A stretch of 64,000 bases of DNA from Aureitalea sp. L0-47 (GTDB taxonomy: Bacteria > Bacteroidota > Bacteroidia > Flavobacteriales > Flavobacteriaceae), in contig NZ_JAFMTQ010000001.1 of NCBI RefSeq assembly GCF_026126405.1, positions 665,052 through 729,051 on the forward strand, in the 5' to 3' direction. The notes under the pieces are model-generated. The model did no database searches and was not told where the DNA came from. It worked only from the letters and a program-made list of their open reading frames with translations. A program made the translations under genes and the position numbers. Numbering within the stretch: position 1 is the first letter of the stretch; each line of letters starts with the position of its first letter. Positions 1 through 64,000 of this stretch are shown in pieces.

Positions 1-537
1 GGGTTCCATAATAATTTCTACACCTCCCGGACCATTGTTTTTACCATTTAAAGATTCTTCAATTGAAGGTAATTTGTCTTTTGGCGACCAACCCGGGTAA
101 CCGTGCAATGATAATCCTGCCGTATGACTTAAAAGTCCCCTTATTGTAACTTTATTTGAATCAAATTCAGATTTTGGGATATGCCATCGGGTAAGATATT
201 TTTCTGCCGGTGTATCAAGGTCTAATTTGCCCTCCTGAACCAGTTTCATCACACCCCATGCGGCAATAGTTTTAGAAATAGATCCAATATTAAAACCCGT
301 GGAGGTAGTTACCGGGGTTCCTTTGTCAATATTTGAGTACCCATAGCCTTTTTGCAAGATAATTTCACCATTTTCTATAAGGGCAATGGCTGTGCCAGGA
401 ACAATAAAGTCATTTAATAATTGGGGAATTTTCTGGTCTAATTCGTATATAAATTGTTCAATTTCTTTCGATTCTTTTTGAGCTATAATTGAAAAAGAAA
501 ATAGCAGTGCTAAAAGGAAAGTTAGTTGTTTTTTCAT
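1..537 (-). CDS. Serine hydrolase, beta-lactamase family (3' end cut by window edge)
   Basis: Only the first 179 codons lie in the window; the reading frame runs off the left edge. An N-terminal signal peptide (about residues 1-19) is followed by the class C beta-lactamase/esterase fold. The nucleophile motif S-I-S-K is at residues 86-89, and HTAGL follows near residue 137, as in this family. It is probably an exported peptidase or esterase rather than a true beta-lactamase. It is the leftmost cargo gene seen and lies in the array direction. It resembles the full-length paralogue at 11115-12833, with SxxK at the same residue number. The YxN and HxG motifs would lie outside the window. Confidence 0.85.
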   Translation of the reverse strand, partial: MKKQLTFLLALLFSFSIIAQKESKEIEQFIYELDQKIPQLLNDFIVPGTAIALIENGEIILQKGYGYSNIDKGTPVTTSTGFNIGSISKTIAAWGVMKLVQEGKLDLDTPAEKYLTRWHIPKSEFDSNKVTIRGLLSHTAGLSLHGYPGWSPKDKLPSIEESLNGKNNGPGGVEIIMEP

Positions 538-680
538 TTTTATAGTTTCAGTTAAGACGACTGGGGAGTCTGATTGTAACCTAAGCTCATGCTTTTTGCA
601 TTTCTTTAATTGTACACGGTGTTGGCAAGAGTTTTTTATATGTTTCCGAAGTAGTTACTAATTCCACTTAATATACCATC
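538..680. other. Intergenic region without a clear gene
   Basis: Between the partial hydrolase and the marC remnant. A short AAC...GTT interval (578-623) with a weak CATGC/GCAT pairing could be a decayed attC site, but the expected matching cassette ends are absent. No ORF or terminator was recognised. Confidence 0.4.
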
Positions 681-950
681 TCAAAATATCATAGTAAGTG
701 CGAACAAAAATAGTATCACTCCTACAGAGATTTGGAAAGCATCAAGTGATACAGACATTCCTTCTAAAATCAGTTGTCCCATTACAGTGAAAAATAAGAG
801 TGTCAAGAATGCAATTATTGATTATTGGATTGCAATTTTCTTTTTGTGGACTAAATCAAACTCTTAAGTAGCCTCAAGATATACTGGTATGCTTCAGATT
901 GGGTCAACTACTGCAAACACAAAGAATATAGTAGTTAATATTTCAATCAT
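681..950 (-). pseudogene. marC-family (UPF0056) membrane protein remnant
   Basis: Read from the ATG at 950 the frame gives MIEILTTIFFVFAVVDPI, then ...SIPVYLEAT, then ...SIIAFLTLLFFTVMGQLI and ...SLDAFQIS. This is the N-terminal half of a MarC-type multi-pass membrane protein. Three in-frame stops interrupt it at codons 19, 29 and 43. The similarity ends at codon 89 (TGA at 681-683), whereas family members have about 200 residues. The ATG directly follows the stop of the DUF3124 gene (TAAATG), so the two were probably one operon or cassette. No frameshift is needed to read it, so decay was by point mutation plus truncation. Confidence 0.75.
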
Positions 951-1460
951 TTATTTTATTCGTTTTGCTTGTGTTGTGAAAGATAAACCTTGTTGTCCCA
1001 TAGTCGAAGTCATTATTCCCTCAAAAATTGGTTCTGGACAGTTTTTAGGAATTTTCCATTCCAAAATAAAGTTTGAACCTGTTCCTCCAGAAACATCAAT
1101 TTCATCAATAATTATCTCTGTAGTCTCCATAGGTGCTAAAAAGATTGGAGAATCAAAGTATTTTCTAACTGATTTTCCGTTAGTATCATAATATTCGGCT
1201 CTTAAAAGATAGATAGTGTCTAATTCACTTGTGTTTCTCATACTTATCATTGAAGTTAAGTTGTGAGTTCTATGTTCAGTGTTGCTATAAATTTGAGAAT
1301 AAACAGATAGATAAGATTTCCCGAATTCAAGTGAATCTTTTGAAGCTAAGTTAATAGCCCGTTCTGACCAATTCTCTGGACTAATAGAGCTAATTTCTGT
1401 CTTTTCGTTGCAACTAAAAAGGAGGGCAATTATGATTATGCTTAAATACTTTTTTTTCAT
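951..1460 (-). CDS. DUF3124 family lipoprotein
   Basis: The 169-residue product starts at MKKKYLSIIIIALLFSC, with a lipobox cysteine at residue 17, so it is a predicted lipoprotein. A longer frame to 1496 exists, but its extra codons come from the adjacent attC site. The rest fits the DUF3124 pattern: VYSQIY, a central LRAEYYDTNGK, then VSGGTGSNFILEW and a C-terminal GLSFTTQAKR. Function is unknown. It is followed directly by the marC remnant. The tag at its upstream end (GTTACAGCAT on the minus strand) has no partner to the left, so this cassette's distal end is eroded. Confidence 0.75.
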   Translation of the reverse strand: MKKKYLSIIIIALLFSCNEKTEISSISPENWSERAINLASKDSLEFGKSYLSVYSQIYSNTEHRTHNLTSMISMRNTSELDTIYLLRAEYYDTNGKSVRKYFDSPIFLAPMETTEIIIDEIDVSGGTGSNFILEWKIPKNCPEPIFEGIMTSTMGQQGLSFTTQAKRIK

Positions 1461-1487
1461 CTCGGTACGATATTTAAAATATGCTGT

Positions 1488-1750
1488 AACGTCCACAGCT
1501 ATAAATTCGTCGGTGGGACCGCCTTTGAAGCCGAGCTATTTGTGCCTCCGCTAACCTCCTTCGCCCAAACAGCATGGCTACGAAGGCCGAGAAGCTTCAG
1601 CGACATGCGAACGGCCCAGGAGACCAGGCATTTAGGGTAACTTTAGACGCCAATAAGCCTGGTACGTCAATTCGAATTTTCAATGGATACGTTATTTTGT
1701 AGTTAAATTAATCAATTCGGAACGAATTGAGCTGATTTGTAGCTATTGTT
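1488..1750 (-). repeat. attC-like site closing the DUF3788 cassette
   Basis: Left core AAC 1488-1490, right core GTT 1748-1750, 263 bp, the longest site here. The arms GCTATAAATTCG and GAGCTGATTTGTAGC pair. The right part resembles the sites at 4166, 16365 and 27403. The interior carries a second palindromic stretch (GGCTACGAAGGCC). Confidence 0.75.
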
Positions 1751-1776
1751 ATGGACTTTGTCGTATGACAATATTG

Positions 1777-2202
1777 TCATTTACTTTTTAACTTAAAAAG
1801 AATTACTTTTTCAAAATCAGAAAGCAAACTTTTATCACGAATTTCAAATATGCATGGTTTGGATTTTCCTACATTTTTAGTTTCTGTGATCTTTGTTTTC
1901 AGATCATCCTGAATGTCCAAATCAAGAATTTCATCAAGTAATCTTAATGGTAAATAAATTACGGCTTGAATAAACTCTTTCCAAATGGACATCCATACAA
2001 TAATCTTTTTCTTTTTTTGAACTTTACAAAGCCATGCGCCCCCATCTTTGTAATAACGCCATTCATGATCAAGATTATTTTTTTCGAAAAGGCCTAGCAA
2101 TTCTTCGTAGACCTCTAAAGACTCACCTAATACAGACGTTAGGACACTTTTGTCCGGATAAGTTGATTCATCTTTGAGCTGGAGTGCATTTTTTGTTGTC
2201 AT
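1777..2202 (-). CDS. DUF3788 family protein
   Basis: A 141-residue soluble protein with no signal peptide. The central motif YYKDGGAWLCKV followed by KKKIIVWMSIWKEF matches the DUF3788 family, whose function is not established. It stands alone in its cassette. The attC site 1488-1750 lies just downstream and a shorter hairpin site upstream. Length is typical for the family. Confidence 0.7.
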   Translation of the reverse strand: MTTKNALQLKDESTYPDKSVLTSVLGESLEVYEELLGLFEKNNLDHEWRYYKDGGAWLCKVQKKKKIIVWMSIWKEFIQAVIYLPLRLLDEILDLDIQDDLKTKITETKNVGKSKPCIFEIRDKSLLSDFEKVILFKLKSK

Positions 2203-2233
2203 ATTAAAATTTAAAATTAATTGCTACTAAGAA

Positions 2234-2306
2234 AACTCATTGGGCAGTGTATTCAGCCGTATGTGTATGGTGCGTATCCCTCAGGGTATGCACTATATAC
2301 ATTGTT
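2234..2306 (-). repeat. Short attC-like hairpin site
   Basis: A strong palindrome, TGTATGGTGCGTATCCC paired with GGGTATGCACTATATACA around a TCA loop (2264-2300), followed by the GTT core at 2304-2306. The left core is poor and the end of the 1777 cassette does not match here, so the left boundary is uncertain. It closes the 2318 cassette. Confidence 0.55.
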
Positions 2307-2317
2307 GGCAGCAGTTT

Positions 2318-3250
2318 TTATTTATCTAACCCAAATTCAAGTTGTCGATTATACTCCTTTTCATCAAAATAGCCTTTTGATTCTTGGATTAGCCCATCTT
2401 TATTTAAAGTCCATTCTTCAAATCCGCTAATGTTTACTTTATTTCCGGTTCCATTGGTTCCGTTGTTTGTTCCAGTCAGAGTCCAATAGAATCGCGTTTT
2501 CTCCGATTTGGTAATTAGACTATCCATTGAAACAACCATATCCGGAAAAGCGTCCATAAATCCTTTAGCGACATTTGTTATCGCTTCCGTTCCTTTTGCT
2601 GGTGAGCCATCATTTATCCGTAGAACGCCATCTTCAGCGAAAAAGGATGAGACAAAATTTGGTCTTTGACTGCACCACACTTGTGCATAACTCTTGGCAA
2701 AAACCTCCAAATCAAATTTTTTCAACTCTTCTGGTAAGGGTGTATTGGTGAATGAGATGTTAATGAATTGCCATTTACCATCTTCCTTGATTAGGGTGAA
2801 ATTGTCAATATTATTTGTCCGTGGAACACCATAGGAATGTAGGGTGGCATCAGCCCAAACAAAAGCGATTTGCCCTTTATTTATAAGGATTTTGTATTCA
2901 TTCACGGGTTCGTAAAAGGGCTTCCGTTCCCGGTTTTTTTGCGATTCAAAATATTCACCAATTGTGATGACGGAATTTTTCGAGACTCCATCTCTAATTA
3001 TTGCACTTGCCAGGTTTGCCTTGTCTGAAATTATGGAATCCAACGCCTGAAAGTCAGAATTACCTACAAGCATCAATAATTTTTCTACAATGGCTTTTAT
3101 TTCTTGTTCTTCTGGATTCAGTATTTTTTCCTCTGGTGCCTCAAGAACCTTTTTCGTCAATTTAGCTTTGTCTTGATTTGACTCACAACTGATAAATAAG
3201 CTGGAAAGTACTATTAGAGATAATATTACATTTCTCATTGTTCTTTTCAT
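2318..3250 (-). CDS. Lipoprotein with two NTF2/SnoaL-like domains
   Basis: The start is set at 3250 (MKRTMRNVILSLIVLSSLFISC), which gives a clean lipobox cysteine. An upstream extension to 3382 is translated attC sequence. Residues of about 55-175 and 180-310 look like two tandem NTF2-like folds (DUF4440/SnoaL type). The second has the typical FAEDGVLRINDGSPAKGTEAI and FMDAFPDMVVSMDSL segments. Such domains bind small molecules or act as isomerases or scaffolds; no catalytic role can be assigned. A single gene in its cassette. Confidence 0.7.
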   Translation of the reverse strand: MKRTMRNVILSLIVLSSLFISCESNQDKAKLTKKVLEAPEEKILNPEEQEIKAIVEKLLMLVGNSDFQALDSIISDKANLASAIIRDGVSKNSVITIGEYFESQKNRERKPFYEPVNEYKILINKGQIAFVWADATLHSYGVPRTNNIDNFTLIKEDGKWQFINISFTNTPLPEELKKFDLEVFAKSYAQVWCSQRPNFVSSFFAEDGVLRINDGSPAKGTEAITNVAKGFMDAFPDMVVSMDSLITKSEKTRFYWTLTGTNNGTNGTGNKVNISGFEEWTLNKDGLIQESKGYFDEKEYNRQLEFGLDK

Positions 3251-3270
3251 AGTCGCGTTTTTTAATTGTT

Positions 3271-3363
3271 GCCGTGGGAGCGTCGGATTCGCCGTGAGTA
3301 TTAGTTTGTTGATGAATTTAGCGATTTTAGCTCGAGATCCTGGCGATAATTTATAGCCTTGTA
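3271..3363 (-). repeat. Truncated attC-like site
   Basis: Only the inner and right parts of the long site type found at 28340 and 37964 remain (GTCGGATTCGCCGTGAGTAT through TTATAGCC). The left arm is deleted and the right core reads GTA instead of GTT. It closes the first DUF6090 cassette and is probably inactive or weak. Confidence 0.7.
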
Positions 3364-3372
3364 GTGCTTTCG

Positions 3373-4137
3373 TTATTTGCACTTTTTATCTTTTAACAGT
3401 TCTATAGGTTCTTGCATTTCCTTTTTTAAATTAGATAAATGCTGTTTCTGTCTAATGAGCATAGCCGTAAAAAAAACAAGATTATCCTGAAACTTTAAGA
3501 ACATTGGACTATCAGGGTCATTTGTCCAGTTGTTTTTTGGCAATAGAGCAATAAGTTCTTTATCAAGTTCTCGATTTAAATAATCAATATCTTGATATCC
3601 AAATTCACTTGTGGATTCATAATCCATCATTCTTTTGATTAGCTCATTCCGATTTTCCTGAAGAAGATTCAACGTATTGTTCAAATATGTACTATGCTTG
3701 ATCAGTCTGTTCTTCAATTTAATATCTGTTAACAGTTTCAACTGTCCTGAAGATGTTAAATCGTCAAAAGTAATACTGCTGGGTACAAAAACATCTTGTC
3801 TTACGGCAACCACAAAATCATTTAGGATTTTACTTCTCTTATTAGGTATGTTGTTTAAATCCATGATAAGTTCTTTGCAGAGCTTTATTCTGTTGGTTAT
3901 TAGTTCAGAAGTTTCATCAATTAATTTTTCATTGAATTCAAAGTCATCTAAAATTCTACAATAATAATCTGCTTCAGCAATTTTATTTTTTCGGTTTTCG
4001 TTCCAATTATTTATCTGAAGTGCAATCAGAATTCCAATTACGACAAGTAAAATTTCTCCAATGGCATATTTAAAATATTTTCCAGTTTTGTTTTCACTCA
4101 TAAGGTTGTATCTAATACGTCTAAAAAACTTAATCAT
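3373..4137 (-). CDS. DUF6090 family membrane protein, copy 1
   Basis: A 254-residue protein with a basic amphipathic start (MIKFFRRIRYNL), one transmembrane helix at about residues 27-46 (IGEILLVVIGILIALQIN) and the family signature NNWNENR. The rest is a mostly helical extracytoplasmic domain. Function is unknown. It is one of four DUF6090 genes in this array, all in the cassette direction. The short leader before the ATG (CCAACCGCTAACCAATG) is nearly the same as before the copy at 27572, which suggests a shared ancestral cassette. Cassette ends: TAGTGCTT on the left and AAGCACGA on the right. Confidence 0.85.
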   Translation of the reverse strand: MIKFFRRIRYNLMSENKTGKYFKYAIGEILLVVIGILIALQINNWNENRKNKIAEADYYCRILDDFEFNEKLIDETSELITNRIKLCKELIMDLNNIPNKRSKILNDFVVAVRQDVFVPSSITFDDLTSSGQLKLLTDIKLKNRLIKHSTYLNNTLNLLQENRNELIKRMMDYESTSEFGYQDIDYLNRELDKELIALLPKNNWTNDPDSPMFLKFQDNLVFFTAMLIRQKQHLSNLKKEMQEPIELLKDKKCK

Positions 4138-4165
4138 TGGTTAGCGGTTGGTTATATTAAAGCAC

Positions 4166-4303
4166 GACGTTCACGGCTTAGGACTTTTGGGTAAATTTTC
4201 TTACCCAAAAGCACTAGAGAGAGTTGTCGAATTCAGCCGTCTACTTTATTAGATGAAAAGACAATCAAATCAGCTCAATTTGAGCTGATTTATAGCCGCT
4301 GTT
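4166..4303 (-). repeat. attC-like site closing the propeller cassette
   Basis: The left core is GAC (an AAC variant) at 4166-4168 and the right core is GTT at 4301-4303. An internal stem TTTTGGGTAA/TTACCCAAAA and the right arm GAGCTGATTTATAGCC are visible. The 4327 cassette ends are GTTAGTGG and CCGCTAAC (7 of 8 match). Confidence 0.85.
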
Positions 4304-4326
4304 AGTGGTAGCTCTTCTGTCATTCG

Positions 4327-5379
4327 TCATGGCTTAAATTTCACAAAAGTTGATCCATTAAATTTAAATGCTCCATTTTCATGTGTTCCAAGCCAAAGGT
4401 CGCCATAGTTATCTTTGTTAATGCTGAATAAAGTAATGTCTTTTGAATTATCTTGAACTACATAATGAGTAATTTTCGTTCCATCGTATTTCCAAACGCC
4501 ATTACGATAGGTTACAAACCACAAATTATTATTGTTGTCTCTTACTGTTGAAAGATATTCGTCCAAATCGCTGTCCTTTTTTCCATCTAAACCCCCTATG
4601 CTTTCGTGTCTTGTGTAAAATTTATTGCTTTTTAATGCTGCGCTGTCGTAAACACTATAACGATATTCGGTATTGAACCAAAAGTCGCCATTTTTGTCTT
4701 CCGTAATTGAACGCACTCCGTTCGCTCCTTCGTTGCGAAATTCTGTTACATCCTCTTCTGTAATCCAATCAAACGATTTTCCATCGTATCGGCAAACTCC
4801 AACAGGGTTTGTGCCAAACCAAATGTTTCCTTTCTTGTCTTTATAAATGCTATAGATTTCAAAAGAATTGGATAGGTTTGGTGGTTTGGGCAATTGCAAT
4901 TCATATAAAGTAGTACCGTCATACCGATATACTTTTTCAGTTTGATAAGTATTTCTAAACCACAAATCATTGGATTGAAGTTTCCATTCATTGCTTTGGG
5001 TTGCTGTGATTGTAGTAAATGATTGTCCGTTGAATTTTACAATTGTCGATTGAGGAGAACAACTAATGAAGTAAATATTGCCTGATTTATCTTCTTTTAT
5101 TTCATCAACTCTATTATTTGGCAATCCATGTTTTGTTGTATAATTAATCAAAGTCTTTCCATCATATCTATACACTCCCGTATTCCAACTTCCAAACCAA
5201 TAAATATTCTTTTTGTCTTGATAAACAACCATTATGCTGCTTCCAATTTCTTTTACGGTGTCGCCCTTTACCAATAGTTCTTTAAAATGATCAGTGTTTT
5301 TTTTCTTATTAGAGATCTGTCCATTGCACGATGTCATCAGAGCTAAAATACTCAGAAATAAAAGTATGTTTAATTGCAT
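4327..5379 (-). CDS. Two-component-regulator-type beta-propeller lipoprotein
   Basis: The preferred start is MQLNILLFLSILALMTSC (350 aa, lipobox cysteine at residue 18); an in-frame ATG exists at 5400. The mature part consists of about seven repeats of the form DKKGNIWFGT-x-GVxRYDGKSF. These are Reg_prop blades as found in the periplasmic sensor part of hybrid histidine kinases. Here the propeller is not followed by a kinase, so it is a free-standing surface lipoprotein, perhaps a ligand-binding protein. Single gene in its cassette. Confidence 0.8.
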   Translation of the reverse strand: MQLNILLFLSILALMTSCNGQISNKKKNTDHFKELLVKGDTVKEIGSSIMVVYQDKKNIYWFGSWNTGVYRYDGKTLINYTTKHGLPNNRVDEIKEDKSGNIYFISCSPQSTIVKFNGQSFTTITATQSNEWKLQSNDLWFRNTYQTEKVYRYDGTTLYELQLPKPPNLSNSFEIYSIYKDKKGNIWFGTNPVGVCRYDGKSFDWITEEDVTEFRNEGANGVRSITEDKNGDFWFNTEYRYSVYDSAALKSNKFYTRHESIGGLDGKKDSDLDEYLSTVRDNNNNLWFVTYRNGVWKYDGTKITHYVVQDNSKDITLFSINKDNYGDLWLGTHENGAFKFNGSTFVKFKP

Positions 5380-5423
5380 TGTTGTCTGTTTGATGGTCAC
5401 AGTATCGTCATAAAGTTACCGCT

Positions 5424-5469
5424 AACGTTCAAGTATAAGCATTCGTTTTAATGCCGCTTATGCGTTGTT
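5424..5469 (-). repeat. Short attC-like site
   Basis: Left core AAC 5424-5426, right core GTT 5467-5469. The arms ATAAGC/GCTTAT and ATT/AAT pair around a short loop. At 46 bp it is the smallest complete site here. It closes the cassette of the lipoprotein at 5483. Confidence 0.75.
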
Positions 5470-5482
5470 GACATTTGTTTAT

Positions 5483-6076
5483 TTATTTTGGTTTTGAGTA
5501 TTCGATCAATTCCTCTACATAGTGAAAATCACCTTGATCTTGAGTAAGTTTTATGAAAGTTTTTACAGCAGGAGCATATAACCAAACTTCTGTTTCATCT
5601 GCACTATACCCCCTGGAATTGGTGGTTTTACCAGTGTATTTAATTGTGTAGGCCATAAATGTTCCAGCTTCTACTGTTTCTTCCTGATATGATAGTATTT
5701 CGGCATCTTGACTTTGTTTTCCTGTTGTGCCGTCCTGGCTTGTCCAATTGTTTTCATACTTCCACTTTTTACCCACTTCGAGAGGCCAGTCATACTTTGG
5801 TGTTTCGCTTTCTTCTGGTTTAACAATTTCGGTAACGGGAATGGTGTCCTTACCGATTGTCATGCCTAAAACTCCGTTAGAACTAACTATTTCTCTTGTA
5901 TCTTTTCCATCAGAGCGCACTTCTCCTTCAGTAGTCACACCTTTGTATTTCCAAACCCATTTTTCACCAACCGAATAATCAGCCAGAGTTGGTTGTTGGG
6001 TTATACCAGATTTAGTGTTGTCATTACAGGCACTAAGTATTAATACTGCAAGTAATACTAGAAATTGGTTTTTCAT
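5483..6076 (-). CDS. Hypothetical lipoprotein
   Basis: 197 residues, starting MKNQFLVLLAVLILSAC with the lipobox cysteine at residue 17. The mature protein contains two similar aromatic segments, YSVGEKWVWKYKG and LEVGKKWKYENNW. These suggest a duplicated beta-rich fold with the exported W-K-Y pattern common in Bacteroidota. No known catalytic motif is seen. It is a single cassette gene; its upstream attC is truncated after the tag AAATGT. Confidence 0.65.
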   Translation of the reverse strand: MKNQFLVLLAVLILSACNDNTKSGITQQPTLADYSVGEKWVWKYKGVTTEGEVRSDGKDTREIVSSNGVLGMTIGKDTIPVTEIVKPEESETPKYDWPLEVGKKWKYENNWTSQDGTTGKQSQDAEILSYQEETVEAGTFMAYTIKYTGKTTNSRGYSADETEVWLYAPAVKTFIKLTQDQGDFHYVEELIEYSKPK

Positions 6077-6117
6077 ATTCTTGATTTATATTTTACTTTT
6101 ACTTTTTTAAATAAATG

Positions 6118-6166
6118 TAGGAATTCCAATTCACTTAACCATCTGAGCTGATTTATAGCCTTTGTT
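6118..6166 (-). repeat. Partial attC-like site (right arm only)
   Basis: Only GAGCTGATTTATAGCC plus the right core GTT (6164-6166) is kept. The left arm is missing just after the start of the expected cassette tag (AAATGT). It closes the 6191 cassette. Confidence 0.7.
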
Positions 6167-6190
6167 GTAAAAAGTAATGTTAGAAGGCAC

Positions 6191-7258
6191 TTATTTATCT
6201 AACAATAGTTGAAGTCCCATTTTTAAATGTTCTGTCCAATTGCCATGCTCTCCTTTTACACTCATCACATCGGCATTTTTAGACTCAAGGAACTCAATTT
6301 CATGTTGAGTTAGTTTTCCAACTCTTTGGTCATTTTCGATATAGATATATATTAGATTAGAGAGGTCGATGTCTTTTAGTAATTCGGTATATTTCTCGTC
6401 TCTATTTATAGCTGCGGCAATTTTTCGCATGTTAACTGTATAAATATTGTCTGATTTTTCACCAATTATTGGTGTGATAGCATCTGATTCAAAATTAGCC
6501 TCGAATCCCTTAGAATAAGCTTCACTGATTTCTTTAGTCATATCAAGTCTACCTACCATTAATAAATATCTGTCTGCAATATTGTCATAATCAACAATAG
6601 ATTTTAGACCAACTAAAGAGCCATATGACCCGCCAACAACATATACTTTTTTCTTTTGTGATTTAAAAAAACTTATGAGCTCAAATAGCGTTTGAGTCGT
6701 TTTTTCATTATAATTTTTTGCCTGTTCCCACGATATCTCCTCATTTTCTGTTTCTTCAGGATGCAGTGTTTGTGATTCGCGCATGTTGATTAAAAAATAA
6801 TTGTTCTCATCTATTCCGCCCGTAAGATTCATGAGCATCTCAAAACCGTAGGTTGTCATTTGATTTACAGGACCTCCTTGTAGGTATATAATTACTTTAT
6901 CACTATTAGGGTTTCCAAAAGAATAACCTTGTTTTTTCAATGATTCAGGAATGTTATCATAGATAATTCTTATGTCCTCATTTTTAAGGAGGCTTTTAAC
7001 AACCAAGGCTTTGTATTCTCCATTTTCAGCAACAAACATTTGAGGTACTAATTTTTGTTCCATTATTAATGGCAATACATCTTTAAAAGATGCTATTGTC
7101 CCATCCTCATAATAAACTGGTTCAAAATCGGCAGGTGGTTCTTTTTTTACCAGTTCTTGCATCGGAAGCAATTTTAAACTATCAGGAATAAATACATATT
7201 CCTGACCTTGTGAAGCAAAGCATATTAGTAAGCTAATAATTAATAATGTATTTTTCAT
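6191..7258 (-). CDS. Exported alpha/beta hydrolase
   Basis: 355 residues with a signal peptide ending near FASQGQ (residue 19). The hydrolase core begins near residue 120 (KVIIYLQGGP, an oxyanion-hole type GGP). The nucleophile elbow is GGSYGS with Ser211. A late ENDQRVG and a GEHGNW histidine are candidates for the acid and base. Substrate unknown. Cassette ends GTTGTAAAAAG and TTTTTTACAAC match over ten bases. Single gene in its cassette. Confidence 0.75.
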   Translation of the reverse strand: MKNTLLIISLLICFASQGQEYVFIPDSLKLLPMQELVKKEPPADFEPVYYEDGTIASFKDVLPLIMEQKLVPQMFVAENGEYKALVVKSLLKNEDIRIIYDNIPESLKKQGYSFGNPNSDKVIIYLQGGPVNQMTTYGFEMLMNLTGGIDENNYFLINMRESQTLHPEETENEEISWEQAKNYNEKTTQTLFELISFFKSQKKKVYVVGGSYGSLVGLKSIVDYDNIADRYLLMVGRLDMTKEISEAYSKGFEANFESDAITPIIGEKSDNIYTVNMRKIAAAINRDEKYTELLKDIDLSNLIYIYIENDQRVGKLTQHEIEFLESKNADVMSVKGEHGNWTEHLKMGLQLLLDK

Positions 7259-7294
7259 TTTGTTCTGGTCTATGTTAGTTTAATTATTTTTTAC

Positions 7295-7481
7295 AACGTT
7301 TTTATGTATAGTTTGGTTACGGAAAGATCCGCAGGATTCTTTCCGCCGTAAACGAAAGATAGAGAATTGTAATGACACGAGCACGAAGTGCGAACTGTGC
7401 GTAAGCAAATTTTCAGAAGTCGGCGAGAACAAGCAACCCGCCAGAACGATTCTGTCGGGCTGGTTACTTATAGCCATTATT
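7295..7481 (-). repeat. attC-like site, chimeric
   Basis: Left core AAC 7295-7297; the right core is ATT at 7479-7481 (a GTT variant). The left half is unique, while the right half (GACACGAGCACGAAGTGCG onward) is shared with the site at 14165. It closes the aldo/keto reductase cassette. Confidence 0.75.
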
Positions 7482-7507
7482 AGGCAACGTTTATTTTAAT
7501 TTTTTTA

Positions 7508-8449
7508 TTACCAAGGGAGGTTTCGTTTTTTAATTTCAGTTTGATATAACTTTTCAAGTTCTTCTATGAGACTGCGTGAAAGAGAAATATCAATACTTTG
7601 GACATTGCTCGTTAGCTGTTCGATAGTTACATTACCAGGAATAACGGTAGAAACTGCATCATAAGACAAACAGAAAGCTATTGCTTTTTGAGCTAGGTTT
7701 TCCTCAGTTCCAAATATAGACTTAACTTTGTTTACTAGTTTAGCTCTGGTTTCTATATCTTCTTTAGTCCATCTACTTCTAATATCTTTAAAACTACTTT
7801 CGGAATTATATTTGCCAGTTAACCAGCCAGAATCAAGCGGAATTTTCACAATAATTCCAACTTTTTCATTTTGTGCTTGTTCAAATCCGCGCAAAGTATC
7901 CTGATGAAAGATATTAAAAAATACCTCCATTACTTTTGAGTTTGTTGTATCCATTAACAACTTCATGTCCTCATAGGTGTCTAAAGAAGCCCCGTATGCC
8001 TTTATTTTTCCTTCTTCAATTAATTTCTCAAGTATTTCGTAATGGTCATTTTTATTTCCATCAAAATATTTAGAAGGTGGGTTGTGAATTATCAGTGAGT
8101 CAACATACTCTACTTGGAGCCTTTTTAAGCTTCCTTCTAAAGATTCCCTTATATAATTAGAATTAAAGTTTAAAGTACCAGTATGTGTATGACCAAATTT
8201 CGTATTAATTACAATTTTACTTCGGTCAGCACCTTTAAGAGCCTTGCCTAATCTTTCCTCACCAGTTCCATGTCCATAATTTGGGGCAGTATCAAAAAAG
8301 TTAATTCCGAAATCTAAGGACTTATGAACAAGTTTAATGGCTTTAGTTTCTGTCATGCTTTTCCAACCAGAGTTTTGTCCTAATTGCCATGCTCCAAGGC
8401 CTATTTCAGAAATATTTATAGAATTTTTAATGTATTTTTTATATTTCAT
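7508..8449 (-). CDS. Aldo/keto reductase
   Basis: A 313-residue cytoplasmic (beta/alpha)8 oxidoreductase, NAD(P)H dependent by family. The catalytic tetrad is visible: Asp53 and Tyr58 in FFDTAPNYG, Lys84 in NTKFG and His122 in LIIHNP. The C-terminal YDAVSTVIPGN segment is the usual nucleotide-binding part. The natural carbonyl substrate cannot be told. Cassette ends ATTAGGCAAC and GTTGCCAAC match apart from small changes. It is one of the few clearly cytosolic enzymes among the cassette cargo. Confidence 0.88.
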   Translation of the reverse strand: MKYKKYIKNSINISEIGLGAWQLGQNSGWKSMTETKAIKLVHKSLDFGINFFDTAPNYGHGTGEERLGKALKGADRSKIVINTKFGHTHTGTLNFNSNYIRESLEGSLKRLQVEYVDSLIIHNPPSKYFDGNKNDHYEILEKLIEEGKIKAYGASLDTYEDMKLLMDTTNSKVMEVFFNIFHQDTLRGFEQAQNEKVGIIVKIPLDSGWLTGKYNSESSFKDIRSRWTKEDIETRAKLVNKVKSIFGTEENLAQKAIAFCLSYDAVSTVIPGNVTIEQLTSNVQSIDISLSRSLIEELEKLYQTEIKKRNLPW

Positions 8450-8517
8450 TGAGTCGAAAAATCTTTTTAAAAGAATTAATACATTTATTATTAATCAATA
8501 TTTTTTTTAAAGTTGCC

Positions 8518-8610
8518 AACGGTCTCGGCTATGAGTAGTTGCGTGGTTTAGTAATTAACTCCCGCCCGTAACGAACGGCACGTTCGGGCGGGTTACTTAT
8601 AGCCATTATT
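8518..8610 (-). repeat. attC-like site, GGTCTCGGCTATGAG type
   Basis: Left core AAC 8518-8520, right core ATT 8608-8610. The outer arms GGCTATGAGTAGTT/GGTTACTTATAGCC and the inner stem CCCGCCCG/CGGGCGGG pair. Cassette ends for the amidohydrolase gene: ATTGGCAATA and TTGTTGCCAAC. Confidence 0.85.
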
Positions 8611-8618
8611 GGCAATAG

Positions 8619-10316
8619 TTATTTTTCGTAAATAATTTCTCCTTCTTTGATGGTTTTTAAAACTTGTATCTCTTTTATTTTTTCAGGATTCACTTTTAAT
8701 GGATTTTTATCTAAAATCACAAAATCAGCGAGTTTTCCTTTTTCAAGACTTCCTTTTCTGTCTTCCTCGAAATGTTGGTAAGCTGACCATATCGTTATTG
8801 CCTGTAAGGCCTCATATGGTGATAACCTTTCATCAGGACCAATGATTTTGCCTGAACGAGAAGTTCGCTCTACTGCTGTCCATAAAACGCGCATTAAATT
8901 AGGCAATGCAACTGGTGCATCTGTGTGAATAGTAATGTCCATACCCTTTTTTAGTGCTGTTTTTACTGGACTTATACTTTGGACTAAAGAATCTCCTATT
9001 AATTGAGTATGCCAATCTCCCCAATAAAAAGTGTGCAATGGAAATAATGACGCAATCATTTTCATTTCTTTAGCTTCGTCTAGTTGGTCTTCACGAATAT
9101 ATTGCCCGTGGATTATTACATCTCTTCTATTTTCTTGACCATAGTTTTCTTGTAATGGTTTCATGGTTCTAATAAACTGGTCAATTGCAGCATCGCCATT
9201 AGTATGGGATAAAATTTGCCAATTATTCTTGAAACCTTTTTCTAATATAGAAGTAAGTACACTATCATTTGGAATTGCTGGATAACCACTATAGTCATGA
9301 GGCATTCCATCTGGTGGAATGAGATAAGGTTCAGTTCTCCATGCAGTTCTACCCTGTGGTGAACCATCTAATGTTACTTTCATTCCACCAATCCTATATT
9401 TATTAGTATAATCTTTGCTATTCCATTTACTATCCATGTATTTATCTACAAATGCGTAGTCTATATAGCTTACTACATCAATTTTGTATTTATCCTTTTC
9501 AGCCATTGCAACTAGCATTTCATGATTTTGCATTGCTCTTCCTTCCTGAGCAGTTGTATATCCATAGGATAAAGCCATTTCTTGACCGGCTTCGAAAAAT
9601 CTAATCACGGCTTCCTCAGATTTGGGCGCAATAGCTTGCAGCATATAAGGGATTGCAGCTAGTTCTTCTAAAACTCCATTGGGTTCTGTAGAGTTGTTTT
9701 CGCGTCTTATAATACCGCCTTCAGGATTTTTACTGTTTTCATCAATTCCCAACTTCTCTAATCCTATTGAGTTGACAACAGCAAAGTGACCTGAAATATG
9801 TGTTATCATAATTGGAAATTCTGTACTTACTTCATCCAAGTCGTGTTTAGTGGGAAATCTTTTTTCCTTCAAGATTGAATCATCAAATCCAGTACCAAAA
9901 ATCCAGCCAGTCAATGCTCTATTTTCTGGTGTATTCCATTCCTTTAGAACTGAAATTAAAGTTTCCATGTCATCAACATTGGCGTCTGGTGAAGCTAATA
10001 ATTGCGCACCAATAGCTTGTGCACCAAAATTGGCAAAATGGGCATGACCATCAATTAATCCTGGAACGAGCGTTTTTCCTTCCAGATTAGTCATAATGTG
10101 ACCTTTTCCAGCGATTGTCATTGCTTCTTCGCTAGAACCAGTAAAAATGATTTTTCCATCTTTTTCAACAACGGCTTCAACATAATTCGGTGAATCACCA
10201 ACCATTGTAATAATATCTCCATTATAGTAGACAGTAGATGGATTTGATGTTTCAGTTTTTTTGCAAGAATAAATAAGAGTTATTCCTAAAATTAGAAGCA
10301 AGATTTTTTTTGTCAT
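8619..10316 (-). CDS. Amidohydrolase family 3 lipoprotein (YtcJ-like)
   Basis: The start is set at MTKKILLLILGITLIYSC (10316), giving a lipobox cysteine at residue 18 and 565 residues. The metal-binding HAH is at residues 91-93 (LIDGHAHFANFG). DGSPQGRTAWRTEPY is typical of the YtcJ-like group, and HTDAPVALPN supplies the late aspartate. The composite beta domain closes at the C terminus (GKLADFVILDKNPL). It is likely an outer-membrane or periplasmic hydrolase of amide-like bonds; substrate unknown. One gene in its cassette. Confidence 0.85.
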   Translation of the reverse strand: MTKKILLLILGITLIYSCKKTETSNPSTVYYNGDIITMVGDSPNYVEAVVEKDGKIIFTGSSEEAMTIAGKGHIMTNLEGKTLVPGLIDGHAHFANFGAQAIGAQLLASPDANVDDMETLISVLKEWNTPENRALTGWIFGTGFDDSILKEKRFPTKHDLDEVSTEFPIMITHISGHFAVVNSIGLEKLGIDENSKNPEGGIIRRENNSTEPNGVLEELAAIPYMLQAIAPKSEEAVIRFFEAGQEMALSYGYTTAQEGRAMQNHEMLVAMAEKDKYKIDVVSYIDYAFVDKYMDSKWNSKDYTNKYRIGGMKVTLDGSPQGRTAWRTEPYLIPPDGMPHDYSGYPAIPNDSVLTSILEKGFKNNWQILSHTNGDAAIDQFIRTMKPLQENYGQENRRDVIIHGQYIREDQLDEAKEMKMIASLFPLHTFYWGDWHTQLIGDSLVQSISPVKTALKKGMDITIHTDAPVALPNLMRVLWTAVERTSRSGKIIGPDERLSPYEALQAITIWSAYQHFEEDRKGSLEKGKLADFVILDKNPLKVNPEKIKEIQVLKTIKEGEIIYEK

Positions 10317-10344
10317 TATTATTTTGTTTTTTCTAATTGTTGCC

Positions 10345-10539
10345 AACTTTAAGTGTATGACCTGAGCTGGTTGCGACCTTCGACCCTGTTGGCAACATGC
10401 GGCTGTGTTTATTAACGTTGGCGGCAGGCGCGTAGGGGGAGAAGGGAGCCGCGATGAAACATTCCCGGACTGATTTAGTTTTGTTTAAAGATATGAATTT
10501 CCTGAAAGCAAAAACGAGAAATTGGATATAGCCACTGTT
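10345..10539 (-). repeat. attC-like site, chimeric
   Basis: Left core AAC 10345-10347, right core GTT 10537-10539. The left end contains GACCTGAGCTGGTT as in the site at 10983, while the rest matches the 15692 and 39375 type (GTTGGCGGC, ACATTCCCGGACTGATTTAG). It closes the 10556 cassette. Confidence 0.8.
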
Positions 10540-10555
10540 GGTCTTTCGTTGTAAT

Positions 10556-10930
10556 CTAAGAGTATATTTCTAGCAAACAGTCTTTGTGATCATCCAGGAA
10601 CTCTTCTACCTCTTCAATAAATGACGAATCTTTTTGTAGGCGATTAATTGTTAAATGAATCACTATTGAGTTAGGATCTGGTGGAAATCCTGTAGTAACA
10701 GTCCAGCATAACGCATTTGGGCATTCCGCTAATGCAAACCGTAAACCGCCTTTTATTTCAGACCGAGTTAGAGTAAATTCTCCCCAAACGCCTCCTATAC
10801 TGGCTTTATCTTTGATTTGGTCGCCTATTACGAAAATATCATTACTCATTGATTCCAGATTGCTCAGAGTTAAAGTTCTTTGAATATCACTTTCCTGCAC
10901 TTTCGCTTTAACAATTCGGAAAAACTCCAT
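10556..10930 (-). CDS. Hypothetical protein
   Basis: A 124-residue soluble protein that I do not recognise. It has no signal peptide or membrane segment. It contains VWGEFTLTRSEIKGGLRFALAECPNALCWT and an acidic C-terminal helix (FIEEVEEFLDDH). It is a complete cassette: ends GTTGGTCTTTC and GAAGGCCAAC. The size and composition would fit a small adaptor or immunity-type protein, but nothing in the sequence proves this. Confidence 0.55.
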   Translation of the reverse strand: MEFFRIVKAKVQESDIQRTLTLSNLESMSNDIFVIGDQIKDKASIGGVWGEFTLTRSEIKGGLRFALAECPNALCWTVTTGFPPDPNSIVIHLTINRLQKDSSFIEEVEEFLDDHKDCLLEIYS

Positions 10931-10982
10931 ATTTCTATCGATATGTTTTTATTAATTCAAGTTTCAGATTACAATGAAGGCC

Positions 10983-11103
10983 AACGTTTTCGTGAAGGAC
11001 CTGAGCTGGTTAACACTAACTCAGGAGTTACACAAAAAATTATTATGATTTGAAGGTAATAATTTTTGGGGTATAATTACCAGCTTGGGTTATACGCGTT
11101 GTT
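10983..11103 (-). repeat. attC-like site, GACCTGAGCTGG type, copy 1
   Basis: Left core AAC 10983-10985, right core GTT 11101-11103. Nearly identical in its interior to the site at 12853. It closes the 11115 cassette with perfect ends GTTGTAAGCA/TGCTTACAAC. Confidence 0.85.
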
Positions 11104-11114
11104 GTAAGCAGTTT

Positions 11115-12833
11115 TTATAACTTTTTGAACCATAGTTTTTCCACTCGCTCATTATTACTAGTAACTCGCAAGCCAATTACTTCACCGTTCGTATCCCTTT
11201 CAAATTTCACATAAGTAAAAAAACTCCTGTTTGAAACAAAGTAATCTTTCGATAAAGGTTTTAAATCAAAATCCCACCACAATCTATTAGACATTGTTGT
11301 GTTATGTTTAACTTTTAATTCTCCCTTCGAAATAAAGATCTCATATTCTATATTTAATTCAGGGCTTAAGTATTTCCCTTTATAATCTAAAATTTCTAAT
11401 TCGCTCAATGAGTAAGATTCATCGTTTATTTTAAGTGCATCTTGATTTCCTTCTGGACCAATTAATGTAAGCTTTAATTGCGATTCTGAATCTTTACTAA
11501 ATAAAATTTTAAGTGGTGTATTTTCCAATTCAAAAAGGGATTTAGCATTTAGTTTCATTGGAATATTAACACCGTTATTCGGGCTAAAAAAAAATTGATT
11601 ATTCTTCTTTAGTACTTGCCATAATTCCCCAATATACCAGTATGGTGTTGGAATAGATTTATAATAACCAGTTATAGTATTATAGTTAGTGATAAGTGTC
11701 TCATCATTGATTTTAGGAATAATATTAACCTCTTCCTTTTTATTCTTTGAAATAAATAGTTCAGCAATTTGGTCAGCGGCATATTCAGGATCGAACGCGT
11801 CATAATTTGAAAGAATTATTATACCCAAATTAGATTCTGGATAACGACCAATCCATGTATGATAACCTGCCGAATCTCCTGAGTGCCATATTTTTGTTTC
11901 ACCACCAATGCCCTTATTTATTATTAAGCCAAGACCCCAAGTGATTTCATCTCCATTATTAAGAACAGCTGGTTGTTGCATTTTATCAATAAGATTGATG
12001 TCATTTGGTGAAGGGTTGTCTAAATATAAAAGCCATTTGGATAAGTCTAAAGAATTCGAATACACGCCTGTTCCTCCATAAAAAGCCCATAAGTTACCAG
12101 AGTCTTTAAAGAATCCATTTTTATTTTTATCATAAGAATCTGCACGATTTGGAATAATTTCTCTGATGCCTGTAATTATTGAAGTATCAAACATTTTAAT
12201 AGGCTCAAATATTTTTTTCTTCATCCAGGTTCCAAAGGGTTCTTTAGTTACTCGTTCTATAATTTCAGCAAGTAATGTCCATCCAGAATTACTATACCTA
12301 AATTTACTTCCTGGTTCAAAATTTAATTCTCTTTGATTTAAGATTAGTTCAAGTGCACGTTCTTGAAAAAATGCTTGACTCTTCCAATAGCCTACAATAG
12401 ATTCTAAAGACGTCTCTTGTCGAAGACCCGAAGTATGAGTTAAAAGATGCTCTATTGTAATTTTAAAACCAAAATCATGAAGTTCAGGTATGTATTTGCG
12501 AATATCGTCTTTAAGCGAGAGAACGCCTTCTTGCTCAAGTTTTAATATTGCAAAAGCCGTAAACTGTTTGCTCGCGGAAACCAAATGAAATCTAGTTCGA
12601 GAGGTTATGGGAATATTATATTCCATATTAGCCATTCCATAACCACTAGTAATGATTAGTTCCCCATTCTTTAAAATAGCAACTGCCGCACCTGGAATCG
12701 AATCATTAAATTGTTTTGAAAAAATTGCATCAACTTCCGCCTTTAATTCATTATTCGAAACTTGCGAAATAGTATAGTTAAAAAAGAATAATGTCAATGC
12801 ATATCCTAATATCTGTTTCTTGAGTAGTTTCAT
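11115..12833 (-). CDS. Serine hydrolase, beta-lactamase family, with C-terminal beta domain
   Basis: 572 residues with a signal peptide (about 1-23, ending near ISQ). The beta-lactamase-like core has Ser86-A-S-Lys89, the tyrosine motif YSN in KFRYSNSGW, and HSG in IWHSGDSAGYH. After about residue 370 comes a C-terminal beta-rich extension of the type often seen behind penicillin-binding-protein-like hydrolases. It is probably a periplasmic peptidase or esterase. It is the complete counterpart of the gene cut at the left window edge. It lies between two nearly identical attC sites. Confidence 0.88.
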   Translation of the reverse strand: MKLLKKQILGYALTLFFFNYTISQVSNNELKAEVDAIFSKQFNDSIPGAAVAILKNGELIITSGYGMANMEYNIPITSRTRFHLVSASKQFTAFAILKLEQEGVLSLKDDIRKYIPELHDFGFKITIEHLLTHTSGLRQETSLESIVGYWKSQAFFQERALELILNQRELNFEPGSKFRYSNSGWTLLAEIIERVTKEPFGTWMKKKIFEPIKMFDTSIITGIREIIPNRADSYDKNKNGFFKDSGNLWAFYGGTGVYSNSLDLSKWLLYLDNPSPNDINLIDKMQQPAVLNNGDEITWGLGLIINKGIGGETKIWHSGDSAGYHTWIGRYPESNLGIIILSNYDAFDPEYAADQIAELFISKNKKEEVNIIPKINDETLITNYNTITGYYKSIPTPYWYIGELWQVLKKNNQFFFSPNNGVNIPMKLNAKSLFELENTPLKILFSKDSESQLKLTLIGPEGNQDALKINDESYSLSELEILDYKGKYLSPELNIEYEIFISKGELKVKHNTTMSNRLWWDFDLKPLSKDYFVSNRSFFTYVKFERDTNGEVIGLRVTSNNERVEKLWFKKL

Positions 12834-12852
12834 TGTTGGACTAATTGCTTAC

Positions 12853-12954
12853 AACGTGTTCGTGAAGGACCTGAGCTGGTTAACACTAACTCAGGAGTTA
12901 CACAAAAAATTATTATGATTTGAAGGTAATAATTTTTGGGTTATACACGTTGTT
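12853..12954 (-). repeat. attC-like site, GACCTGAGCTGG type, copy 2
   Basis: Left core AAC 12853-12855, right core GTT 12952-12954. The arms AACGTGT/ACACGTT pair directly. It differs from the copy at 10983 mainly by a short deletion near the right end. It closes the acetyltransferase cassette (GTTGTACGC/GCGTACAAC). Confidence 0.85.
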
Positions 12955-12962
12955 GTACGCTG

Positions 12963-13457
12963 TTAGTCTTTATTTAATAACGATTCATAAATTCTTGATT
13001 CTTCTCCCCAAGGGTGATATCCTTGACCAATATATTTAAAGTCATATTTTTCGTAATACCCGATATGACCCGTACACAGATATAGATAATCAAACCCAAA
13101 TTTTTTAGTGTCACGTTTTGCCCTATCAATTAAAAGGGATCCATAATCATTGCCTCTATATTTTTCATCAATGAATAGAGCGCAAAGCCAAGGATATAAT
13201 TCCCCACGGCTGATAAAATCATTAGTAATTAGTCCGGCGCAACCAATTAACAAGCCATTTAATTCGAGTAAATACCACTGAGGTAGAGGGTTTTTTGCGT
13301 TTAAGCTATTGGAAATACAGTCTTCATAAATGATTGGAAGAACACTTGGCCAACTTTTTTGAAGATAGTCAATTGCCTTGTCCTTGTAGGCTGGATGTTC
13401 TCTTACAGATATTATTTTTAATGATGAGTTGATGATGTTAATTATAATGGCGTACAA
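12963..13457 (-). CDS. GNAT family N-acetyltransferase
   Basis: About 150-164 residues. The acetyl-CoA loop of GNAT proteins is visible as DEKYRGNDYGSLLIDRAK. It is preceded by a beta strand ending in ALFI and followed by YLCTGHIGYYEKYDFKYIG. No ATG precedes the conserved part. The first possible start is a TTG at 13455-13457 inside the attC core; other choices would be ATT or TTA-region codons. So translation may start in the recombination site itself. Substrate unknown. Confidence 0.8.
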   Translation of the reverse strand: MYAIIINIINSSLKIISVREHPAYKDKAIDYLQKSWPSVLPIIYEDCISNSLNAKNPLPQWYLLELNGLLIGCAGLITNDFISRGELYPWLCALFIDEKYRGNDYGSLLIDRAKRDTKKFGFDYLYLCTGHIGYYEKYDFKYIGQGYHPWGEESRIYESLLNKD

Positions 13458-13580
13458 CCGTTATGTATAAAAATCTGTGGCGGCTTGGAGCGTTTCGTTT
13501 TAGTCCGCCAGGACTAATTTACTTAAAATTAGGGGAGTGGAAATAATGGCTTGAACCCGCCATAATTTTTATACTTTGCT
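13456..13580 (-). repeat. attC-like site, unique type
   Basis: Left core AAC 13456-13458; the right core is GCT at 13578-13580 (a GTT variant). The arms TTATGTATAAAAAT and ATTTTTATAC and the inner GGCGG/CCGCC pair. Its right end overlaps the last codons and stop of the gene at 13569, and its left end the start of the acetyltransferase. Confidence 0.75.
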
Positions 13581-14156
13581 AGCACTTGTTTTTCGGTTTA
13601 ATACTTTTATTCCAAGTGTTATTAAGACTACTATTAATGCAATAAAAAATATACTTGTTGAAATGCTTTTTATAACTGAAAATATATTAGTTGTATAAAC
13701 TGTAGTCTCTTTCAATTCGGGATAATTTTTAAGCATTGTGATAATTCCGATATTTTCCAAATAATCTGCAATTCCTGCAATTATCGGTATTAGGCAGAGA
13801 TAAATATATGGGGAATTTAATTTGTTCAATTTTTTCAAGAAATATCCCAAAATCAAACAGTAAGAAAGTCCGAATAGTAGTGGGTAAATCATATCAACAG
13901 GTATTTGGTTGGTTAGATATGTCAAACGTCCATTTTCTCCAAGCGAAGTGAATAATTCACTTACATATTTCAAATCATATCCTGTGGGCATCATATCCAA
14001 TAATTTCATTCCGTTAGAGAATTCCATTGTTTTGGGAATTGTCACAGTCCGCATTAAGGTGTAAACAAGATTGGTCAAGACAAAAAGTCCTAAAACCTTT
14101 TTCCCTGAAATATTCTTTTCTATGAATTTTATTAATCGTTTCATTTTTTTCTCCAA
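13569..14156 (-). CDS. Hypothetical multi-pass membrane protein
   Basis: 195 residues with about four transmembrane segments (near 20-38, 88-107, 116-136 and 155-183). It has a periplasmic loop containing NGMKLLDMMPTGYDLKYV. No family recognised. A second in-frame start lies four codons later (MKRLIK). The final codons and the TAA stop lie inside the neighbouring attC site, so the site supplies the stop. Cassette ends GCTAGCACTT and AAGTGCTAAC. Confidence 0.65.
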   Translation of the reverse strand: MEKKMKRLIKFIEKNISGKKVLGLFVLTNLVYTLMRTVTIPKTMEFSNGMKLLDMMPTGYDLKYVSELFTSLGENGRLTYLTNQIPVDMIYPLLFGLSYCLILGYFLKKLNKLNSPYIYLCLIPIIAGIADYLENIGIITMLKNYPELKETTVYTTNIFSVIKSISTSIFFIALIVVLITLGIKVLNRKTSASKV

Positions 14157-14164
14157 TAAGTGCT

Positions 14165-14371
14165 AACGGTCTCGGCTATGAGTAGTTACGTGGTTTAGCA
14201 CTTAACTCCCGCCCGTACCGAACGGTACGTTCGGGCGGGTTGCAAGTACGCTCCAAGCTGAAAATCCGCGAGACACGAGCACGAAGTGCGAACTGTGCGT
14301 AAGCAAATTTTCAGAAGTAGGCGAGTAGAAGCAACCCGTCCGCCTTTGGTGGGTTACTTATAGCCATTGTT
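14165..14371 (-). repeat. attC-like site, GGTCTCGGCTATGAG type
   Basis: Left core AAC 14165-14167, right core GTT 14369-14371; 207 bp. The inner stem CCCGCCCGTACCG/CGGTACGTTCGGGCGGG is visible. It closes the 14381 cassette with ends GTTGGCGTT/AACGCCAAC. Confidence 0.85.
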
Positions 14372-14380
14372 GGCGTTTCG

Positions 14381-15652
14381 TTATTTCTGTTTAGATAATA
14401 TTCCTAATTGTTCACCCATTAACATATGATTGTAAGAGTTCCCATCTTCTTGCATTGGAGCGTCCAAAGTGAATGAAACACCATCTTGAAAAATCATTAT
14501 AAAATCAGAACCACCGAAGGCAAAATGCCCAAGCATATCACCTTTTTTTACAATTGTTCCAGTAGTAATATTTTCTTCAAAATTGACTGAACCGACAACT
14601 CCCATACCGATAGGCATTAAAGCGACCAGTCCATATTCCGCAGTTTCCAATATAACACATCCTCTTGTCTCAACAGATTGCCATCCCGTTTTAGCACTTG
14701 GATTAAATGCATACCTGTTGTTTTCCTTATCCCACCACAGTTGACCACCTGTTGGATTGGCACCTTGAATTATTCGGGCCTCTTTTATTGTTCCACCTAA
14801 TGGAAAGTGATATCTGTGATAGTCGTTTACATTTAAAAAGGAATGAGTAAATGTGCCGTTTGCAAATGCATCTTTGTATTCACTGTCATCACCAATAAGT
14901 TTTGATATGGATTTTAGCGTTGCAGACTTTACAGGAACCCCTTCTTTTCCTATCAGATTCGAATTATTGTCTATCTTCCAAACACCCATTGGTTGCGAAT
15001 CGGCAAAAGAAGCTACTTTAGACTCATCATCAGGACTTGCAATAGGGCGCATGTCAGGGGTTTTTAAATATCTCGCAAAGAACTGATTAAAGGTTTTCCA
15101 GTTCGAAGGGTCCTCATACCACCCATTTTGCAATCCAAATGCGGTATCGTTTAATGCCATTTGATAATATTCATCATTCCAAGACTCTTCAGTGTCTAGA
15201 AAAGCACCCCAAGATTTGCTGAAGCTTGTTAACCATTTTGTAAATGGTTCATAATACTGGAGAGAATTATTGACCAATCCTTTTCCTTCAAGCTCTGGTA
15301 TTGGTTGATCAATTAGGAAATAAAACGCACCAAAGCTTTGAAATATATTATCAAATATCTCAGGATATTTTTCCTTTTTAACTACTGCCCAAGGCATTGT
15401 TGTTTCCGTCCAAGTAATAAACTCATAATATTCTTCAAGGTTCTGAGCAGGGTTTGTGTTTCTGTCTGGGTTTATTTCTTTAGCTTTTTCTATGGAAGAT
15501 ACTAGCATTGACTTAAGTTCTGGATTATTGTCTAAAAGAGTGATTAGTTCTTTTGTTGCTTTTCCGTATTCGGTGCCCTTTTTGGGTGAATTACAGGAAA
15601 AAATACCAATGACTATAATTAGTATCAGTAAGAGATTTCGATAATATTTCAT
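14381..15652 (-). CDS. Phosphatidylserine decarboxylase-like lipoprotein
   Basis: 423 residues from MKYYRNLLLILIIVIGIFSC (lipobox cysteine). The C-terminal two thirds resemble phosphatidylserine decarboxylases. They show FNQFFARYLKTPDMRPIA, the histidine segment NVNDYHRYHFPLGG, MPIGMGVVGSV, and the site FGGSDFIMIF. That site corresponds to the family's LGST self-cleavage motif, with Ser near residue 382 as the pyruvoyl precursor. A free-standing, lipid-anchored version with a long N-terminal domain is unlike the housekeeping enzyme, so the substrate may differ. Confidence 0.8.
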   Translation of the reverse strand: MKYYRNLLLILIIVIGIFSCNSPKKGTEYGKATKELITLLDNNPELKSMLVSSIEKAKEINPDRNTNPAQNLEEYYEFITWTETTMPWAVVKKEKYPEIFDNIFQSFGAFYFLIDQPIPELEGKGLVNNSLQYYEPFTKWLTSFSKSWGAFLDTEESWNDEYYQMALNDTAFGLQNGWYEDPSNWKTFNQFFARYLKTPDMRPIASPDDESKVASFADSQPMGVWKIDNNSNLIGKEGVPVKSATLKSISKLIGDDSEYKDAFANGTFTHSFLNVNDYHRYHFPLGGTIKEARIIQGANPTGGQLWWDKENNRYAFNPSAKTGWQSVETRGCVILETAEYGLVALMPIGMGVVGSVNFEENITTGTIVKKGDMLGHFAFGGSDFIMIFQDGVSFTLDAPMQEDGNSYNHMLMGEQLGILSKQK

Positions 15653-15691
15653 ATTTATCATTGTTTAAATTTACTTTAGCTAATGAACGCC

Positions 15692-15878
15692 AACGTCCAC
15701 GGCTATGTTCCTGTTGCGACTTCGGCCCTGTTGGCAGCAGGCGGCTGAGTTTATTAACGCTGGCGGCTGGTGCGTAGGGGAGAAGGGCGCCGCGACGTAA
15801 CATTCCCGGACTGATTTAATTTGTTTAAAGATATGAATTTCCCGAAAGCGAAACGAGCAATGGAATATAGCCATTGTT
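15692..15878 (-). repeat. attC-like site, GGCTATGTTCCTG type
   Basis: Left core AAC 15692-15694, right core GTT 15876-15878. It is nearly identical to the site at 39375, although the two are 23 kb apart. It closes the 15883 cassette with perfect ends GTTGTGCTTA/TAAGCACAAC. Confidence 0.88.
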
Positions 15879-15882
15879 GTGC

Positions 15883-16347
15883 TTAGTGTTTTATTTCCAA
15901 GTCAATCTGTCTTCCTTCTTCAAATGCTTTTTTATCCATTCCCGTACCAACTGCTATACCAATAGCCATCCCGATAGGCAATCCTATTCCTAAAAAAGCC
16001 ATATTCCCAAGGCTAGCACCAAAAGCAACACCAAGAGGAATTCCGAATGCAGCCATTCCAACCGCCAACCAAGTATTTCGATAATGATTTTTAGTCACAA
16101 GCTTATGCTCTTTCTCAATTAACTTAATAATGCGAGATTGAGTTTTATTTATTTGTCTTCTTAACACTTTTTCTGATTCCGAAACTGAATTTATTTGGTC
16201 GATTCCATCATTAACAGAGTTTACAGTTTCATTGGGTAATTCCTTTGTTCTCAATTCCACTAAGAGTTTATCGAATTGAGCATAAGAAGCATAAAGCTTT
16301 TTATGTTGGTCTATATCTGGTCTGTTTTTAAGTTCTTTTATGTCCAT
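15883..16347 (-). CDS. Hypothetical glycine-zipper membrane protein
   Basis: 154 residues. The N-terminal 85 residues are a likely coiled coil (QFDKLLVELRTKELP through LIEKEHKLVTK). Two glycine-rich transmembrane segments follow near 93-110 and 113-133 (GIPLGVAFGASLG and GIGLPIGMAIGIAVG). This looks like a membrane-anchored coiled-coil protein with glycine zippers. No family recognised. The gene fills its cassette almost completely: the stop is 5 bp from the attC core. Confidence 0.6.
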   Translation of the reverse strand: MDIKELKNRPDIDQHKKLYASYAQFDKLLVELRTKELPNETVNSVNDGIDQINSVSESEKVLRRQINKTQSRIIKLIEKEHKLVTKNHYRNTWLAVGMAAFGIPLGVAFGASLGNMAFLGIGLPIGMAIGIAVGTGMDKKAFEEGRQIDLEIKH

Positions 16348-16364
16348 CTGATATCATTAAGCAC

Positions 16365-16522
16365 AACGTCCACGGCTATGAATTCGACGGGTTAGGCCAG
16401 CGGTTTTGGGTAGCTTTTCGCACCCAAAAGAGCTGGAGCGTCATGTCGAATTCAGTGGACTCTTTATTTTGTAGTTAAATTAATCAATTCGGAACGAATT
16501 GAGCTGATTTATAGCCACTGTT
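16365..16522 (-). repeat. attC-like site, GGCTATGAATTCG type
   Basis: Left core AAC 16365-16367, right core GTT 16520-16522. The inner stem TTTTGGGT/ACCCAAAA and the outer arm GAGCTGATTTATAGCC are visible. It closes the CPBP cassette with ends GTTAGGCGC/GCGCCTAAC (perfect, and GTTAGGC fits the integron core GTTRRRY). Confidence 0.9.
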
Positions 16523-16540
16523 AGGCGCCGTGTTATCGAC

Positions 16541-17395
16541 TTATAACTTTTCAATAATTGCTTTTCTCCAAAAGTAGACTCCAAAAACACAAGTCACAAT
16601 TGCAAACATTATCCCGTTTTCACCTAGCCAATGTTCTGTTCCCTCATTTTTAATTGTTATTTCAGGTAATATTTTTTGAATATACACATTACTTACTGCG
16701 TGAAATATTACCGCTGGCCATAGGCTTTTAGATTTAAAGGTGTAGTAGGTCATAATAAATGACATAGAAATAATTACTATAAAGAATGTCATAAATTCCA
16801 ATAGCACATTATTACTGTAGTAAACAAGCAGCGGCCAATGCCAAGCAGCCCAAATAAATCCACTAAAAATAGAAACACCAGTAAATGAAAGTACCTTTCT
16901 TAATTCATAAATAAAAAAACCTCTCCAACCAATTTCCTCTCCTAAAGTCGTTGCCGAGGCTCTTATTACTTCTACAGTTCCTAATAAAATAATAGCTATG
17001 ATTGTTATCGACGCTGGATTTAATGTTCCTATTCCAAACAACCCAAGTTCTTTTCCCCATTCTGTAATTGCTTCTTCATTAGCTAAGTTTCCGAATCCGA
17101 AAATCCAGATCAGTATATAAGTGATTATACCATATAATGCAGGAATAAAATAGGACCATCGGATATATTTCCAATCCCCCCACTTCCAATTTAGTGATGA
17201 AATTTTACGCCCTTTTATTTTCAAGGTTATAAACGCAGCTATCGCGGGACACCACATGATAGCTCCAACATATATCCTTGAAGGATATAAATTGACTATG
17301 GCATAGTGGAAAGGTGAAGTAAGTAGAATGACAAGCGCAAGAAACAGGAAAATTGTCTTCCAGGCTTCTTTGCGTTCGGATAAATTTTTTAACAT
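16541..17395 (-). CDS. CPBP family intramembrane glutamic protease
   Basis: 284 residues with about eight membrane segments. The CPBP (Abi/CAAX-processing-like) motifs are all present: EEIGWRG with Glu153, Glu154 and Arg158, then the WAAWHWP motif, then FHAVSN. In bacteria such proteins process or protect against peptides such as bacteriocins, or act in membrane protein turnover; the partner here is unknown. Single cassette gene in array direction. Confidence 0.85.
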   Translation of the reverse strand: MLKNLSERKEAWKTIFLFLALVILLTSPFHYAIVNLYPSRIYVGAIMWCPAIAAFITLKIKGRKISSLNWKWGDWKYIRWSYFIPALYGIITYILIWIFGFGNLANEEAITEWGKELGLFGIGTLNPASITIIAIILLGTVEVIRASATTLGEEIGWRGFFIYELRKVLSFTGVSIFSGFIWAAWHWPLLVYYSNNVLLEFMTFFIVIISMSFIMTYYTFKSKSLWPAVIFHAVSNVYIQKILPEITIKNEGTEHWLGENGIMFAIVTCVFGVYFWRKAIIEKL

Positions 17396-17459
17396 TAGAA
17401 CTTTCTGATTGTTATGCTCACAGAAGACGAATCGATTGCGGGTTTGTTACATTGCGCCT

Positions 17460-17633
17460 AACGTCCACGGCTATGAGTAGTTGCGTGGGTTAGCACTTAA
17501 CTCCCGCCCGTACCGAACGGTACGTTCGGGCGGGTTGCAAGTATATACCAAGTTGGAAATTCCGTAGGAATTTCCAAAGTAGGCGAGAACAAGGAACCCG
17601 TCCGCCTTTGGCGGATTACTTATAGCCATTGTT
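17460..17633 (-). repeat. attC-like site, GGCTATGAGTAG type
   Basis: Left core AAC 17460-17462, right core GTT 17631-17633. Inner stems CCCGCCCGTACCG/CGGTACGTTCGGGCGGG and GGAAATTCC/GGAATTTCC. It closes the two-gene DUF6090 cassette; the matching end (GAAGCACAAC) is at 19745-19754. Confidence 0.88.
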
Positions 17634-17642
17634 GTGCTTTCG

Positions 17643-18689
17643 TTAGTTTTCATCCTTCTCCCATTCTATTGGATCTTTGTCAATAAATTGGGTTAAGACT
17701 ATGTTTGTAGAATCAACACCACTAAAATCTAATGTTTGATTCCAGTTAATAGCGTAGAAAAGAGAATTATTCAATTGTACGAGCTCCGATTTTGCTCCAT
17801 CCCACCCAGTAACATATAGAGATTCATCAGCATAACTAATTTTTATTGGTTCAACATCTTTATTAGTGTAGTGTCCAATATATCTGCTGTATACTTCTTT
17901 TTCAGGTGTGAGTTCACTAAAATTAAATTGATATAAAACCTTATTTAAAAATTTGAGTAAGTCCTTTTGGTGTTTGGCTCTTTCGTTTTCCCAGCGTGTT
18001 CGTTGAAGCAAATACGCTAAAAATGATTCATTATCATAAAGACTCTTAACTGCTATTTCTTTTTCCTGCAAACTGTATCTCTTTTTAAGAGCAACAGATC
18101 TCCTCAAACCATCATCGCTCAAAGGGGAAAAAAAGTCTTTCGAAGTGGTCATCATTAAATTTAAAAGATTATCAGATTTAGTTTCATCTTCAAAACCAGC
18201 CTGATATTGTGAAGAGAAGTTTGCTAAAGCTTTAAGTAATTCTTTATTATTTAGAATTGAGGTTTTTCCTGAACCTATAATTGCGTTATAACTTCCCGTA
18301 ATAGCTACCGCTTGATGATGCGAAAATGCACCCTTGCGAATATATTCTCTAATGATATCTGGATGAATTGAATAATCTTGAGATTCTATAGCATCTATTA
18401 AATCTCGAGAGCTTAATATGGCTCTTTCTTGATTTTTTATAGTTTCAAGAAAATTTAAACGTGTGGCTATAAAGTCTTCCTTAATGTCTGAAAGAATTAT
18501 AGCCTCTTGGTCTTTCTCTTTTCTTAATTCATTACTGTTGTTAATCTGCAGAGCTATTACTATACCAATGACAACAAGAACTATTTCACCAATAGCGTAT
18601 TTAAAATACCTGCCTACCGGCCAGGCAGGCTTTCCGGTTTTATTTTTCTCAATGAGGTCGTATCTAATTCTCCTAAAAAACTTAATCAT
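17643..18689 (-). CDS. DUF6090 family membrane protein, copy 2
   Basis: 348 residues, starting MIKFFRRIRYDLIEKNKTGK, with a transmembrane helix near residues 37-54. Compared with the other copies there is an in-frame insert PAWPVGR (18610-18630), encoded by a near-perfect 21-bp palindrome. The C-terminal third (after NFSELTPEKEVYSRYIGHY) adds a small beta domain that the other copies lack. A GTG extension from 18731 is possible, but the ATG at 18689 is in the family position. It is the second gene of a two-gene cassette, downstream of the copy at 18771. Confidence 0.82.
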   Translation of the reverse strand: MIKFFRRIRYDLIEKNKTGKPAWPVGRYFKYAIGEIVLVVIGIVIALQINNSNELRKEKDQEAIILSDIKEDFIATRLNFLETIKNQERAILSSRDLIDAIESQDYSIHPDIIREYIRKGAFSHHQAVAITGSYNAIIGSGKTSILNNKELLKALANFSSQYQAGFEDETKSDNLLNLMMTTSKDFFSPLSDDGLRRSVALKKRYSLQEKEIAVKSLYDNESFLAYLLQRTRWENERAKHQKDLLKFLNKVLYQFNFSELTPEKEVYSRYIGHYTNKDVEPIKISYADESLYVTGWDGAKSELVQLNNSLFYAINWNQTLDFSGVDSTNIVLTQFIDKDPIEWEKDEN

Positions 18690-18730
18690 AATTTTATGTT
18701 TAATGCCAGCGTTGCAGTCTGGCCCCTTCA

Positions 18731-18787
18731 CTAAAACAGTCCGCTGGACTGTTTTTTTACGTTGGGTCCTCTAAAGAATTTTATCAT
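18731..18787 (-). CDS. MIKFFRG leader peptide 2 with hairpin
   Basis: An 18-codon frame reading MIKFFRGPNVKKQSSGLF, starting inside the last codons of the gene at 18771 (17-nt overlap) and ending TAG, 41 bp before the next DUF6090 start. It copies the first six residues of DUF6090 proteins. It contains a perfect 10-bp stem AAAACAGTCC/GGACTGTTTT with a 3-nt loop (18733-18755). It could be a coupled leader or the remnant of a gene start. Very similar to the element at 19516-19623. Confidence 0.5.
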   Translation of the reverse strand: MIKFFRGPNVKKQSSGLF

Positions 18788-19523
18788 TGGTTTTTATTGT
18801 TGAAAGTTCGAGGATACGATCGATGGTCACCTTGATTTGTGATAGCTCGTTATTGCCTTTTGAATCTAGACCTAATATGGTATTTAAGATACCTGCTCTC
18901 CTAAAGAATAGATTCTCGAAATCGACTGTAGCAAGGTAGTTTTTATCAAATCTATCATCCTTCATTCCACCGCGCCTCCAAGCAACATTAGATGCTAGCT
19001 CTGGAAAAAGATGATCATAGAGAAGTTGTACTGCTATGTCCTCTTCTTCTTTATAGTCGGCTAGCACATCCTCCCATGATACCAGAAGTACCCTTAACTC
19101 AGGATCGGAGATCAGCTCGAATGTGGAAGAGTTGACCAAAGACTTGATTACTCCTTGAGATGGATTAAACGTGCTCCAATTCCCCCAATATTGGAAACCT
19201 TTACTCACTGTGTCTATATTGATGGTCTCTGGATTAATAGGGAATAGCGAAATCATGTATTCATTATGAGCTAAAGATCGCTCATGTACAAAGACTACAC
19301 TATCCAATTGGGTTCTATTTTCGAGGAACTCCTGATGAAGCGCCTCCAGTAGTAGTTGCTCTTTGTTCGCTTCCTTACGCCCCTGATTCCAGTTACTTAC
19401 TTGCAAGGCTAGTAGGATACCTATCATGACTAACACAATTTCGCCAACGGCATATTTCAAATACTTTACTGTTTTATTTTTCTCCATGAGGTCGTATCTA
19501 ATTCGTCTAAAAAACTTAATCAT
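18771..19523 (-). CDS. DUF6090 family membrane protein, copy 3
   Basis: 250 residues, MIKFFRRIRYDLMEKNKT, with one transmembrane helix near 27-46 (VGEIVLVMIGILLALQVS) followed by NWNQGRKEANKEQ and a helical extracytoplasmic domain. It is the first gene of a two-gene cassette. Its start codon overlaps the end of an upstream leader frame by 8 nt. Its 3' end overlaps the leader of the next copy, so the chain may be translationally coupled. Function unknown. Confidence 0.85.
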   Translation of the reverse strand: MIKFFRRIRYDLMEKNKTVKYLKYAVGEIVLVMIGILLALQVSNWNQGRKEANKEQLLLEALHQEFLENRTQLDSVVFVHERSLAHNEYMISLFPINPETINIDTVSKGFQYWGNWSTFNPSQGVIKSLVNSSTFELISDPELRVLLVSWEDVLADYKEEEDIAVQLLYDHLFPELASNVAWRRGGMKDDRFDKNYLATVDFENLFFRRAGILNTILGLDSKGNNELSQIKVTIDRILELSTIKTNDKIL

Positions 19524-19623
19524 ATATATCTTGATTTAATTGCCTGCGCACCACCTGGCTCCTCACTATCAAAGGTCTACCAGACCTTTGATTCCCGTTC
19601 GGCCCTCTAAAGAATTTTATCAT
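19516..19623 (-). CDS. MIKFFRG leader peptide 1 with hairpin
   Basis: A 35-codon frame that opens with MIKFFRGPNG and ends in TAA overlapping the ATG of the DUF6090 gene at 19523. A perfect 10-bp stem TCAAAGGTCT/AGACCTTTGA with loop ACC lies at 19569-19591. The flank CCTCTAAAGAATTTTATCAT (20 bp) is the same as at the 18731 element, while the stem sequence is entirely different. The coding status is uncertain. Confidence 0.5.
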   Translation of the reverse strand: MIKFFRGPNGNQRSGRPLIVRSQVVRRQLNQDIYD

Positions 19624-19659
19624 ATTCTATTTCCCGAGAAAGCGAGAATCTTATTTATT

Positions 19660-19745
19660 AATGGTTAGTCATAGTTTCTACTCCGAAGCTTTTCGGCCTT
19701 CGTAGCCAAGCTACTTCGGCGAAGTAGGCAAGCGAAGAAGTAATG
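19660..19745. repeat. Palindromic intergenic repeat (CTTCGTAGC type)
   Basis: CGGCCTTCGTAGCCAAGCTA followed by CTTCGGCGAAGTAGGC forms a small dispersed palindrome. The related sequence GGCTACGAAGGCCGAGAAGC lies inside the attC site at 1488-1750. No gene is seen in this stretch upstream of the first MIKFFRG leader. Confidence 0.45.
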
Positions 19746-19751
19746 AAGCAC

Positions 19752-19865
19752 AACGCCCACGGCTATAATTTCGGCCTTTACCGAACGCCCTGGAACGTGA
19801 TTTGTCTAAATATAAGAAGAATGTGGAGATACTCTTCAGCGAGCGGCTGAATTATAGCCAATGTT
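19752..19865 (-). repeat. attC-like site, unique type
   Basis: Left core AAC 19752-19754, right core GTT 19863-19865. Arms GGCTATAATTTCGGC/GCTGAATTATAGCC. It closes the hydrolase cassette; the partner tag GGCAGCCAAC lies 5.2 kb away at 25096-25105. Confidence 0.85.
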
Positions 19866-19873
19866 GGCTGCCG

Positions 19874-20719
19874 TTATTCTTTTTTAATCCAATTTTCAAT
19901 GTCGGTTAATAATTTATCAGATACTCCCTTATAGGAATGTCCTGATTGATAGACATTGCATTCTACTTTCACTGCTTTGTTTTCTTTTAACGCTCTATAA
20001 AGGGGCAGAATATAATCTTCTATACTCACAACATTGTCGTCAAGTCCACCAGTCAATAAAACGTCAACATTTGATAGACTATCAACCTGCTTTAGGATAT
20101 AGAAGTATTCCTGATTATCAATTAACTCTTGAATTGGGTTATCAAATGCAAAATCTACAGGTCCCATTGGTTTCTTGATCGATTGAAAAAAATCGGAGTA
20201 ACCCTTAAGCAGATTAGGATTTGATTTTACTAAATCTCCGAAAATTCCAAGGTCACCTCCTGAAATGCCAATAACTTGTTTGATTTCTGGATGCTTAATT
20301 GCATATAACATAGACATATGCCCGCCATAACTATAGCCACCAATAATTATGTTTTCCGTGTCAATGCCATACTTCTTTATCATTTCTACTGAATTGAGGA
20401 ATATCAATGCTGCACCTAAATCCTCTTGCGAATTCATCAAACCTTGCTTCCCCTCGCTGTTATGACAGCCTCGGAAGTCAAATTGGTAAACATTGATGCC
20501 ATTCTTAGAAAGTGTTTCTCCAATGTTCCAAATGTCTCCTGAATCCATAAATCCTTGCGTAAACAAAAGTGTTGGGGAATCCGCTTGTCTTGATGGATAG
20601 AAATATCCTGTAAGTTTTGAACCTCTACTTTCAAAGGTTAGTGTATCTACTATTGTTTGTCCATTTGTAGAAACAGATATGATAAGGAGCAAAACGATTT
20701 TTATAAAAAGATTTCTCAT
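19874..20719 (-). CDS. Exported alpha/beta hydrolase (peptidase S9/S33-like)
   Basis: 281 residues with a signal peptide ending near STNGQ (about residue 20). The nucleophile elbow is GGYSYGGH with Ser130. The acid is likely in GGLDDNVV and the base in YQSGHSYKG. DFRGCHNSEG precedes the elbow as in this fold. Substrate unknown. The gene sits at one end of an unusually long cassette: its downstream tag GTTGGCTGCC is only matched at 25096-25105, with an unrelated operon in between. Confidence 0.8.
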   Translation of the reverse strand: MRNLFIKIVLLLIISVSTNGQTIVDTLTFESRGSKLTGYFYPSRQADSPTLLFTQGFMDSGDIWNIGETLSKNGINVYQFDFRGCHNSEGKQGLMNSQEDLGAALIFLNSVEMIKKYGIDTENIIIGGYSYGGHMSMLYAIKHPEIKQVIGISGGDLGIFGDLVKSNPNLLKGYSDFFQSIKKPMGPVDFAFDNPIQELIDNQEYFYILKQVDSLSNVDVLLTGGLDDNVVSIEDYILPLYRALKENKAVKVECNVYQSGHSYKGVSDKLLTDIENWIKKE

Positions 20720-20759
20720 GTCTGTATCATTTTAGTTATTCTTCCAATTGCATATTGCT

Positions 20760-21437
20760 TCAATTTCTAATTACTATATTATTACTAGATAGATGCTGCG
20801 TTTGCAACCTGTTGTGGCGGTTTTCAATTCTACCTACAGTATTCCCACTATGGATATAGTTTTGGATGTAATAGTTTCCAGTGTAACCTGCATTATTGAC
20901 AAACTCAATCATTCCTCTTAGGTCTGAGTCATTAAGAAGTTCCGAATGAAATGTTGTCCTGAGCTCAAAAGGGATTTCCGCTTTAAGCAGAATTTGTAAT
21001 GATCTTTCAAATTCTTTAAATAAAGTTGAATCCGTTACCGATTTAAATTTATGTAGTGGTGCTTTGAAATCTAAAGAGACATAGTCAATAAGACTCAATC
21101 TCAACATCTTCTGAATAAGATCAGGTTTTGAGCCATTCGTATCAATTTTGACTAATAGTCCTAATTCTTTTAAAGCTCTTGAAAATGGCATTATTTCTTC
21201 ATGCAATGTACATTCACCTCCACTGAATACGACACCATCCAAAAGGCCATCTCTGGATTTAACAAATTCAAGAACTTCCCCCAATCTCAATTGGCCTTTC
21301 CCGAAAACTATTTCAGGATTGTAGCAATAACGGCATCTCATGTTGCAGCCCGCAAACCAAACTATACAGGAAGTTTTGTCCGGATAATCAATTAGAGAAA
21401 AAGGAGTTAAATCGCAGACGATTTTTTTATTCCACAT
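20760..21437 (-). CDS. nrdG: Anaerobic ribonucleotide reductase activating protein (radical SAM)
   Basis: 225 residues from MWNKKIVCDLTPFSLIDYPD, the usual start of this subfamily. A TTG-initiated longer frame reaches 21482. The radical SAM cluster motif is Cys31-NMR-Cys35-RY-Cys38. It uses S-adenosylmethionine to install the glycyl radical on its partner. Here the partner glycine lies on a separate small protein whose stop codon overlaps this start by 11 nt, so the two are probably made together. VDFKAPLHKF and FELRTTFHSE are also typical. Confidence 0.88.
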   Translation of the reverse strand: MWNKKIVCDLTPFSLIDYPDKTSCIVWFAGCNMRCRYCYNPEIVFGKGQLRLGEVLEFVKSRDGLLDGVVFSGGECTLHEEIMPFSRALKELGLLVKIDTNGSKPDLIQKMLRLSLIDYVSLDFKAPLHKFKSVTDSTLFKEFERSLQILLKAEIPFELRTTFHSELLNDSDLRGMIEFVNNAGYTGNYYIQNYIHSGNTVGRIENRHNRLQTQHLSSNNIVIRN

Positions 21438-21597
21438 ATTCTTTAAAGTGCGTTCGTTGTTTATGTTCCCCTTTTTTTCCAATATTAAAGCTTTCTACAG
21501 GACGGTGGTAGCCCATCACTCTTGTAAATACCAAACACTTGGTTCTTTTATCTTGGTTTTGCTCAAGTACGTCTGTGTTTTTGATTCTAGCTTGCAT
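21427..21597 (-). CDS. Separate glycyl-radical domain of class III ribonucleotide reductase
   Basis: A 56-residue protein that ends the NrdD sequence: KCLVFTRVMGYHRPVESFNI, followed by GKKGEHKQRTHF. The glycyl-radical motif R-V-x-Gly29-Y is intact. The large NrdD frame (21587-23701) stops right after its zinc motif and lacks this part. The ATG overlaps the end of nrdD by 11 nt in another frame, and the stop overlaps nrdG by 11 nt. Such tight coupling on both sides argues for a real gene rather than a sequencing frameshift. It would have to assemble with NrdD to place the radical in the active site. Confidence 0.8.
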   Translation of the reverse strand: MQARIKNTDVLEQNQDKRTKCLVFTRVMGYHRPVESFNIGKKGEHKQRTHFKEYVE

Positions 21598-23701
21598 AAT
21601 TCTTATTGTTTTTGGTTAATTCTTCTAATAGGATATCATCGCATTTTGGGCAGTACTCATGTTCTCCTATAATGTAACCATGAGTAGGACAAATACTGAA
21701 GACAGGAGTTATGGTTATGTATGGGAGTTTAAAATTTGTAAGGGTTTTCTTTACAAAATTTCGACAAGCTTCAGGCGAGCTAATTTTTTCACCCATATAC
21801 AGGTGCAAGACTGTACCACCAGTGTACATACACTGCAGTTCATCTTGTTTTAGCAATGCCTCAAAAGGATCTTCAGTATAATTTACCGGAAGTTGTGAGC
21901 TGTTGGTGTAATAGATGTTTTCACCCTCACCTGCTTGTATGATATTCGGATAACGCTTTTTATCTTCTTTCGCAAAACGATAGGTTGTGCCTTCGGCAGG
22001 AGTGGCTTCCAGGTTATATAAGTTGCCGGTTTCTTCCTGAAATAATTGCATTTTGGATCGAACGAAATCTAGAATTTCTATGCTAAACGAAACACCTTGT
22101 TCAGCGCTCATATCAATTTCACCATCGGTGAAATTCAACAGCATTTCATTCATTCCATTCACTCCAATCGTGGAAAAATGGTTTCTGAAACCTGGTAAAT
22201 ATCTCTTAGTATATGGATACAAACCTCTATCGAATAATTCCTGAATGACTTTTCTTTTCTTTTCCAAAGTTGATTTTGCCAGAGAAAGAAAATGGTCTAA
22301 ATCTTTAAATAATCCTTCCTTATCACCTTTGTTTAAATAGCCCAAACGTGCCATATTAATGGTTACCACGCCAATGCTTCCAGTCATTTCTGCGCTGCCA
22401 AATAATCCGTTGCCGCGTTTTAGTAATTCTCTTAAATCAAGTTGTAATCGGCAACACATACTTCTTACCGCATTGGGCTTATACGCTTTCGGATTCTCGA
22501 TTTTATTACCGCTCTCATCAGTTAAATATTGACTTCCAATAAAATTTTGAAAGTAAGAGGAACCGATTTTAGCTGTGTTTTCAAACAGGAGGTCTGTGTT
22601 TTCACCATACCAGTTAAATTCTTCTGTGATATTCACAGTGGGAATGGGAAAGGTAAATGGTTGTTCGTTGGCATCTCCCTCGGTCATTACTGTGTAATAG
22701 GCCTTGTTAATCATATTCATCTCTTGTTGGAAATGAGAGTAGTTCAGATCCTGTAAGGATTGAACTCCTCTCTCCAGAGATTTTTGTTCAAGAATTGAAT
22801 TTTCAATGCCCTGAAATAGGTGTAGGTCATTTTTGGTAGGTATTTGTTGTTTTAAATCTTCAGGTACAACCCAATCCAGTGTAATATTTGTAAATGGGGA
22901 TTGTCCCCATCTGGCGGGCACATTCAGATTGTATACGAAACTCCTTATAGCCTTCAAGACTTCATTAAAAGAAAGATCGTCTCTAAAAACATAAGGTGCT
23001 AAGTAGGTGTCAAATGAACTAAAGGCCTGAGCTCCTGCCCACTCGCTTTGAAGAATACCAAGAAAATTTGCCATTTGTCCCAAGGCTTCCCGAAAGTGGG
23101 AGGGAGGTCTGCTCTCAACTCGCCCTCTTACGCCATTGAATCCTTCATTTAGTAAATTCCTCAGAGACCAACCGGCACAATAACCTGTAAGGCAGTCCAG
23201 GTCATGTATATGTATGTCCCCATTTCGATGAGCGTAACCTTCTTCTCTGCTGTACACTTTGTCCAGCCAGTAGTTTGCAATTATTTTACCTGCGGTATTA
23301 TTTATGAGTCCGGCACTGGAATAAGATGTATTTGCATTTGCATTGATTCTCCAGTCAGACATTCCGATGTATTCTTCAATGGTTTGTGTTGAATCAACGT
23401 AAGTGGTGTCTTCATTAAGGCCTTCGACATGCTCGCGCTGAAGCTTTCTTGTATGCCGATAGAGCATAAATGACCGTAGCACGTCAAAATAACCTTTACT
23501 AAAAAGCGATTTTTCAATGATATCCTGAATTTCTTCTACAGCCCATGTTGTTTTCTTCTCAATGGATTGAAGTACCTCAGAGTATATTGTCTCATCATAA
23601 TTTGCTTGAACGCTATGAAACCCTTTTTTTATGGCGTCTTCAATTTTATACGGCATAAAAGGAACGTATTCGCCATTTCTTTTAATTACATAGTTTTCCA
23701 T
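21587..23701 (-). CDS. nrdD: Anaerobic ribonucleoside-triphosphate reductase, large chain without glycyl motif
   Basis: 704 residues. The N terminus is an ATP-cone (MENYVIKRNGEYVPFMPYK). The catalytic barrel has DIHIHDLDCLTGYCAGWSL and VRSMCCRLQLDLRELLKRG. The zinc ribbon CPTHGYIIGEHEYCPKC sits almost at the end. The frame then stops without the usual RVxGY glycyl-radical segment, which the overlapping small gene at 21427 provides. It reduces ribonucleotides without oxygen. A segment near residue 90 (KLQREHVEGL) is encoded by a sequence resembling dispersed Bacteroidota repeats. Confidence 0.9.
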   Translation of the reverse strand: MENYVIKRNGEYVPFMPYKIEDAIKKGFHSVQANYDETIYSEVLQSIEKKTTWAVEEIQDIIEKSLFSKGYFDVLRSFMLYRHTRKLQREHVEGLNEDTTYVDSTQTIEEYIGMSDWRINANANTSYSSAGLINNTAGKIIANYWLDKVYSREEGYAHRNGDIHIHDLDCLTGYCAGWSLRNLLNEGFNGVRGRVESRPPSHFREALGQMANFLGILQSEWAGAQAFSSFDTYLAPYVFRDDLSFNEVLKAIRSFVYNLNVPARWGQSPFTNITLDWVVPEDLKQQIPTKNDLHLFQGIENSILEQKSLERGVQSLQDLNYSHFQQEMNMINKAYYTVMTEGDANEQPFTFPIPTVNITEEFNWYGENTDLLFENTAKIGSSYFQNFIGSQYLTDESGNKIENPKAYKPNAVRSMCCRLQLDLRELLKRGNGLFGSAEMTGSIGVVTINMARLGYLNKGDKEGLFKDLDHFLSLAKSTLEKKRKVIQELFDRGLYPYTKRYLPGFRNHFSTIGVNGMNEMLLNFTDGEIDMSAEQGVSFSIEILDFVRSKMQLFQEETGNLYNLEATPAEGTTYRFAKEDKKRYPNIIQAGEGENIYYTNSSQLPVNYTEDPFEALLKQDELQCMYTGGTVLHLYMGEKISSPEACRNFVKKTLTNFKLPYITITPVFSICPTHGYIIGEHEYCPKCDDILLEELTKNNKNYAS

Positions 23702-23718
23702 GTCTGCGATTTATGAGG

Positions 23719-24435
23719 TTATGATTGAATTTTTTGACGTTCTGTCGTAATTGCCTTAGGAAAGAGAATGTTATTTTCCAGATGAATATGTTTGTGCAAA
23801 TCCTCTTCAAATTCCTTTAACAAGGCAAAAGCCACTGTGTAGGTTGCACAAGCTTCTTCGGGAGGGGTATAATTATTACTTAAATCTGCAATCAATCGAA
23901 ATCGTTCACCTTCGTTGTCGTGTTCTTTCATCATCATATCAATAGGATTTTCTACCGTTCCGAAAGGCGGAGTGATTGGGGTTGACGCAATAGCCAGCTT
24001 CCTGATATAAGGAAATAGAATCAGTTCCTCTTTCTTCATGTGCTTTGTCAATTCTTCCGCAGAATCCAAAAAGTGTTTTTCAATTTCAATAAGCTCGGGA
24101 TGGTTGCACCCATGAACCGATACTACTTTTTTTAAATGAGCCTTTATTTCAGGAATTCTACTTTCTACATACCGATGGTGTTTTTTCTCTATATAATCTG
24201 CCAACAAGTCCATATCCCATGAGCTGAAATTGGTTTCAGATTCTTTCGAGGTAGATGTGATTTCAATCAAACTTCCGATGAGTCGATTGGTCTCGATCGG
24301 TTTATTTTCGCAGGCTTCCTTTATTGTTTTGTTTCCATTGCAACAAAAATCTATACTATGTTTCTTAAACTCTGTTGAGGTTCGGTAGTCTGATGCAACT
24401 ATTTCCCCTACCATTGATTCTTCTGTTATTTTCAT
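23719..24435 (-). CDS. ric: Iron-sulfur cluster repair di-iron protein (RIC/ScdA/YtfE type)
   Basis: 238 residues. The N-terminal ScdA-like domain carries the paired cysteines of the family (SIDFCCNGNKT). The C-terminal hemerythrin-like domain supplies the di-iron histidines and acids (KKHHRYVESRIPEIKAHL, KEELILFPYIRKL, MMKEHDNEGERF, HKHIHLENNILFP). By family it repairs Fe-S clusters damaged by nitric oxide or oxidants. A likely Rrf2 operator sits 25-38 bp upstream. It lies between nrdD and the regulator gene in the same direction. Confidence 0.9.
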   Translation of the reverse strand: MKITEESMVGEIVASDYRTSTEFKKHSIDFCCNGNKTIKEACENKPIETNRLIGSLIEITSTSKESETNFSSWDMDLLADYIEKKHHRYVESRIPEIKAHLKKVVSVHGCNHPELIEIEKHFLDSAEELTKHMKKEELILFPYIRKLAIASTPITPPFGTVENPIDMMMKEHDNEGERFRLIADLSNNYTPPEEACATYTVAFALLKEFEEDLHKHIHLENNILFPKAITTERQKIQS

Positions 24436-24459
24436 TTTTTCATTTTTTAATTCTTAATT

Positions 24460-24473
24460 GGACAAAATTATCC
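24460..24473. promoter_or_regulatory. Probable Rrf2/NsrR-type operator upstream of ric
   Basis: GGACAAAATTATCC, an imperfect palindrome. The same core (GACAAAAWTATCCGA) occurs upstream of the Rrf2 gene at 24971, which suggests that regulator binds both. Confidence 0.6.
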
Positions 24474-24492
24474 GATTTAGGCACAAAAATTT

Positions 24493-24927
24493 TTAAATTA
24501 CCAGCACCGATTCTCCTTTATCTACACTTATAGCTAACTCCAGTAGGTTTGTTTTCTTCATCATATCAATCAAATTTTCACGTATAATCTTAAATTTACT
24601 GTGAATCGGGCAAGGTGATGTTTCGTTACATTGCCTTAATCCCAACCCACATCTTTCAAAAATATTATCTCCGTCTATGGCAATCACAATTTCGTAAAGT
24701 GTTAGTTTACTTTGAACATCTTCTGGAATATGGTAACCGCCAACCGATCCTTTGGACGATTCTATGATATTGCTTTTGGCCAAAGACTGTAGAATTTTAG
24801 CGGTAAATGCAAGAGGTGAATCGATAGCTCCTGAAATCTCTTTTAAACTCACCCGCTTACCGGTTTGAGACTGCAGTGAAATATGAATTACTGCTTTAAT
24901 TCCGTATTCGCAAGCTTTCGAAAACAT
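24493..24927 (-). CDS. Rrf2 family transcriptional regulator, NsrR-like
   Basis: 144 residues. The Rrf2 winged helix opens with FSKACEYGIKAVIHIS, has SPLAFTAKILQSLAKSNII as recognition helix and SVGGYHIPE as wing. Three cysteines, Cys93-x6-Cys100-x5-Cys106 (CGLGLRQCNETSPCPIH), match Fe-S cluster ligands of NsrR-type sensors. It probably senses NO or oxygen and represses ric, nrdD and itself. The operator-like site at 24971 lies 44-57 bp before the start. Confidence 0.88.
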   Translation of the reverse strand: MFSKACEYGIKAVIHISLQSQTGKRVSLKEISGAIDSPLAFTAKILQSLAKSNIIESSKGSVGGYHIPEDVQSKLTLYEIVIAIDGDNIFERCGLGLRQCNETSPCPIHSKFKIIRENLIDMMKKTNLLELAISVDKGESVLVI

Positions 24928-24970
24928 AGGTCGTAATAATTTATGGGAAAATTAATAAAAAGAATAAATC

Positions 24971-24984
24971 AGACAAAAATATCC
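24971..24984. promoter_or_regulatory. Probable Rrf2 operator upstream of its own gene
   Basis: AGACAAAAATATCC, sharing GACAAAA-TATCCGA with the site before ric. The position fits autoregulation. Confidence 0.55.
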
Positions 24985-25102
24985 GAGATAATATTTAGTA
25001 CATTTATAAACACGCTAATGTTAATAAAAATCCAGTATAGGCCACATTGATCTTCAATGAATTTGAACGTTATTTAAACACGTCTTTTAGTTGATGGCAG
25101 CC

Positions 25103-25227
25103 AACGGTCTTGTATAACGCTTCGTTGCGTTGTATCAACTTTAGGTTAATTAATAACTTATCATTTCTCGATTCCGCGTATCATTCCGATGGAAATCTGC
25201 TTACAGCAATGAGCGTTATACGTTGTT
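25103..25227 (-). repeat. attC-like site, unique type
   Basis: Left core AAC 25103-25105, right core GTT 25225-25227. Arms GTATAACGCTTCGTTGC/GCAATGAGCGTTATAC. It closes the prolyl oligopeptidase cassette with perfect ends GTTGTGCAAC/GTTGCACAAC. Confidence 0.88.
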
Positions 25228-25265
25228 GTGCAACGTTTTTTGACATTTAACAAATAGAAGCTACT

Positions 25266-27338
25266 TTATTGATTTTTAACTAATTCCTCATAATTCGGAT
25301 GTAGATATTTATAAAAAAAAGCTAATTCAAGTTCTAGTTGATTGGGTAAATCTGTATAACCATGACCTCCTCCAGCTGTCTCAATTAGATATACATTTTC
25401 ATTACCTAATTCTTTCATACGTTGATGAAATTTTCTAGATTTTGCACAATGAGAAACATCATCATTACGACTTGTAAATTGTAAAATGGGTGGATAATCA
25501 TTATCAGACTCTAAAATATGTAAAGGTGATATCTTTCTCATGTAATTCCATTCTTCTGGTATGTCAGGATCACCTCGTTCCCCAAGAGCACCAGTTCCTC
25601 TTCCGCCTCCTGTTCCAGCTAGCTCCAAATCTATGGAACCACTTTTGATGACTACAGCACCAAAGAGACCTTGATTTTGAATAAATACGTTAGCAACCAA
25701 TAAGCCACCGTTGCTTGTACCATGAGAGCCGATCAATCCTGCCTTGGTAATTTGTTTTTTAATGAGGTCTTCCGCAACTGCCTTGAAATCATCGTAGGCA
25801 TTTTGTCTATTACTTTTTCTAGCGGCTTCATGCCAATCAGGACCATATTCACCTCCACCTCGAATATTGCTTAATACATAAACGCCACCATCATCTATCC
25901 ATTTTATGTACTGATTCAATGAATTTGGTAATATAGAATTTCCCCAACCACCATAACCTGTCATAATAACCGGATTATTTCCATCAATTTTTAAATCCTT
26001 CTTATGAATTATGAAGTAAGGTACTTTTGTACCGTCTCTGGATGTAGCAAACCATTGTTTTACTGTGTAATCATCCTGTTTCACAGGTTCATTATATTCA
26101 AGATATTTTTCTATATCTCCATTGGATTGTCGGACATATAGAACCCTTTCAAAAAAGCTTCTATAATCTATGTAATATCTGTTGGCCTTATTTTGGGTAG
26201 CTACAACTGTTAATCTGTTTCCAATTGGACTTTCAATCCTTTTGGATTGCCATTTGTCTTGGGCAAATGTCCATTCATACAACACCGATTGTACATCTTC
26301 TAGGGTTCTCACGATTAGAATGTCATTAGTATTCCATATGTTGTCAATGACATTTTTGGTATTTGATTCAGAAATCAAATTAAAATTCTTGTCACCATTC
26401 AAAAAGTCATTAAATTCTATGGCAATAATGCTTCCAGCTGGAAAATAGGTGTTTGCAGGTTTCCAGCCGCTTCTTAAATGCACGACAAACTGCCCTGAAA
26501 CAAACGTCATATCTGCCACGTCTTTAGGTAGATTAAGTCTAGTTAGCTTTTCATCTTTTAAATGATAGTAAACCTCATCAAAGGCTTGTTTTTGTTCTGT
26601 GACAAATAAATGATCTCCTCTTTTATGAAGCATTAAACCAGCCTTTTTAAGTTTAGTCTCAAAAAGCACCTTCGCATCTTCTATAGGTTCACCGCGAGTC
26701 CAAAGCCGTAATTTATATCCATATTCTTTTGGACTTTCTAAATTTGTACATACATAAATAGAATTTGCATCATGCCATTGTACCTGCGTTTGCGCAGGTG
26801 GCAATTGAAACGCATTTTCAGCGATTTGCTCTGTTTCGTAATTATACTCCGTTAAAGCCTTTAAAAGTCTTTTACCCTTTTTTTTGTAAAATATTAGACA
26901 GTCGTTGAAGTCTGGTGCACGACTAATTACTTCATCGAACAATAAATCACCTTCAATAGGAAGTTTAAGACTTTCTATATTAATTCTATTGGGCCGCATT
27001 CCTAACAAATAACTACTATAAGGCATACGACCCCAGTTTTTACCTGAAATTCGTTCAGCATAGTCGCCAATTTGGCTCGCATCAGGTGGAACTTGTGCTA
27101 AAAAATTCCATTTCTTTCTTTTAAAATATTTTTTATTCCATTTTTCTATAACTGGCAGTATTTCAATAGTTTTAAAATAATCTAAAGCCTCTGTTTTTCG
27201 GGCACTAGTCCATTCAATATTATCTTTGGACTCTAGCTCATGCAACCATTGGTAGTCTTCTAATTTAAATGTTTCATTTTGAGCAAAACTGTTAAGCCCA
27301 CCTAAGAGCATTAATATAAGGAAGAGGTAATCTTTCAT
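25266..27338 (-). CDS. Prolyl oligopeptidase family serine peptidase (S9A)
   Basis: 690 residues with a signal peptide ending near NSFAQ (residue 20), so it is exported. The N-terminal part forms the seven-bladed propeller of the family, and the C-terminal part the hydrolase domain. The catalytic triad is visible: Ser542 in HGTSNGG, Asp626 or Asp627 in SRNDDVS and His659 in GGGHGY. DYRSFFERVL and SNIRGGGEYGPDWHEA are family landmarks. It would cleave short proline-containing peptides in the periplasm. It is the largest single gene in an ordinary cassette here. Confidence 0.9.
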   Translation of the reverse strand: MKDYLFLILMLLGGLNSFAQNETFKLEDYQWLHELESKDNIEWTSARKTEALDYFKTIEILPVIEKWNKKYFKRKKWNFLAQVPPDASQIGDYAERISGKNWGRMPYSSYLLGMRPNRINIESLKLPIEGDLLFDEVISRAPDFNDCLIFYKKKGKRLLKALTEYNYETEQIAENAFQLPPAQTQVQWHDANSIYVCTNLESPKEYGYKLRLWTRGEPIEDAKVLFETKLKKAGLMLHKRGDHLFVTEQKQAFDEVYYHLKDEKLTRLNLPKDVADMTFVSGQFVVHLRSGWKPANTYFPAGSIIAIEFNDFLNGDKNFNLISESNTKNVIDNIWNTNDILIVRTLEDVQSVLYEWTFAQDKWQSKRIESPIGNRLTVVATQNKANRYYIDYRSFFERVLYVRQSNGDIEKYLEYNEPVKQDDYTVKQWFATSRDGTKVPYFIIHKKDLKIDGNNPVIMTGYGGWGNSILPNSLNQYIKWIDDGGVYVLSNIRGGGEYGPDWHEAARKSNRQNAYDDFKAVAEDLIKKQITKAGLIGSHGTSNGGLLVANVFIQNQGLFGAVVIKSGSIDLELAGTGGGRGTGALGERGDPDIPEEWNYMRKISPLHILESDNDYPPILQFTSRNDDVSHCAKSRKFHQRMKELGNENVYLIETAGGGHGYTDLPNQLELELAFFYKYLHPNYEELVKNQ

Positions 27339-27402
27339 AACAGTTTATTTTTTGATTTTACTATGTTTACTTAGCTCTTTTGCACGAACCACAATGTTGC
27401 AC

Positions 27403-27562
27403 AACGTCCACGGCTATGAATTCGGCGATGGGCCGGCGTTTTTAGGTAAATTTTGAAAATCCAAAAACGCTGCGCTCAGGGTTCGAATTTTTAGTGGACT
27501 TTTTATTTAAAAGGGAAGTTAATCAAATCAGTTCAATTTTGAGCTGATTTATAGCCACTGTT
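27403..27562 (-). repeat. attC-like site, GGCTATGAATTCG type
   Basis: Left core AAC 27403-27405, right core GTT 27560-27562. Stem GCGTTTTTAGG/CCAAAAACGC and right arm GAGCTGATTTATAGCC. It closes the DUF6090 copy 4 cassette with ends GTTGGGCTT/AAGCCCAAC (GTTGGGC is an exact GTTRRRY core). Confidence 0.9.
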
Positions 27563-27571
27563 GGGCTTTCG

Positions 27572-28309
27572 TTATTTATTTTCAATTCTTGAATCTAATT
27601 CTGTCTTTATTTTCTCTATTACTTCTTTTAATCGAACTATATCTCCATTATATCTTTCTATCCCTCTTCTTCTTGTTCTTTTTATTATGCTTAATACATT
27701 CAAAAACTCTTCATTACTTATTAAGCTACTATAATCATTAGGTTTCGCACTATATACTGAGTTATCAAAATATCTAATATTCTTTGAAAAAAATGGCATC
27801 ACAGTTAATGATTGTATCCTTTCTTCATCTTTATTATAATCTAAAATATCTGCCAAAGTAACATCATAAATATTTATAATATCATCCCGAAGTGAATCAT
27901 TTTTTATAAGTCCAACCCCAGTTGTTTGAAGTGACTTATATGATGAGCTTGTTATTAAAGCAGTATAAAAATGAGGCAGTAAGCCAAAGCTGTAATCAAG
28001 TTCTTCTGAATAAGGTAAACTGTTTTTACTGTAATTTTCTAATTTCGTAATTTCATCTATTGTTGATTCATGGAACGCCAGAGCAGTTTCTAACTCAGCT
28101 AAAGTTTGTTGTAAATCAACTCTTATGTTTTTGAGTATTTTAGTTTCTTCAGCTCTCTCTTTCCGATACTCATTCCAATTATTTATTTGAAGCGCAATCA
28201 AAATTCCAATAACGACAAGTATAATTTCTCCAATTGCATATATCAGATACTTACTGAATTTATTTTCAGAGAGTAACTTTTGTCTAATTTTTCTAAAGAA
28301 TTTTATCAT
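27572..28309 (-). CDS. DUF6090 family membrane protein, copy 4
   Basis: 245 residues, MIKFFRKIRQKLLSENKFSK, transmembrane helix near 26-45 (IGEIILVVIGILIALQIN), then NNWNEYRKERAEE and a helical domain. Its short 5' leader (CCAACCAATAACCAATG) is close to that of copy 1 at 3373. No MIKFFRG leader hairpin precedes it, unlike copies 2 and 3. A single gene in a perfectly bounded cassette. Function unknown. Confidence 0.88.
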   Translation of the reverse strand: MIKFFRKIRQKLLSENKFSKYLIYAIGEIILVVIGILIALQINNWNEYRKERAEETKILKNIRVDLQQTLAELETALAFHESTIDEITKLENYSKNSLPYSEELDYSFGLLPHFYTALITSSSYKSLQTTGVGLIKNDSLRDDIINIYDVTLADILDYNKDEERIQSLTVMPFFSKNIRYFDNSVYSAKPNDYSSLISNEEFLNVLSIIKRTRRRGIERYNGDIVRLKEVIEKIKTELDSRIENK

Positions 28310-28339
28310 TGGTTATTGGTTGGTCAAATAATGAAGCCC

Positions 28340-28502
28340 AACGTCCACGGCTATGAATTCGACGCACTTGGCCAGCAGTTTTGGGTAGCTTTTTGCACCC
28401 AAAAGTGCTGCTGCGGATAAGTCGGATTCGCCATGAGCTTAATTTAAAGATGAAGTTAGTGATTTTAGCTCAAAACCCTGGCGTTGATTTATAGCCACTG
28501 TT
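28340..28502 (-). repeat. attC-like site, long GGCTATGAATTCGACGC type
   Basis: Left core AAC 28340-28342, right core GTT 28500-28502. Nearly the same as the sites at 29188, 37964 and 41239. It closes the 28512 cassette with ends GTTGTAAGTA/TACTTACAAC. Confidence 0.92.
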
Positions 28503-28511
28503 GTAAGTAGT

Positions 28512-29165
28512 TTATTTATTGAAAATTTTTACTGCGGCAAATATCAGGAGAATCAAAAACACTCCACCGCCAACATATTTTCCTAGAGCATATGCTATTC
28601 GAACGCTAGTTTCAGTACCTTCATATTGGGAGATGCTTTCGATGTTATTTATTCGAATAGAATTATGGAAATTATCTCGAATACTTTCGTCGAAATCTTC
28701 ATAATTGACATAGGATAGAGTATAAGTTTCTTTGCCTAATTGATAAATCTTCGAATCAAAGACTGGCTCACCTTGTTCATTCCCAAAAGAAACAAAATAT
28801 CCCGTCAATCCATTTTCTAGAAACGATTTTTTGTTGATAATCCTATATGGGATAGATTCCTGCATTCCGTCTATTAGTTTTAGATAAAAATCATTCAAAC
28901 TAGCCGAATCGTGTGGTAACGTGGACAATTCTTTTTCTACTTTTTTAGTCTTATTCATTCTTTGAGCAACGAAATTATGATTGTCAATATTTAAGCTCAT
29001 TGCTTTTACAGTAAATCCTTGGGCTATCGTGTCATGTACCATGATTTCATTTGATGGCATTGAGAAAGATAGAACAGTATCCAAGTCAAATTCGTACCAT
29101 TCATTGTTTTGAGAAAATACCGAACTGGAAGAAAGTACTAGTAGAAAAATTAATAGATGCCTCAT
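28512..29165 (-). CDS. Hypothetical exported protein with C-terminal membrane anchor
   Basis: 217 residues. A signal peptide (about 1-18, ending VFSQ), a beta-rich extracytoplasmic domain with FSMPSNEIMVHDTIAQGF and YTLSYVNYEDFDESIRDNF, and a C-terminal transmembrane helix near 197-214 (GGGVFLILLIFAAVKIF). No known family is recognised. It stands alone in a cassette with a perfect 10-bp end pair. A surface or periplasm-facing role is inferred from topology only. Confidence 0.65.
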   Translation of the reverse strand: MRHLLIFLLVLSSSSVFSQNNEWYEFDLDTVLSFSMPSNEIMVHDTIAQGFTVKAMSLNIDNHNFVAQRMNKTKKVEKELSTLPHDSASLNDFYLKLIDGMQESIPYRIINKKSFLENGLTGYFVSFGNEQGEPVFDSKIYQLGKETYTLSYVNYEDFDESIRDNFHNSIRINNIESISQYEGTETSVRIAYALGKYVGGGVFLILLIFAAVKIFNK

Positions 29166-29187
29166 GTCTATTTAATAAATTACTTAC

Positions 29188-29353
29188 AACGTCCACGGCT
29201 ATGAATTCGACGCGCTTGGCCAGCGGTTTTGGGTAGCTTTTTGCACCCAAAAGTGCTCCAGCGATGAGTCGGATTTATAACTCGTGTTTATAATTAGTAG
29301 ATGAAGTTAACGATTTTCGGCAAAAACCCTGGCGTTGATTTATAGCCACTGTT
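29188..29353 (-). repeat. attC-like site, long GGCTATGAATTCGACGC type
   Basis: Left core AAC 29188-29190, right core GTT 29351-29353. Inner stem TTTTGGGT/ACCCAAAA. It closes the 29364 cassette with ends GTTGTAAAAC/GTTTTACAAC. Confidence 0.92.
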
Positions 29354-29363
29354 GTAAAACGAT

Positions 29364-29969
29364 TTACTTCCCAAACCCGATCTTAAATTTTTCAGGATCA
29401 ACTACATTTCTTAATTCTATTACTTTGTTGTCGAACTCATTGTTAGAAATGACACGAATAGATTTGAGCCATTTGAAGTTACTGAGTTGTTCCTCATATC
29501 CCAAGTTCTTGTCAATTGTACCGTAATTATCAAGTAAATATTTATCTCTTGTGGTTATTAGTTCATTTATAAATTCTTCGACAGTAATTGGGCTTGGAAT
29601 TGACTGGTGGAAATGTAGATAAGTACCATTTGAGAGTTTAATCTTCCAAAGTTTTTCTTTAGTCAGCCAATAGTATCCAATGACTGGAATTCCAAATAAT
29701 AGACTTACAATCCCTAAATAACCAGTTTGAAGATTTTCAACAAACATTCCTAGTAGTAATAATAACACACCAAACAAAAGCCCCCCAATACCTAGAAGCA
29801 AAGTTATGTAGCTATTGTTGTTTGCTCTTACCTTCTCGCCATCTATATTTTCATACGGGATATCCATTTCATCACCATTACCGTAACTAATCTTGTAGAA
29901 AAATAACTTGGATTCCCCTAATCGATATTCTCTGGTGATAAAATTCTTCTTCTGGATTAATTCCTTCAT
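29364..29969 (-). CDS. Hypothetical membrane protein with two transmembrane segments
   Basis: 201 residues. The N-terminal 50 residues are soluble. Two membrane segments follow (about 53-76 and 84-101: LLLGIGGLLFGVLLLLLG and LGIVSLLFGIPVIGYYWL). The C-terminal half is cytosolic and mixed alpha/beta, with LWKIKLSNGTYLHFHQ. Not recognised. It is the cassette next to the ilv block, with a perfect 10-bp end pair. Confidence 0.6.
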   Translation of the reverse strand: MKELIQKKNFITREYRLGESKLFFYKISYGNGDEMDIPYENIDGEKVRANNNSYITLLLGIGGLLFGVLLLLLGMFVENLQTGYLGIVSLLFGIPVIGYYWLTKEKLWKIKLSNGTYLHFHQSIPSPITVEEFINELITTRDKYLLDNYGTIDKNLGYEEQLSNFKWLKSIRVISNNEFDNKVIELRNVVDPEKFKIGFGK

Positions 29970-29988
29970 TATTTTTAAATTGTTTTAC

Positions 29989-30058
29989 AACGGTTCTCAA
30001 CTAGGAGACGCGGGCTTCTCGGTTGTGGTCGTTCAGCCCGTGGCTTTTAGTTGATGTT
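29989..30058 (-). repeat. Short attC-like site at the ilv block
   Basis: Left core AAC 29989-29991, right core GTT 30056-30058. Arms TCAACTA/TAGTTGA and inner GCGGGC/GCCCGT. The tag GTTATGGTTAA starting at 30056 is mirrored by TTAACCATAAC at 37956-37966, so this site formally closes a cassette that contains the whole ilv operon. Confidence 0.82.
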
Positions 30059-30080
30059 ATGGTTAAAAATGATAATTTAA

Positions 30081-30112
30081 TTTGTCAAGTTCTAAATCTT
30101 ATTATAGATTTG
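30081..30112 (+). promoter_or_regulatory. Promoter of the ilv operon (Bacteroidota type)
   Basis: TTTG (30081-30084), 20 bp spacer, TAGATTTG (30105-30112). This matches the Bacteroidota consensus TTTG-N19/20-TAnnTTTG. Transcription would start near 30119, just before the first leader peptide. Confidence 0.8.
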
Positions 30113-30120
30113 CGATCGTA

Positions 30121-30183
30121 ATGAGAAAAATGAAGAATATTACTGCCATTATTGAAGTCGTGATTATTGATCACAGGCTCTAG
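30121..30183 (+). CDS. ilv attenuator leader peptide 1
   Basis: The 20 codons read MRKMKNITAIIEVVIIDHRL, with a run rich in Ile, Val and Thr (ITAIIEVVII). The stop TAG is directly followed by GGATGG, which can pair with CCATCC of the terminator stem at 30213. Stalling at Ile or Val codons would favour the antiterminator and transcription of ilvE onward. Confidence 0.82.
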   Translation: MRKMKNITAIIEVVIIDHRL

Positions 30184-30212
30184 GGATGGTATATGCAGAT
30201 ATAAAGATTTGA

Positions 30213-30238
30213 AGCCATCCATTAGGGTGGCTTTTTTT
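30213..30238 (+). terminator. ilv attenuator terminator 1
   Basis: Stem AGCCATCC/GGGTGGCT (one G-U pair), loop ATTA, followed by seven T. The competing pairing is GGATGG at 30184-30189 with CCATCC at 30215-30220. Confidence 0.85.
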
Positions 30239-30253
30239 ATGAATAGAACTTAG

Positions 30254-30313
30254 ATGAAACGCACATTGAACAACATTATTATCGTCATTATTATTTCTGC
30301 TCTGCTCGAGTGA
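30254..30313 (+). CDS. ilv attenuator leader peptide 2
   Basis: The 19 codons read MKRTLNNIIIVIIISALLE, with six Ile codons, one Val and three Leu. Its end overlaps GAGTGAGA, which can pair with TCTCAC in the loop side of the next terminator. It forms a second attenuator in series with the first. Confidence 0.82.
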   Translation: MKRTLNNIIIVIIISALLE

Positions 30314-30341
30314 GATTAGGACGATTGTATGTATAACACTG

Positions 30342-30374
30342 AGCCCTTCTCACTTCGAGAAGGGCTTTTTTTTT
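30342..30374 (+). terminator. ilv attenuator terminator 2
   Basis: Perfect 10-bp stem AGCCCTTCTC/GAGAAGGGCT with a 5-nt loop and nine T, 20 bp before the ilvE start. Confidence 0.9.
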
Positions 30375-30394
30375 GAATCAAATAAACACATAAT

Positions 30395-31285
30395 ATGTAT
30401 TACAATGAAAACACCACCATCTTTCTAGATGGTAACTGGATGAAAGCATCAGAAGCCTCAACCGACCTGTACGCGCAAACCATGCACTATGGTTCTGGCG
30501 TTTTTGAAGGAATTCGTTCTTACGCGACTGAGGAAGGAGCTCGCGTATTTAAGGCCCATGAACATTACGAACGATTGTTCTATTCAGCAGAGAAAATGCA
30601 CATTAAACTCGATTATACGGTTGATCAATTGGTTGAGCTGACATATCAATTGCTCGATCGGAACGGTCTCCACAATGCATACATCCGTCCTCTTGTTTAT
30701 CTCGGCGCAAATATGACTTTACAGCCAACAGATGAGGTGCATGTGATGCTCTGTGCTTGGAGTTGGGATCGTTACCTCGGTGATCAATTACTTAGCGTCA
30801 TGACTTCCTCTTATCAGCGACCTAATCCTAAATCGTGTCATGTGGAAGCCAAAGTGACAGGGCATTATACAAATTCCATTTTGGCAACAACAGAAGCTAA
30901 GCAAAAGGGGTTCGATGAAGCGTTACTTCTGGATATGAATGGATACGTTGCAGAAGGTCCTGGTGCAAATTTCTTCTTTGAAAAGGATGAGAAATTGTTC
31001 ACCGCTCCGCTCGGCAACATTTTAGCAGGAATTACCCGCCAGACTGTATTCGAACTCGCTGATGAACTCGGTATCGAAGTGGTGGAGAAGCACTTCACCC
31101 CAGAGGACGTATATGATGCCGATGGTGCATTTTTCACAGGAACGGCAGCTGAAGTAGCAGGCATTGAAAGTTTGGATGGAAACACATTTGGTCTACAATG
31201 GGAAGAAACCTTAGGAGCTGTGCTTTCGACAGCCTATCTCAATCGCGTTCAAAAACTTGAATACAAAAATTTCGAATTAGTATGA
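30395..31285 (+). CDS. ilvE: Branched-chain amino acid aminotransferase
   Basis: 296 residues, fold type IV PLP enzyme. [18 protein letters not shown] is the N-terminal landmark, the PLP lysine lies in [12 protein letters not shown], and the cofactor-binding turn [11 protein letters not shown] follows. It transfers the amino group in the last step of Ile, Val and Leu synthesis. It is the first gene of the ilv operon behind two attenuators. Its stop overlaps the ilvD start (ATGA). Genes here are on the plus strand, opposite to the surrounding cassettes. Confidence 0.95.
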
Positions 31286-32955
31286 AACTGAATAAGTACA
31301 GTTGTCGAATCACGCAAGATGATTCTCAACCTGCGGCACAGGCCATGCTTCATGCAATAGGTCTGAGTAAGGAAGACTTGGATAAGCCGTTTGTTGGTAT
31401 TGCAAGCACCGGTTATGAAGGAAATCCATGCAACATGCATCTAAACGACCTCGCAAAGAAAGTCAAAGAGGGTACGTCGAACGAAAACCTTGTTGGATTG
31501 ATTTTCAATACGATTGGAGTAAGTGACGGAATATCTATGGGAACACCTGGAATGCGTTATTCTTTACCCTCACGTGATGTGATTGCTGATTCCATGGAAA
31601 CGGTGGTAGAAGGAATGTCATATGATGGACTCGTAACTGTAGTCGGGTGTGATAAAAACATGCCTGGTGCGTTGATGGCCATGTTGCGTGTAAATCGCCC
31701 AAGTGTATTGGTCTATGGAGGTACAATCGCCTCTGGATGTCATGAAGGAAAGAAACTCGATGTTGTTTCTGCTTTTGAAGCTTGGGGAAAGAAAAATGCT
31801 GGAACCATCGATGACCATGAGTACCAACAGGTGATAGAAAAAGCATGTCCTGGTGCTGGAGCATGCGGAGGGATGTACACGGCAAATACCATGGCGTCAG
31901 CAATTGAAGCTTTGGGGATGTCCTTACCATTCAATTCATCTAATCCTGCGCTGTCCGATGCAAAGATTAAAGAAAGTGTTCGAGCTGGGGAGGCATTGCG
32001 CTTGCTGCTAGAGAAAGATATCAAACCTCTAGATATTGTAACGAGAAAGTCTCTTGAGAATGCCATTCGATTGGTTACTGTACTTGGAGGGTCGACTAAT
32101 GCGGTGCTGCATTTTTTAGCGATAGCAAGTACTGCTGGGGTCGAATTTACCTTGGATGATTTCCAACATATCTCTGATACAACACCATTCTTGGCGGATT
32201 TGAAACCAAGTGGAAAGTACTTAATGGAAGACGTGCATGAGGTTGGTGGAATCCCAGCGGTATTGAAGTATCTACTCGAACAAGGATTGCTTCACGGCGA
32301 TTGTATGACGGTCACAGGAAAAACGCTCGCTGAGAATTTGGTGGAAGTGGATTCCTTGGCCGAAGGTCAGGATGTGATCAAACCACTTGAGAAGCCGATC
32401 AAAGCAAATGGGCATCTGCGCATCTTGAAAGGAAATCTTTCTCCAACGGGAGCCGTAGCCAAAATAACCGGAAAGGAAGGACTTCAATTTACAGGAAATG
32501 CACGGGTGTTCAATTCTGAATACGAAGCGAATGAGGGTATACGCAACGGTAAGGTGGTGAAAGGTGATGTCGTAGTAATTCGTTACGAAGGGCCTCAAGG
32601 AGGTCCAGGTATGCCTGAGATGCTGAAGCCAACTGCTGCGATTATTGGTGCAGGACTTGGAAACGATGTGGCCTTAATTACAGATGGTCGATTCTCAGGA
32701 GGATCGCACGGCTTTGTTGTGGGACATGTTTCTCCGGAAGCCCAGGTAGGTGGGCCAATAGCCTTAGTTAACAATGGCGACAAGATTACGATCGACGCAG
32801 TAAAGAATACGATCGAACTTGATGTTTCTGAATCCGAATTAATGGAACGAAAAAAGGCCTGGAAGGCACCAGCGTTAAAGTTCCAGCGAGGAGTTTTGAG
32901 CAAGTATGCACGAACGGTTTCATCAGCATCGGAAGGATGTGTAACAGATAAATAG
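31282..32955 (+). CDS. ilvD: Dihydroxy-acid dehydratase
   Basis: 557 residues, the usual length. Cluster and active-site motifs are present: [22 protein letters not shown] with its cysteine, [16 protein letters not shown], and the C-terminal [10 protein letters not shown]. It dehydrates dihydroxy acids to 2-oxo acids in Ile and Val synthesis using an Fe-S cluster. It overlaps ilvE by 4 nt and is followed by ilvB after 6 nt. Confidence 0.96.
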
Positions 32956-32961
32956 CAAATC

Positions 32962-34692
32962 ATGAGAACATTGGAATTAACAAGAAGTGAGAGTAAACCA
33001 GAAACGCAAACAATGTCTGGAGCACAAGCAGTGGTCCAAGCCTTAATCGATGAAGGAACAGAGTTGATGTTTGGATACCCTGGTGGTGCAATTATGCCCG
33101 TGTACGATGCGTTGTACGACGTTGAAGATAAATTGGAGCATGTGTTAACCAGGCACGAGCAAGGGGCTGTTCACGCTGCTCAAGGTTATGCCCGAGCGAC
33201 AGGTAAAGTAGGCGTCTGTTTGGCAACGTCTGGACCTGGTGCAACGAACTTAATCACAGGAATCGCTGATGCGCAAATCGACTCTACGCCGTTGGTGTGC
33301 ATCACAGGTCAAGTGCACAGTCACTTACTCGGAACGGATGCATTTCAAGAAACTGATGTCATTGGTATTTCTATGCCGGTAACGAAGTGGAACTATCAAG
33401 TCACACGAGCTGAAGAGATCCCAGAGGCGATTGCAAAGGCCTTTTATATTGCGCGTTCAGGAAAACCAGGTCCAGTCTTGGTAGATATAACAAAAGATGC
33501 GCAATTCGAGCAATTGGACTATGCGTACAAGCCTTTTGGAGGAATGCGTAGCTATCAGCCAGTATCGGCCTTGAATTCTAAGGCGATCGAACAAGCCGCT
33601 GAACTCATCAACTCTGCAAAGAAGCCATTTGTCCTGTTTGGTCAAGGGATTATCCTTTCTGGAGCCGAGCAAGAATTCAAAACCTTCATTGAAAAGGCTG
33701 GACTGCCAGCAGCGTGGACAATAATGGGGTTATCGGCGCTTGAATCAGATCATTATCTGAATGTCGGAATGCTCGGGATGCATGGAAATTATGGACCGAA
33801 TAAATTGACGAATGAATGTGATGTGCTTATTGCCGTTGGAATGCGTTTCGATGACCGAGTGACTGGTGATCTATCACGTTATGCAAAGCAAGCGAAGGTG
33901 GTACATTTGGAAATCGATCCCGCTGAGATCAACAAGAATGTGCATGCAGATGTACCCGTGCTGGGTGATGCGAAAGCATCATTGAAAGCCCTGACTGAGT
34001 TAGTAGAGCCAAAGTCAAATGAGGAATGGTTAGCATGCTTTCGAGCATTAGAGCGGGAAGAGCGCGAAGCAGTCATTAATGAAGAACTGAATCCAAGCAG
34101 TCCAATAATGACTATGGGCGAAGTGATCGATGAAATCAATACTGCGAGCAAAGGCGACGCAATCGTTGTGACCGATGTAGGTCAGCACCAAATGGTGGCC
34201 TGTCGTTATGCTAAGTTCAATGAATCAAAATCGATGATTACATCAGGTGGCTTAGGAACGATGGGCTTTTGCCTGCCAGCTGCAATAGGAGCAAAAATGG
34301 GATGTCCAGAAAAGGAAGTTGTCGCTGTGATTGGTGATGGTGGTTTTCAAATGACCATCCAAGAATTAGGTACCATTTTCCAAGCTAAGACGGCAGTCAA
34401 AATTGTTGTGTTGAACAATGAATTTTTGGGCATGGTGCGCCAGTGGCAAGAATTGTTCTTCGATAAGCGCTATGCATCCACAACAATGGTGAATCCTGAT
34501 TTCCAAACGATTGTGAAGGGATATGGTATTCGGACGAGAAAAGTCGAAGTACGCGAAGACTTGGCCGAAGCTGTAGCTGAAATGATGATGTACGAGGGGT
34601 CTTATTTCCTTGAAGTTCTGGTGGGCAAGGAGAACAATGTGTTCCCAATGGTTCCGACAGGTGCTTCAGTTTCTGAAATCCGACTCAAATAA
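32962..34692 (+). CDS. ilvB: Acetolactate synthase, large subunit
   Basis: 576 residues, a thiamine-diphosphate enzyme. The N-terminal part has FGYPGGAIMPVYDAL and the catalytic glutamate in RHEQGAVHAAQGYAR. The ThDP motif is IGDGGFQMTIQELGTI through VVLNNEFLGMVRQWQ. It condenses pyruvate with pyruvate or 2-oxobutyrate. The regulatory subunit gene ilvN follows after 8 nt. Confidence 0.96.
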   Translation: MRTLELTRSESKPETQTMSGAQAVVQALIDEGTELMFGYPGGAIMPVYDALYDVEDKLEHVLTRHEQGAVHAAQGYARATGKVGVCLATSGPGATNLITGIADAQIDSTPLVCITGQVHSHLLGTDAFQETDVIGISMPVTKWNYQVTRAEEIPEAIAKAFYIARSGKPGPVLVDITKDAQFEQLDYAYKPFGGMRSYQPVSALNSKAIEQAAELINSAKKPFVLFGQGIILSGAEQEFKTFIEKAGLPAAWTIMGLSALESDHYLNVGMLGMHGNYGPNKLTNECDVLIAVGMRFDDRVTGDLSRYAKQAKVVHLEIDPAEINKNVHADVPVLGDAKASLKALTELVEPKSNEEWLACFRALEREEREAVINEELNPSSPIMTMGEVIDEINTASKGDAIVVTDVGQHQMVACRYAKFNESKSMITSGGLGTMGFCLPAAIGAKMGCPEKEVVAVIGDGGFQMTIQELGTIFQAKTAVKIVVLNNEFLGMVRQWQELFFDKRYASTTMVNPDFQTIVKGYGIRTRKVEVREDLAEAVAEMMMYEGSYFLEVLVGKENNVFPMVPTGASVSEIRLK

Positions 34693-34700
34693 GAATAGTA

Positions 34701-35234
34701 ATGAAAAAAAGATACACAATATCCGTATTTACCGAAGATAATGTGGGGCTGTTAAACCGGGTCACAATCATCTTCACAAGAAGAAAAATAAACATCGAAA
34801 GTATTGCTGCTTCAGACAGTGAGGTAAAGAATGTACATCGTTATACCATAGTTATTACAGAGACCGAAGATCTGGTCAAAAAGGTGGTGCTACAACTCGA
34901 AAAGCAAGTGGAAGTGATCAAGGCTTTTTACCATGAGGACGACGCAATTGTATATCAGGAGATCGCATTATATAAGGTGCCGACAGATATCTTGGTAGCT
35001 GGAAAAGAGGCGGAAAAAATCGTGAGATCACATTACGCACGGGTCTTATCGGTCGAAGCTGATTTCACAGTGATAGAGAAAACAGGACACAAAGAAGAGA
35101 CTCAAGCGCTGTTCAATGATCTGGAGCCGTATGGTATTTTGGAATTTGTCCGTTCGGGCCGAATTGCCATCAGCAAACCAATGAAAACTTTGACATCAAT
35201 AGTAGAAGAATTAGAAAACGAGATTAACAATTAA
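34701..35234 (+). CDS. ilvN: Acetolactate synthase, small (regulatory) subunit
   Basis: 177 residues. The N-terminal ACT domain, which binds valine in this family, opens [20 protein letters not shown] and carries the INIESIAAS segment. The C-terminal half ([30 protein letters not shown]) contacts the large subunit. Length and order next to ilvB are typical. Confidence 0.94.
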
Positions 35235-35238
35235 GAAC

Positions 35239-36720
35239 ATGAAAAATTATTTTAACGAGCTCAGTAGAGCGGAACAATTAGAGCAACTCGGCATGTGCGA
35301 GTTAATGAGTCCATCCGAATTTCTAAACGGCGTTGATGCTATACGCGGTAAGGATATTGTAATCATTGGTTGTGGTGCCCAAGGCTTGAACCAAGGCTTG
35401 AATATGCGTGACTCCGGTTTGACAATTTCATATGCTTTGCGAAGTTCGGCTATTGAAGAAAAGCGCCAATCGTATTTAAGTGCAGTTGAACACGATTTTC
35501 GCGTAGGAACTTACGAAGAATTGATCCCTTCCGCTGATCTCGTGATAAACCTAACACCAGATAAACAGCATACTAACGTGGTCAACGCCGTTATGCCTTT
35601 GATGAAAGAAGGCGCGACATTGTCGTATTCGCACGGATTCAATATCGTGGAGGAGGCAATGCAAGTGCGCAAGGACATCACTGTCATCATGGTTGCTCCC
35701 AAATCTCCTGGTTCGGAGGTTCGGGAAGAATATAAGCGTGGGTTTGGCGTTCCGACACTAATTGCAGTGCATCCTGAGAATGATCCACAAGGATATGGTC
35801 TGGAGTGGGCGAAGGCGTATGCGGTTGCAACTGGTGGAGACAAGGCAGGTGTTCTACGTTCTTCATTTGTTGCAGAGGTGAAATCGGATTTGATGGGTGA
35901 GCAAACGATTCTTTGTGGTGTCCTGCAATCGGCTTCCATTCTCTGTTTTGATAAAATGGTTGCTGAAGGATTGGATAAGCACTACGCAGCCAGATTGGTG
36001 CAATTTGGTTGGGAAACGATTACCGAAGCTTTAAAACACGGCGGGATAACTCAAATGATGAATCGTCTATCTGAACCTGCAAAGTTCGAAGCCAATCGCT
36101 TGTCGAATCAACTGAAGGAGCTGATGAAACCTTTGTTTGAAAAACACATGGACGATATTATGTCCGGTAAATTCTCTCGCGAAATGATGCTTGATTGGTC
36201 CAATAATGATAAGAATTTATTGGAGTGGCGCCAATTGACGGGTGAAACGTCATTCGAGAAAACGGAATGTGCGGTTGATGAGATCAGCGAGCACGAATAT
36301 TTCGATCACGGAACTTTGCTCGTCGCTTTTTTGAAATCGGGTGTTGAATTAGCATTTGAAACGATGGTTGCGGCTGGGATCAAGGAAGAGTCCGCTTATT
36401 ACGAGTCTTTGCACGAAGCACCACTGATCGCAAATACGATTGCTCGGAAGAAACTATTTGAAATGAATCGAATCATCTCGGATACTGCCGAGTATGGTTG
36501 TTACTTGTTTGATCACGCTTGTCGCCCCTTGTTGTCTGACTTCATGAATACCGTATCGACTAATGTGATCGGAGAGAAGTATACGAAGGATCAGGACATC
36601 GATAAACAAAAGTTACTCGAATTGAATCAATCGATCAAAGACCATCCGATCGAAGTTGTAGGTGAATCATTACGATCGGCAATGACTGCGATGAAACCGT
36701 TGGAGTATGCAAACTGTTGA
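35239..36720 (+). CDS. ilvC: Ketol-acid reductoisomerase, class II (long form)
   Basis: 493 residues, i.e. the long form with a duplicated knotted domain, as in enteric bacteria and many Bacteroidota. The NADPH-binding loop is [19 protein letters not shown], and the metal site is near [16 protein letters not shown]. It isomerises and reduces acetolactate and acetohydroxybutyrate. The last 14 nt overlap ilvA. Confidence 0.95.
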
Positions 36721-37954
36721 ATTAAATAAGGTAAAGGAAGCCGCATCGCTATTGAGTGATGTGGTTTCCGAAACACCACTCATGCTCAATATACATTTGT
36801 CGCAGTTGATGAATGCCAAAGTTCATTTTAAACGAGAAGATCTCCAGCAGGTACGATCCTACAAGATTCGGGGAGCATACAATAAAATAGCTTCACTAAA
36901 TAGGGATCAACTGGCTCAGGGAGTTGTTTGTGCGAGTGCAGGAAATCATGCGCAGGGAGTGGCACATTCATGTTTTCTGAAGCAAGTTCATGGAGTCATT
37001 TTCATGCCAGTTCCAACACCAAAACAGAAGGTGGATCGTGTACGACAATTTGGAGGTGAGTTCATTGAAATAGTACTGGTAGGAGACACATTTGACGAAG
37101 CATCTGAAGAGGCGATGCGCTATTGTCGGGAGAACAATATGAGTTTCATTCATCCCTTCGATGACATGAAAGTGATAGAAGGTCAGGCTACAATAGCTCT
37201 TGAATTGTTGAGTCAAGCCAATACGCCCATCGACTATGTTTTCGTTCCTGTTGGTGGTGGAGGTGTAGCCTCTGGAATTTCCAGTGTGTTAAAAAAGCTT
37301 TCACCCCAAACCAAGATTATTGGTGTAGAGCCTGCAGGAGCAGCCTCTATGTCGACCTCTTTGCATCGCGGAGTGAACACAAAGTTGGATCATATCGACA
37401 AATTTATAGATGGGGCATCGGTGCAAAAGGTAGGGGAGTTGAACTTCGAATTGTGCTCGATACATTTGGACCAGATGGCCACTGTTCATGAGGGAAAGGT
37501 TTGTCAAACAATTCTTGAATTGTACAATACGGACGCCATTGTTGTTGAGCCTGCAGGTGCATTATCCGTAGCTGTTTTGGAACAGTTCAAGGATGAAATT
37601 GCTGGTAAGAATGTCGTTTGTCTTATTAGTGGCAGCAATAATGATATCACGCGCACCGAAGAGATTAAAGAACGTGCCTTATTACACGAAGGAGTGAAGC
37701 ACTACTTCTTGGTTCGTTTCCCTCAGCGAGCTGGAGCATTAAAGGAGTTTATCTCCGAAGTATTGGGACCTAACGATGACATCACACATTTTGAGTATTC
37801 CAAGAAGCACAATCGAAATACGGGGCCAGCGGTAATTGGTATTGAAATGAACGGACAGAGGGATGTTGAGGCCTTGATAACAAGAATGAAGGAACGTAAT
37901 TACTATGGAGAATACCTCAACAATAAAAACGATTTATTTCAGATGCTGTTGTGA
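36707..37954 (+). CDS. ilvA: Threonine dehydratase (biosynthetic)
   Basis: 415 residues. The PLP lysine lies in [13 protein letters not shown], and the glycine loop is [11 protein letters not shown]. The C-terminal ACT-like domain ([18 protein letters not shown]) is the short single-domain version. It makes 2-oxobutyrate, the committed step to isoleucine. It is the last gene of the operon. Its TGA ends 1 bp before the TTAACCATAAC cassette tag, so the operon fills the cassette to the edge. Confidence 0.94.
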
Positions 37955-37963
37955 ATTAACCAT

Positions 37964-38127
37964 AACGTCCACGGCTATGAATTCGACGCGCTTGGCCAGC
38001 GGTTTTGGGTAGCTTTTTGCACCCAAAAGTGCTGCTGTGGAAATGTCGGATTCGCCGTGAGTATTAATTTAAAGATGAAGTTAGTGATTTTCGCTAAAAA
38101 CCCTGGCGTTGATTTATAGCCACTGTT
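37964..38127 (-). repeat. attC-like site, long GGCTATGAATTCGACGC type
   Basis: Left core AAC 37964-37966, right core GTT 38125-38127. It closes the 38141 cassette (GTTGTGTTTA/TAAACACAAC). Its left tag TTAACCATAAC belongs to the ilv block. Confidence 0.92.
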
Positions 38128-38140
38128 GTGTTTAGTTATA

Positions 38141-38548
38141 TTATTCCAAATATTGAATTTCAACGGGAATATATTTTTTAGTCATTTCATTTAAGTCAGT
38201 GAAAGTCCAATTCGAGTTTGATTCGGTTTTTATTCCGTAGGTTCTAATTCCATCAGAGTAATAAAATCGTGCATACTTAACAGAATTAATAGTCAATATT
38301 GTGTCTATTTCTATTTGGACATCTTCTGAAATATATGATTTTACTCCATTTGAGAGATCTTTCAACATTTCTTCTTTGGAAATGTATTCAAAAACAAAAT
38401 CGGGAAAATACTTCAATAGTTCTTCGTGATCAGACGCATTAACCGCTTTAATTGAGTTAACTATATCAAGCTTAAGGCTTTCCTTGTCAGTTTGAGCGAA
38501 TGAAAAGATTGAAATTAAAAAAAGAAGTAAACAAAAGAGCTTTTTCAT
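38141..38548 (-). CDS. Hypothetical exported protein
   Basis: 135 residues from MKKLFCLLLFLISIFSFAQ, a clear signal peptide. A GTG-initiated form starting inside the attC core (38560) would add four residues. The mature part (ESLKLDIVNSIKAVNASDHEELLKYFPDFVFEYIS) has the size and helix-strand order of an NTF2-like fold, but no diagnostic motif. Complete single-gene cassette. Confidence 0.65.
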   Translation of the reverse strand: MKKLFCLLLFLISIFSFAQTDKESLKLDIVNSIKAVNASDHEELLKYFPDFVFEYISKEEMLKDLSNGVKSYISEDVQIEIDTILTINSVKYARFYYSDGIRTYGIKTESNSNWTFTDLNEMTKKYIPVEIQYLE

Positions 38549-38560
38549 ATAATTAAACAC

Positions 38561-38685
38561 AACGGTCTCGGCTATGAGTAGTTGCGTGGGTTAGTACTTA
38601 ATTTTGCAAGTACACACCAAACTGAAAATCCGCGAGGATTTTCAGAAGTAAGCGAGAACAAGCAATTACTTATAGCCATTGTTGT
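38561..38685 (-). repeat. attC-like site, GGTCTCGGCTATGAG type
   Basis: Left core AAC 38561-38563, right core GTT 38683-38685. Inner stem CTGAAAATCC/GGATTTTCAG. Very close to the site at 40273. It closes the 38696 cassette (GTTGTGCAAC/GTTGCACAAC). Confidence 0.92.
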
Positions 38686-38695
38686 GCAACGTTTT

Positions 38696-39343
38696 TTATT
38701 CAGTTTGTTCTAATTGTTTGTGTGAACCATCACAATTCGGCATTCGGTTTGAAAGACCGCAAACACAGTCGTTCAATCCATATCCGTCCATTATCCGCTC
38801 TAAATTATTTTCAATTCGAGATGTTTTGGTTTTCGACTGCTTCGGTTTTGAAAAATGTAACAGATAACCTTTTTGCCTGCCTGCTGTCAGTTTTCCAAAT
38901 GCTTTTTTAAATGCTGGGTTTTCGGCAAACTTCTGTTGTAATTCTTCTGGCGCTTCATAGTCAGAAGTTTTTTTCTTTTCAACTTTCTTTCCTGATTTTT
39001 CAATTTCGATTGCTTCTCGAATGTATTTTTTTATAGTCGGTTCAAGTTCCTCAATTTCGGGCAAGTCAGTAAATCGTATTTGTCTCGCTGATTGAACGTT
39101 TTCAGTTTGTTGAACTAAAATATTTTCAGGGTCTTTGAGTAAAGCTCCTTTATGAAATAGAATCGCACAGTAATCTTTAAACTCGTGAATCAAAACTATA
39201 TTTTTTCCATTGTCAGTATAGCAAGGATGCATCCATTTGAAGTCTTCGAGTAATCCACAATCAAGGATAATTTCACGAAGCATGGTCAATTCCGATTTCC
39301 ATTTTTTAAGTCCGTTAAGGTATCTGTTTACGTCTTCGTTCAT
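38696..39343 (-). CDS. DUF1801/YdeI-type protein fused to a CDGSH iron-sulfur domain
   Basis: 215 residues. Residues 1-120 are a DUF1801-like domain (KWMHPCYTDNGKNIVLIHEFKDY). Residues of about 125-175 match the YdeI/OmdA-type C-terminal segment (APEELQQKFAENPAFKKAF, LTAGRQKGYLLHFSKPKQ). The final 25 residues contain Cys193-x-Cys195-x2-Ser-x3-Pro-x-Cys204-Asp-Gly-Ser-His208. That is the exact CDGSH motif for a 2Fe-2S cluster with three Cys and one His ligand. The fusion suggests a redox-sensing or cluster-carrying role; substrate unknown. Confidence 0.85.
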   Translation of the reverse strand: MNEDVNRYLNGLKKWKSELTMLREIILDCGLLEDFKWMHPCYTDNGKNIVLIHEFKDYCAILFHKGALLKDPENILVQQTENVQSARQIRFTDLPEIEELEPTIKKYIREAIEIEKSGKKVEKKKTSDYEAPEELQQKFAENPAFKKAFGKLTAGRQKGYLLHFSKPKQSKTKTSRIENNLERIMDGYGLNDCVCGLSNRMPNCDGSHKQLEQTE

Positions 39344-39374
39344 TGGTTTTTGCAGTTTCTCTCAAATGTTGCAC

Positions 39375-39562
39375 AACGTCCACGGCTATGTTCCTGTTGC
39401 GACATCGGCCTTATCGGCAGCATGCGGCTGAGTTTATTAACGTTGGCGGCTGTTGCGTTAGGTAGAAGGGCGCCGCGACGAAACATTCCCGGACTGATTT
39501 AGTTTTGTTTAAAGATATGAATTTCCCGAAAGCCAAACGAGCAATGGAATATAGCCACTGTT
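39375..39562 (-). repeat. attC-like site, GGCTATGTTCCTG type
   Basis: Left core AAC 39375-39377, right core GTT 39560-39562. Nearly the same as the 15692 site. It closes the DUF6602 cassette with ends GTTGCCCACA/TGTGGGCAAC. Confidence 0.92.
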
Positions 39563-39570
39563 GCCCACAG

Positions 39571-40257
39571 TTATTTAAGCAGGTTTGAGTAATTATCTAA
39601 GTCCACAATATTTTTTGAGTATCTGTTTAAGTAACCGTATAAATGAGAAACAAAACCTAATATACACGTGCTATTACCTGTACATTCATAATGAGAGTTA
39701 TTTTTCAGTCCTAAAAAAATTCCGCTTTCGATAACTAGTATTCCGTTAGGCCAATATCTAGATTCAACTTTTTCTAGTTTTTTATATATAGTATCCAATT
39801 TTTTGAATCCTTTGTAAGCAATAATAAAAGTCGGAATTTTTAAATCATCTAATAGCGCAAAATCATCTTTTCCTATCGTATATCGATTAAGCTCTTGAAT
39901 TTCTTTAATCTTCTCAATAGCCTCATGCCATTGTTTGTTCAAGTCTGATTTAATTTCAAATGCAGCACCAACAGAATCAGCCAAATAGAGTCGATTGTTT
40001 CCTGTGGATACCGGAAAGCTTAATGAAAATGGTAACTCAATTACGGTATCGATTTGCCCAGTTTCTCTTCCTTTTGAATCTGTAATTGTACCACTACCAA
40101 ATCTATAATTTGATGGAAGAATTTTTGATAAAAGATTAGTTTGGAATATTTCCCTCTCATCTCCAATTATTGAAGAAGAATATTTTTGACTGTCTCTATG
40201 ACATTCAAGCATATTATTATGGATATTCTCTAGTTTATTTTTAAAAAGATTGTTCAT
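39571..40257 (-). CDS. DUF6602-like protein, putative PD-(D/E)XK nuclease fold
   Basis: 228 residues, cytosolic. The order Glu34/Glu36 (GDEREIF), Asp70 (GQIDTVIE) and Glu101-I-Lys103 (AAFEIKSD) fits the active site of the PD-(D/E)XK nuclease superfamily. The segment FGSGTITDSKGRETGQIDTVI is typical of DUF6602 proteins, some of which occur near defence genes. DNA cleavage is an inference from these motifs only. Single-gene cassette. Confidence 0.7.
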   Translation of the reverse strand: MNNLFKNKLENIHNNMLECHRDSQKYSSSIIGDEREIFQTNLLSKILPSNYRFGSGTITDSKGRETGQIDTVIELPFSLSFPVSTGNNRLYLADSVGAAFEIKSDLNKQWHEAIEKIKEIQELNRYTIGKDDFALLDDLKIPTFIIAYKGFKKLDTIYKKLEKVESRYWPNGILVIESGIFLGLKNNSHYECTGNSTCILGFVSHLYGYLNRYSKNIVDLDNYSNLLK

Positions 40258-40272
40258 TTTATAATTGTGGGC

Positions 40273-40395
40273 AACGGTCTCGGCTATGAGTAGTTGCGTG
40301 GTTTAGCACTTAACTTTGTAAGTACGCACCAAACTGAAAATCCGCGAGGATTTTCAGAAGTAGGCGAGAACAAGCAATTACTTATAGCCATTGTT
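40273..40395 (-). repeat. attC-like site, GGTCTCGGCTATGAG type
   Basis: Left core AAC 40273-40275, right core GTT 40393-40395. It closes the cation transporter cassette (GTTGTGGTTA/TAACCACAAC). Confidence 0.92.
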
Positions 40396-40413
40396 GTGGT
40401 TAGTGTTTTTTAT

Positions 40414-41208
40414 TTATTTACTTAATTTTAAAATTCTTAATGCTCCTTGAATTACCAAAATAAAAACGATTGTTCCGATAATCAAATCGGGTTTGCTCGA
40501 ACTCAACCAATTTACCAAAAGTCCAGCGATTATGACTCCTAAATTAATAATCACGTCATTCGAGGTGAAAATCATACTTGCTTTCATATGTGCCTCTTCT
40601 TTGCTTTTTGACTTTTGCAAAATGTAAAGACAAATTCCATTTGCGATAAGCGCAAAAATTGAAACGATAATCATTATCGAAAAATCGGGAAGTTTCTCGT
40701 CTCCGAAAAACCTCCTTAACACTTCCACAAATCCAATAATCGCAAGTGTTATTTGAAAATATCCAGCAAGTTTCGCAATCCGCTTTTTTCTTGTCAGAGT
40801 TCCGCCAACCGCAAACAAGCTAATTCCGTAAACGAAACTGTCCGCAAGCATATCCAAACTGTCTGCAACTAATCCCATCGATTTTGAGATTAATCCAGTT
40901 GTCATTTCGATTATGAAAAAGGCAAAATTTATGGTAAGTACAGACCAAAGTAACTTTTTTTGGTTTGCATTTTCTTTAAATTCCGTTTGTTCGGTTTGTT
41001 CAGTCGAGATTTTCTTTCCGCCTAAATTCAGTTCGATAACGGACTTTTCGATTTGGTCAATTTGTCCGCTGTGAAAAACAGTTAGTTTTCGGTTGGGAAT
41101 GTCAAAGTCCAGATTCGCAATACTTGAGATTCCATCCAATTTCATTCGGATTAAATTTTCCTCTGAAGGACAATCCATTTTGGTGATCTCAAATATCGTT
41201 TTGTTCAT
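40414..41208 (-). CDS. Cation diffusion facilitator-like transporter with N-terminal metal-binding-like domain
   Basis: 264 residues. The first 65 residues have an HMA-like beta-alpha-beta outline (FEITKMDCPSEENLIRMKL, with one cysteine). Five to six membrane helices with CDF signatures follow: ADSLDMLADSFVYGISLFAVGG and FTSNDVIINLGVIIAGLL. Divalent metal export is the family function. The normal long cytosolic C-terminal domain is missing, so the metal-binding part has moved to the N terminus. Single-gene cassette. Confidence 0.82.
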   Translation of the reverse strand: MNKTIFEITKMDCPSEENLIRMKLDGISSIANLDFDIPNRKLTVFHSGQIDQIEKSVIELNLGGKKISTEQTEQTEFKENANQKKLLWSVLTINFAFFIIEMTTGLISKSMGLVADSLDMLADSFVYGISLFAVGGTLTRKKRIAKLAGYFQITLAIIGFVEVLRRFFGDEKLPDFSIMIIVSIFALIANGICLYILQKSKSKEEAHMKASMIFTSNDVIINLGVIIAGLLVNWLSSSKPDLIIGTIVFILVIQGALRILKLSK

Positions 41209-41238
41209 TCAATTTATCGGTTTTTGGAAATTAACCAC

Positions 41239-41404
41239 AACGTCCACGGCTATGAATTCGACGCGCTTGGACAGTGGTTTTGGGTAGCTTTTTGCACCCA
41301 AAAGTGCTGCAGCGTTGAGTCGGATTTATCAGTCGTGACTTTAATTTAGAAGATGAAGTTAGTGATTTTAGCTAAATACCTGGCGTTGATTTATAGCCTT
41401 TGTT
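41239..41404 (-). repeat. attC-like site, long GGCTATGAATTCGACGC type
   Basis: Left core AAC 41239-41241, right core GTT 41402-41404. It closes the first (attI-proximal) cassette with ends GTTGTAAGCC/GGCTTACAAC. Confidence 0.92.
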
Positions 41405-41413
41405 GTAAGCCGT

Positions 41414-41884
41414 TTATATTAAATGTTTACTCAAGTCTATCCAGAAATTGTTGTGTAACTCATAGGTTCCACCATTTAGGTTAAATCTGATTTTACTTAT
41501 GTTGAAATAATTAGGGTCGGTTAACCATTTAGAACCTTTATTCAATTCATTCGCATCTCTTTCATTAGTTACGTAAGGAGGAACTTCAAAACATTTACAT
41601 TCAATCTTTCTTTCAGAATTATAGTTTGACTCAAAGTATGGAATAACATTATTAAATAGCATGCTTTCGACATTTGAAGTAAATCCAATCAACAAATAAC
41701 TTTCAAGGTTTCTACCCAGCAAATCCTTTCCTCTTTTTGAAAATAATGGTCTTATGTTTTGGCTATTACTAATTTTGAGAAGATATTCTGCAATTTCTGG
41801 GTCGATGCTCTGGTTTTCTATTTCTTGCACCAAAGCTTCCTTGTAATATTTCAATAAGTTATCATCTAAATAAATTCTATTCAA
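41414..41884 (-). CDS. Hypothetical protein of the attI-proximal cassette
   Basis: About 156 residues; not recognised. It is soluble, with no signal peptide. Segments KRGKDLLGRNLESYLLIGFTS and FNLNGGTYELHNNFWIDL are visible. The frame has no ATG at its start: a TTG at 41884 is the first usual start, since TAG lies three codons upstream. As the first cassette it would be the newest insertion and the best expressed from a promoter in the attI region. Confidence 0.55.
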   Translation of the reverse strand: MNRIYLDDNLLKYYKEALVQEIENQSIDPEIAEYLLKISNSQNIRPLFSKRGKDLLGRNLESYLLIGFTSNVESMLFNNVIPYFESNYNSERKIECKCFEVPPYVTNERDANELNKGSKWLTDPNYFNISKIRFNLNGGTYELHNNFWIDLSKHLI

Positions 41885-41910
41885 CTCGATATTCTAAATG
41901 GCTTACAACG

Positions 41911-41941
41911 TTTGTATAAAGGTAGAAAAATAAAATATTTG
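41911..41941 (+). promoter_or_regulatory. Promoter of the recombinase gene
   Basis: TTTG (41911-41914), exactly 19 bp, AATATTTG (41934-41941; 7 of 8 to TAnnTTTG). Transcription would start near 41948, about 70 bp before the ATG. Confidence 0.65.
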
Positions 41942-41945
41942 TAAA
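41917..41945 (-). promoter_or_regulatory. Possible cassette promoter (Pc-like)
   Basis: On the minus strand TTTA (41945-41942), 17 bp, TACCTTTA (41924-41917), resembling TTTG-N19-TAnnTTTG. It points into the first cassette and overlaps the recombinase promoter. Confidence 0.4.
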
Positions 41946-42016
41946 TTGCTGAGCAAGTTCTTTCGTCCCAGCTGGGTTAACCACTCAAATGTTAACCTTT
42001 TAAGATATTTTATACC

Positions 42017-42853
42017 ATGGACGTTAAGCACCCTTTTTCAGATTTTGGCCGTATCCTCGAACTTAAACGTTATGCTCCAAATACCGTAAAGATCTACCTC
42101 TCCCTTCTTAAAACACTTCAGAAACAAATAGGAGAACAACCCATTCACGAACTCGAAAACTCCCAGATCGTAAGTCAGGCAATGCAGCTTGTGGAACGGA
42201 AAAAATATAGCCGCTCAAGCCATAAACAACTCCTGGGAGCCCTGGGATTATACCTTCGGGAGATGCACAACCGAAAGATCGACTTCTCTAACATCTATCC
42301 GGTGCGGAAACAAAAAAGGCTGCCGCAAATCCTTTCCAAAGAGGAAATCACCAGGCTCTTAGATTCCACAAAGAACATCAAACACAAAACCATGATCATG
42401 TGCCTCTACGGACTAGGCCTTCGGCGTGGTGAACTGCTTAATCTCAAAGTAAACGATATAGACAGCGACAGGGGAGTGGTGCATATCAAAAGTGCGAAAG
42501 GGAATAAAGACAGGCTGGTGCCACTTTCAGAAACACTACTGAAACAACTACGGGAATACTACAGATCCTACCGGCCGAAAAACTACCTTTTTCAAGGCCT
42601 TAAAGGGGGAAGATACTCCGAAACAAGCCTGCTGAAAGTCTTCCACGAGGCCTGTCGGAAAGCCAATATACGAAAGAAAGTTACCCCTCACAGCCTTCGC
42701 CATGCCTATGCAACCCATCTTATGGATTCAGGAGTGGATGTGCGTATTATTCAGGAACTACTCGGCCATGGTTCCGTTAAAACAACCATGATCTATACCC
42801 ATGTAAGTACCAGGAACATTCTGGATGTCACCAGTCCCCTGGATATGCTCTAG
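42017..42853 (+). CDS. Tyrosine recombinase, candidate integron-like integrase
   Basis: 278 residues. The N-terminal SAM-like DNA-binding domain (about 5-90) is followed by the catalytic domain with Arg136 (GLGLRRGELL), Lys161, His225 and Arg228 (HSLRHAYATHL), His251 (LLGHGSVKTT) and Tyr260 (MIYTHV). It ends with VTSPLDML, like the TSPLD end of IntI proteins. Between KQLREYYRSYRPKN and YLFQG there is no room for the extra helix region that marks canonical IntI, so it is an Xer-sized relative. It is divergent from the array and separated from it by an attI-like region. No phage genes lie near. Confidence 0.85.
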   Translation: MDVKHPFSDFGRILELKRYAPNTVKIYLSLLKTLQKQIGEQPIHELENSQIVSQAMQLVERKKYSRSSHKQLLGALGLYLREMHNRKIDFSNIYPVRKQKRLPQILSKEEITRLLDSTKNIKHKTMIMCLYGLGLRRGELLNLKVNDIDSDRGVVHIKSAKGNKDRLVPLSETLLKQLREYYRSYRPKNYLFQGLKGGRYSETSLLKVFHEACRKANIRKKVTPHSLRHAYATHLMDSGVDVRIIQELLGHGSVKTTMIYTHVSTRNILDVTSPLDML

Positions 42854-42878
42854 GATTTTTCTACCTGAGGATAATTAA

Positions 42879-43868
42879 TTATTTAACCTCATTTGATAAC
42901 ATATTACCTTCTTTGAAGTCCTTTATATTTTCTAAGGTAGTTAAGGCAATTTCATTCATGGCATCATTGGTAAAGTAGGCTTGATGTGAAGTTATTAAGA
43001 CATTGGGAAAACTATTCAGGCGCAATATATACTCGTCTTCAATGATGTGTTCCGACAAATCTTTAAAAAACAGGTCTTCCTCTTGCTCATAAACATCGAT
43101 TCCCAAATATCCCACTTTCCTTTCGATGAGCCCTTGAATAACATCCGATGTTTTTATTAATTCGCCCCGGCTGGTATTTATGATCATAACCCCGTCTTTC
43201 ATGACATCCAACGAATTTTTATTGATCATGTGTTTAGTTTCAGTGGTCAACGGACAGTGAAGTGAAATAACTTCAGACTGTCGAAATAATTCGTTTAATT
43301 GCACATATTCAATACCCAGGCGTTTCAACTCATCCGATGGGTATAAATCATAGGCAATTACCTTGCATCCGAAACCAATAAGTATTCCGCAAAGTGCAAC
43401 GCCAATTCTACCCGTTCCTACAACACCTACAGTTTTATTGCTAAGGTTGAATCCAATCAAATTATTCAGTGAAAAATTTCCCTCTCTTACTCTGTTGTAT
43501 GATTTATGGGTTTTTCTGTTTAAAGTCATTATTAAAGCAATGGCATGCTCCGCCACAGCCTCCGGTGAATACGCAGGAACCCTCACAACTTTGATGTCGT
43601 ATTTTTTTACAGCTTCCAGATCAACATTGTTAAACCCTGCACAACGCAAGGCAATTAATTTGATCCCGTTTTGATGCATGGCTTCAATTGTTTTTTCATC
43701 AATTTTATCATTCACAAACACGCAAACTGCTTCGAAACCTTTTGTCAAACCAACCGTATGTGGATCCAGCCTGGTTTCGAAGAATTCGATTTCAAAATTT
43801 TCGTCGGAATTGAATTTTTCAAAATATTCTTGATCGTACTGCTTGGTGCTGAACATGGCTATTTTCAT
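42879..43868 (-). CDS. D-2-hydroxyacid dehydrogenase (D-lactate dehydrogenase-like)
   Basis: 329 residues from MKIAMFSTKQYDQEYFEKFN; a longer frame to 43922 is less likely. The NAD-binding motif is VGVVGTGRIGVALCG, the catalytic Arg and Glu lie around CAGFNNVD to NTSRGELI and YEQEEDLFF, and the His in TSHQAYFT. The FSTKQYD start is characteristic of fermentative D-lactate dehydrogenases. It converges on the recombinase gene (25 bp apart) and marks the end of the integron and start of the ordinary chromosome. Confidence 0.9.
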   Translation of the reverse strand: MKIAMFSTKQYDQEYFEKFNSDENFEIEFFETRLDPHTVGLTKGFEAVCVFVNDKIDEKTIEAMHQNGIKLIALRCAGFNNVDLEAVKKYDIKVVRVPAYSPEAVAEHAIALIMTLNRKTHKSYNRVREGNFSLNNLIGFNLSNKTVGVVGTGRIGVALCGILIGFGCKVIAYDLYPSDELKRLGIEYVQLNELFRQSEVISLHCPLTTETKHMINKNSLDVMKDGVMIINTSRGELIKTSDVIQGLIERKVGYLGIDVYEQEEDLFFKDLSEHIIEDEYILRLNSFPNVLITSHQAYFTNDAMNEIALTTLENIKDFKEGNMLSNEVK

Positions 43869-43986
43869 ATGAGCTGTAGTTCTATTTTGATTTTTTAGTG
43901 GACTGTTGTACTTCAATAGCACTCGAGAACTGTCTGCGGTAATTGCTTATACCTTTACACCTTTGATTATTGCTGAAAGCTGCCCC

Positions 43987-44541
43987 TTATAGTTTAAACC
44001 CATTCTTAGTCAATATGCTGGAATACCAACTATACGAAATTTCACCTCGGTCATAGAACTCCTGGACTTCTTCAATACTTCCTTTATCACCATAATCATT
44101 AGTTGATTGAAGATTTCCACTCTCATCATAGTATTTCCATTCGCCAACCTTGATCCTCCAGTCCTTATAATTGCCTTCAGCTTTTAGGATGCCGTTTTCA
44201 TAATATTTTTTTATCGGACCTTCAACCAGATTTTGGTTATACTGTCCTACTTCTTTGTAATTCCCGTTGTCGTAGTAGTTGATCCATTTTCCCTGCCCAA
44301 CTCCGTCAACATACTCCTGCCAGGATGAAATTTCTCCATTGGAATGTTTTGAAAATAAAACACCCGTGAATGGCTTTTCTTCACCTTTAGCATAATATCT
44401 GTAAACCCCATTAGTACTTTTTCCACTCGCATCGCCCATAGAAACGGCTCTTCTGCCCTCAACATCTTCCATAGAGATGGCATTTTGTGAAATTCCGGGT
44501 AGGTGTAACATTACAAATAGGACTATAATAATTGTTTTCAT
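43987..44541 (-). CDS. Exported MORN-variant repeat protein
   Basis: 184 residues with a signal peptide (about 1-18). Repeats of the form GKWINYYDNGNYKEVGQYNQN, EGPIKKYYENGILKAEGNY and GEWKYYDESGNLQ are MORN-variant (YwqK-like) units. Databases sometimes call these toxin-antitoxin components, but nothing here supports that. It is likely a small periplasmic or surface beta-sheet protein. Followed at 41 bp by another exported protein gene in the same direction. Confidence 0.75.
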   Translation of the reverse strand: MKTIIIVLFVMLHLPGISQNAISMEDVEGRRAVSMGDASGKSTNGVYRYYAKGEEKPFTGVLFSKHSNGEISSWQEYVDGVGQGKWINYYDNGNYKEVGQYNQNLVEGPIKKYYENGILKAEGNYKDWRIKVGEWKYYDESGNLQSTNDYGDKGSIEEVQEFYDRGEISYSWYSSILTKNGFKL

Positions 44542-44582
44542 AAGACTTAATTTTATTTTTTCTGAAAAAACCGATAATTCCT

Positions 44583-44933
44583 TTAATCTTCTAGCTTCTG
44601 GAAAGCCACACTGGCAATTGCCTCCAGATCGGTATCGAAATAGAGCACCTGGCCTTTCAGTAAACTAACCTCTTTTGTTTCCCTGGGACCGATTGCGATG
44701 GTCTTCACCAGTTCTTCTTTAGTTTGGACTCGTATGGAAAACTCGTTCTTTCCAACATTTTCAACAATCGCAACACTGTTGGAACCCAAATAAGGATTGA
44801 TAGCACCATCCTGTCCCGGGCCTTTGCCGGCTATACACATAGACTGTGTTCCGTCCAGCTCAATAATGTCCTGGGCAGTTGCATTATAGTTACTCAATAA
44901 AAGGACGAAAAGAAGAATAGAAAGTTTTTTCAT
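44583..44933 (-). CDS. Hypothetical exported protein
   Basis: 116 residues, signal peptide ending near NATAQ (residue 21). The mature 95 residues (MCIAGKGPGQDGAINPYLGSN, FSIRVQTKEELVKTIAIGPRE) are beta-rich, with one cysteine. No family recognised. Possibly co-transcribed with the MORN-like gene downstream. Confidence 0.6.
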   Translation of the reverse strand: MKKLSILLFVLLLSNYNATAQDIIELDGTQSMCIAGKGPGQDGAINPYLGSNSVAIVENVGKNEFSIRVQTKEELVKTIAIGPRETKEVSLLKGQVLYFDTDLEAIASVAFQKLED

Positions 44934-45081
44934 GATGTTATGTTTTACTATACATACACAAAAAAGTCACTTTGGATGAGCTAAGGGCTATAAACGCGTT
45001 TGACAGTGGTGATTCATAGATCAACAATTACTTAGCTGTAGAAACCGTAATACTTTCTATTTATGGAGTTAAATACCAATA

Positions 45082-45903
45082 TTAATAAACTACAGGTTTT
45101 ATCGGCATTTGTCTGATTATTCTGGAATTTATCGGTTGTTCGTTTCTATAATTATTCAACGGCATGAGTTCCTGTAACTCTTTCACCTGTTCAACGGAAA
45201 GGGTGATGGGCGATTTAATAACATACCAATTAACACCTTCGGTACAAGGAGGCGTAGTAAGGGATCCCTCATAATTATAATAATCAAGATCATCGGGGAG
45301 ACTTGAGTTAAGATCGAAAGAAACACCAATAGATTTAGTGTCTCCCACCTGGATAGGCAGGTAACTTTCTAAGAAAGTAAAGAATTCATTATTTACACCT
45401 TCTTTACCAAACATCGCTAAAACCATTAGTTCATTGTTCGCCTTATTCACATGAACAAAATGAACCTCTATTGGATAACGGATGCCATTAATCGTATGTT
45501 CAGAGGGTTCATGGAAATGTATTTGCAGTAATTCAAATTTATTGTCGTTCAGGTCTATGTAGTCTCCCTTTTCAAAATTAAACTGAATCGTATGACCGTT
45601 GTTAGTGACATCGTGAATTTTAGTATTTTCTGAATAGGCAAACTTTAAAGGGGTTAGAGAAGAATCTGCCAATACTTCTATGTCAATGATGTTAATTGGC
45701 GATTGTCTTTGTCCGTCGCAATTCGAATTCTTTTCAATTTCACTCCAATGCTCAGGGCCTGTTTCGCCCTGATAGGACCAATGTGATTCATTGTCATTAA
45801 CTGTTAGATCATTTGAGGAAATATTCTGTGGTCCATCCTTACATGAATGTAAAAGGAGCAATACGATTAATGATCTCAGCAAGAAAAGTATATATTTTTT
45901 CAT
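45082..45903 (-). CDS. Alpha-carbonic anhydrase lipoprotein
   Basis: 273 residues. The lipobox LLHSC has its cysteine at residue 21, so the enzyme is membrane-anchored outside the cytoplasm. The zinc ligands are His129 and His131 in QIHFHEPSEH and His148 in EVHFVHV. QRQSPINI and LTTPPCTEGVNW are further alpha-class landmarks. It interconverts CO2 and bicarbonate. Full family length. Confidence 0.94.
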   Translation of the reverse strand: MKKYILFLLRSLIVLLLLHSCKDGPQNISSNDLTVNDNESHWSYQGETGPEHWSEIEKNSNCDGQRQSPINIIDIEVLADSSLTPLKFAYSENTKIHDVTNNGHTIQFNFEKGDYIDLNDNKFELLQIHFHEPSEHTINGIRYPIEVHFVHVNKANNELMVLAMFGKEGVNNEFFTFLESYLPIQVGDTKSIGVSFDLNSSLPDDLDYYNYEGSLTTPPCTEGVNWYVIKSPITLSVEQVKELQELMPLNNYRNEQPINSRIIRQMPIKPVVY

Positions 45904-46229
45904 TTTTCTGATGCTTTTACTGAGAGGTAAATGAGTATACTAAAGTTACTCATTTTCGAGTAAGAATACGGAATGAATTATGGATATTATTGTACTTGCG
46001 AAAAGCCTAAATAGATAAGTATTTTTACCCTGTAATTGTTTTCCAGGGATACATGGGAATGCCTTTTTTGATCAGCTATCTCTTACCCGAAACGATAGTT
46101 CCTGTAATATTTACATTTTGTTAGATACTCAATCGTCACTTGCTCCTTAGGTTAAATACATCCTACTGAAGAAATACCAAACCAAATGCAATGCAGAGTA
46201 GCTGAATTATGATTTCTTCAGAATTAATG
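45904..46229. other. Intergenic region, 326 bp
   Basis: Upstream region of the carbonic anhydrase and downstream of the bestrophin gene. I see no gene, repeat or convincing terminator. Confidence 0.5.
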
Positions 46230-47333
46230 CTACATAACGATATGGTTCTTCCATTCGTAGGGTGCCGGGATGTCCTCATCGTCTATCATCTGTCGGATAT
46301 CGATCTCGATCCCCCTGCTAAGATCCGAAATAGGCACGTCATTGGGTCCTCCCTCGAATGGGTTCTCCGTATTCTCACCTATGGCCTCCATGGTGTGAAA
46401 AACCCAGGCTAGCAAGGCGCTGAAAGGAATAGAGAACCACACAAAATGCTTCCCAATATTTATCTGTAACTGTCGGGTCCACTCCCAGTAGGTCTCATTC
46501 TCGTTCATGTACTCCACGATCTCTTCCCCTATAGTCTGAAAGCCTTCCATGATCCCAAAAGGGAGCAGAAGGATAAAGATCCAGACAAACATATAATTAA
46601 GGGTTGCGAACTGCCTGGGATAGGGGAAGTTCTTGATTCGCTCACTCTTCCCCTGCAAGGTGTAAAACTCTTTCAGCACATTGGCCATTTCCATATGCCG
46701 GAAATCCTCTATCAATCCCTGCTGAAGCAATTCTCTCAGCCGCCGGGATTGTACTCCCAATAACTGTGAGGCGCGATTGCCCTTAGCAAAAACCTCATTG
46801 AATTCCTCTTCATTCAGGTAGGGTTTGATCGCTGCCTCCAGCTCTTCGTGATCTTCAGGGACCATATATCGGTTTGCCCTGAATTCTTTGTTTGACTTAG
46901 TATTCTTTATATGCATTTCCCAGGGCTTGTCCTGTCGCAGCTGGTAGCGCAAAGCAGTAAGCCAGGCAACGTGCCTGTGTACCAGTTCACGGATGATGGC
47001 CTTTCTTTTTTCTTCTGAAACAGGCTCCCTGGTATGATCGTTAGTAATAAAATCCTTCACCATTATCGTCCAGGTGCGCGATGTATTCACGATCCCACCC
47101 CAAATCTTTCGTGCCTCCCACAACCGATCATAGGATGCGTTGTTCTTAAAACTTACAATAAAAGCGACGGCGGTACCCAGCACCCCCAGCGGCAACCATG
47201 GCACATGCAGCCACTTCCAGCGGAGTACTTCAAAAAGGAATACGGGGACGGTCGCAACCAGCAGGAAGAGAAAAATGTATCTACGCGTCCAGCTGATAAC
47301 GCCTCGAATGGGAAAGATTCTTCGGGTATACAT
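46230..47333 (-). CDS. Bestrophin family ion channel
   Basis: 367 residues with four membrane helices (about 20-60 and 235-305). The selectivity-region pattern of bacterial bestrophins is visible: SFKNNASYDRLWEARKIWGGIVNTSR, then the late GENTENPFEGGPNDVPISDLSRGIEIDIRQM. They form pentameric anion or cation channels. It lies at the 3' end of an efflux gene cluster in the same direction, after a small DUF2892 gene. Confidence 0.9.
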   Translation of the reverse strand: MYTRRIFPIRGVISWTRRYIFLFLLVATVPVFLFEVLRWKWLHVPWLPLGVLGTAVAFIVSFKNNASYDRLWEARKIWGGIVNTSRTWTIMVKDFITNDHTREPVSEEKRKAIIRELVHRHVAWLTALRYQLRQDKPWEMHIKNTKSNKEFRANRYMVPEDHEELEAAIKPYLNEEEFNEVFAKGNRASQLLGVQSRRLRELLQQGLIEDFRHMEMANVLKEFYTLQGKSERIKNFPYPRQFATLNYMFVWIFILLLPFGIMEGFQTIGEEIVEYMNENETYWEWTRQLQINIGKHFVWFSIPFSALLAWVFHTMEAIGENTENPFEGGPNDVPISDLSRGIEIDIRQMIDDEDIPAPYEWKNHIVM

Positions 47334-47425
47334 TGATTGGATTTTTTTCTGAAGATAACCAATTGCGCTAAACTTTACACATCTTCAGAAACGGCTCCCG
47401 ATACCCGTTTGTTCTTCGGAAGGAG

Positions 47426-47608
47426 TTATTTCACCCCCAACTTCTTCAGTATATCGTCCATCAGGCACCATTTTGTAATGCCCGACTGGAATAAATTAAC
47501 ACCCACAAAAGCAGTGAACCAAAGCCAGTTGATATTTACTGTGGCAGCAAGGATTATGCTAATCAGGATCAATGTCCCGGCTATGATTCGTATATATCGT
47601 TCTCTCAT
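47426..47608 (-). CDS. DUF2892 (YgaP-like) membrane protein
   Basis: 60 residues with two membrane helices. RYIRIIAGTLILISIILA, FTAFVGVNLFQSGITKWC and MDDILKKLG match the DUF2892 domain, which often accompanies rhodanese and sulfur genes. It lies between a PII-like protein and bestrophin. The sulfur genes further right fit its usual company. Confidence 0.85.
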   Translation of the reverse strand: MRERYIRIIAGTLILISIILAATVNINWLWFTAFVGVNLFQSGITKWCLMDDILKKLGVK

Positions 47609-47620
47609 GTTCTAATTTTT

Positions 47621-47926
47621 TTAGATGAATTTTTCAATAGGGATCACGGCAGCTCGAATTGGGTTATTCGTTTCTAGTTCCGTGTTGAATTGCTCTATAT
47701 GATAGAACAATCGCTCAATTTTTTCATTTTCGGTAAAGGAGAAATACAATTCGGAATCTGCTCCAAACGCACTTCCCTGGAACCATCCGGACCGAGCAGC
47801 CACGGAAGCCACCTGGTTGAATCCCTCAATTTCCGAGCCGCTGAAACTCTCGATCCCAGCCTTACCTAACAATTTCTTTACCGCATCCCGAAACTCCGAA
47901 ACGGCGGTTACTATCACTAATTTCAT
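47621..47926 (-). CDS. PII-like small protein of the RND operon
   Basis: 101 residues, cytosolic. The VTAVSEFRDAVKKLLGKAGI start and the RAAVIPIEKFI end resemble PII-like (DUF3240-type) proteins found next to heavy-metal and other RND pumps. The start overlaps the RND gene stop by 4 nt, so it is co-translated with the pump. A regulatory role is inferred. Confidence 0.65.
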   Translation of the reverse strand: MKLVIVTAVSEFRDAVKKLLGKAGIESFSGSEIEGFNQVASVAARSGWFQGSAFGADSELYFSFTENEKIERLFYHIEQFNTELETNNPIRAAVIPIEKFI

Positions 47927-50900
47927 GTTGTGTGTTTTCGTCTTTCAATTAAATAATACACCAGTGGCACCACCAATAAGGTGAGTACCGTGGAAACTAT
48001 GGTTCCTCCCATGAGCGAGATCGCCAGCCCCTGGAAAATAGGGTCGAACAAGATCACAAAGGCGCCAATAACCACCGTTCCGGCCGTAAGCAGGATAGGA
48101 GTGGTCCTTACAGCACCGGCTTCGATCACGGCCTGCTTCAACGGAATACCATCGGCTAGCCTTAAATTCACAAAGTCGATCAGCAGCACCGAATTCCGCA
48201 CCATGATCCCCGCCAGGGCGATCATACCAATAAAAGAAGTAGCAGTGAAAAAGGCATCCAGCATCCAGTGGCCCAGTACAATTCCAATTAGAGACAGAGG
48301 AATGGCAACCATCATCACTACCGGGGCCTTGAAATTTTGGAACCAGCCCACTATGAGCATATAAATGATTACAATTACCCCGGCGAAGGCCATTCCGAGA
48401 TCACGGAATACCTCCAGCGTGACCTGCCATTCCCCGTCCCATTTTACCGTGTAGTTATCTTCAAAATCCGGCTGACGGATATACAACTCGTCCATTTTGT
48501 ATCCCTTCGGAAGAGGGATCTCCTGCAACTTATCGCTCATACCAAGTATCGCGTAAACCGGACTTTCCAGTTCCCCGGCCATGTCCGCCATTACGTATAC
48601 CACCCGTTTCTGGTTCTTTCTGAAAATACTCTTCTCAATCGTTCCCTCACGAATCTCTACGAGATCGCCTATGGGAACCATATTTCCTCGCTGTGATTTG
48701 ATGTGGATAGACCGTAGCGCAGCCAAATCCGAAGCTTCCTTTTCTTCCAGGGCAAGCTGAATACCTACTTGCTTGGTGGCTGTCTCGTCGTACAAATGAG
48801 TCACCGGTGCTTCCGAAAGTGCCATTCGTAGGGTATGAGTGATCTGCTCCGGTGATACTCCGTACAACATCGCTTTCTCCCTGTCGATCACGAAGTCGTA
48901 TTCTGTTTGGTCGGCCTCCACCATCCAGTCGATATCCACTACATCGTCTGTGTTCTTCAATATATTCTGAACAGCGTCGGCTACTGCTATCTGTTGGTCG
49001 TATTCAGGACCGTAAATTTCAGCAACAATAGTAGACAAAACCGGTGGTCCGGGTGGTACTTCCACGATCTTGACATTTGCCCCGAATTTCTTGGCGATTG
49101 CCTGAATGCCAGGCCGGAAGGATTTGGCGATCCCATGACTCTGCTCATCCCGGTCGTGCTTGTCGGTTAAATTCACCTGAATATCGGCTACATTACTTCC
49201 ACCCCTCAGGTCGTAGTGACGTACCAGTCCGTTAAAAGTGATCGGCGCCGAAGCTCCCACATAGGTCTGGTAATTAACTACATTTGGCTGCGTTCGGATG
49301 AATTGCCCGATCTCACCGGCCACAGCGGCTGTGCGTTCAAGGGTACTTCCCTCGGGCATGTCGATCACTACCTGGAATTCGTTCTTGTTGTCGAATGGTA
49401 GCATCTTAACCACCACCGAATTGGTAAAGAAAAGTCCTACCGAGCCCAGCAGCATCGCAAAGGTTATCCCCAGGAACAGCCAGCGCTTTTTCTTACTCTC
49501 GATAAGCGGGCGCTCCAATCTTTCGTAGATCCTGTAGATCCAGGTGTCTTCTAACTGCTTGTGCTCCTTTTTCTTTCCTGAAGTTTTCTCTCGCTCTCTT
49601 AGGAACAAAACGCCCAGGTAAGGGGTAATGGTAAGCGCCACGAAAAGTGATAATAACATGGCGATCGAGGCTCCTATCGGCATGGGGGACATATAAGGCC
49701 CCATCAAACCGGAAACGAAAGCCATTGGTAGTACCGAAGCGATCACTGTGAAAGTCGCAAGTATGGTTGGATTTCCAACCTCGTTAATGGCATAGAGTGC
49801 TGCCTGCTTGAACGGGAGTTTCTTCATCTTGAAATGCCGGTGCATGTTCTCGGCAATAATGATGGAGTCGTCTACCACGATCCCGGTCACGAAGACAAGG
49901 GCGAAAAGCGTGATTCTGTTCAGCGTGTAATCGAGGATATAGTAACTAAGTAAGGTTAATGCAAACGTAATTGGCACCGAAAGGAATACCACCAAACCGC
50001 CGCGCCAGCCCATGGCCAGCATCACTACCAGTGTTACCGCAATAATAGCCCCTATGAGGTGTAAAAGTAGTTCGGATACTTTTTGCGATGCGGTCTCCCC
50101 GTAATTTCGGGTGACTTCCACCTTTACATCATCCGGGATGAGGTCGTTTCGGAGATAGTCTACTTTCTCCAAAATGATATCCGAGATCTTCATCGCATCA
50201 GCACCTTTTCGTTTTGCTACGGAAATGGTCACCGCGGGATATTCCGAAGGAAAATCGTTAGACAAAACACTTTCGCCACCAAATCCAAGTGATACATAAT
50301 TCTTCGACAATTCCGGTCCATCCACCACCGAAGCGATCTGCTTCAAGTAGATGGGTTGATTTGCATTGTTACCCACAATCAGGTTCTCAACATCATCACG
50401 GCTCTGCAGGAACTTACCCGTCTTCACCATGATCTCACTGTTGCCGCTGTTGAAACTACCGGCATCCAGCTGCTGGTTGTTCGTTCGGATCATCTTTGCG
50501 ACCTCCAGGAAATCGAGTCCGCTGGCGGCCAGCTTGTCTTTGTCCAATATCACACGAATCTGTCGCTCCCGCCCTCCAATGCGATGCGTGGCCGATACGT
50601 CGTTGATCTTCTCGATCTCATCGGCCAGTTCCTGAGCGATCTGGCGTAGGCGGTAATCGTCATAGGTCTCGCTCCACAAAGTGATTCCCAGCATGGGTAC
50701 ATCGTCTATCGCGCGGGTCTTTACCAACGGGAAGGTCACTCCTTCAGGCATGAGGTCCATGTGCTTGTTGATCTCGTTGTACAGCTTAACAATGGAGCGT
50801 TCAATATCTTCTCCTACGTAGAATTGTACGATCACCATCCCTTGTTCCTTCATGGAAGTTGAGTAGACGTATTCCACCCCTTTAATGTTAGAGAGTAGCT

Positions 50901-51120
50901 TCTCCAGGGGTTTGATCACCCTGCTTTCTACTTCCGTAGGGCTGGCACCCGGATAGCCCACGAAAATATCGGCCATGGGTACATCTATCTGGGGTTCCTC
51001 TTCACGAGGGATAAGAAACGAACTGTATACCCCGATCACCATAAAGACGATCATGAGCAATACGGTAAGCTTTGAACTTATAAATCCTTTGGCGATCTTT
51101 CCGGCTAATCCTTCTTTCAT
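47923..51120 (-). CDS. RND family efflux pump, inner-membrane transporter
   Basis: 1065 residues, the full length of an RND pump with 12 membrane helices and two large periplasmic loops. Landmarks are the N-terminal FLIPREEEPQIDVPMADIFVGYPGASPTEVE, the proton-relay helix TGIVVDDSIIIAENMHRH, and the late ALAGIMVRNSVLLIDFVN. The substrate cannot be read from sequence. The gene order TolC-fusion protein-pump and the shared GTAAC-N4-GTTAC operator tie it to the sulfur-stress regulon. Confidence 0.92.
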   Translation of the reverse strand: MKEGLAGKIAKGFISSKLTVLLMIVFMVIGVYSSFLIPREEEPQIDVPMADIFVGYPGASPTEVESRVIKPLEKLLSNIKGVEYVYSTSMKEQGMVIVQFYVGEDIERSIVKLYNEINKHMDLMPEGVTFPLVKTRAIDDVPMLGITLWSETYDDYRLRQIAQELADEIEKINDVSATHRIGGRERQIRVILDKDKLAASGLDFLEVAKMIRTNNQQLDAGSFNSGNSEIMVKTGKFLQSRDDVENLIVGNNANQPIYLKQIASVVDGPELSKNYVSLGFGGESVLSNDFPSEYPAVTISVAKRKGADAMKISDIILEKVDYLRNDLIPDDVKVEVTRNYGETASQKVSELLLHLIGAIIAVTLVVMLAMGWRGGLVVFLSVPITFALTLLSYYILDYTLNRITLFALVFVTGIVVDDSIIIAENMHRHFKMKKLPFKQAALYAINEVGNPTILATFTVIASVLPMAFVSGLMGPYMSPMPIGASIAMLLSLFVALTITPYLGVLFLREREKTSGKKKEHKQLEDTWIYRIYERLERPLIESKKKRWLFLGITFAMLLGSVGLFFTNSVVVKMLPFDNKNEFQVVIDMPEGSTLERTAAVAGEIGQFIRTQPNVVNYQTYVGASAPITFNGLVRHYDLRGGSNVADIQVNLTDKHDRDEQSHGIAKSFRPGIQAIAKKFGANVKIVEVPPGPPVLSTIVAEIYGPEYDQQIAVADAVQNILKNTDDVVDIDWMVEADQTEYDFVIDREKAMLYGVSPEQITHTLRMALSEAPVTHLYDETATKQVGIQLALEEKEASDLAALRSIHIKSQRGNMVPIGDLVEIREGTIEKSIFRKNQKRVVYVMADMAGELESPVYAILGMSDKLQEIPLPKGYKMDELYIRQPDFEDNYTVKWDGEWQVTLEVFRDLGMAFAGVIVIIYMLIVGWFQNFKAPVVMMVAIPLSLIGIVLGHWMLDAFFTATSFIGMIALAGIMVRNSVLLIDFVNLRLADGIPLKQAVIEAGAVRTTPILLTAGTVVIGAFVILFDPIFQGLAISLMGGTIVSTVLTLLVVPLVYYLIERRKHTT

Positions 51121-51129
51121 CAGTTCTGT

Positions 51130-52200
51130 TTATTGAATTTCAACCTTTACACCATTGAATAACTTTCCTTCGGCCGAAACAATGAACGACTCGTCTCCAT
51201 CTAACCCGGACAGCACCTCTACCTGGTCACCGTAGGTACGTCCTAGTCGGAGCCAACGGAGAAGTGCGGTGTTTTGTTCACTCACGGTGTAAATGCCTCT
51301 TAGTTGTCCACGATTAACCACGGCTTCCAGAGGAATGAGGATAGGGGATTCAGTTAAGTTACCTTCCACTGGAAACTGTACCGTGGCATACATACCTGAT
51401 TTTAAATTTTCTACGGAATCATCCAGCACAGCTTTAACTACGAATTGTCCGCCGCTTATCGCTGCCGAAGTACTCACCTCGGAAACTGTGGCGGATAGGG
51501 TAGTGTCCAGTGCTTTTATCACAACCGTTGCTTTCGAATCCTTTTTTATTTTCTGAATATCGTTCTCAGCTACTCGCGTAGTAACCTCGAAAGTTCCCGG
51601 AGCTTCAACTGCCACGAGTGGAACTCCCGGATTGGCCAGGTCGCCTTCGTCTGTAAAAATTCCGGTTACCACTCCAGCGAAGGGAGCCCTGAGGTTTGAA
51701 TAGGCGAATTGCGCACCTACTTCGTTCTTCATTTGCCGGGCTGCCTCCAGGCGTGCCTCCGCCATTTCGAAACGGGAGCGCATATCGTCCAGTTCCTTCT
51801 GTGAGGCACTGTTGTCGTTAAACAGGGACTGGAAGCGTTGCAGGTCCTTTTCCGCATTTCGGTATGCGGCAGTGGCCTCGGTGATCATAGCATTGGCCTG
51901 GGCGCTTTTGGCCGAAAGTTCGGCGCTGTTAACGCGCAGTAATAGCGTTCCTTTTCTCACCTTCTCACCGGTGGCAACATAGATCTTTTCTACATGGCCC
52001 ATCATGCGGGTACTGAGTTGCGCATTGTTTACTGCTTCAACCATTCCGCTCGTACTGAGGTATGGGCTGTCCTTACCACTGCTTACTTGCTGGGTCGTAA
52101 CTGCCACAGAGGAAGTATCCTTTTCCGAAGTGGTTTCTGAATTGTCCCCGCAGCTCAGTAATAGGGTAGGAATGAGTAATGATATGATGATCTTTTTCAT
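51130..52200 (-). CDS. RND efflux periplasmic adaptor (membrane fusion) lipoprotein
   Basis: 356 residues. Signal peptide with lipobox LLLSC, cysteine at residue 17. The lipoyl-like part (GHVEKIYVATGEKVRKGTLLLRV), a coiled coil of about residues 95-150 (LQRFQSLFNDNSASQKELDD), a beta-barrel and the membrane-proximal end are in the normal order. It joins the TolC protein and the pump. Nine bp separate it from the pump gene. Confidence 0.92.
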   Translation of the reverse strand: MKKIIISLLIPTLLLSCGDNSETTSEKDTSSVAVTTQQVSSGKDSPYLSTSGMVEAVNNAQLSTRMMGHVEKIYVATGEKVRKGTLLLRVNSAELSAKSAQANAMITEATAAYRNAEKDLQRFQSLFNDNSASQKELDDMRSRFEMAEARLEAARQMKNEVGAQFAYSNLRAPFAGVVTGIFTDEGDLANPGVPLVAVEAPGTFEVTTRVAENDIQKIKKDSKATVVIKALDTTLSATVSEVSTSAAISGGQFVVKAVLDDSVENLKSGMYATVQFPVEGNLTESPILIPLEAVVNRGQLRGIYTVSEQNTALLRWLRLGRTYGDQVEVLSGLDGDESFIVSAEGKLFNGVKVEIQ

Positions 52201-52209
52201 GGTCTTATT

Positions 52210-53514
52210 TTATTTTTTTGTTAGGAATCGCACATAAGCCAGCGCGTAGTTGTACTGAAATACGGTTTGATGATAATCGAGTTGTTTTTCGGCGAATTTT
52301 GCCTCGGCAAAGAGTAATTCGCTGGTTCGTTCCAGGCCTTCTTTGAAACGGTTCTTTCGAATACGTAAAGATTCCTCGTATTGTTCCAATGCTTTTTCTG
52401 AAAGCGATAATTCGTTACTGGCGTCATTTAGCATACGGTAAGCCTTTTCCAGTTCCAATTTGCTTTCTGCCAGGTATTGTTTGTATTCAAGATTGGACCT
52501 TTCGAAAGCAGCTTTGCTTTTCCCGGTCTTTGCAATACGCTTGTTCCCGTCAAAGAGATCCCAGCTAAGCTGGGCACCCACCATGTACCCGTTAGCGTCT
52601 GCCTGCAGGAATTCGTTATCGTAGAGTTCATAACTTCCGAAGGCATTCAGTCGAGGCAGGAAGGACATTTTATCAGATCGGTATTGTTGTTCATAGGCAG
52701 CAGTAGCCGCCCGCATAGCCTGAATATCGGCGCGTTCCGAAGAGATCGAATCCATGGCAACCACCTCGTTCTCCGGTTGTAGTTCATCCGAGGGTTGGAA
52801 AACCTCGTTACTTTCATCATTCATCATAACCGAAAGCATACCCGAAATGTTCTTCACATTGCTCTGGGCATACCGCAGTCGGTTTTCCATTTCCATCACC
52901 TGGACCTCTGCAGCCAGTAGGTCGGAGCGCTGTAGCAATCCCTGGTCAAAGCTGTTTTTGGCGATCCTTAGGTTTTCTTCTGAAGCTGTTTTGGATCGTT
53001 CCATCACTTCCACCATCTTGTAGGAGAGCTGCAGTTGCATGTATTTCTCTTCTACCTGTAATTCCAGGTACTCGCGAGTTCGCTCGGCCTGGTATTGAGT
53101 CGCTTCGTATTTGGATTTCGCGGCTTTTCTCTGAAAGATCCCGTCCACGTTGATAAGGGGTTGCCGTATCTCCAGTTTGGTAGCGAAATTATCGGTACGA
53201 AGTGGATCATTCAGCAATTGTGGGTCGAAATCACTGGCCGTAAGTACTTCCTGGTTCAGTTTGGAACCGAAAGCCATTAGCGGATTGGTAGTTGTACTTC
53301 CCGTATAAGAGGCAGTTATGGAAGGGAGATAGACTGCATTGGCCTGGTTGAGATCTCCTTTGGCTTCTTTTACCTCCTCTGCTTTGATCTTAAGCAGGTT
53401 TCCGTTTTCCATTACCTCCTGTAGCAACTCCTGCTTGCTAAGAGTGCGTGTCTCCTGGGCTATGCTAGCCGAGGTGATTAATAATAAGGATACTATGCTC
53501 GCTAAAATTCTCAC
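52210..53514 (-). CDS. TolC family outer-membrane efflux protein
   Basis: About 434 residues from a GTG at 53514 (VRILASIVSLLLITSASIAQ, a signal peptide). The longer frame to 53577 would place the operator palindrome inside the coding region and is unlikely. Two TolC repeats with long coiled coils are visible (QNSFDQGLLQRSDLLAAEVQ-like and RIRKNRFKEGLERTSELLFA segments, each interrupted by loops). It is the first gene of the efflux operon. Confidence 0.88.
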   Translation of the reverse strand: MRILASIVSLLLITSASIAQETRTLSKQELLQEVMENGNLLKIKAEEVKEAKGDLNQANAVYLPSITASYTGSTTTNPLMAFGSKLNQEVLTASDFDPQLLNDPLRTDNFATKLEIRQPLINVDGIFQRKAAKSKYEATQYQAERTREYLELQVEEKYMQLQLSYKMVEVMERSKTASEENLRIAKNSFDQGLLQRSDLLAAEVQVMEMENRLRYAQSNVKNISGMLSVMMNDESNEVFQPSDELQPENEVVAMDSISSERADIQAMRAATAAYEQQYRSDKMSFLPRLNAFGSYELYDNEFLQADANGYMVGAQLSWDLFDGNKRIAKTGKSKAAFERSNLEYKQYLAESKLELEKAYRMLNDASNELSLSEKALEQYEESLRIRKNRFKEGLERTSELLFAEAKFAEKQLDYHQTVFQYNYALAYVRFLTKK

Positions 53515-53560
53515 TGCTTTATGTTTTAAGCAAAAGTAGGGCTGACTTTGGGGTGAGTCA

Positions 53561-53574
53561 GTAACTCTTGTTAC
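53561..53574. promoter_or_regulatory. GTAAC-N4-GTTAC operator of the efflux operon
   Basis: GTAACTCTTGTTAC, 47-60 bp upstream of the TolC start. The same palindrome precedes four further units to the right. Confidence 0.75.
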
Positions 53575-53891
53575 CATGTTATGTATCCCATGTTACACAA
53601 GGTCGTTTATATTTTTGTGGAGGATTAGGTTAATTCCTGGTACTGGTTCGGAAGGCGACCGAAAAATTGCAGTACAGGTTGCCGGCGTGAGGTTCGATTT
53701 ACTGCCCGATCACAGCAAATGATATCGTTCTTAACAACACCATAAAAAAATGCATCCTTTTCATGGGTACACTTCTATAATACTAAAACACTAAAAGTAA
53801 TTTTAGCCTATACCTAACACAATGATGAAAATCATTGAGCTATTGTTTTTACGATGTTTAACATAAATTTAAGTGTTAAAATTGAGGCATG

Positions 53892-53920
53892 AAAAAAGCC
53901 TTCCCGAAGAAAGGCTTTTC
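53892..53920 (-). terminator. Terminator of the SQR gene
   Basis: On the minus strand the stem AAAAGCCTT/AAGGCTTTT is followed by more T residues. It lies 75-103 bp after the SQR stop. The rest of 53575-53994 holds no gene. Confidence 0.7.
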
Positions 53921-53994
53921 AACTAACTAACCAATATAAAACCAATTCCTCAAGAATGGTTCACATTGAATTCTAACCAATCAAACTTCAATAA

Positions 53995-55257
53995 TCAAAC
54001 TCTTTTCCCTTTCATCATTTTTGTCCAATATAGCTTGGGCAAAAGATACTTTTTCAGGTACCATAATCTCCAGTGTTCTTTCGCACTGTTGAAGATCAGC
54101 ATACGCTTTAGTTTCGGATCCGGTGTGAATTCGCCATTGTAGTTGAATTCTGCCAGAACCATTTTTCCATAACCGGTTACCAGCGGACAAGAAGAATAAC
54201 CGTGATAATCTGCATTATCCGCTACCTCGCCCTTTCGAAGTTTGATCAGGTTCTCAACAACTACGGGTACCTGCTTCCGAACAGCTGCACCGGTCTTAGC
54301 CGTTGGCAATGCTGCTACATCCCCAAGCCCGAACACATTTTTGTACTTCTTGTGTTGCATGGAGTGGATGTCTACCTCCATCCAACCCGCCTCGTTGGAA
54401 AGTATTGAATCTCTAATGAAATCGGGAGCTCGCTGGGGTGGAGCGATGTGAAGCATATCGAATGGAATACTGATATCTGCTTCTCCACCCATTATTTCAT
54501 TGATCGCGTTGTCCTCGTTTACGATACAACGGTTCTCCTCGGATGCGGTATGGTTGAAATGGATAATTTTTTCCTTAATGTCTATTCTGAAAGGAGCATA
54601 AAAAGGTCTGAAGTGAATATCGTATCGCTCGATCACCCGCATTAGGGTCTCGCGAATGGGTTTTACACCGAAGATCACGGAACCGGGAGTGGCGAATATC
54701 ACATTTACCTTGTCGCTCATTTTTTTCTTTTTGAAGTAATCAGCTGCCAGGTAAGCTATTTTCTGCGGAGCACCACCACATTTTATGGGAGTTGTGGGTT
54801 GGGTAAATACCGCGTTACCTCCTTTGAAATTCCGAATCACTTCCCAGGTGTGTTCAGGATCCATGTAGTTACTGCACGCAACTCCCTGCTCGAAAGCTTC
54901 GGAAAGGCCTTCTATCATGGAAGGGTCCATGATGAGTCCCGGAGCCACCACAAGATAGTCATAGGTTATAGTGCCTGAACTTCTGGTAGAAACCGAATTC
55001 ATTGCCGGATTTAAACCGTTCGCATAATCCTTGATCCATTCTACTCCCTTGGGCATCACACTGGCCATGGATTTCGCTGTTTTCTTGAAATCGTAGGTTC
55101 CCGCCCCAACCAGGGTCCACGCGGGCTGGTAATAATGGGTATGGGCCGGTTCAATAATGGCAATGTCTGCTTTAGGGTCTTCCTTCAGAAGCTGTCCTGC
55201 TGTCATAATACCGCCGGTACCACCACCAATGATAAGGATTTCGTAATGGGTTTTCAT
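53995..55257 (-). CDS. sqr: Sulfide:quinone oxidoreductase, type II-like
   Basis: 420 residues, no signal peptide. The FAD-binding motif is ILIIGGGTGGIMTAGQL. The redox cysteines are Cys160 (PIKCGGAPQK) and Cys357 (YSSCPLVTGYGK), with Cys128 (GVACSNY) as an extra conserved one. The C terminus (RLWYLKKYLLPKLYW) is the membrane-binding part. It oxidises sulfide to persulfide and passes electrons to quinone. The downstream persulfide enzymes at 58658-61321 share its operator type. Confidence 0.92.
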   Translation of the reverse strand: MKTHYEILIIGGGTGGIMTAGQLLKEDPKADIAIIEPAHTHYYQPAWTLVGAGTYDFKKTAKSMASVMPKGVEWIKDYANGLNPAMNSVSTRSSGTITYDYLVVAPGLIMDPSMIEGLSEAFEQGVACSNYMDPEHTWEVIRNFKGGNAVFTQPTTPIKCGGAPQKIAYLAADYFKKKKMSDKVNVIFATPGSVIFGVKPIRETLMRVIERYDIHFRPFYAPFRIDIKEKIIHFNHTASEENRCIVNEDNAINEIMGGEADISIPFDMLHIAPPQRAPDFIRDSILSNEAGWMEVDIHSMQHKKYKNVFGLGDVAALPTAKTGAAVRKQVPVVVENLIKLRKGEVADNADYHGYSSCPLVTGYGKMVLAEFNYNGEFTPDPKLKRMLIFNSAKEHWRLWYLKKYLLPKLYWTKMMKGKRV

Positions 55258-55308
55258 GTGATTAGGCTTTAAGAAAGTACAAAGTATAACCTCCTGAATG
55301 AGAATTCA

Positions 55309-55322
55309 GTAACAATTGTTAC
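55309..55322. promoter_or_regulatory. GTAAC-N4-GTTAC operator of SQR
   Basis: GTAACAATTGTTAC, a perfect 14-bp palindrome 52-65 bp upstream of the SQR start. Confidence 0.78.
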
Positions 55323-55462
55323 ACAACCTATGATACACCTTTGCGCTAAGATCAAACCACCGGGGTTCTTCTGAAATACATAAATATTATTTATGCATAT
55401 GATTAATAATATAAATAAAAATTAATGATAGGTTTTCTGTTACTTTGACAAAAATTTAAACC

Positions 55463-56896
55463 ATGAAGAAAATCACAGTTGCGCACGGGGATGGAATCGG
55501 TCCCGAGATAATGGGGGCAACCCTCGACATACTAACAGCGGCAGAAGCCCGAATCGAATGGGATGAGATCGTTGTAGGGGAACAGTTGTACCTGGACGGA
55601 AATTCCAGTGGAATCGATACCAATGCCTGGGATAGCATTCGCGAGAACAAAGTATTCCTGAAGGCTCCAATTACAACGCCACAAGGCGGAGGTTACAAGA
55701 GTCTAAATGTAACCATGAGAAAGACATTAGGCTTATTTGCCAATGTGCGACCATGCAAAAGCTTCCATCCATTTGTTGCTACGAAGCATCCCGAAATGGA
55801 TGTGGTAATTATTCGTGAGAATGAAGAAGATCTGTATGCGGGTATAGAGCATCAGCAAACGGATGAGGTGGTGCAATGTCTTAAGCTGATCACTCGTCCG
55901 GGTTGCGAGCGTATCGTTCGTTACGCTTTTGAATATGCTAAACTGTATAACCGCAAGAAAGTAACTTGTTTCACCAAGGACAACATCATGAAACACACGG
56001 ATGGCTTGTTCCACAGGGTGTTCAAGGAGATCGCAGCAGAGTATCCGGAGATCGAGTCTGACAACTGGATCATCGACATAGGTGCTGCACGATTAGCAGA
56101 TACCCCCGAAATGTTCGACGTAGTTGTAATGCCGAATCTTTATGGAGATATCGTCTCCGATATCACTGCCCAGATCTCAGGATCTATCGGACTTGCAGGA
56201 ACAGCGAACATTGGTGATGCCTGTGCAATGTTTGAAGCCATTCACGGATCGGCCCCTGATATTGCAGGTAAGGACATTGCCAACCCTTCAGGATTGCTTC
56301 GGGCGGCTGTTATGATGCTGAATCATATCGGACAGCAAGATGTAGCGGAAAAGATCAAGAATGCATGGGCTTGTACCATCGAGAACGGTATCCACACTCC
56401 GGACATATATAAGGAGGGAGTAAGTAAGCAGAAGGTTGGAACCAAAGCATTTGCACAGGCTGTAATTGCTCATCTCGGACAAAAACCAAAGGAACTGCCC
56501 GAGGCTGAATTCACTCACAACGTTGTATTCAAGGTTCCGGCTTATAAGCGCCAGGCAGACAAGAATAAAGTGCTGAAAGGTGTGGATGTGTTTGTAGACT
56601 GGAAAGGTGAGGACCCGGATAAACTAGCGGCCCATCTGGTAAAGCTGAATAGCGATATCAAGCTTACCATGATCACCAACCGCGGGGTGAAGGTATGGCC
56701 CAATGGATTTGAAGAAACATTCTGTACAGATCACTGGAGATGCAGGTTTGAAGTTGAGAACGGCGATCCGGCTCGTAAAATGAGTATTCCAAGCCTGCTT
56801 CAAACAGCGTTGCTGGAGGATATCGATGTAATAAAAACTGAAAATCTCTACGAGTTCGACGGAGCGAGAGCGTATTCTCTTGGCCAGGGACAGTAG
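55463..56896 (+). CDS. icd: NADP-dependent isocitrate dehydrogenase
   Basis: 477 residues. The N-terminal ITVAHGDGIGPEIM, then RKTLGLFANVRPCKSF, YAGIEHQ, DNIMKHTDGLF and the metal-binding MPNLYGDIVSDI identify the decarboxylating dehydrogenase fold. GSAPDIAGKDIANPSG follows. The roughly 140-residue C-terminal extension places it with the Thermus/Rickettsia-type isocitrate dehydrogenases. It makes 2-oxoglutarate in the TCA cycle. It is on the plus strand between two minus-strand sulfur genes. Confidence 0.93.
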   Translation: MKKITVAHGDGIGPEIMGATLDILTAAEARIEWDEIVVGEQLYLDGNSSGIDTNAWDSIRENKVFLKAPITTPQGGGYKSLNVTMRKTLGLFANVRPCKSFHPFVATKHPEMDVVIIRENEEDLYAGIEHQQTDEVVQCLKLITRPGCERIVRYAFEYAKLYNRKKVTCFTKDNIMKHTDGLFHRVFKEIAAEYPEIESDNWIIDIGAARLADTPEMFDVVVMPNLYGDIVSDITAQISGSIGLAGTANIGDACAMFEAIHGSAPDIAGKDIANPSGLLRAAVMMLNHIGQQDVAEKIKNAWACTIENGIHTPDIYKEGVSKQKVGTKAFAQAVIAHLGQKPKELPEAEFTHNVVFKVPAYKRQADKNKVLKGVDVFVDWKGEDPDKLAAHLVKLNSDIKLTMITNRGVKVWPNGFEETFCTDHWRCRFEVENGDPARKMSIPSLLQTALLEDIDVIKTENLYEFDGARAYSLGQGQ

Positions 56897-56922
56897 ATAA
56901 TAAATTTGCGTTTAGGTTGTTG

Positions 56923-56982
56923 TCGGGTGACACACCCGATTTTGTTAAGATGGAGAGGTCGAAAGGCCTCTCTCTTATTTTT
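56923..56982 (+). terminator. Double terminator after icd
   Basis: Two hairpins in series: TCGGGTG/CACCCGA (56923-56939) followed by TTTTG, and GAGAGGTC/GGCCTCTC with loop GAAA (56953-56972) followed by a T-rich tail. The second overlaps the stop region of the converging methyltransferase gene. Confidence 0.78.
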
Positions 56983-57556
56983 TGATAAGTTTTATGAATA
57001 ATTCATTGCCTGCACGTTGCGGGATGGAGTTGTAGGCGGTGTGCATAATGTCGATCTCAAATTTTTCTGAAAACAACCTGCGATACTCCTCTTCATTCCC
57101 GCCGAAAGGAGGGTGATCCTCGTTAAGCGGGATATTGAATAGCAATCCTACAATTTTTCCGCCTGTAGGCAACAATTCGTTCATTTTTAAAACATAGGTA
57201 GACCTTAACTTAGGCTCTAGAGCGCAAAAAAAGGTTTGTTCAACAATAAGGTCGAATTGTTCATTTAGATCGAAAAAATCCATATGAAGAAGCTGGTCTT
57301 CGGGAAAATCTGGTACTCTTTTCTTAAAATTTTGCAGTGCCACTACTGAAATATCGAGGACGTAGACATTTTTGAATCCGTTTTGGAAGAGATATTCAGC
57401 TTCATAAGAATTACCACCTCCGGGAATGAGGATTTTCAAATTAGGATCGGTCAACTGGTCGAAGTATTCTTTCAAAGGAGTAGAGGCAAAGCCAATATCC
57501 CATCCTGTCTCCTTTTGGAGATATCTGTGGTTCCAGTATCCTTCTAAAAAATTCAT
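56975..57556 (-). CDS. SAM-dependent methyltransferase, thiopurine methyltransferase type
   Basis: 193 residues from MNFLEGYWNHRYLQKETGWD; the extra upstream codons to 57589 overlap the preceding gene. The SAM site is ILIPGGGNSYEAEYLFQNGF, and QTFFCALEP is the typical substrate-side motif of the TPMT family. Some relatives methylate thiols or sulfide-type compounds, which would fit the neighbours. The start overlaps the stop of the cytochrome gene (TAATG), so they are coupled. Confidence 0.85.
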   Translation of the reverse strand: MNFLEGYWNHRYLQKETGWDIGFASTPLKEYFDQLTDPNLKILIPGGGNSYEAEYLFQNGFKNVYVLDISVVALQNFKKRVPDFPEDQLLHMDFFDLNEQFDLIVEQTFFCALEPKLRSTYVLKMNELLPTGGKIVGLLFNIPLNEDHPPFGGNEEEYRRLFSEKFEIDIMHTAYNSIPQRAGNELFIKLIKK

Positions 57557-58641
57557 TAGTCGGTTTTTTCTCCAAACTGTATTCGCCACATACCTCTTAC
57601 TTCATTTACCGAATAACCCGTGGCCTTATCCATCGGGTATAGTTCTTTTAACTTGGCCAGGGTACCCGGCTTAAGATCCCCCGAGGTATCTCCATGACAT
57701 TGCATGCATAAGGTGTTTGTAACGATCGGGTAGTAGAAGGTGGTTTCATCTCCTTTCTTCAATATCATTGGTTCCGGATCTTCACCTTTTGCAAGCTGTG
57801 ACTTATAGTCTTCAATATAAAAAATTTCAGCAGCAGTAGCCTTGTTGTCCGGATTCCTGGGCTTGTCGCTTACCCTCTTGATCATGGCGTTATGGACGGT
57901 CGCCATACTATCGGTAATTGGGTAGGCCTTTTCGTTGCAGAATTCAATCGCGGCCACCGTACCTTTTCGGTTAATGGTCTGCATTAAATTTCTGCCCAAT
58001 TCTGCCTTTGTGGTCCTGGCGTATCGCATACCAGTGACTTCCGGGTTTGAATTGCTACTAGCTCCCTGCATTTTACCATTCATTCCTTTTCCCTGTCCTT
58101 TTCCTCGTCCATTTCCTTGTCCATTTCCTTGCCCTTTACCTCGGCCCATGCCCATGCCCTGGCCACGTCCATTTCCTTTGCCCATCCCTTTTCCTTGCAT
58201 CTCCTGAAAATGTTCTTCGAACCATTCGGGCTGTTCGATCTCATAGTCGTACATGTATTCTGAGATCTTTTGTATCACGTCTTCGGGAAATACCTGTTTG
58301 GGCATAACCCCAAAACGACGTACCGCTCCCGGCATTTTTGATTTCTCTTCGGCAGGGTCTTTGACCCAGTTGAGCATATCGTTAGTAAATTCTTCCTTAG
58401 TGGTTCCTTCGGAAATGTAATGCTTCTTGATGGCGATCATAGGCGGCCCAAGACGTTCGTCATGTGGGGCAGTTGCGCTATGACAGGCATAGCAGTATTG
58501 TTCCATCAGGGCCTTTCCGGGATGTTCGGGATCATCCGAATGAACTGTTGGATCCGATAGGAGGGCCTGGTACGATTTATCTGGACCGGAATTGCAACTT
58601 AATAGAAGTAATAAACTAATGACGAGTAGGATTGTTTTCAT
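57556..58641 (-). CDS. c-type cytochrome lipoprotein with DUF3365-like domain and glycine-rich linker
   Basis: 361 residues. Lipobox cysteine 16. First heme site Cys50-YA-Cys53-His54 in a cytochrome c domain (to about residue 135). Residues 148-193 form a low-complexity linker of Gly, Lys, Gln, Arg, Asn and Met in short G-x-G repeats. The C-terminal DUF3365-like domain has a second heme motif, Cys312-MQ-Cys315-His316. It is a likely periplasmic electron carrier or sensor linked to sulfur oxidation. Coupled to the methyltransferase gene. Confidence 0.85.
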   Translation of the reverse strand: MKTILLVISLLLLLSCNSGPDKSYQALLSDPTVHSDDPEHPGKALMEQYCYACHSATAPHDERLGPPMIAIKKHYISEGTTKEEFTNDMLNWVKDPAEEKSKMPGAVRRFGVMPKQVFPEDVIQKISEYMYDYEIEQPEWFEEHFQEMQGKGMGKGNGRGQGMGMGRGKGQGNGQGNGRGKGQGKGMNGKMQGASSNSNPEVTGMRYARTTKAELGRNLMQTINRKGTVAAIEFCNEKAYPITDSMATVHNAMIKRVSDKPRNPDNKATAAEIFYIEDYKSQLAKGEDPEPMILKKGDETTFYYPIVTNTLCMQCHGDTSGDLKPGTLAKLKELYPMDKATGYSVNEVRGMWRIQFGEKTD

Positions 58642-58657
58642 GATTAGGAGATTTGAG

Positions 58658-58999
58658 TTAGTTCCACTGCATATAACCGCCTCTGAGGTCGATCACTTCG
58701 GAAAAGCCCATTTCGAGCAGCTTTGCTGCGGCTTTCTGACTACGAGCGCCGGTTCTGCAGTAGATATACACCGGTTTATTTTTGTCTAGTCTTGAGAACT
58801 TTTCAGCAAAAACAGTAGGCTGAAAGAAGTCGATATTGATCGCATTGGTGATATTACCTGAGCGATATTCATTGGGTGTGCGTACATCGACCAATTGCAC
58901 ATCTTCCGATGAGATAGCCGATCTGTAGTCGGAAACATTCAGGATTTTTATCGCTTCCGATTGTTGGCTTTCGGACCTAAATAGTGAGTTTAAGAACAT
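58658..58999 (-). CDS. Single-domain rhodanese
   Basis: 113 residues. The active-site loop is YCRTGARS with Cys81, and VQLVDVRTPNEYRSGNITNAINI is the usual N-terminal part. It transfers sulfane sulfur. A weakly hydrophobic N terminus (MFLNSLFRSE) is not a clear signal peptide. It precedes the cytochrome gene by 16 bp, in the same direction. No GTAAC palindrome was seen directly upstream. Confidence 0.9.
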   Translation of the reverse strand: MFLNSLFRSESQQSEAIKILNVSDYRSAISSEDVQLVDVRTPNEYRSGNITNAINIDFFQPTVFAEKFSRLDKNKPVYIYCRTGARSQKAAAKLLEMGFSEVIDLRGGYMQWN

Positions 59000-59089
59000 T
59001 TTTATTGTATTATTAATTTAGAAGTTCGGAATCAAGAAGAAGCAGCCATATTTCAGACTGCTTCGTTCTAACCTAACATAAAAACCCCT

Positions 59090-59752
59090 CTACACAAGCT
59101 CCTTCTTGGCCAGGTAGAAGTCTATCTTCTCAATGGAATCGTCGTTGATGCGTTCTTCCATTTCAGCGAGTGTCTTTGGTGGTGGAACAATTACCTTATC
59201 ACCTTTTTTCCAGTCTAAAGGCATTGCCACTTTATATTTATCGGAGATTTGAAGAGCTTCGAGTACCCTCAGGATCTCGTCCATATTTCTTCCCACGTTT
59301 AGCGGATAGTACATGATTAGTCGGATCTTCTTTTCAGGATCGATAAAGAAAACCGCACGTACCGCTGCCGTTTCACTTTCGTTGGGCTGCAACATTCCGT
59401 AGAGTTTGGAAACGTGCATATCGAGATCGGCAATAATTGGGAAATCGAAATACACTCCCATGTTATTGCGCACATTGTTCACCCATCCCAGGTGGGCGTG
59501 AATACTATCGATGCTCAAACCGAGTAATTCGGTGTTGAGTGCGTCAAATTCATTTTTTCGTACGGCGAAGCCGCTCATCTCTGTTGTGCACACCGGGGTG
59601 AAATCCGCCGGGTGTGAAAACATTACGACCCATTTGTCTTTGGCAAAGTCCAAAAACCTAATTTTTCCTTTAGTGGTGATCGCCTCAAAGTCGGGAGCCT
59701 TGTCCCCAATTCTCGGCATACTGTATATTACTTTTTGTTCTGTATTTTCCAT
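59090..59752 (-). CDS. Peroxiredoxin, 1-Cys/Prx6 type
   Basis: 220 residues. The peroxidatic cysteine is Cys55 in SHPADFTPVCTTE. The C-terminal half (NVGRNMDEILRVLEALQ, VPPPKTLAEMEER) is the Prx6 subfamily extension. It reduces peroxides and possibly persulfides. A GTAAC-N4-GTTAC palindrome lies 55-68 bp upstream, which places it in the sulfide-response set. Confidence 0.92.
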   Translation of the reverse strand: MENTEQKVIYSMPRIGDKAPDFEAITTKGKIRFLDFAKDKWVVMFSHPADFTPVCTTEMSGFAVRKNEFDALNTELLGLSIDSIHAHLGWVNNVRNNMGVYFDFPIIADLDMHVSKLYGMLQPNESETAAVRAVFFIDPEKKIRLIMYYPLNVGRNMDEILRVLEALQISDKYKVAMPLDWKKGDKVIVPPPKTLAEMEERINDDSIEKIDFYLAKKELV

Positions 59753-59806
59753 AGAGCAGGTTTTTTAATTTCAGTATAAAAGTACTGTTCCGGCATCGCC
59801 CTGGCA

Positions 59807-59820
59807 GTAACTTATGTTAC
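59807..59820. promoter_or_regulatory. GTAAC-N4-GTTAC operator of the peroxiredoxin gene
   Basis: GTAACTTATGTTAC, 55-68 bp before the start codon. Confidence 0.75.
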
Positions 59821-59831
59821 ATATGAAAAGA

Positions 59832-59861
59832 AAGAGAGCAGGAATAAATTCCTGCTCTCTT
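59832..59861 (-). terminator. Terminator after the CstB-like gene
   Basis: A perfect 13-bp stem AAGAGAGCAGGAA/TTCCTGCTCTCTT with a 4-nt loop. On the minus strand it is followed by TTCTTTTC. It separates the persulfide dioxygenase from the peroxiredoxin promoter. Confidence 0.8.
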
Positions 59862-59902
59862 AAGATGCGCCCAAAAATGTATGAAACAAAAAATCAAACA
59901 AC

Positions 59903-61321
59903 TTATAGCATAGTTGTTGGGCACACATAATCGGTTAATGGAAGGTCCGATTCTTTGATCTTCTTGAACCCACCGGCGACTTCAATAACGTTGTGAATTC
60001 CTCGACTTTTCAAGATCGAAGCAGCAATTACGCTTCGATATCCACCAAAGCAATGCAGGTAGAACATGTTGTCGGTTGGGAATTCGGCTACATGGTCGTT
60101 AATATAATCTAGTGGTGTATTTACAGCGCCTACCATGTGTTCAGAGTTATACTCGCTGGCTTTTCTAACATCGAACACTTTGGCGTCTTTTTCTTCTTCA
60201 AGATTAGTTTTAAAGGTGGCTACATCGATAGAAGTAATGGTGTCATACTCCTTGGATGCCTTTCTCCAGGCGTCGAAACTTCCCTCAAGATACCCGAGAG
60301 TATTGTCGAATCCTACACGAGATAATCGGGTGATCACCTCTTCTTCTCTTCCTTCTGGAGCAATAATGAGTATAGGTTGCTTCACATCTTTGATAAGGGC
60401 ACCTGCCCATGGAGCGAAGCTACCGTCTAATCCAATAAAAATGGAACGAGGAATATGTCCATGCTTAAAATCTTCTCTATTCCGAACGTCGAGAACGATG
60501 GCGCCAGTTTCATTGGCCGCAGCTTCGAAGGCTTCGGGTGAAAGTGGTCGCGCGCCTCGTTCCATGATGGTGTCAAGGCTTTCATAGCCCTGGATGTTCA
60601 TCAAGACGTTCTGTGGGAAATAGCCTGGAGGAGGTGTAAGTCCTGTAAGCAATTCCTCAATAAATTCTTCGCGGGTCATATCGGCTCTTAAGGCGTAGTT
60701 CACCTCTTTCTGATGACCGAGTGTATCGGTGGTTTCTTTGCTCATCATCTTACCACAGGCAGAACCGGCACCGTGATTCGGGTACACGATAAGATCGTCA
60801 CTTAAGGGCATTATTTTATTCCGAAGTGAATCGTAAAGATGGTTCGCAAGTTTTTCTTCTGTAAGTTCAGAAACAACATGTTGAGCAAGGTCTGGTCTGC
60901 CTACGTCTCCAATAAATAAGGTATCACCGGTGATAATTCCGTGCTCTTTTCCGTTCTCATCAATTAAAAGGTAGGTAGTGCTTTCCATGGTATGGCCTGG
61001 TGTATGAAGTACTTTTACCTTATAATCACCTACTCTGAAAACCTGGTTGTCCTCTGCTACAAGAGCATCATAACCTGGTTTGGCGGTAGGCCCAAAAACG
61101 ATCTCGGCTCCTGTTTTCTTTTTCAGATCCAGGTGTCCGCTAACAAAGTCGGCATGAAAATGAGTCTCAAATACGTATTTGATCTTTGCATTGTCTTGTT
61201 CGGCCCTCTCGATGTATGGCCCTACCTCACGTAGTGGGTCGAAGATGGCCGCTTCACCGTTGCTCTCCAGATAGTATGCTGCGTGAGCGAGGCATCCGGT
61301 GTATATCTGTTCTACTTTCAT
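59903..61321 (-). CDS. Persulfide dioxygenase-rhodanese fusion (CstB-like)
   Basis: 472 residues in three parts. Residues 1-245 are a metallo-beta-lactamase fold with the iron-binding THFHADFVSGH (His54, His56, Asp58, His63) and PNHGAGSACG, as in ETHE1-type persulfide dioxygenases. Residues of about 265-360 are a rhodanese domain without active-site cysteine (LIIAPEGREEE). Residues of about 375-465 are an active rhodanese with Cys424 (HCFGGYRS). This layout is that of CstB, which turns persulfide into thiosulfate. Operator 57-70 bp upstream. Confidence 0.92.
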   Translation of the reverse strand: MKVEQIYTGCLAHAAYYLESNGEAAIFDPLREVGPYIERAEQDNAKIKYVFETHFHADFVSGHLDLKKKTGAEIVFGPTAKPGYDALVAEDNQVFRVGDYKVKVLHTPGHTMESTTYLLIDENGKEHGIITGDTLFIGDVGRPDLAQHVVSELTEEKLANHLYDSLRNKIMPLSDDLIVYPNHGAGSACGKMMSKETTDTLGHQKEVNYALRADMTREEFIEELLTGLTPPPGYFPQNVLMNIQGYESLDTIMERGARPLSPEAFEAAANETGAIVLDVRNREDFKHGHIPRSIFIGLDGSFAPWAGALIKDVKQPILIIAPEGREEEVITRLSRVGFDNTLGYLEGSFDAWRKASKEYDTITSIDVATFKTNLEEEKDAKVFDVRKASEYNSEHMVGAVNTPLDYINDHVAEFPTDNMFYLHCFGGYRSVIAASILKSRGIHNVIEVAGGFKKIKESDLPLTDYVCPTTML

Positions 61322-61377
61322 CTTAATCGTTTTAGGTTAACGTGAGATAAAAGTAATACGCCAAAACCTACCCTACA

Positions 61378-61391
61378 GTAACTAAAGTTAC
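61378..61391. promoter_or_regulatory. GTAAC-N4-GTTAC operator of the CstB-like gene
   Basis: GTAACTAAAGTTAC, between the TauE stop and the CstB-like start. Confidence 0.78.
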
Positions 61392-61398
61392 ACAAGCC

Positions 61399-62193
61399 TT
61401 AGGCGCTGAATTCCTTAAATAGTATATAGATGGCCATGAGAAGTACGAACCAGCCGAAGCCTTTTTTAAGTTTTTTGCCGTCGATAAAGTTGTTCAGCCA
61501 CACACCAATAAAGATCCCCACAATAGAGATACCGCTGAAGATTAGCAGGAATTCCCAGTCGATCTCCATGGTTTCGATATCGCCTATAAAACCAATTAGA
61601 GATTTGATGGCAATGATGAGTAATGAAGTGGCTACGGCTTTTTTCATTGGAAGCTTTGCCAATAGTACAAGGGCCGGGATGATCAGGAAACCACCACCTG
61701 CACCAACTATACCCGTGAGTATTCCAACTACAAAGCCTTCAAGGAAGATCAGGGGGTAATTTAGTTGTTTTCCATTGGTGATTTTATCAGCTTTTCCGTT
61801 GTTACGAATCATTGAAAAGGCAGCTACCAGCATGATGACGGCAAAGAAGACCATGATCCCAACGTTCTTGGTAACGGTGTAATCACCAATACTGAAAAGT
61901 GTATCGGGGATGGCGGGCACTATGAATTTTCGGGTGATGTAAACGGCAATAAAAGCCGGGATGGAGAATACGATGGCCGTTTTAAAATCAACCAGGCCTT
62001 TCTGAATGTTTCGGATTGCACCTACGAGGGCTGAGATTCCAACTACGAACAGGGAGTATGCTGTTGCGGTGACTGGATTAATATACATTAGGTAAACAAA
62101 GACGGGAACGGTTAGGATAGATCCGCCACCGCCAATGAGTCCGAGGACAATTCCTATGATCAATGCTCCTATATAACCTAAGATTTCCGTGAT
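61399..62193 (-). CDS. Sulfite exporter TauE/SafE family protein
   Basis: Eight membrane helices with the TauE/SafE pattern: GLIGGGGSILTVPVFVYLM and, in the second half, GIVGAGGGFLIIPALVLL. The normal starts give only a TTG at 62163, which would cut off the conserved N-terminal segment ITEILGYIGAL. That segment is encoded in frame up to an ATC at 62191-62193, and the preceding in-frame stop is close behind. An ATC start is therefore likely. It would export sulfite or organosulfonates made by the sulfide pathway. It lies 10 bp after the Crp-type regulator gene. Confidence 0.82.
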   Translation of the reverse strand: MTEILGYIGALIIGIVLGLIGGGGSILTVPVFVYLMYINPVTATAYSLFVVGISALVGAIRNIQKGLVDFKTAIVFSIPAFIAVYITRKFIVPAIPDTLFSIGDYTVTKNVGIMVFFAVIMLVAAFSMIRNNGKADKITNGKQLNYPLIFLEGFVVGILTGIVGAGGGFLIIPALVLLAKLPMKKAVATSLLIIAIKSLIGFIGDIETMEIDWEFLLIFSGISIVGIFIGVWLNNFIDGKKLKKGFGWFVLLMAIYILFKEFSA

Positions 62194-62203
62194 GTTGTTT
62201 GTT

Positions 62204-62839
62204 TTAGTCTACAGAAATAACTTCTATACTGTTTCTGTGCAACTTGATCTTTCCAAGCTTTTCAAGTTTTTTCAGCAACCGCGAGATCACTACCCTTGAG
62301 GTGTGCAATTCGTATGCGATCTCCTGGTGCGTAATTTTCAATGTAGAATCGCCCACGATATGTACTTTTTCCTGAAGGTATTTTAGCAGACGCTCGTCCA
62401 TTTTCAGGAAAGCAATGCTATCCACGGTTTTCAACATTTCTTCGAGTCGGTCGTGATAGCTTTGAAAGACGAAATTTCGCCACGACTTGTATTTGCTGGT
62501 CCATTCTTCCATTTTCTGAATAGGGATCATCACTAGCTTTGCATCGGTTTCTGCTATCGCCCGAATCTCGCTTTTGGTATGTCCCATGCAACAGGTGAGC
62601 GTCATAGCACAGGTTTCACCACGTTCGAGGAAGTAAAGTAGAAGTTCATCACCATCCTCATCTTCTCTTAAGATCTTTATCGCTCCCGAAACAAGCAGAG
62701 GCATAGAGCGGATGTATTCGCCTATATCCATAAGCTTTTGCCCCGCACTTACTTCCTTAAATGTTCCTACCTGGTTAATTTCCGCTAAGAGCGCGTCTTC
62801 AAACAGCCCTCCATAGCTTTCTTTCAGCTCTGAAATCAT
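62204..62839 (-). CDS. Crp/Fnr family regulator with cysteine motif
   Basis: 211 residues. Cyclic-nucleotide-binding-type jelly roll (about 15-120) and a C-terminal winged helix with recognition helix THQEIAYELHTSRVVISRLLKKLE. Cys77, Cys83 and Cys84 in GETCAMTLTCCMGH could sense redox state, sulfane sulfur or bind a cofactor. It is the likely reader of the GTAAC-N4-GTTAC palindromes, one of which lies 37-50 bp before its own start. It heads an operon with the TauE gene. Confidence 0.88.
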   Translation of the reverse strand: MISELKESYGGLFEDALLAEINQVGTFKEVSAGQKLMDIGEYIRSMPLLVSGAIKILREDEDGDELLLYFLERGETCAMTLTCCMGHTKSEIRAIAETDAKLVMIPIQKMEEWTSKYKSWRNFVFQSYHDRLEEMLKTVDSIAFLKMDERLLKYLQEKVHIVGDSTLKITHQEIAYELHTSRVVISRLLKKLEKLGKIKLHRNSIEVISVD

Positions 62840-62875
62840 AGGTTGTAAAGTTAGTTAGTTCCAAATATAAGCTAG

Positions 62876-62889
62876 GTAACTTTTGTTAC
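62876..62889. promoter_or_regulatory. GTAAC-N4-GTTAC operator of the Crp-type regulator
   Basis: GTAACTTTTGTTAC, between the regulator and the divergent era gene. It suggests autoregulation. Confidence 0.75.
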
Positions 62890-62964
62890 AAATTAATGTT
62901 AATCCCGTCTTGAGCTAATTTAGCCAAGCTGCATATTTGATGTATCTTTACTGAAATTTCAACT

Positions 62965-63849
62965 ATGGCGCACAAGGCAGGTTTTGTCAATATCATCGGA
63001 AACCCTAATGTAGGGAAAAGTACCCTCATGAACGCCTTCGTGGGTGAAAGACTTTCAATTATTACATCCAAAGCCCAAACTACCCGCCATAGGATCCTCG
63101 GTATCGTGAATGGAGAGGATTTCCAGGTGATCCTGAGCGATACACCCGGTATCATCAAACCAGCTTATGAACTCCAGGAAAGTATGATGGAATTTGTAAG
63201 ATCTGCCTTCGAGGATGCAGATGTATTGTTATACCTGGTTGAACTTGGAGAAAAGGATATAAAGGATGAGGCTTTTCTAAAGAAAATAACCGGGGCCACT
63301 ATCCCCGTTCTGCTCCTGATAAACAAGATAGACAGAGGTGATGAAAATCAATTGGCTGAAGCGCTGGAGTTATGGAGTACCAAGGTCCCGAATGCAGAGA
63401 TCTTTGCCATTTCCGCACTCGAGAATTTCGGAGTGGAGCAAGTATTTAAAAGGATAGTAGAATTGCTGCCGGATTCACCACCCTTTTATCCTAAGGATCA
63501 GCTTACCGATAAACCCGAACGTTTCTTTGTGAACGAGATCATCCGCGAAAAGATATTACTTCATTACAAGAAAGAGATTCCATATTCAGTAGAGATAGAT
63601 ACAGAAGAATTCTTCGAAGACGACAACATTATCAGGATCCGATCGGTGATCATGGTAGAACGCGAGACCCAGAAAGGGATCATTATCGGCCATAAAGGTG
63701 CTGCCTTAAAACGAGTAGGTGTAGAGGCGAGGAAAGACCTGGAAGCTTTCTTCGGAAAACAAATTCACCTGGTGACCTATGTTAAGGTGAACAGGAACTG
63801 GCGAAGTAATAAGAGTCAGTTAAGGAGGTTTGGATACGATAAGAAGTAG
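62965..63849 (+). CDS. era: GTPase Era
   Basis: 294 residues. G1 GNPNVGKST, G2 TTRHRI, G3 DTPG, G4 NKID and G5 SAL are in order. They are followed by the KH RNA-binding domain with GIIIGHKGAALKRVGVEARKDLEAFF and the closing VKVNRNWRSN. It helps 30S ribosome assembly by binding the 16S rRNA 3' end. Full length; it lies divergent to the Crp-type regulator. Confidence 0.96.
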   Translation: MAHKAGFVNIIGNPNVGKSTLMNAFVGERLSIITSKAQTTRHRILGIVNGEDFQVILSDTPGIIKPAYELQESMMEFVRSAFEDADVLLYLVELGEKDIKDEAFLKKITGATIPVLLLINKIDRGDENQLAEALELWSTKVPNAEIFAISALENFGVEQVFKRIVELLPDSPPFYPKDQLTDKPERFFVNEIIREKILLHYKKEIPYSVEIDTEEFFEDDNIIRIRSVIMVERETQKGIIIGHKGAALKRVGVEARKDLEAFFGKQIHLVTYVKVNRNWRSNKSQLRRFGYDKK

Positions 63850-64000
63850 GCGGAAGTCTGAAGTCTAAAGTCGGAAGTCGGAAGTCGGAAGTGAGAGATG
63901 AGTAGTTCTGCATATACAACTCTACAAATCAACGACTCAACAACTCAACGAATCAACTTTTGTCGGGTGTCGGGTGTACGATGTAAGAAGTTGAAAGTCG
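63850..64000. repeat. Short tandem intergenic repeat (GTCGGAA type)
   Basis: GAAGTC(T/G) units are repeated about six times at 63850-63892 (AAGTCGGAAGTCGGAAGTCG), followed by CAACGACTCAACAACTCAAC-type units and GTCGGGTGTCGGGTG. Such simple repeats are common between flavobacterial genes. No gene in this stretch. Confidence 0.6.

What the first reader, a model, noticed from the sequence alone, without database searches (positions are those of the whole stretch)
1..42853. A large integron-like cassette array in a Bacteroidota chromosome
27 imperfect palindromes alternate with about 27 gene units, nearly all in one direction. The decisive sign is the end matching. Each unit starts with a GTT box and ends with the reverse complement (AAC box), and the 9-11 bp pair differs between units: GTTGTACGC/GCGTACAAC, GTTAGGCGC/GCGCCTAAC, GTTGCCCACA/TGTGGGCAAC, GTTGTGGTTA/TAACCACAAC and others. 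More than 20 of 27 units show it. This is what circular cassettes joined at attC produce. The units differ from IS elements (no transposase) and CRISPR (the spacing is genes).
Basis: partly seen in the sequence, partly recalled or inferred. Interest (0 to 1): 0.95.

Follow-up and report, generated by a model that had tools for sequence, protein, structure and literature searches.

The report
Integron built around a patchless recombinase
A Flavobacteriaceae chromosome carries about 27 gene cassettes with matching ends, one of them holding the genome's only ilvC and ilvD genes, lined up beside a recombinase that lacks the part held to be essential in integron integrases and yet is likely the enzyme that moves them.

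Summary
In 24 testable units the end boxes match at 8.75/10 bases against 5.74 for permuted pairs (0 of 20,000 as high); 19 of 24 match at >=9/10, and matching decays with distance from a divergent tyrosine recombinase at 42017-42853. In two pairs of congeneric species homology runs through recombinase and attI and stops at the attI core. One cassette is shared with Algibacter, homology confined to the cassette. So it works like an integron. It is not a canonical one: the recombinase lacks the about 42-residue additional domain (I2/patch) of IntI (spacing 59 against 101), no IntI passes the cut-off in the genome, and the sites lack the R''-L'' extrahelical bases. It is family-wide: 25 of 26 sampled recombinase loci carry two or more such sites, all on one side and one strand. 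Cassette 6 (8 kb) carries ilvE, D, B, N, C, A; ilvC and ilvD occur nowhere else in the genome and were not found in six congeners. Recombination itself is untested. New variant of a known kind.

The parts
42017..42853 (+). Tyrosine recombinase, 278 aa (P0001), without the IntI additional domain; proposed cassette integrase
   Evidence: R136, H225, R228, H251, Y260 invariant in A1; spacing KxR to HxxRH 59 (canonical IntI 101); TIGR02249 196 bits (cut-off 265) in two pieces
41907..42016 (-). attI-like region between recombinase start and first cassette; core GTT at 41909-41907
   Evidence: homology with congener G679 stops at this core
41242..41404 (-). attC-like site 1
40276..40395 (-). attC-like site 2
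   Evidence: in the training set of R1
40276..41241 (-). Cassette 2: cation efflux gene (40414-41208) plus site 2; shared with Algibacter onchidii at 91% DNA identity, ends 3 nt from the cuts
39378..39562 (-). attC-like site 3
   Evidence: no R1 hit
38564..38683 (-). attC-like site 4
   Evidence: in the training set of R1
37967..38127 (-). attC-like site 5
   Evidence: R1 hit stops short of R'
29992..37966 (-). Cassette 6 (7,975 nt with its site): ilv operon antisense to the array, boxes GTTATGGTTA / TAACCATAAC match 10/10
30395..31285 (+). ilvE-type aminotransferase class IV
   Evidence: PF01063
31282..32955 (+). ilvD dihydroxy-acid dehydratase, only PF00920 match in the genome
32962..34692 (+). 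ilvB acetolactate synthase large subunit
34701..35234 (+). ilvN acetolactate synthase small subunit
35239..36720 (+). ilvC ketol-acid reductoisomerase, only PF01450 gene in the genome
36707..37954 (+). ilvA threonine dehydratase
29992..30058 (-). attC-like site 6 (70 nt, L stem CAACTA)
   Evidence: no R1 hit
29191..29353 (-). attC-like site 7
28343..28502 (-). attC-like site 8
27406..27562 (-). attC-like site 9
25106..25227 (-). attC-like site 10 (GTATAAC type)
   Evidence: in the training set of R1
19755..25105 (-). Cassette 11 (about 5.3 kb): Rrf2 regulator, ScdA/hemerythrin, anaerobic RNR NrdD, radical SAM protein, alpha/beta hydrolase
19755..19865 (-). attC-like site 11
17463..17633 (-). 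attC-like site 12
16368..16522 (-). attC-like site 13
15695..15878 (-). attC-like site 14
   Evidence: R1 hit stops short of R'
14168..14371 (-). attC-like site 15
13450..13586 (-). attC-like site 16; R'' box does not match the preceding R'
   Evidence: E 2.2e-7
12856..12954 (-). attC-like site 17
10986..11103 (-). attC-like site 18
10348..10539 (-). attC-like site 19, boxes 8/10
8521..8610 (-). attC-like site 20, boxes 8/10
7298..7481 (-). decayed site 21, boxes 4/10
6120..6166 (-). site 22, truncated: 5' half only; its R'' matches 10/10
5427..5469 (-). site 23, very short
4169..4303 (-). attC-like site 24, R' reads GTC
2249..2312 (-). decayed site 25 (R1 E 0.009)
1491..1750 (-). decayed site 26
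560..623 (-). decayed site 27, 5' half

Best explanation
This is a chromosomal array of about 27 gene cassettes with matching end boxes beside a divergent tyrosine recombinase that lacks the IntI additional domain, and that recombinase is predicted to insert cassettes at the adjacent attI and to excise them at hairpin-forming attC-type sites. Shown: units start GTT plus 6-8 own bases and end with the complement before AAC; site interiors form an asymmetric 3/6 (or 3/5) internal loop and an L stem whose two arms match each other; shared cassettes and congeners break at the GTT core of R'. Inferred: the crossover falls between G and TT of R' as in canonical integrons; the substrate is the folded bottom strand, which folds better than the top strand in 18 of 22 sites; without extrahelical bases on the R''-L'' arm the asymmetric central loop sets strand choice, a role that loop can play in a canonical site stripped of those bases (PMC2727003, passages read); new cassettes enter at attI, which would explain why distal ones are decayed. 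Also inferred: cassette 6 brought the whole Ile/Val pathway in one step.
For: End matching with permutation control and decay gradient. Candidates linked by R boxes alone, without a stem criterion: 106 of 222 carry an L stem >=5 at 3/6 or 3/5, against 22 (sd 4, max 38 of 1,000) with permuted 3' arms and 1 with mirrored offsets. Model R1 (40 sites, 3 from the window) has 18 hits on the - strand of the window at E<=0.05, all inside the array (2 of them end short of R'), and 2 weaker + strand echoes of two training sites at E<=0.1. It finds sites in 25 of 26 sampled recombinase loci (24 genomes); all 176 keep one side and one strand per locus. 10 of the 26 loci gave no training sites; 9 of these 10 have hits. 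0 hits in 40 control stretches of 646,688 nt, 3 of them from this genome. Congener G679: recombinase 98% identical, 939 nt at 95.4% ending at the attI core, other genes beyond, their 4 end-box pairs matching at 9-10/10. Congeners G091 and G578 break at the attI core too. Shared cassettes: 10 alignments of >=400 nt at >=80% identity between genomes; 9 lie in arrays, each with at least one end <=18 nt from a cut in both loci, 4 with both ends; 6 of the 9 concern the one cation-efflux cassette. No TIGR02249 match over the cut-off in the genome.
Against: No recombination was observed. Messier and Roy 2001, as cited in PMC7790495 (and named in PMC2426708), hold the additional domain necessary for cassette capture. 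One locus of 26 (L192) has no site. Of the ten best-scoring short recombinases three show no sites: two lie about 230 nt from a contig end, one (L199) has 2.9 kb upstream. G198 of the same genus has 7 sites but no recombinase hit at E<=1e-40, so sites can persist or arrive without it. A canonical-IntI locus (L218) carries 4 sites of this type and 1 of the canonical type, so the pairing of enzyme and site types is not absolute. Of G679's array only about 4 kb was on the contig. In one search one locus (L184) has one box chain on the wrong strand.
Confidence: 0.86

Rival explanations
1. A CALIN: the cassettes were put in by a canonical IntI that acts in trans or was lost, and the neighbouring recombinase is unrelated.
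For: Canonical IntI over the cut-off occurs in 84 of 296 sampled genomes of the phylum; CALINs are common (PMC8618304, passages). G198 has sites without a recombinase hit.
Against: No canonical IntI over the cut-off in the genome. A recombinase of this type neighbours sites in 25 of 26 sampled loci with fixed side and strand. A model of canonical attC sites has one marginal hit (E 0.057) in 16 loci of this type, against 51 hits (31 of them training sites) in 14 canonical loci. In two congener pairs homology runs through recombinase plus attI to the core.
Confidence: 0.07
2. XerC/XerD or general homologous recombination between repeated palindromes shuffles the units, without a dedicated integrase.
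For: The genome has two other recombinases of about 310 aa that fall with the rows I labelled Xer (no Xer model was run on them); site interiors of one type are much alike, so homologous exchange is possible.
Against: Homologous exchange inside sites would not give each unit its own matching pair of end boxes nor put breaks at the GTT core. It does not explain the polarity towards the recombinase.
Confidence: 0.04
3. The ilv operon is not a cassette: it lay there before, or entered by other means, and its flanking boxes match by chance.
For: Its GC content (0.444) is like the chromosomal flank (0.441), not like the array left of it (0.354); it runs antisense to the array.
Against: Boxes match 10/10 at the expected places beside sites on both sides; ilvC and ilvD were not found in six congeners.
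Confidence: 0.12

Closest known systems
Canonical (IntI-type) integrons
   Same: Divergent recombinase, attI, cassettes with matching R boxes, core GTT, hairpin attC with R and L stems and, in the same phylum, a 3/6, 2/6 or 1/5 central loop.
   Different: Recombinase lacks the about 42-residue additional domain; sites lack R''-L'' extrahelical bases; R' starts GTTG in 78 of 106 sites (GTTA 27, GTTC 1) against GTTA in 32 of 32 canonical ones; each site model misses the other's sites except in L218 and one marginal hit.
CALIN elements
   Same: attC-type clusters without a recognised IntI.
   Different: A recombinase of another clade sits at the expected end, with attI.
XerA / XerC / XerD recombinases
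   Same: The recombinase is nearest to archaeal XerA by sequence and predicted fold.
   Different: Linked to cassette arrays; spacing 59 against 65-68 in 15 of 16 rows I labelled Xer, one not measurable.
NCBIfam NF040815 'site-specific tyrosine recombinase/integron integrase'
   Same: Best NCBIfam match of P0001 (215 bits, cut-off 220); some relatives carry this name.
   Different: The name rests on a family model; the ten paper searches showed no description of arrays for it.

Membership tests
Canonical integron | IntI with additional domain (patch III / I2) | tested here: not met
   Spacing 59 against 101 in 24 of 26 canonical rows (2 not measurable; at least two genes are in twice); TIGR02249 196 bits, cut-off 265
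Canonical integron | attI next to the integrase gene | tested here: met
   Homology between congeners stops at the core, in two pairs; function untested
Canonical integron | Cassettes with complementary R'/R'' boxes and GTT core | tested here: met
   19 of 24 at >=9/10, permutation control
Canonical integron | attC folds into a hairpin with R and L stems | tested here: met
   (prediction)
Canonical integron | Extrahelical bases on the R''-L'' arm | tested here: not met
   Stem goes on in register 0 or -1 (4.38 and 3.99 of 8), not +1 (1.75); canonical +1 4.66 (105 and 32 sites)
Canonical integron | Found by a model of canonical attC sites | tested here: not met
   1 marginal hit in 16 loci; IntegronFinder's own model not run
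Canonical integron | Cassette gain, loss or exchange between strains | tested here: met
   Between species: congeners differ next to attI; cassettes shared as units. No strains of one species were compared
Canonical integron | Pc promoter driving cassettes | not tested
   No promoter scan was run
Canonical integron | Site-specific recombination activity | not testable with these tools
   -
CALIN | No integrase beside the attC cluster | tested here: inconclusive
   No IntI, but a recombinase of another clade with attI
XerCD dif modules | Units bounded by 28-bp dif sites (recalled) | not tested
   No dif search was run; the 22 sites folded are 46-207 nt

The most novel reading that the evidence does not exclude
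A second lineage of integron, spread over Bacteroidota, recombines hairpin sites without the I2 domain and without the extrahelical bases that I2 reads; I2 is therefore not what makes an integron, and these enzymes are living representatives of the I2-free state. In this organism the platform captured a complete isoleucine/valine pathway as one 8-kb cassette and turned a member of an auxotrophic genus prototrophic in one event.
Probability: 0.55. Interest if true: 0.95.

Novelty: new variant of a known kind. Interest (0 to 1): 0.88.

Why it matters
The I2 domain is described as necessary for cassette capture, as found in no other protein, and its history as lacking intermediates (PMC7790495, abstract and passages read). 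A family-wide system that shows the signature of cassette exchange without I2 would make the question what integrons need directly testable, and offers candidates for the I2-free state. A survey that asks for IntI with the domain, or for a canonical attC model, would likely pass these loci by (inference: my canonical model did; IntegronFinder was not run; PMC9024848, passages, names one complete integron in Bacteroidetes proper besides those of Chlorobi and Ignavibacteriae). Cassettes that hold whole operons (Ile/Val synthesis; an anaerobic ribonucleotide reductase set) may widen what integrons are known to move; my one search on this gave a listing only.

Tried and rejected
Canonical IntI: no match over the cut-off. 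Rfam: no family at gathering threshold in the window. Defence function: none of the 10 proteins sent to PADLOC (of 38) matched; Pfam shows ilv genes in the antisense block.

My own first idea, that the 3/6 central loop is unlike canonical attC, was wrong: canonical sites of this phylum share it. The extrahelical bases are what differs. The canonical sites in that test come from 5 loci of one family (f23); the other 9 canonical loci fetched gave none or one box-linked site each. 24 of 32 canonical and 35 of 105 patchless sites had no register with >=6/8 matches, so the contrast rests on the means and on the rest.

Relation to IntI: canonical IntI forms one clade (SH-aLRT 100) apart from the array recombinases, but a tree that joins both groups in one clade is not rejected (p-AU 0.276). 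Whether the patchless state is ancestral, lost or independent stays open. The tree was the quick method; the array part of it holds 12 rows whose arrays I did not establish beforehand.

Predicted structure: pLDDT 86, but under 50 at 253-261 around the catalytic tyrosine, pTM 0.64; used only as support.

Novelty searches: 10, open-licence PubMed Central only, no preprints; I saw listings and starts of abstracts. None showed a description of this system. Papers: PMC7790495 abstract, outline and passages; PMC9024848, PMC2426708, PMC8618304, PMC9668308, PMC3053210, PMC2727003 passages only. Messier and Roy 2001 not read, cited through others.

Full report
What was checked. The window lies at the end of a 729-kb contig of a 3.38-Mb genome in 67 contigs. 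Family relatives include Costertonia aggregata (protein P0011 on a contig of 3,910,334 bases, the length of genome G500's contig), which is Flavobacteriaceae; the nearest named relative of the recombinase is 85% identical, from an uncultured Eudoraea. The genome itself is unnamed.

The array. Read on the - strand, cassettes run leftwards from 41909 to about 560. Each well-kept unit begins GTT plus 6-8 own bases and ends with the complement before AAC. 24 of 27 units can be tested: 19 match at >=9/10; the mean is 8.75 against 5.74 (sd 0.30) for permuted boxes, 0 of 20,000 as high; identity falls with rank from the recombinase (Spearman -0.72, p 7e-5); the first 15 average 9.73. Left of the window, model R1 finds nothing in 60 kb. 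In the genome search R1 has 15 hits at E<=0.1 (only 150 of 993 first-look candidates were scored): 13 here, a single strong site on contig 18 after a gene that by eye encodes a serine-hydrolase-like protein, and a weaker one on contig 22.

Site anatomy. In array orientation: R'' box ending AAC, 3 nt, L'' stem, loop, L' stem, 5-6 nt, GTT box. Without a stem criterion, 106 of 222 R-box-linked candidates have an L stem of >=5 at 3/6 or 3/5, against 22 (sd 4, maximum 38 of 1,000) with permuted arms and 1 with mirrored offsets; 12 different L hexamers occur. Many of the 222 are probably chance pairings of boxes. Bottom strands of 22 window sites fold with mean z -3.4.

Comparison with canonical attC of the same phylum. 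Canonical IntI genes over the cut-off occur in 84 of 296 phylum genomes. Sites beside five of 14 fetched loci share the central-loop layout but go on with an extra base on the R''-L'' arm (+1: 4.66 of 8 matches; register 0: 2.75; -1: 2.47; 32 sites), as expected for extrahelical bases. The 105 sites of this system go on in register 0 (4.38) or with an extra base on the other arm (-1: 3.99), not +1 (1.75). PMC2727003 (passages) defines extrahelical bases as lying on the R''-L'' arm, names them among elements common to all known attC substrates, and reports that attC x attC deletion by IntI1 is abolished when both sites lack them, while the unpaired central spacer can still set strand choice in attI x attC. 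PMC3053210 (passages) reports that in the VchIntIA structure the alpha-I2 helix contacts the region of the second such base. Absence of I2 and absence of these bases fit together. R' starts GTTG in 78 of 106 sites here, GTTA in 32 of 32 canonical ones.

The recombinase. P0001 has residues R136, H225, R228, H251 and Y260 invariant in alignment A1; that they are catalytic is established knowledge of tyrosine recombinases. Its KxR-HxxRH spacing is 59; the array recombinases that could be measured have 59-62, canonical IntI 101, 15 of 16 Xer-labelled rows 65-68. It matches TIGR02249 in two pieces around the missing part. Nearest solved structures: archaeal XerA and IntI4. In a quick tree of 103 proteins canonical IntI is one clade and the array recombinases lie elsewhere; joining them is not rejected.

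Spread. Of 397 family genomes 249 have a homologue at E<=1e-60, with open frames mostly of 280 to 490 aa. From the rows listed, which are the better-scoring part of the ranking, I took all 26 in genomes of at most 3 contigs (24 genomes). Exact box chains appear in 18 of 26 (one locus also has one chain on the wrong strand). Model R1 finds >=2 sites in 25 of 26; all 176 sites keep side and strand: downstream, same strand in 21 loci; upstream, divergent in 4 (L173, L174, L183, L187). Ten loci gave no training sites; nine of them have hits. Of the ten best-scoring recombinases, all short forms (open frames 278-291 aa), seven have sites in the window or the fetched flank; two of the three misses (G010, G491) lie about 230 nt from a contig end, G675 has 2.9 kb upstream without sites. 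Among 39 other loci, mostly Bacteroidota, 8 have 16 hits, among them Algoriphagus, Aquiflexum, Flavobacterium aciduliphilum and a Bacteroidales MAG. Control: 0 hits in 40 stretches, 646,688 nt: 3 from this genome, 37 around recombinases of other phyla. In the 14 canonical loci R1 has 4 hits, all in L218, which also has one canonical-type site.

Movement. In congener G679 the chromosome to the right is largely syntenic at 76% identity, recombinase plus attI is 95.4% identical over 939 nt, homology stops at the core, and the next 4 kb, to the contig end, has six ORFs without a DNA match to the window's cassettes (only site-like repeats match), with four box pairs at 9-10/10. Congeners G091 and G578 are 97.7-97.8% identical through the recombinase and diverge right after the attI GTT. 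Cassette 2 of the window is found in Algibacter onchidii (91% DNA) with all four alignment ends 3 nt from the cuts, and in G034; in G150 the gene is shared with another site interior. In the Algibacter case the site interior travels with the gene upstream of it, which places the crossover at R'.

Operon cassettes. Cassette 6 holds ilvE, D, B, N, C, A, antisense, with 10/10 boxes. ilvC has one copy in the genome, here (its two KARI_C matches are two stretches of one gene); ilvD likewise. Neither is found in six other genomes of the genus, one of them a single contig at 99% completeness; G500 and G091 have ilvC at 71-73% identity. That the genus is auxotrophic and that the cassette gives prototrophy is inference from two genes; the leucine branch and the other four genes were not searched for in the congeners. 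Cassette 11 holds an anaerobic ribonucleotide reductase set.

What is not shown: any recombination reaction, expression from a Pc promoter, and the strand used.

Noticed in passing
L218:3035-5710 (+): Four sites of the patchless type in a 20-kb stretch that holds a canonical IntI gene (G203) and one canonical-type site; possible mixed locus or exchange between systems.
   Followed up: partly
L231 against window 41907-53367: Recombinase plus attI is 95.4% identical to the congener while the chromosomal flank is 76%: the platform itself may have moved laterally.
   Followed up: no
L226:9905-10041 (-): A lone attC-type site on another contig of the same genome, after a gene that by eye looks like a serine hydrolase.
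   Followed up: partly
L106:8630-10744 (+): A 704-aa protein of Bacteroidetes GWF2_41_31 whose C-terminal part is a recombinase of this kind, followed by an array with several 2/5 central loops.
   Followed up: no
window 40276-41241; L084; L204; L185: The same cation-efflux gene carries different site interiors in different genomes, as if genes can change their attC.
   Followed up: partly
G198 (same genus): Seven sites at several places on a single-contig chromosome, but no recombinase hit at E<=1e-40.
   Followed up: no
window 3373-4137, 17643-18731, 18771-19523, 27572-28309: Four genes of the unknown family DUF6090 (PF19578) in three cassettes (9, 12 and 25) of one array.
   Followed up: no
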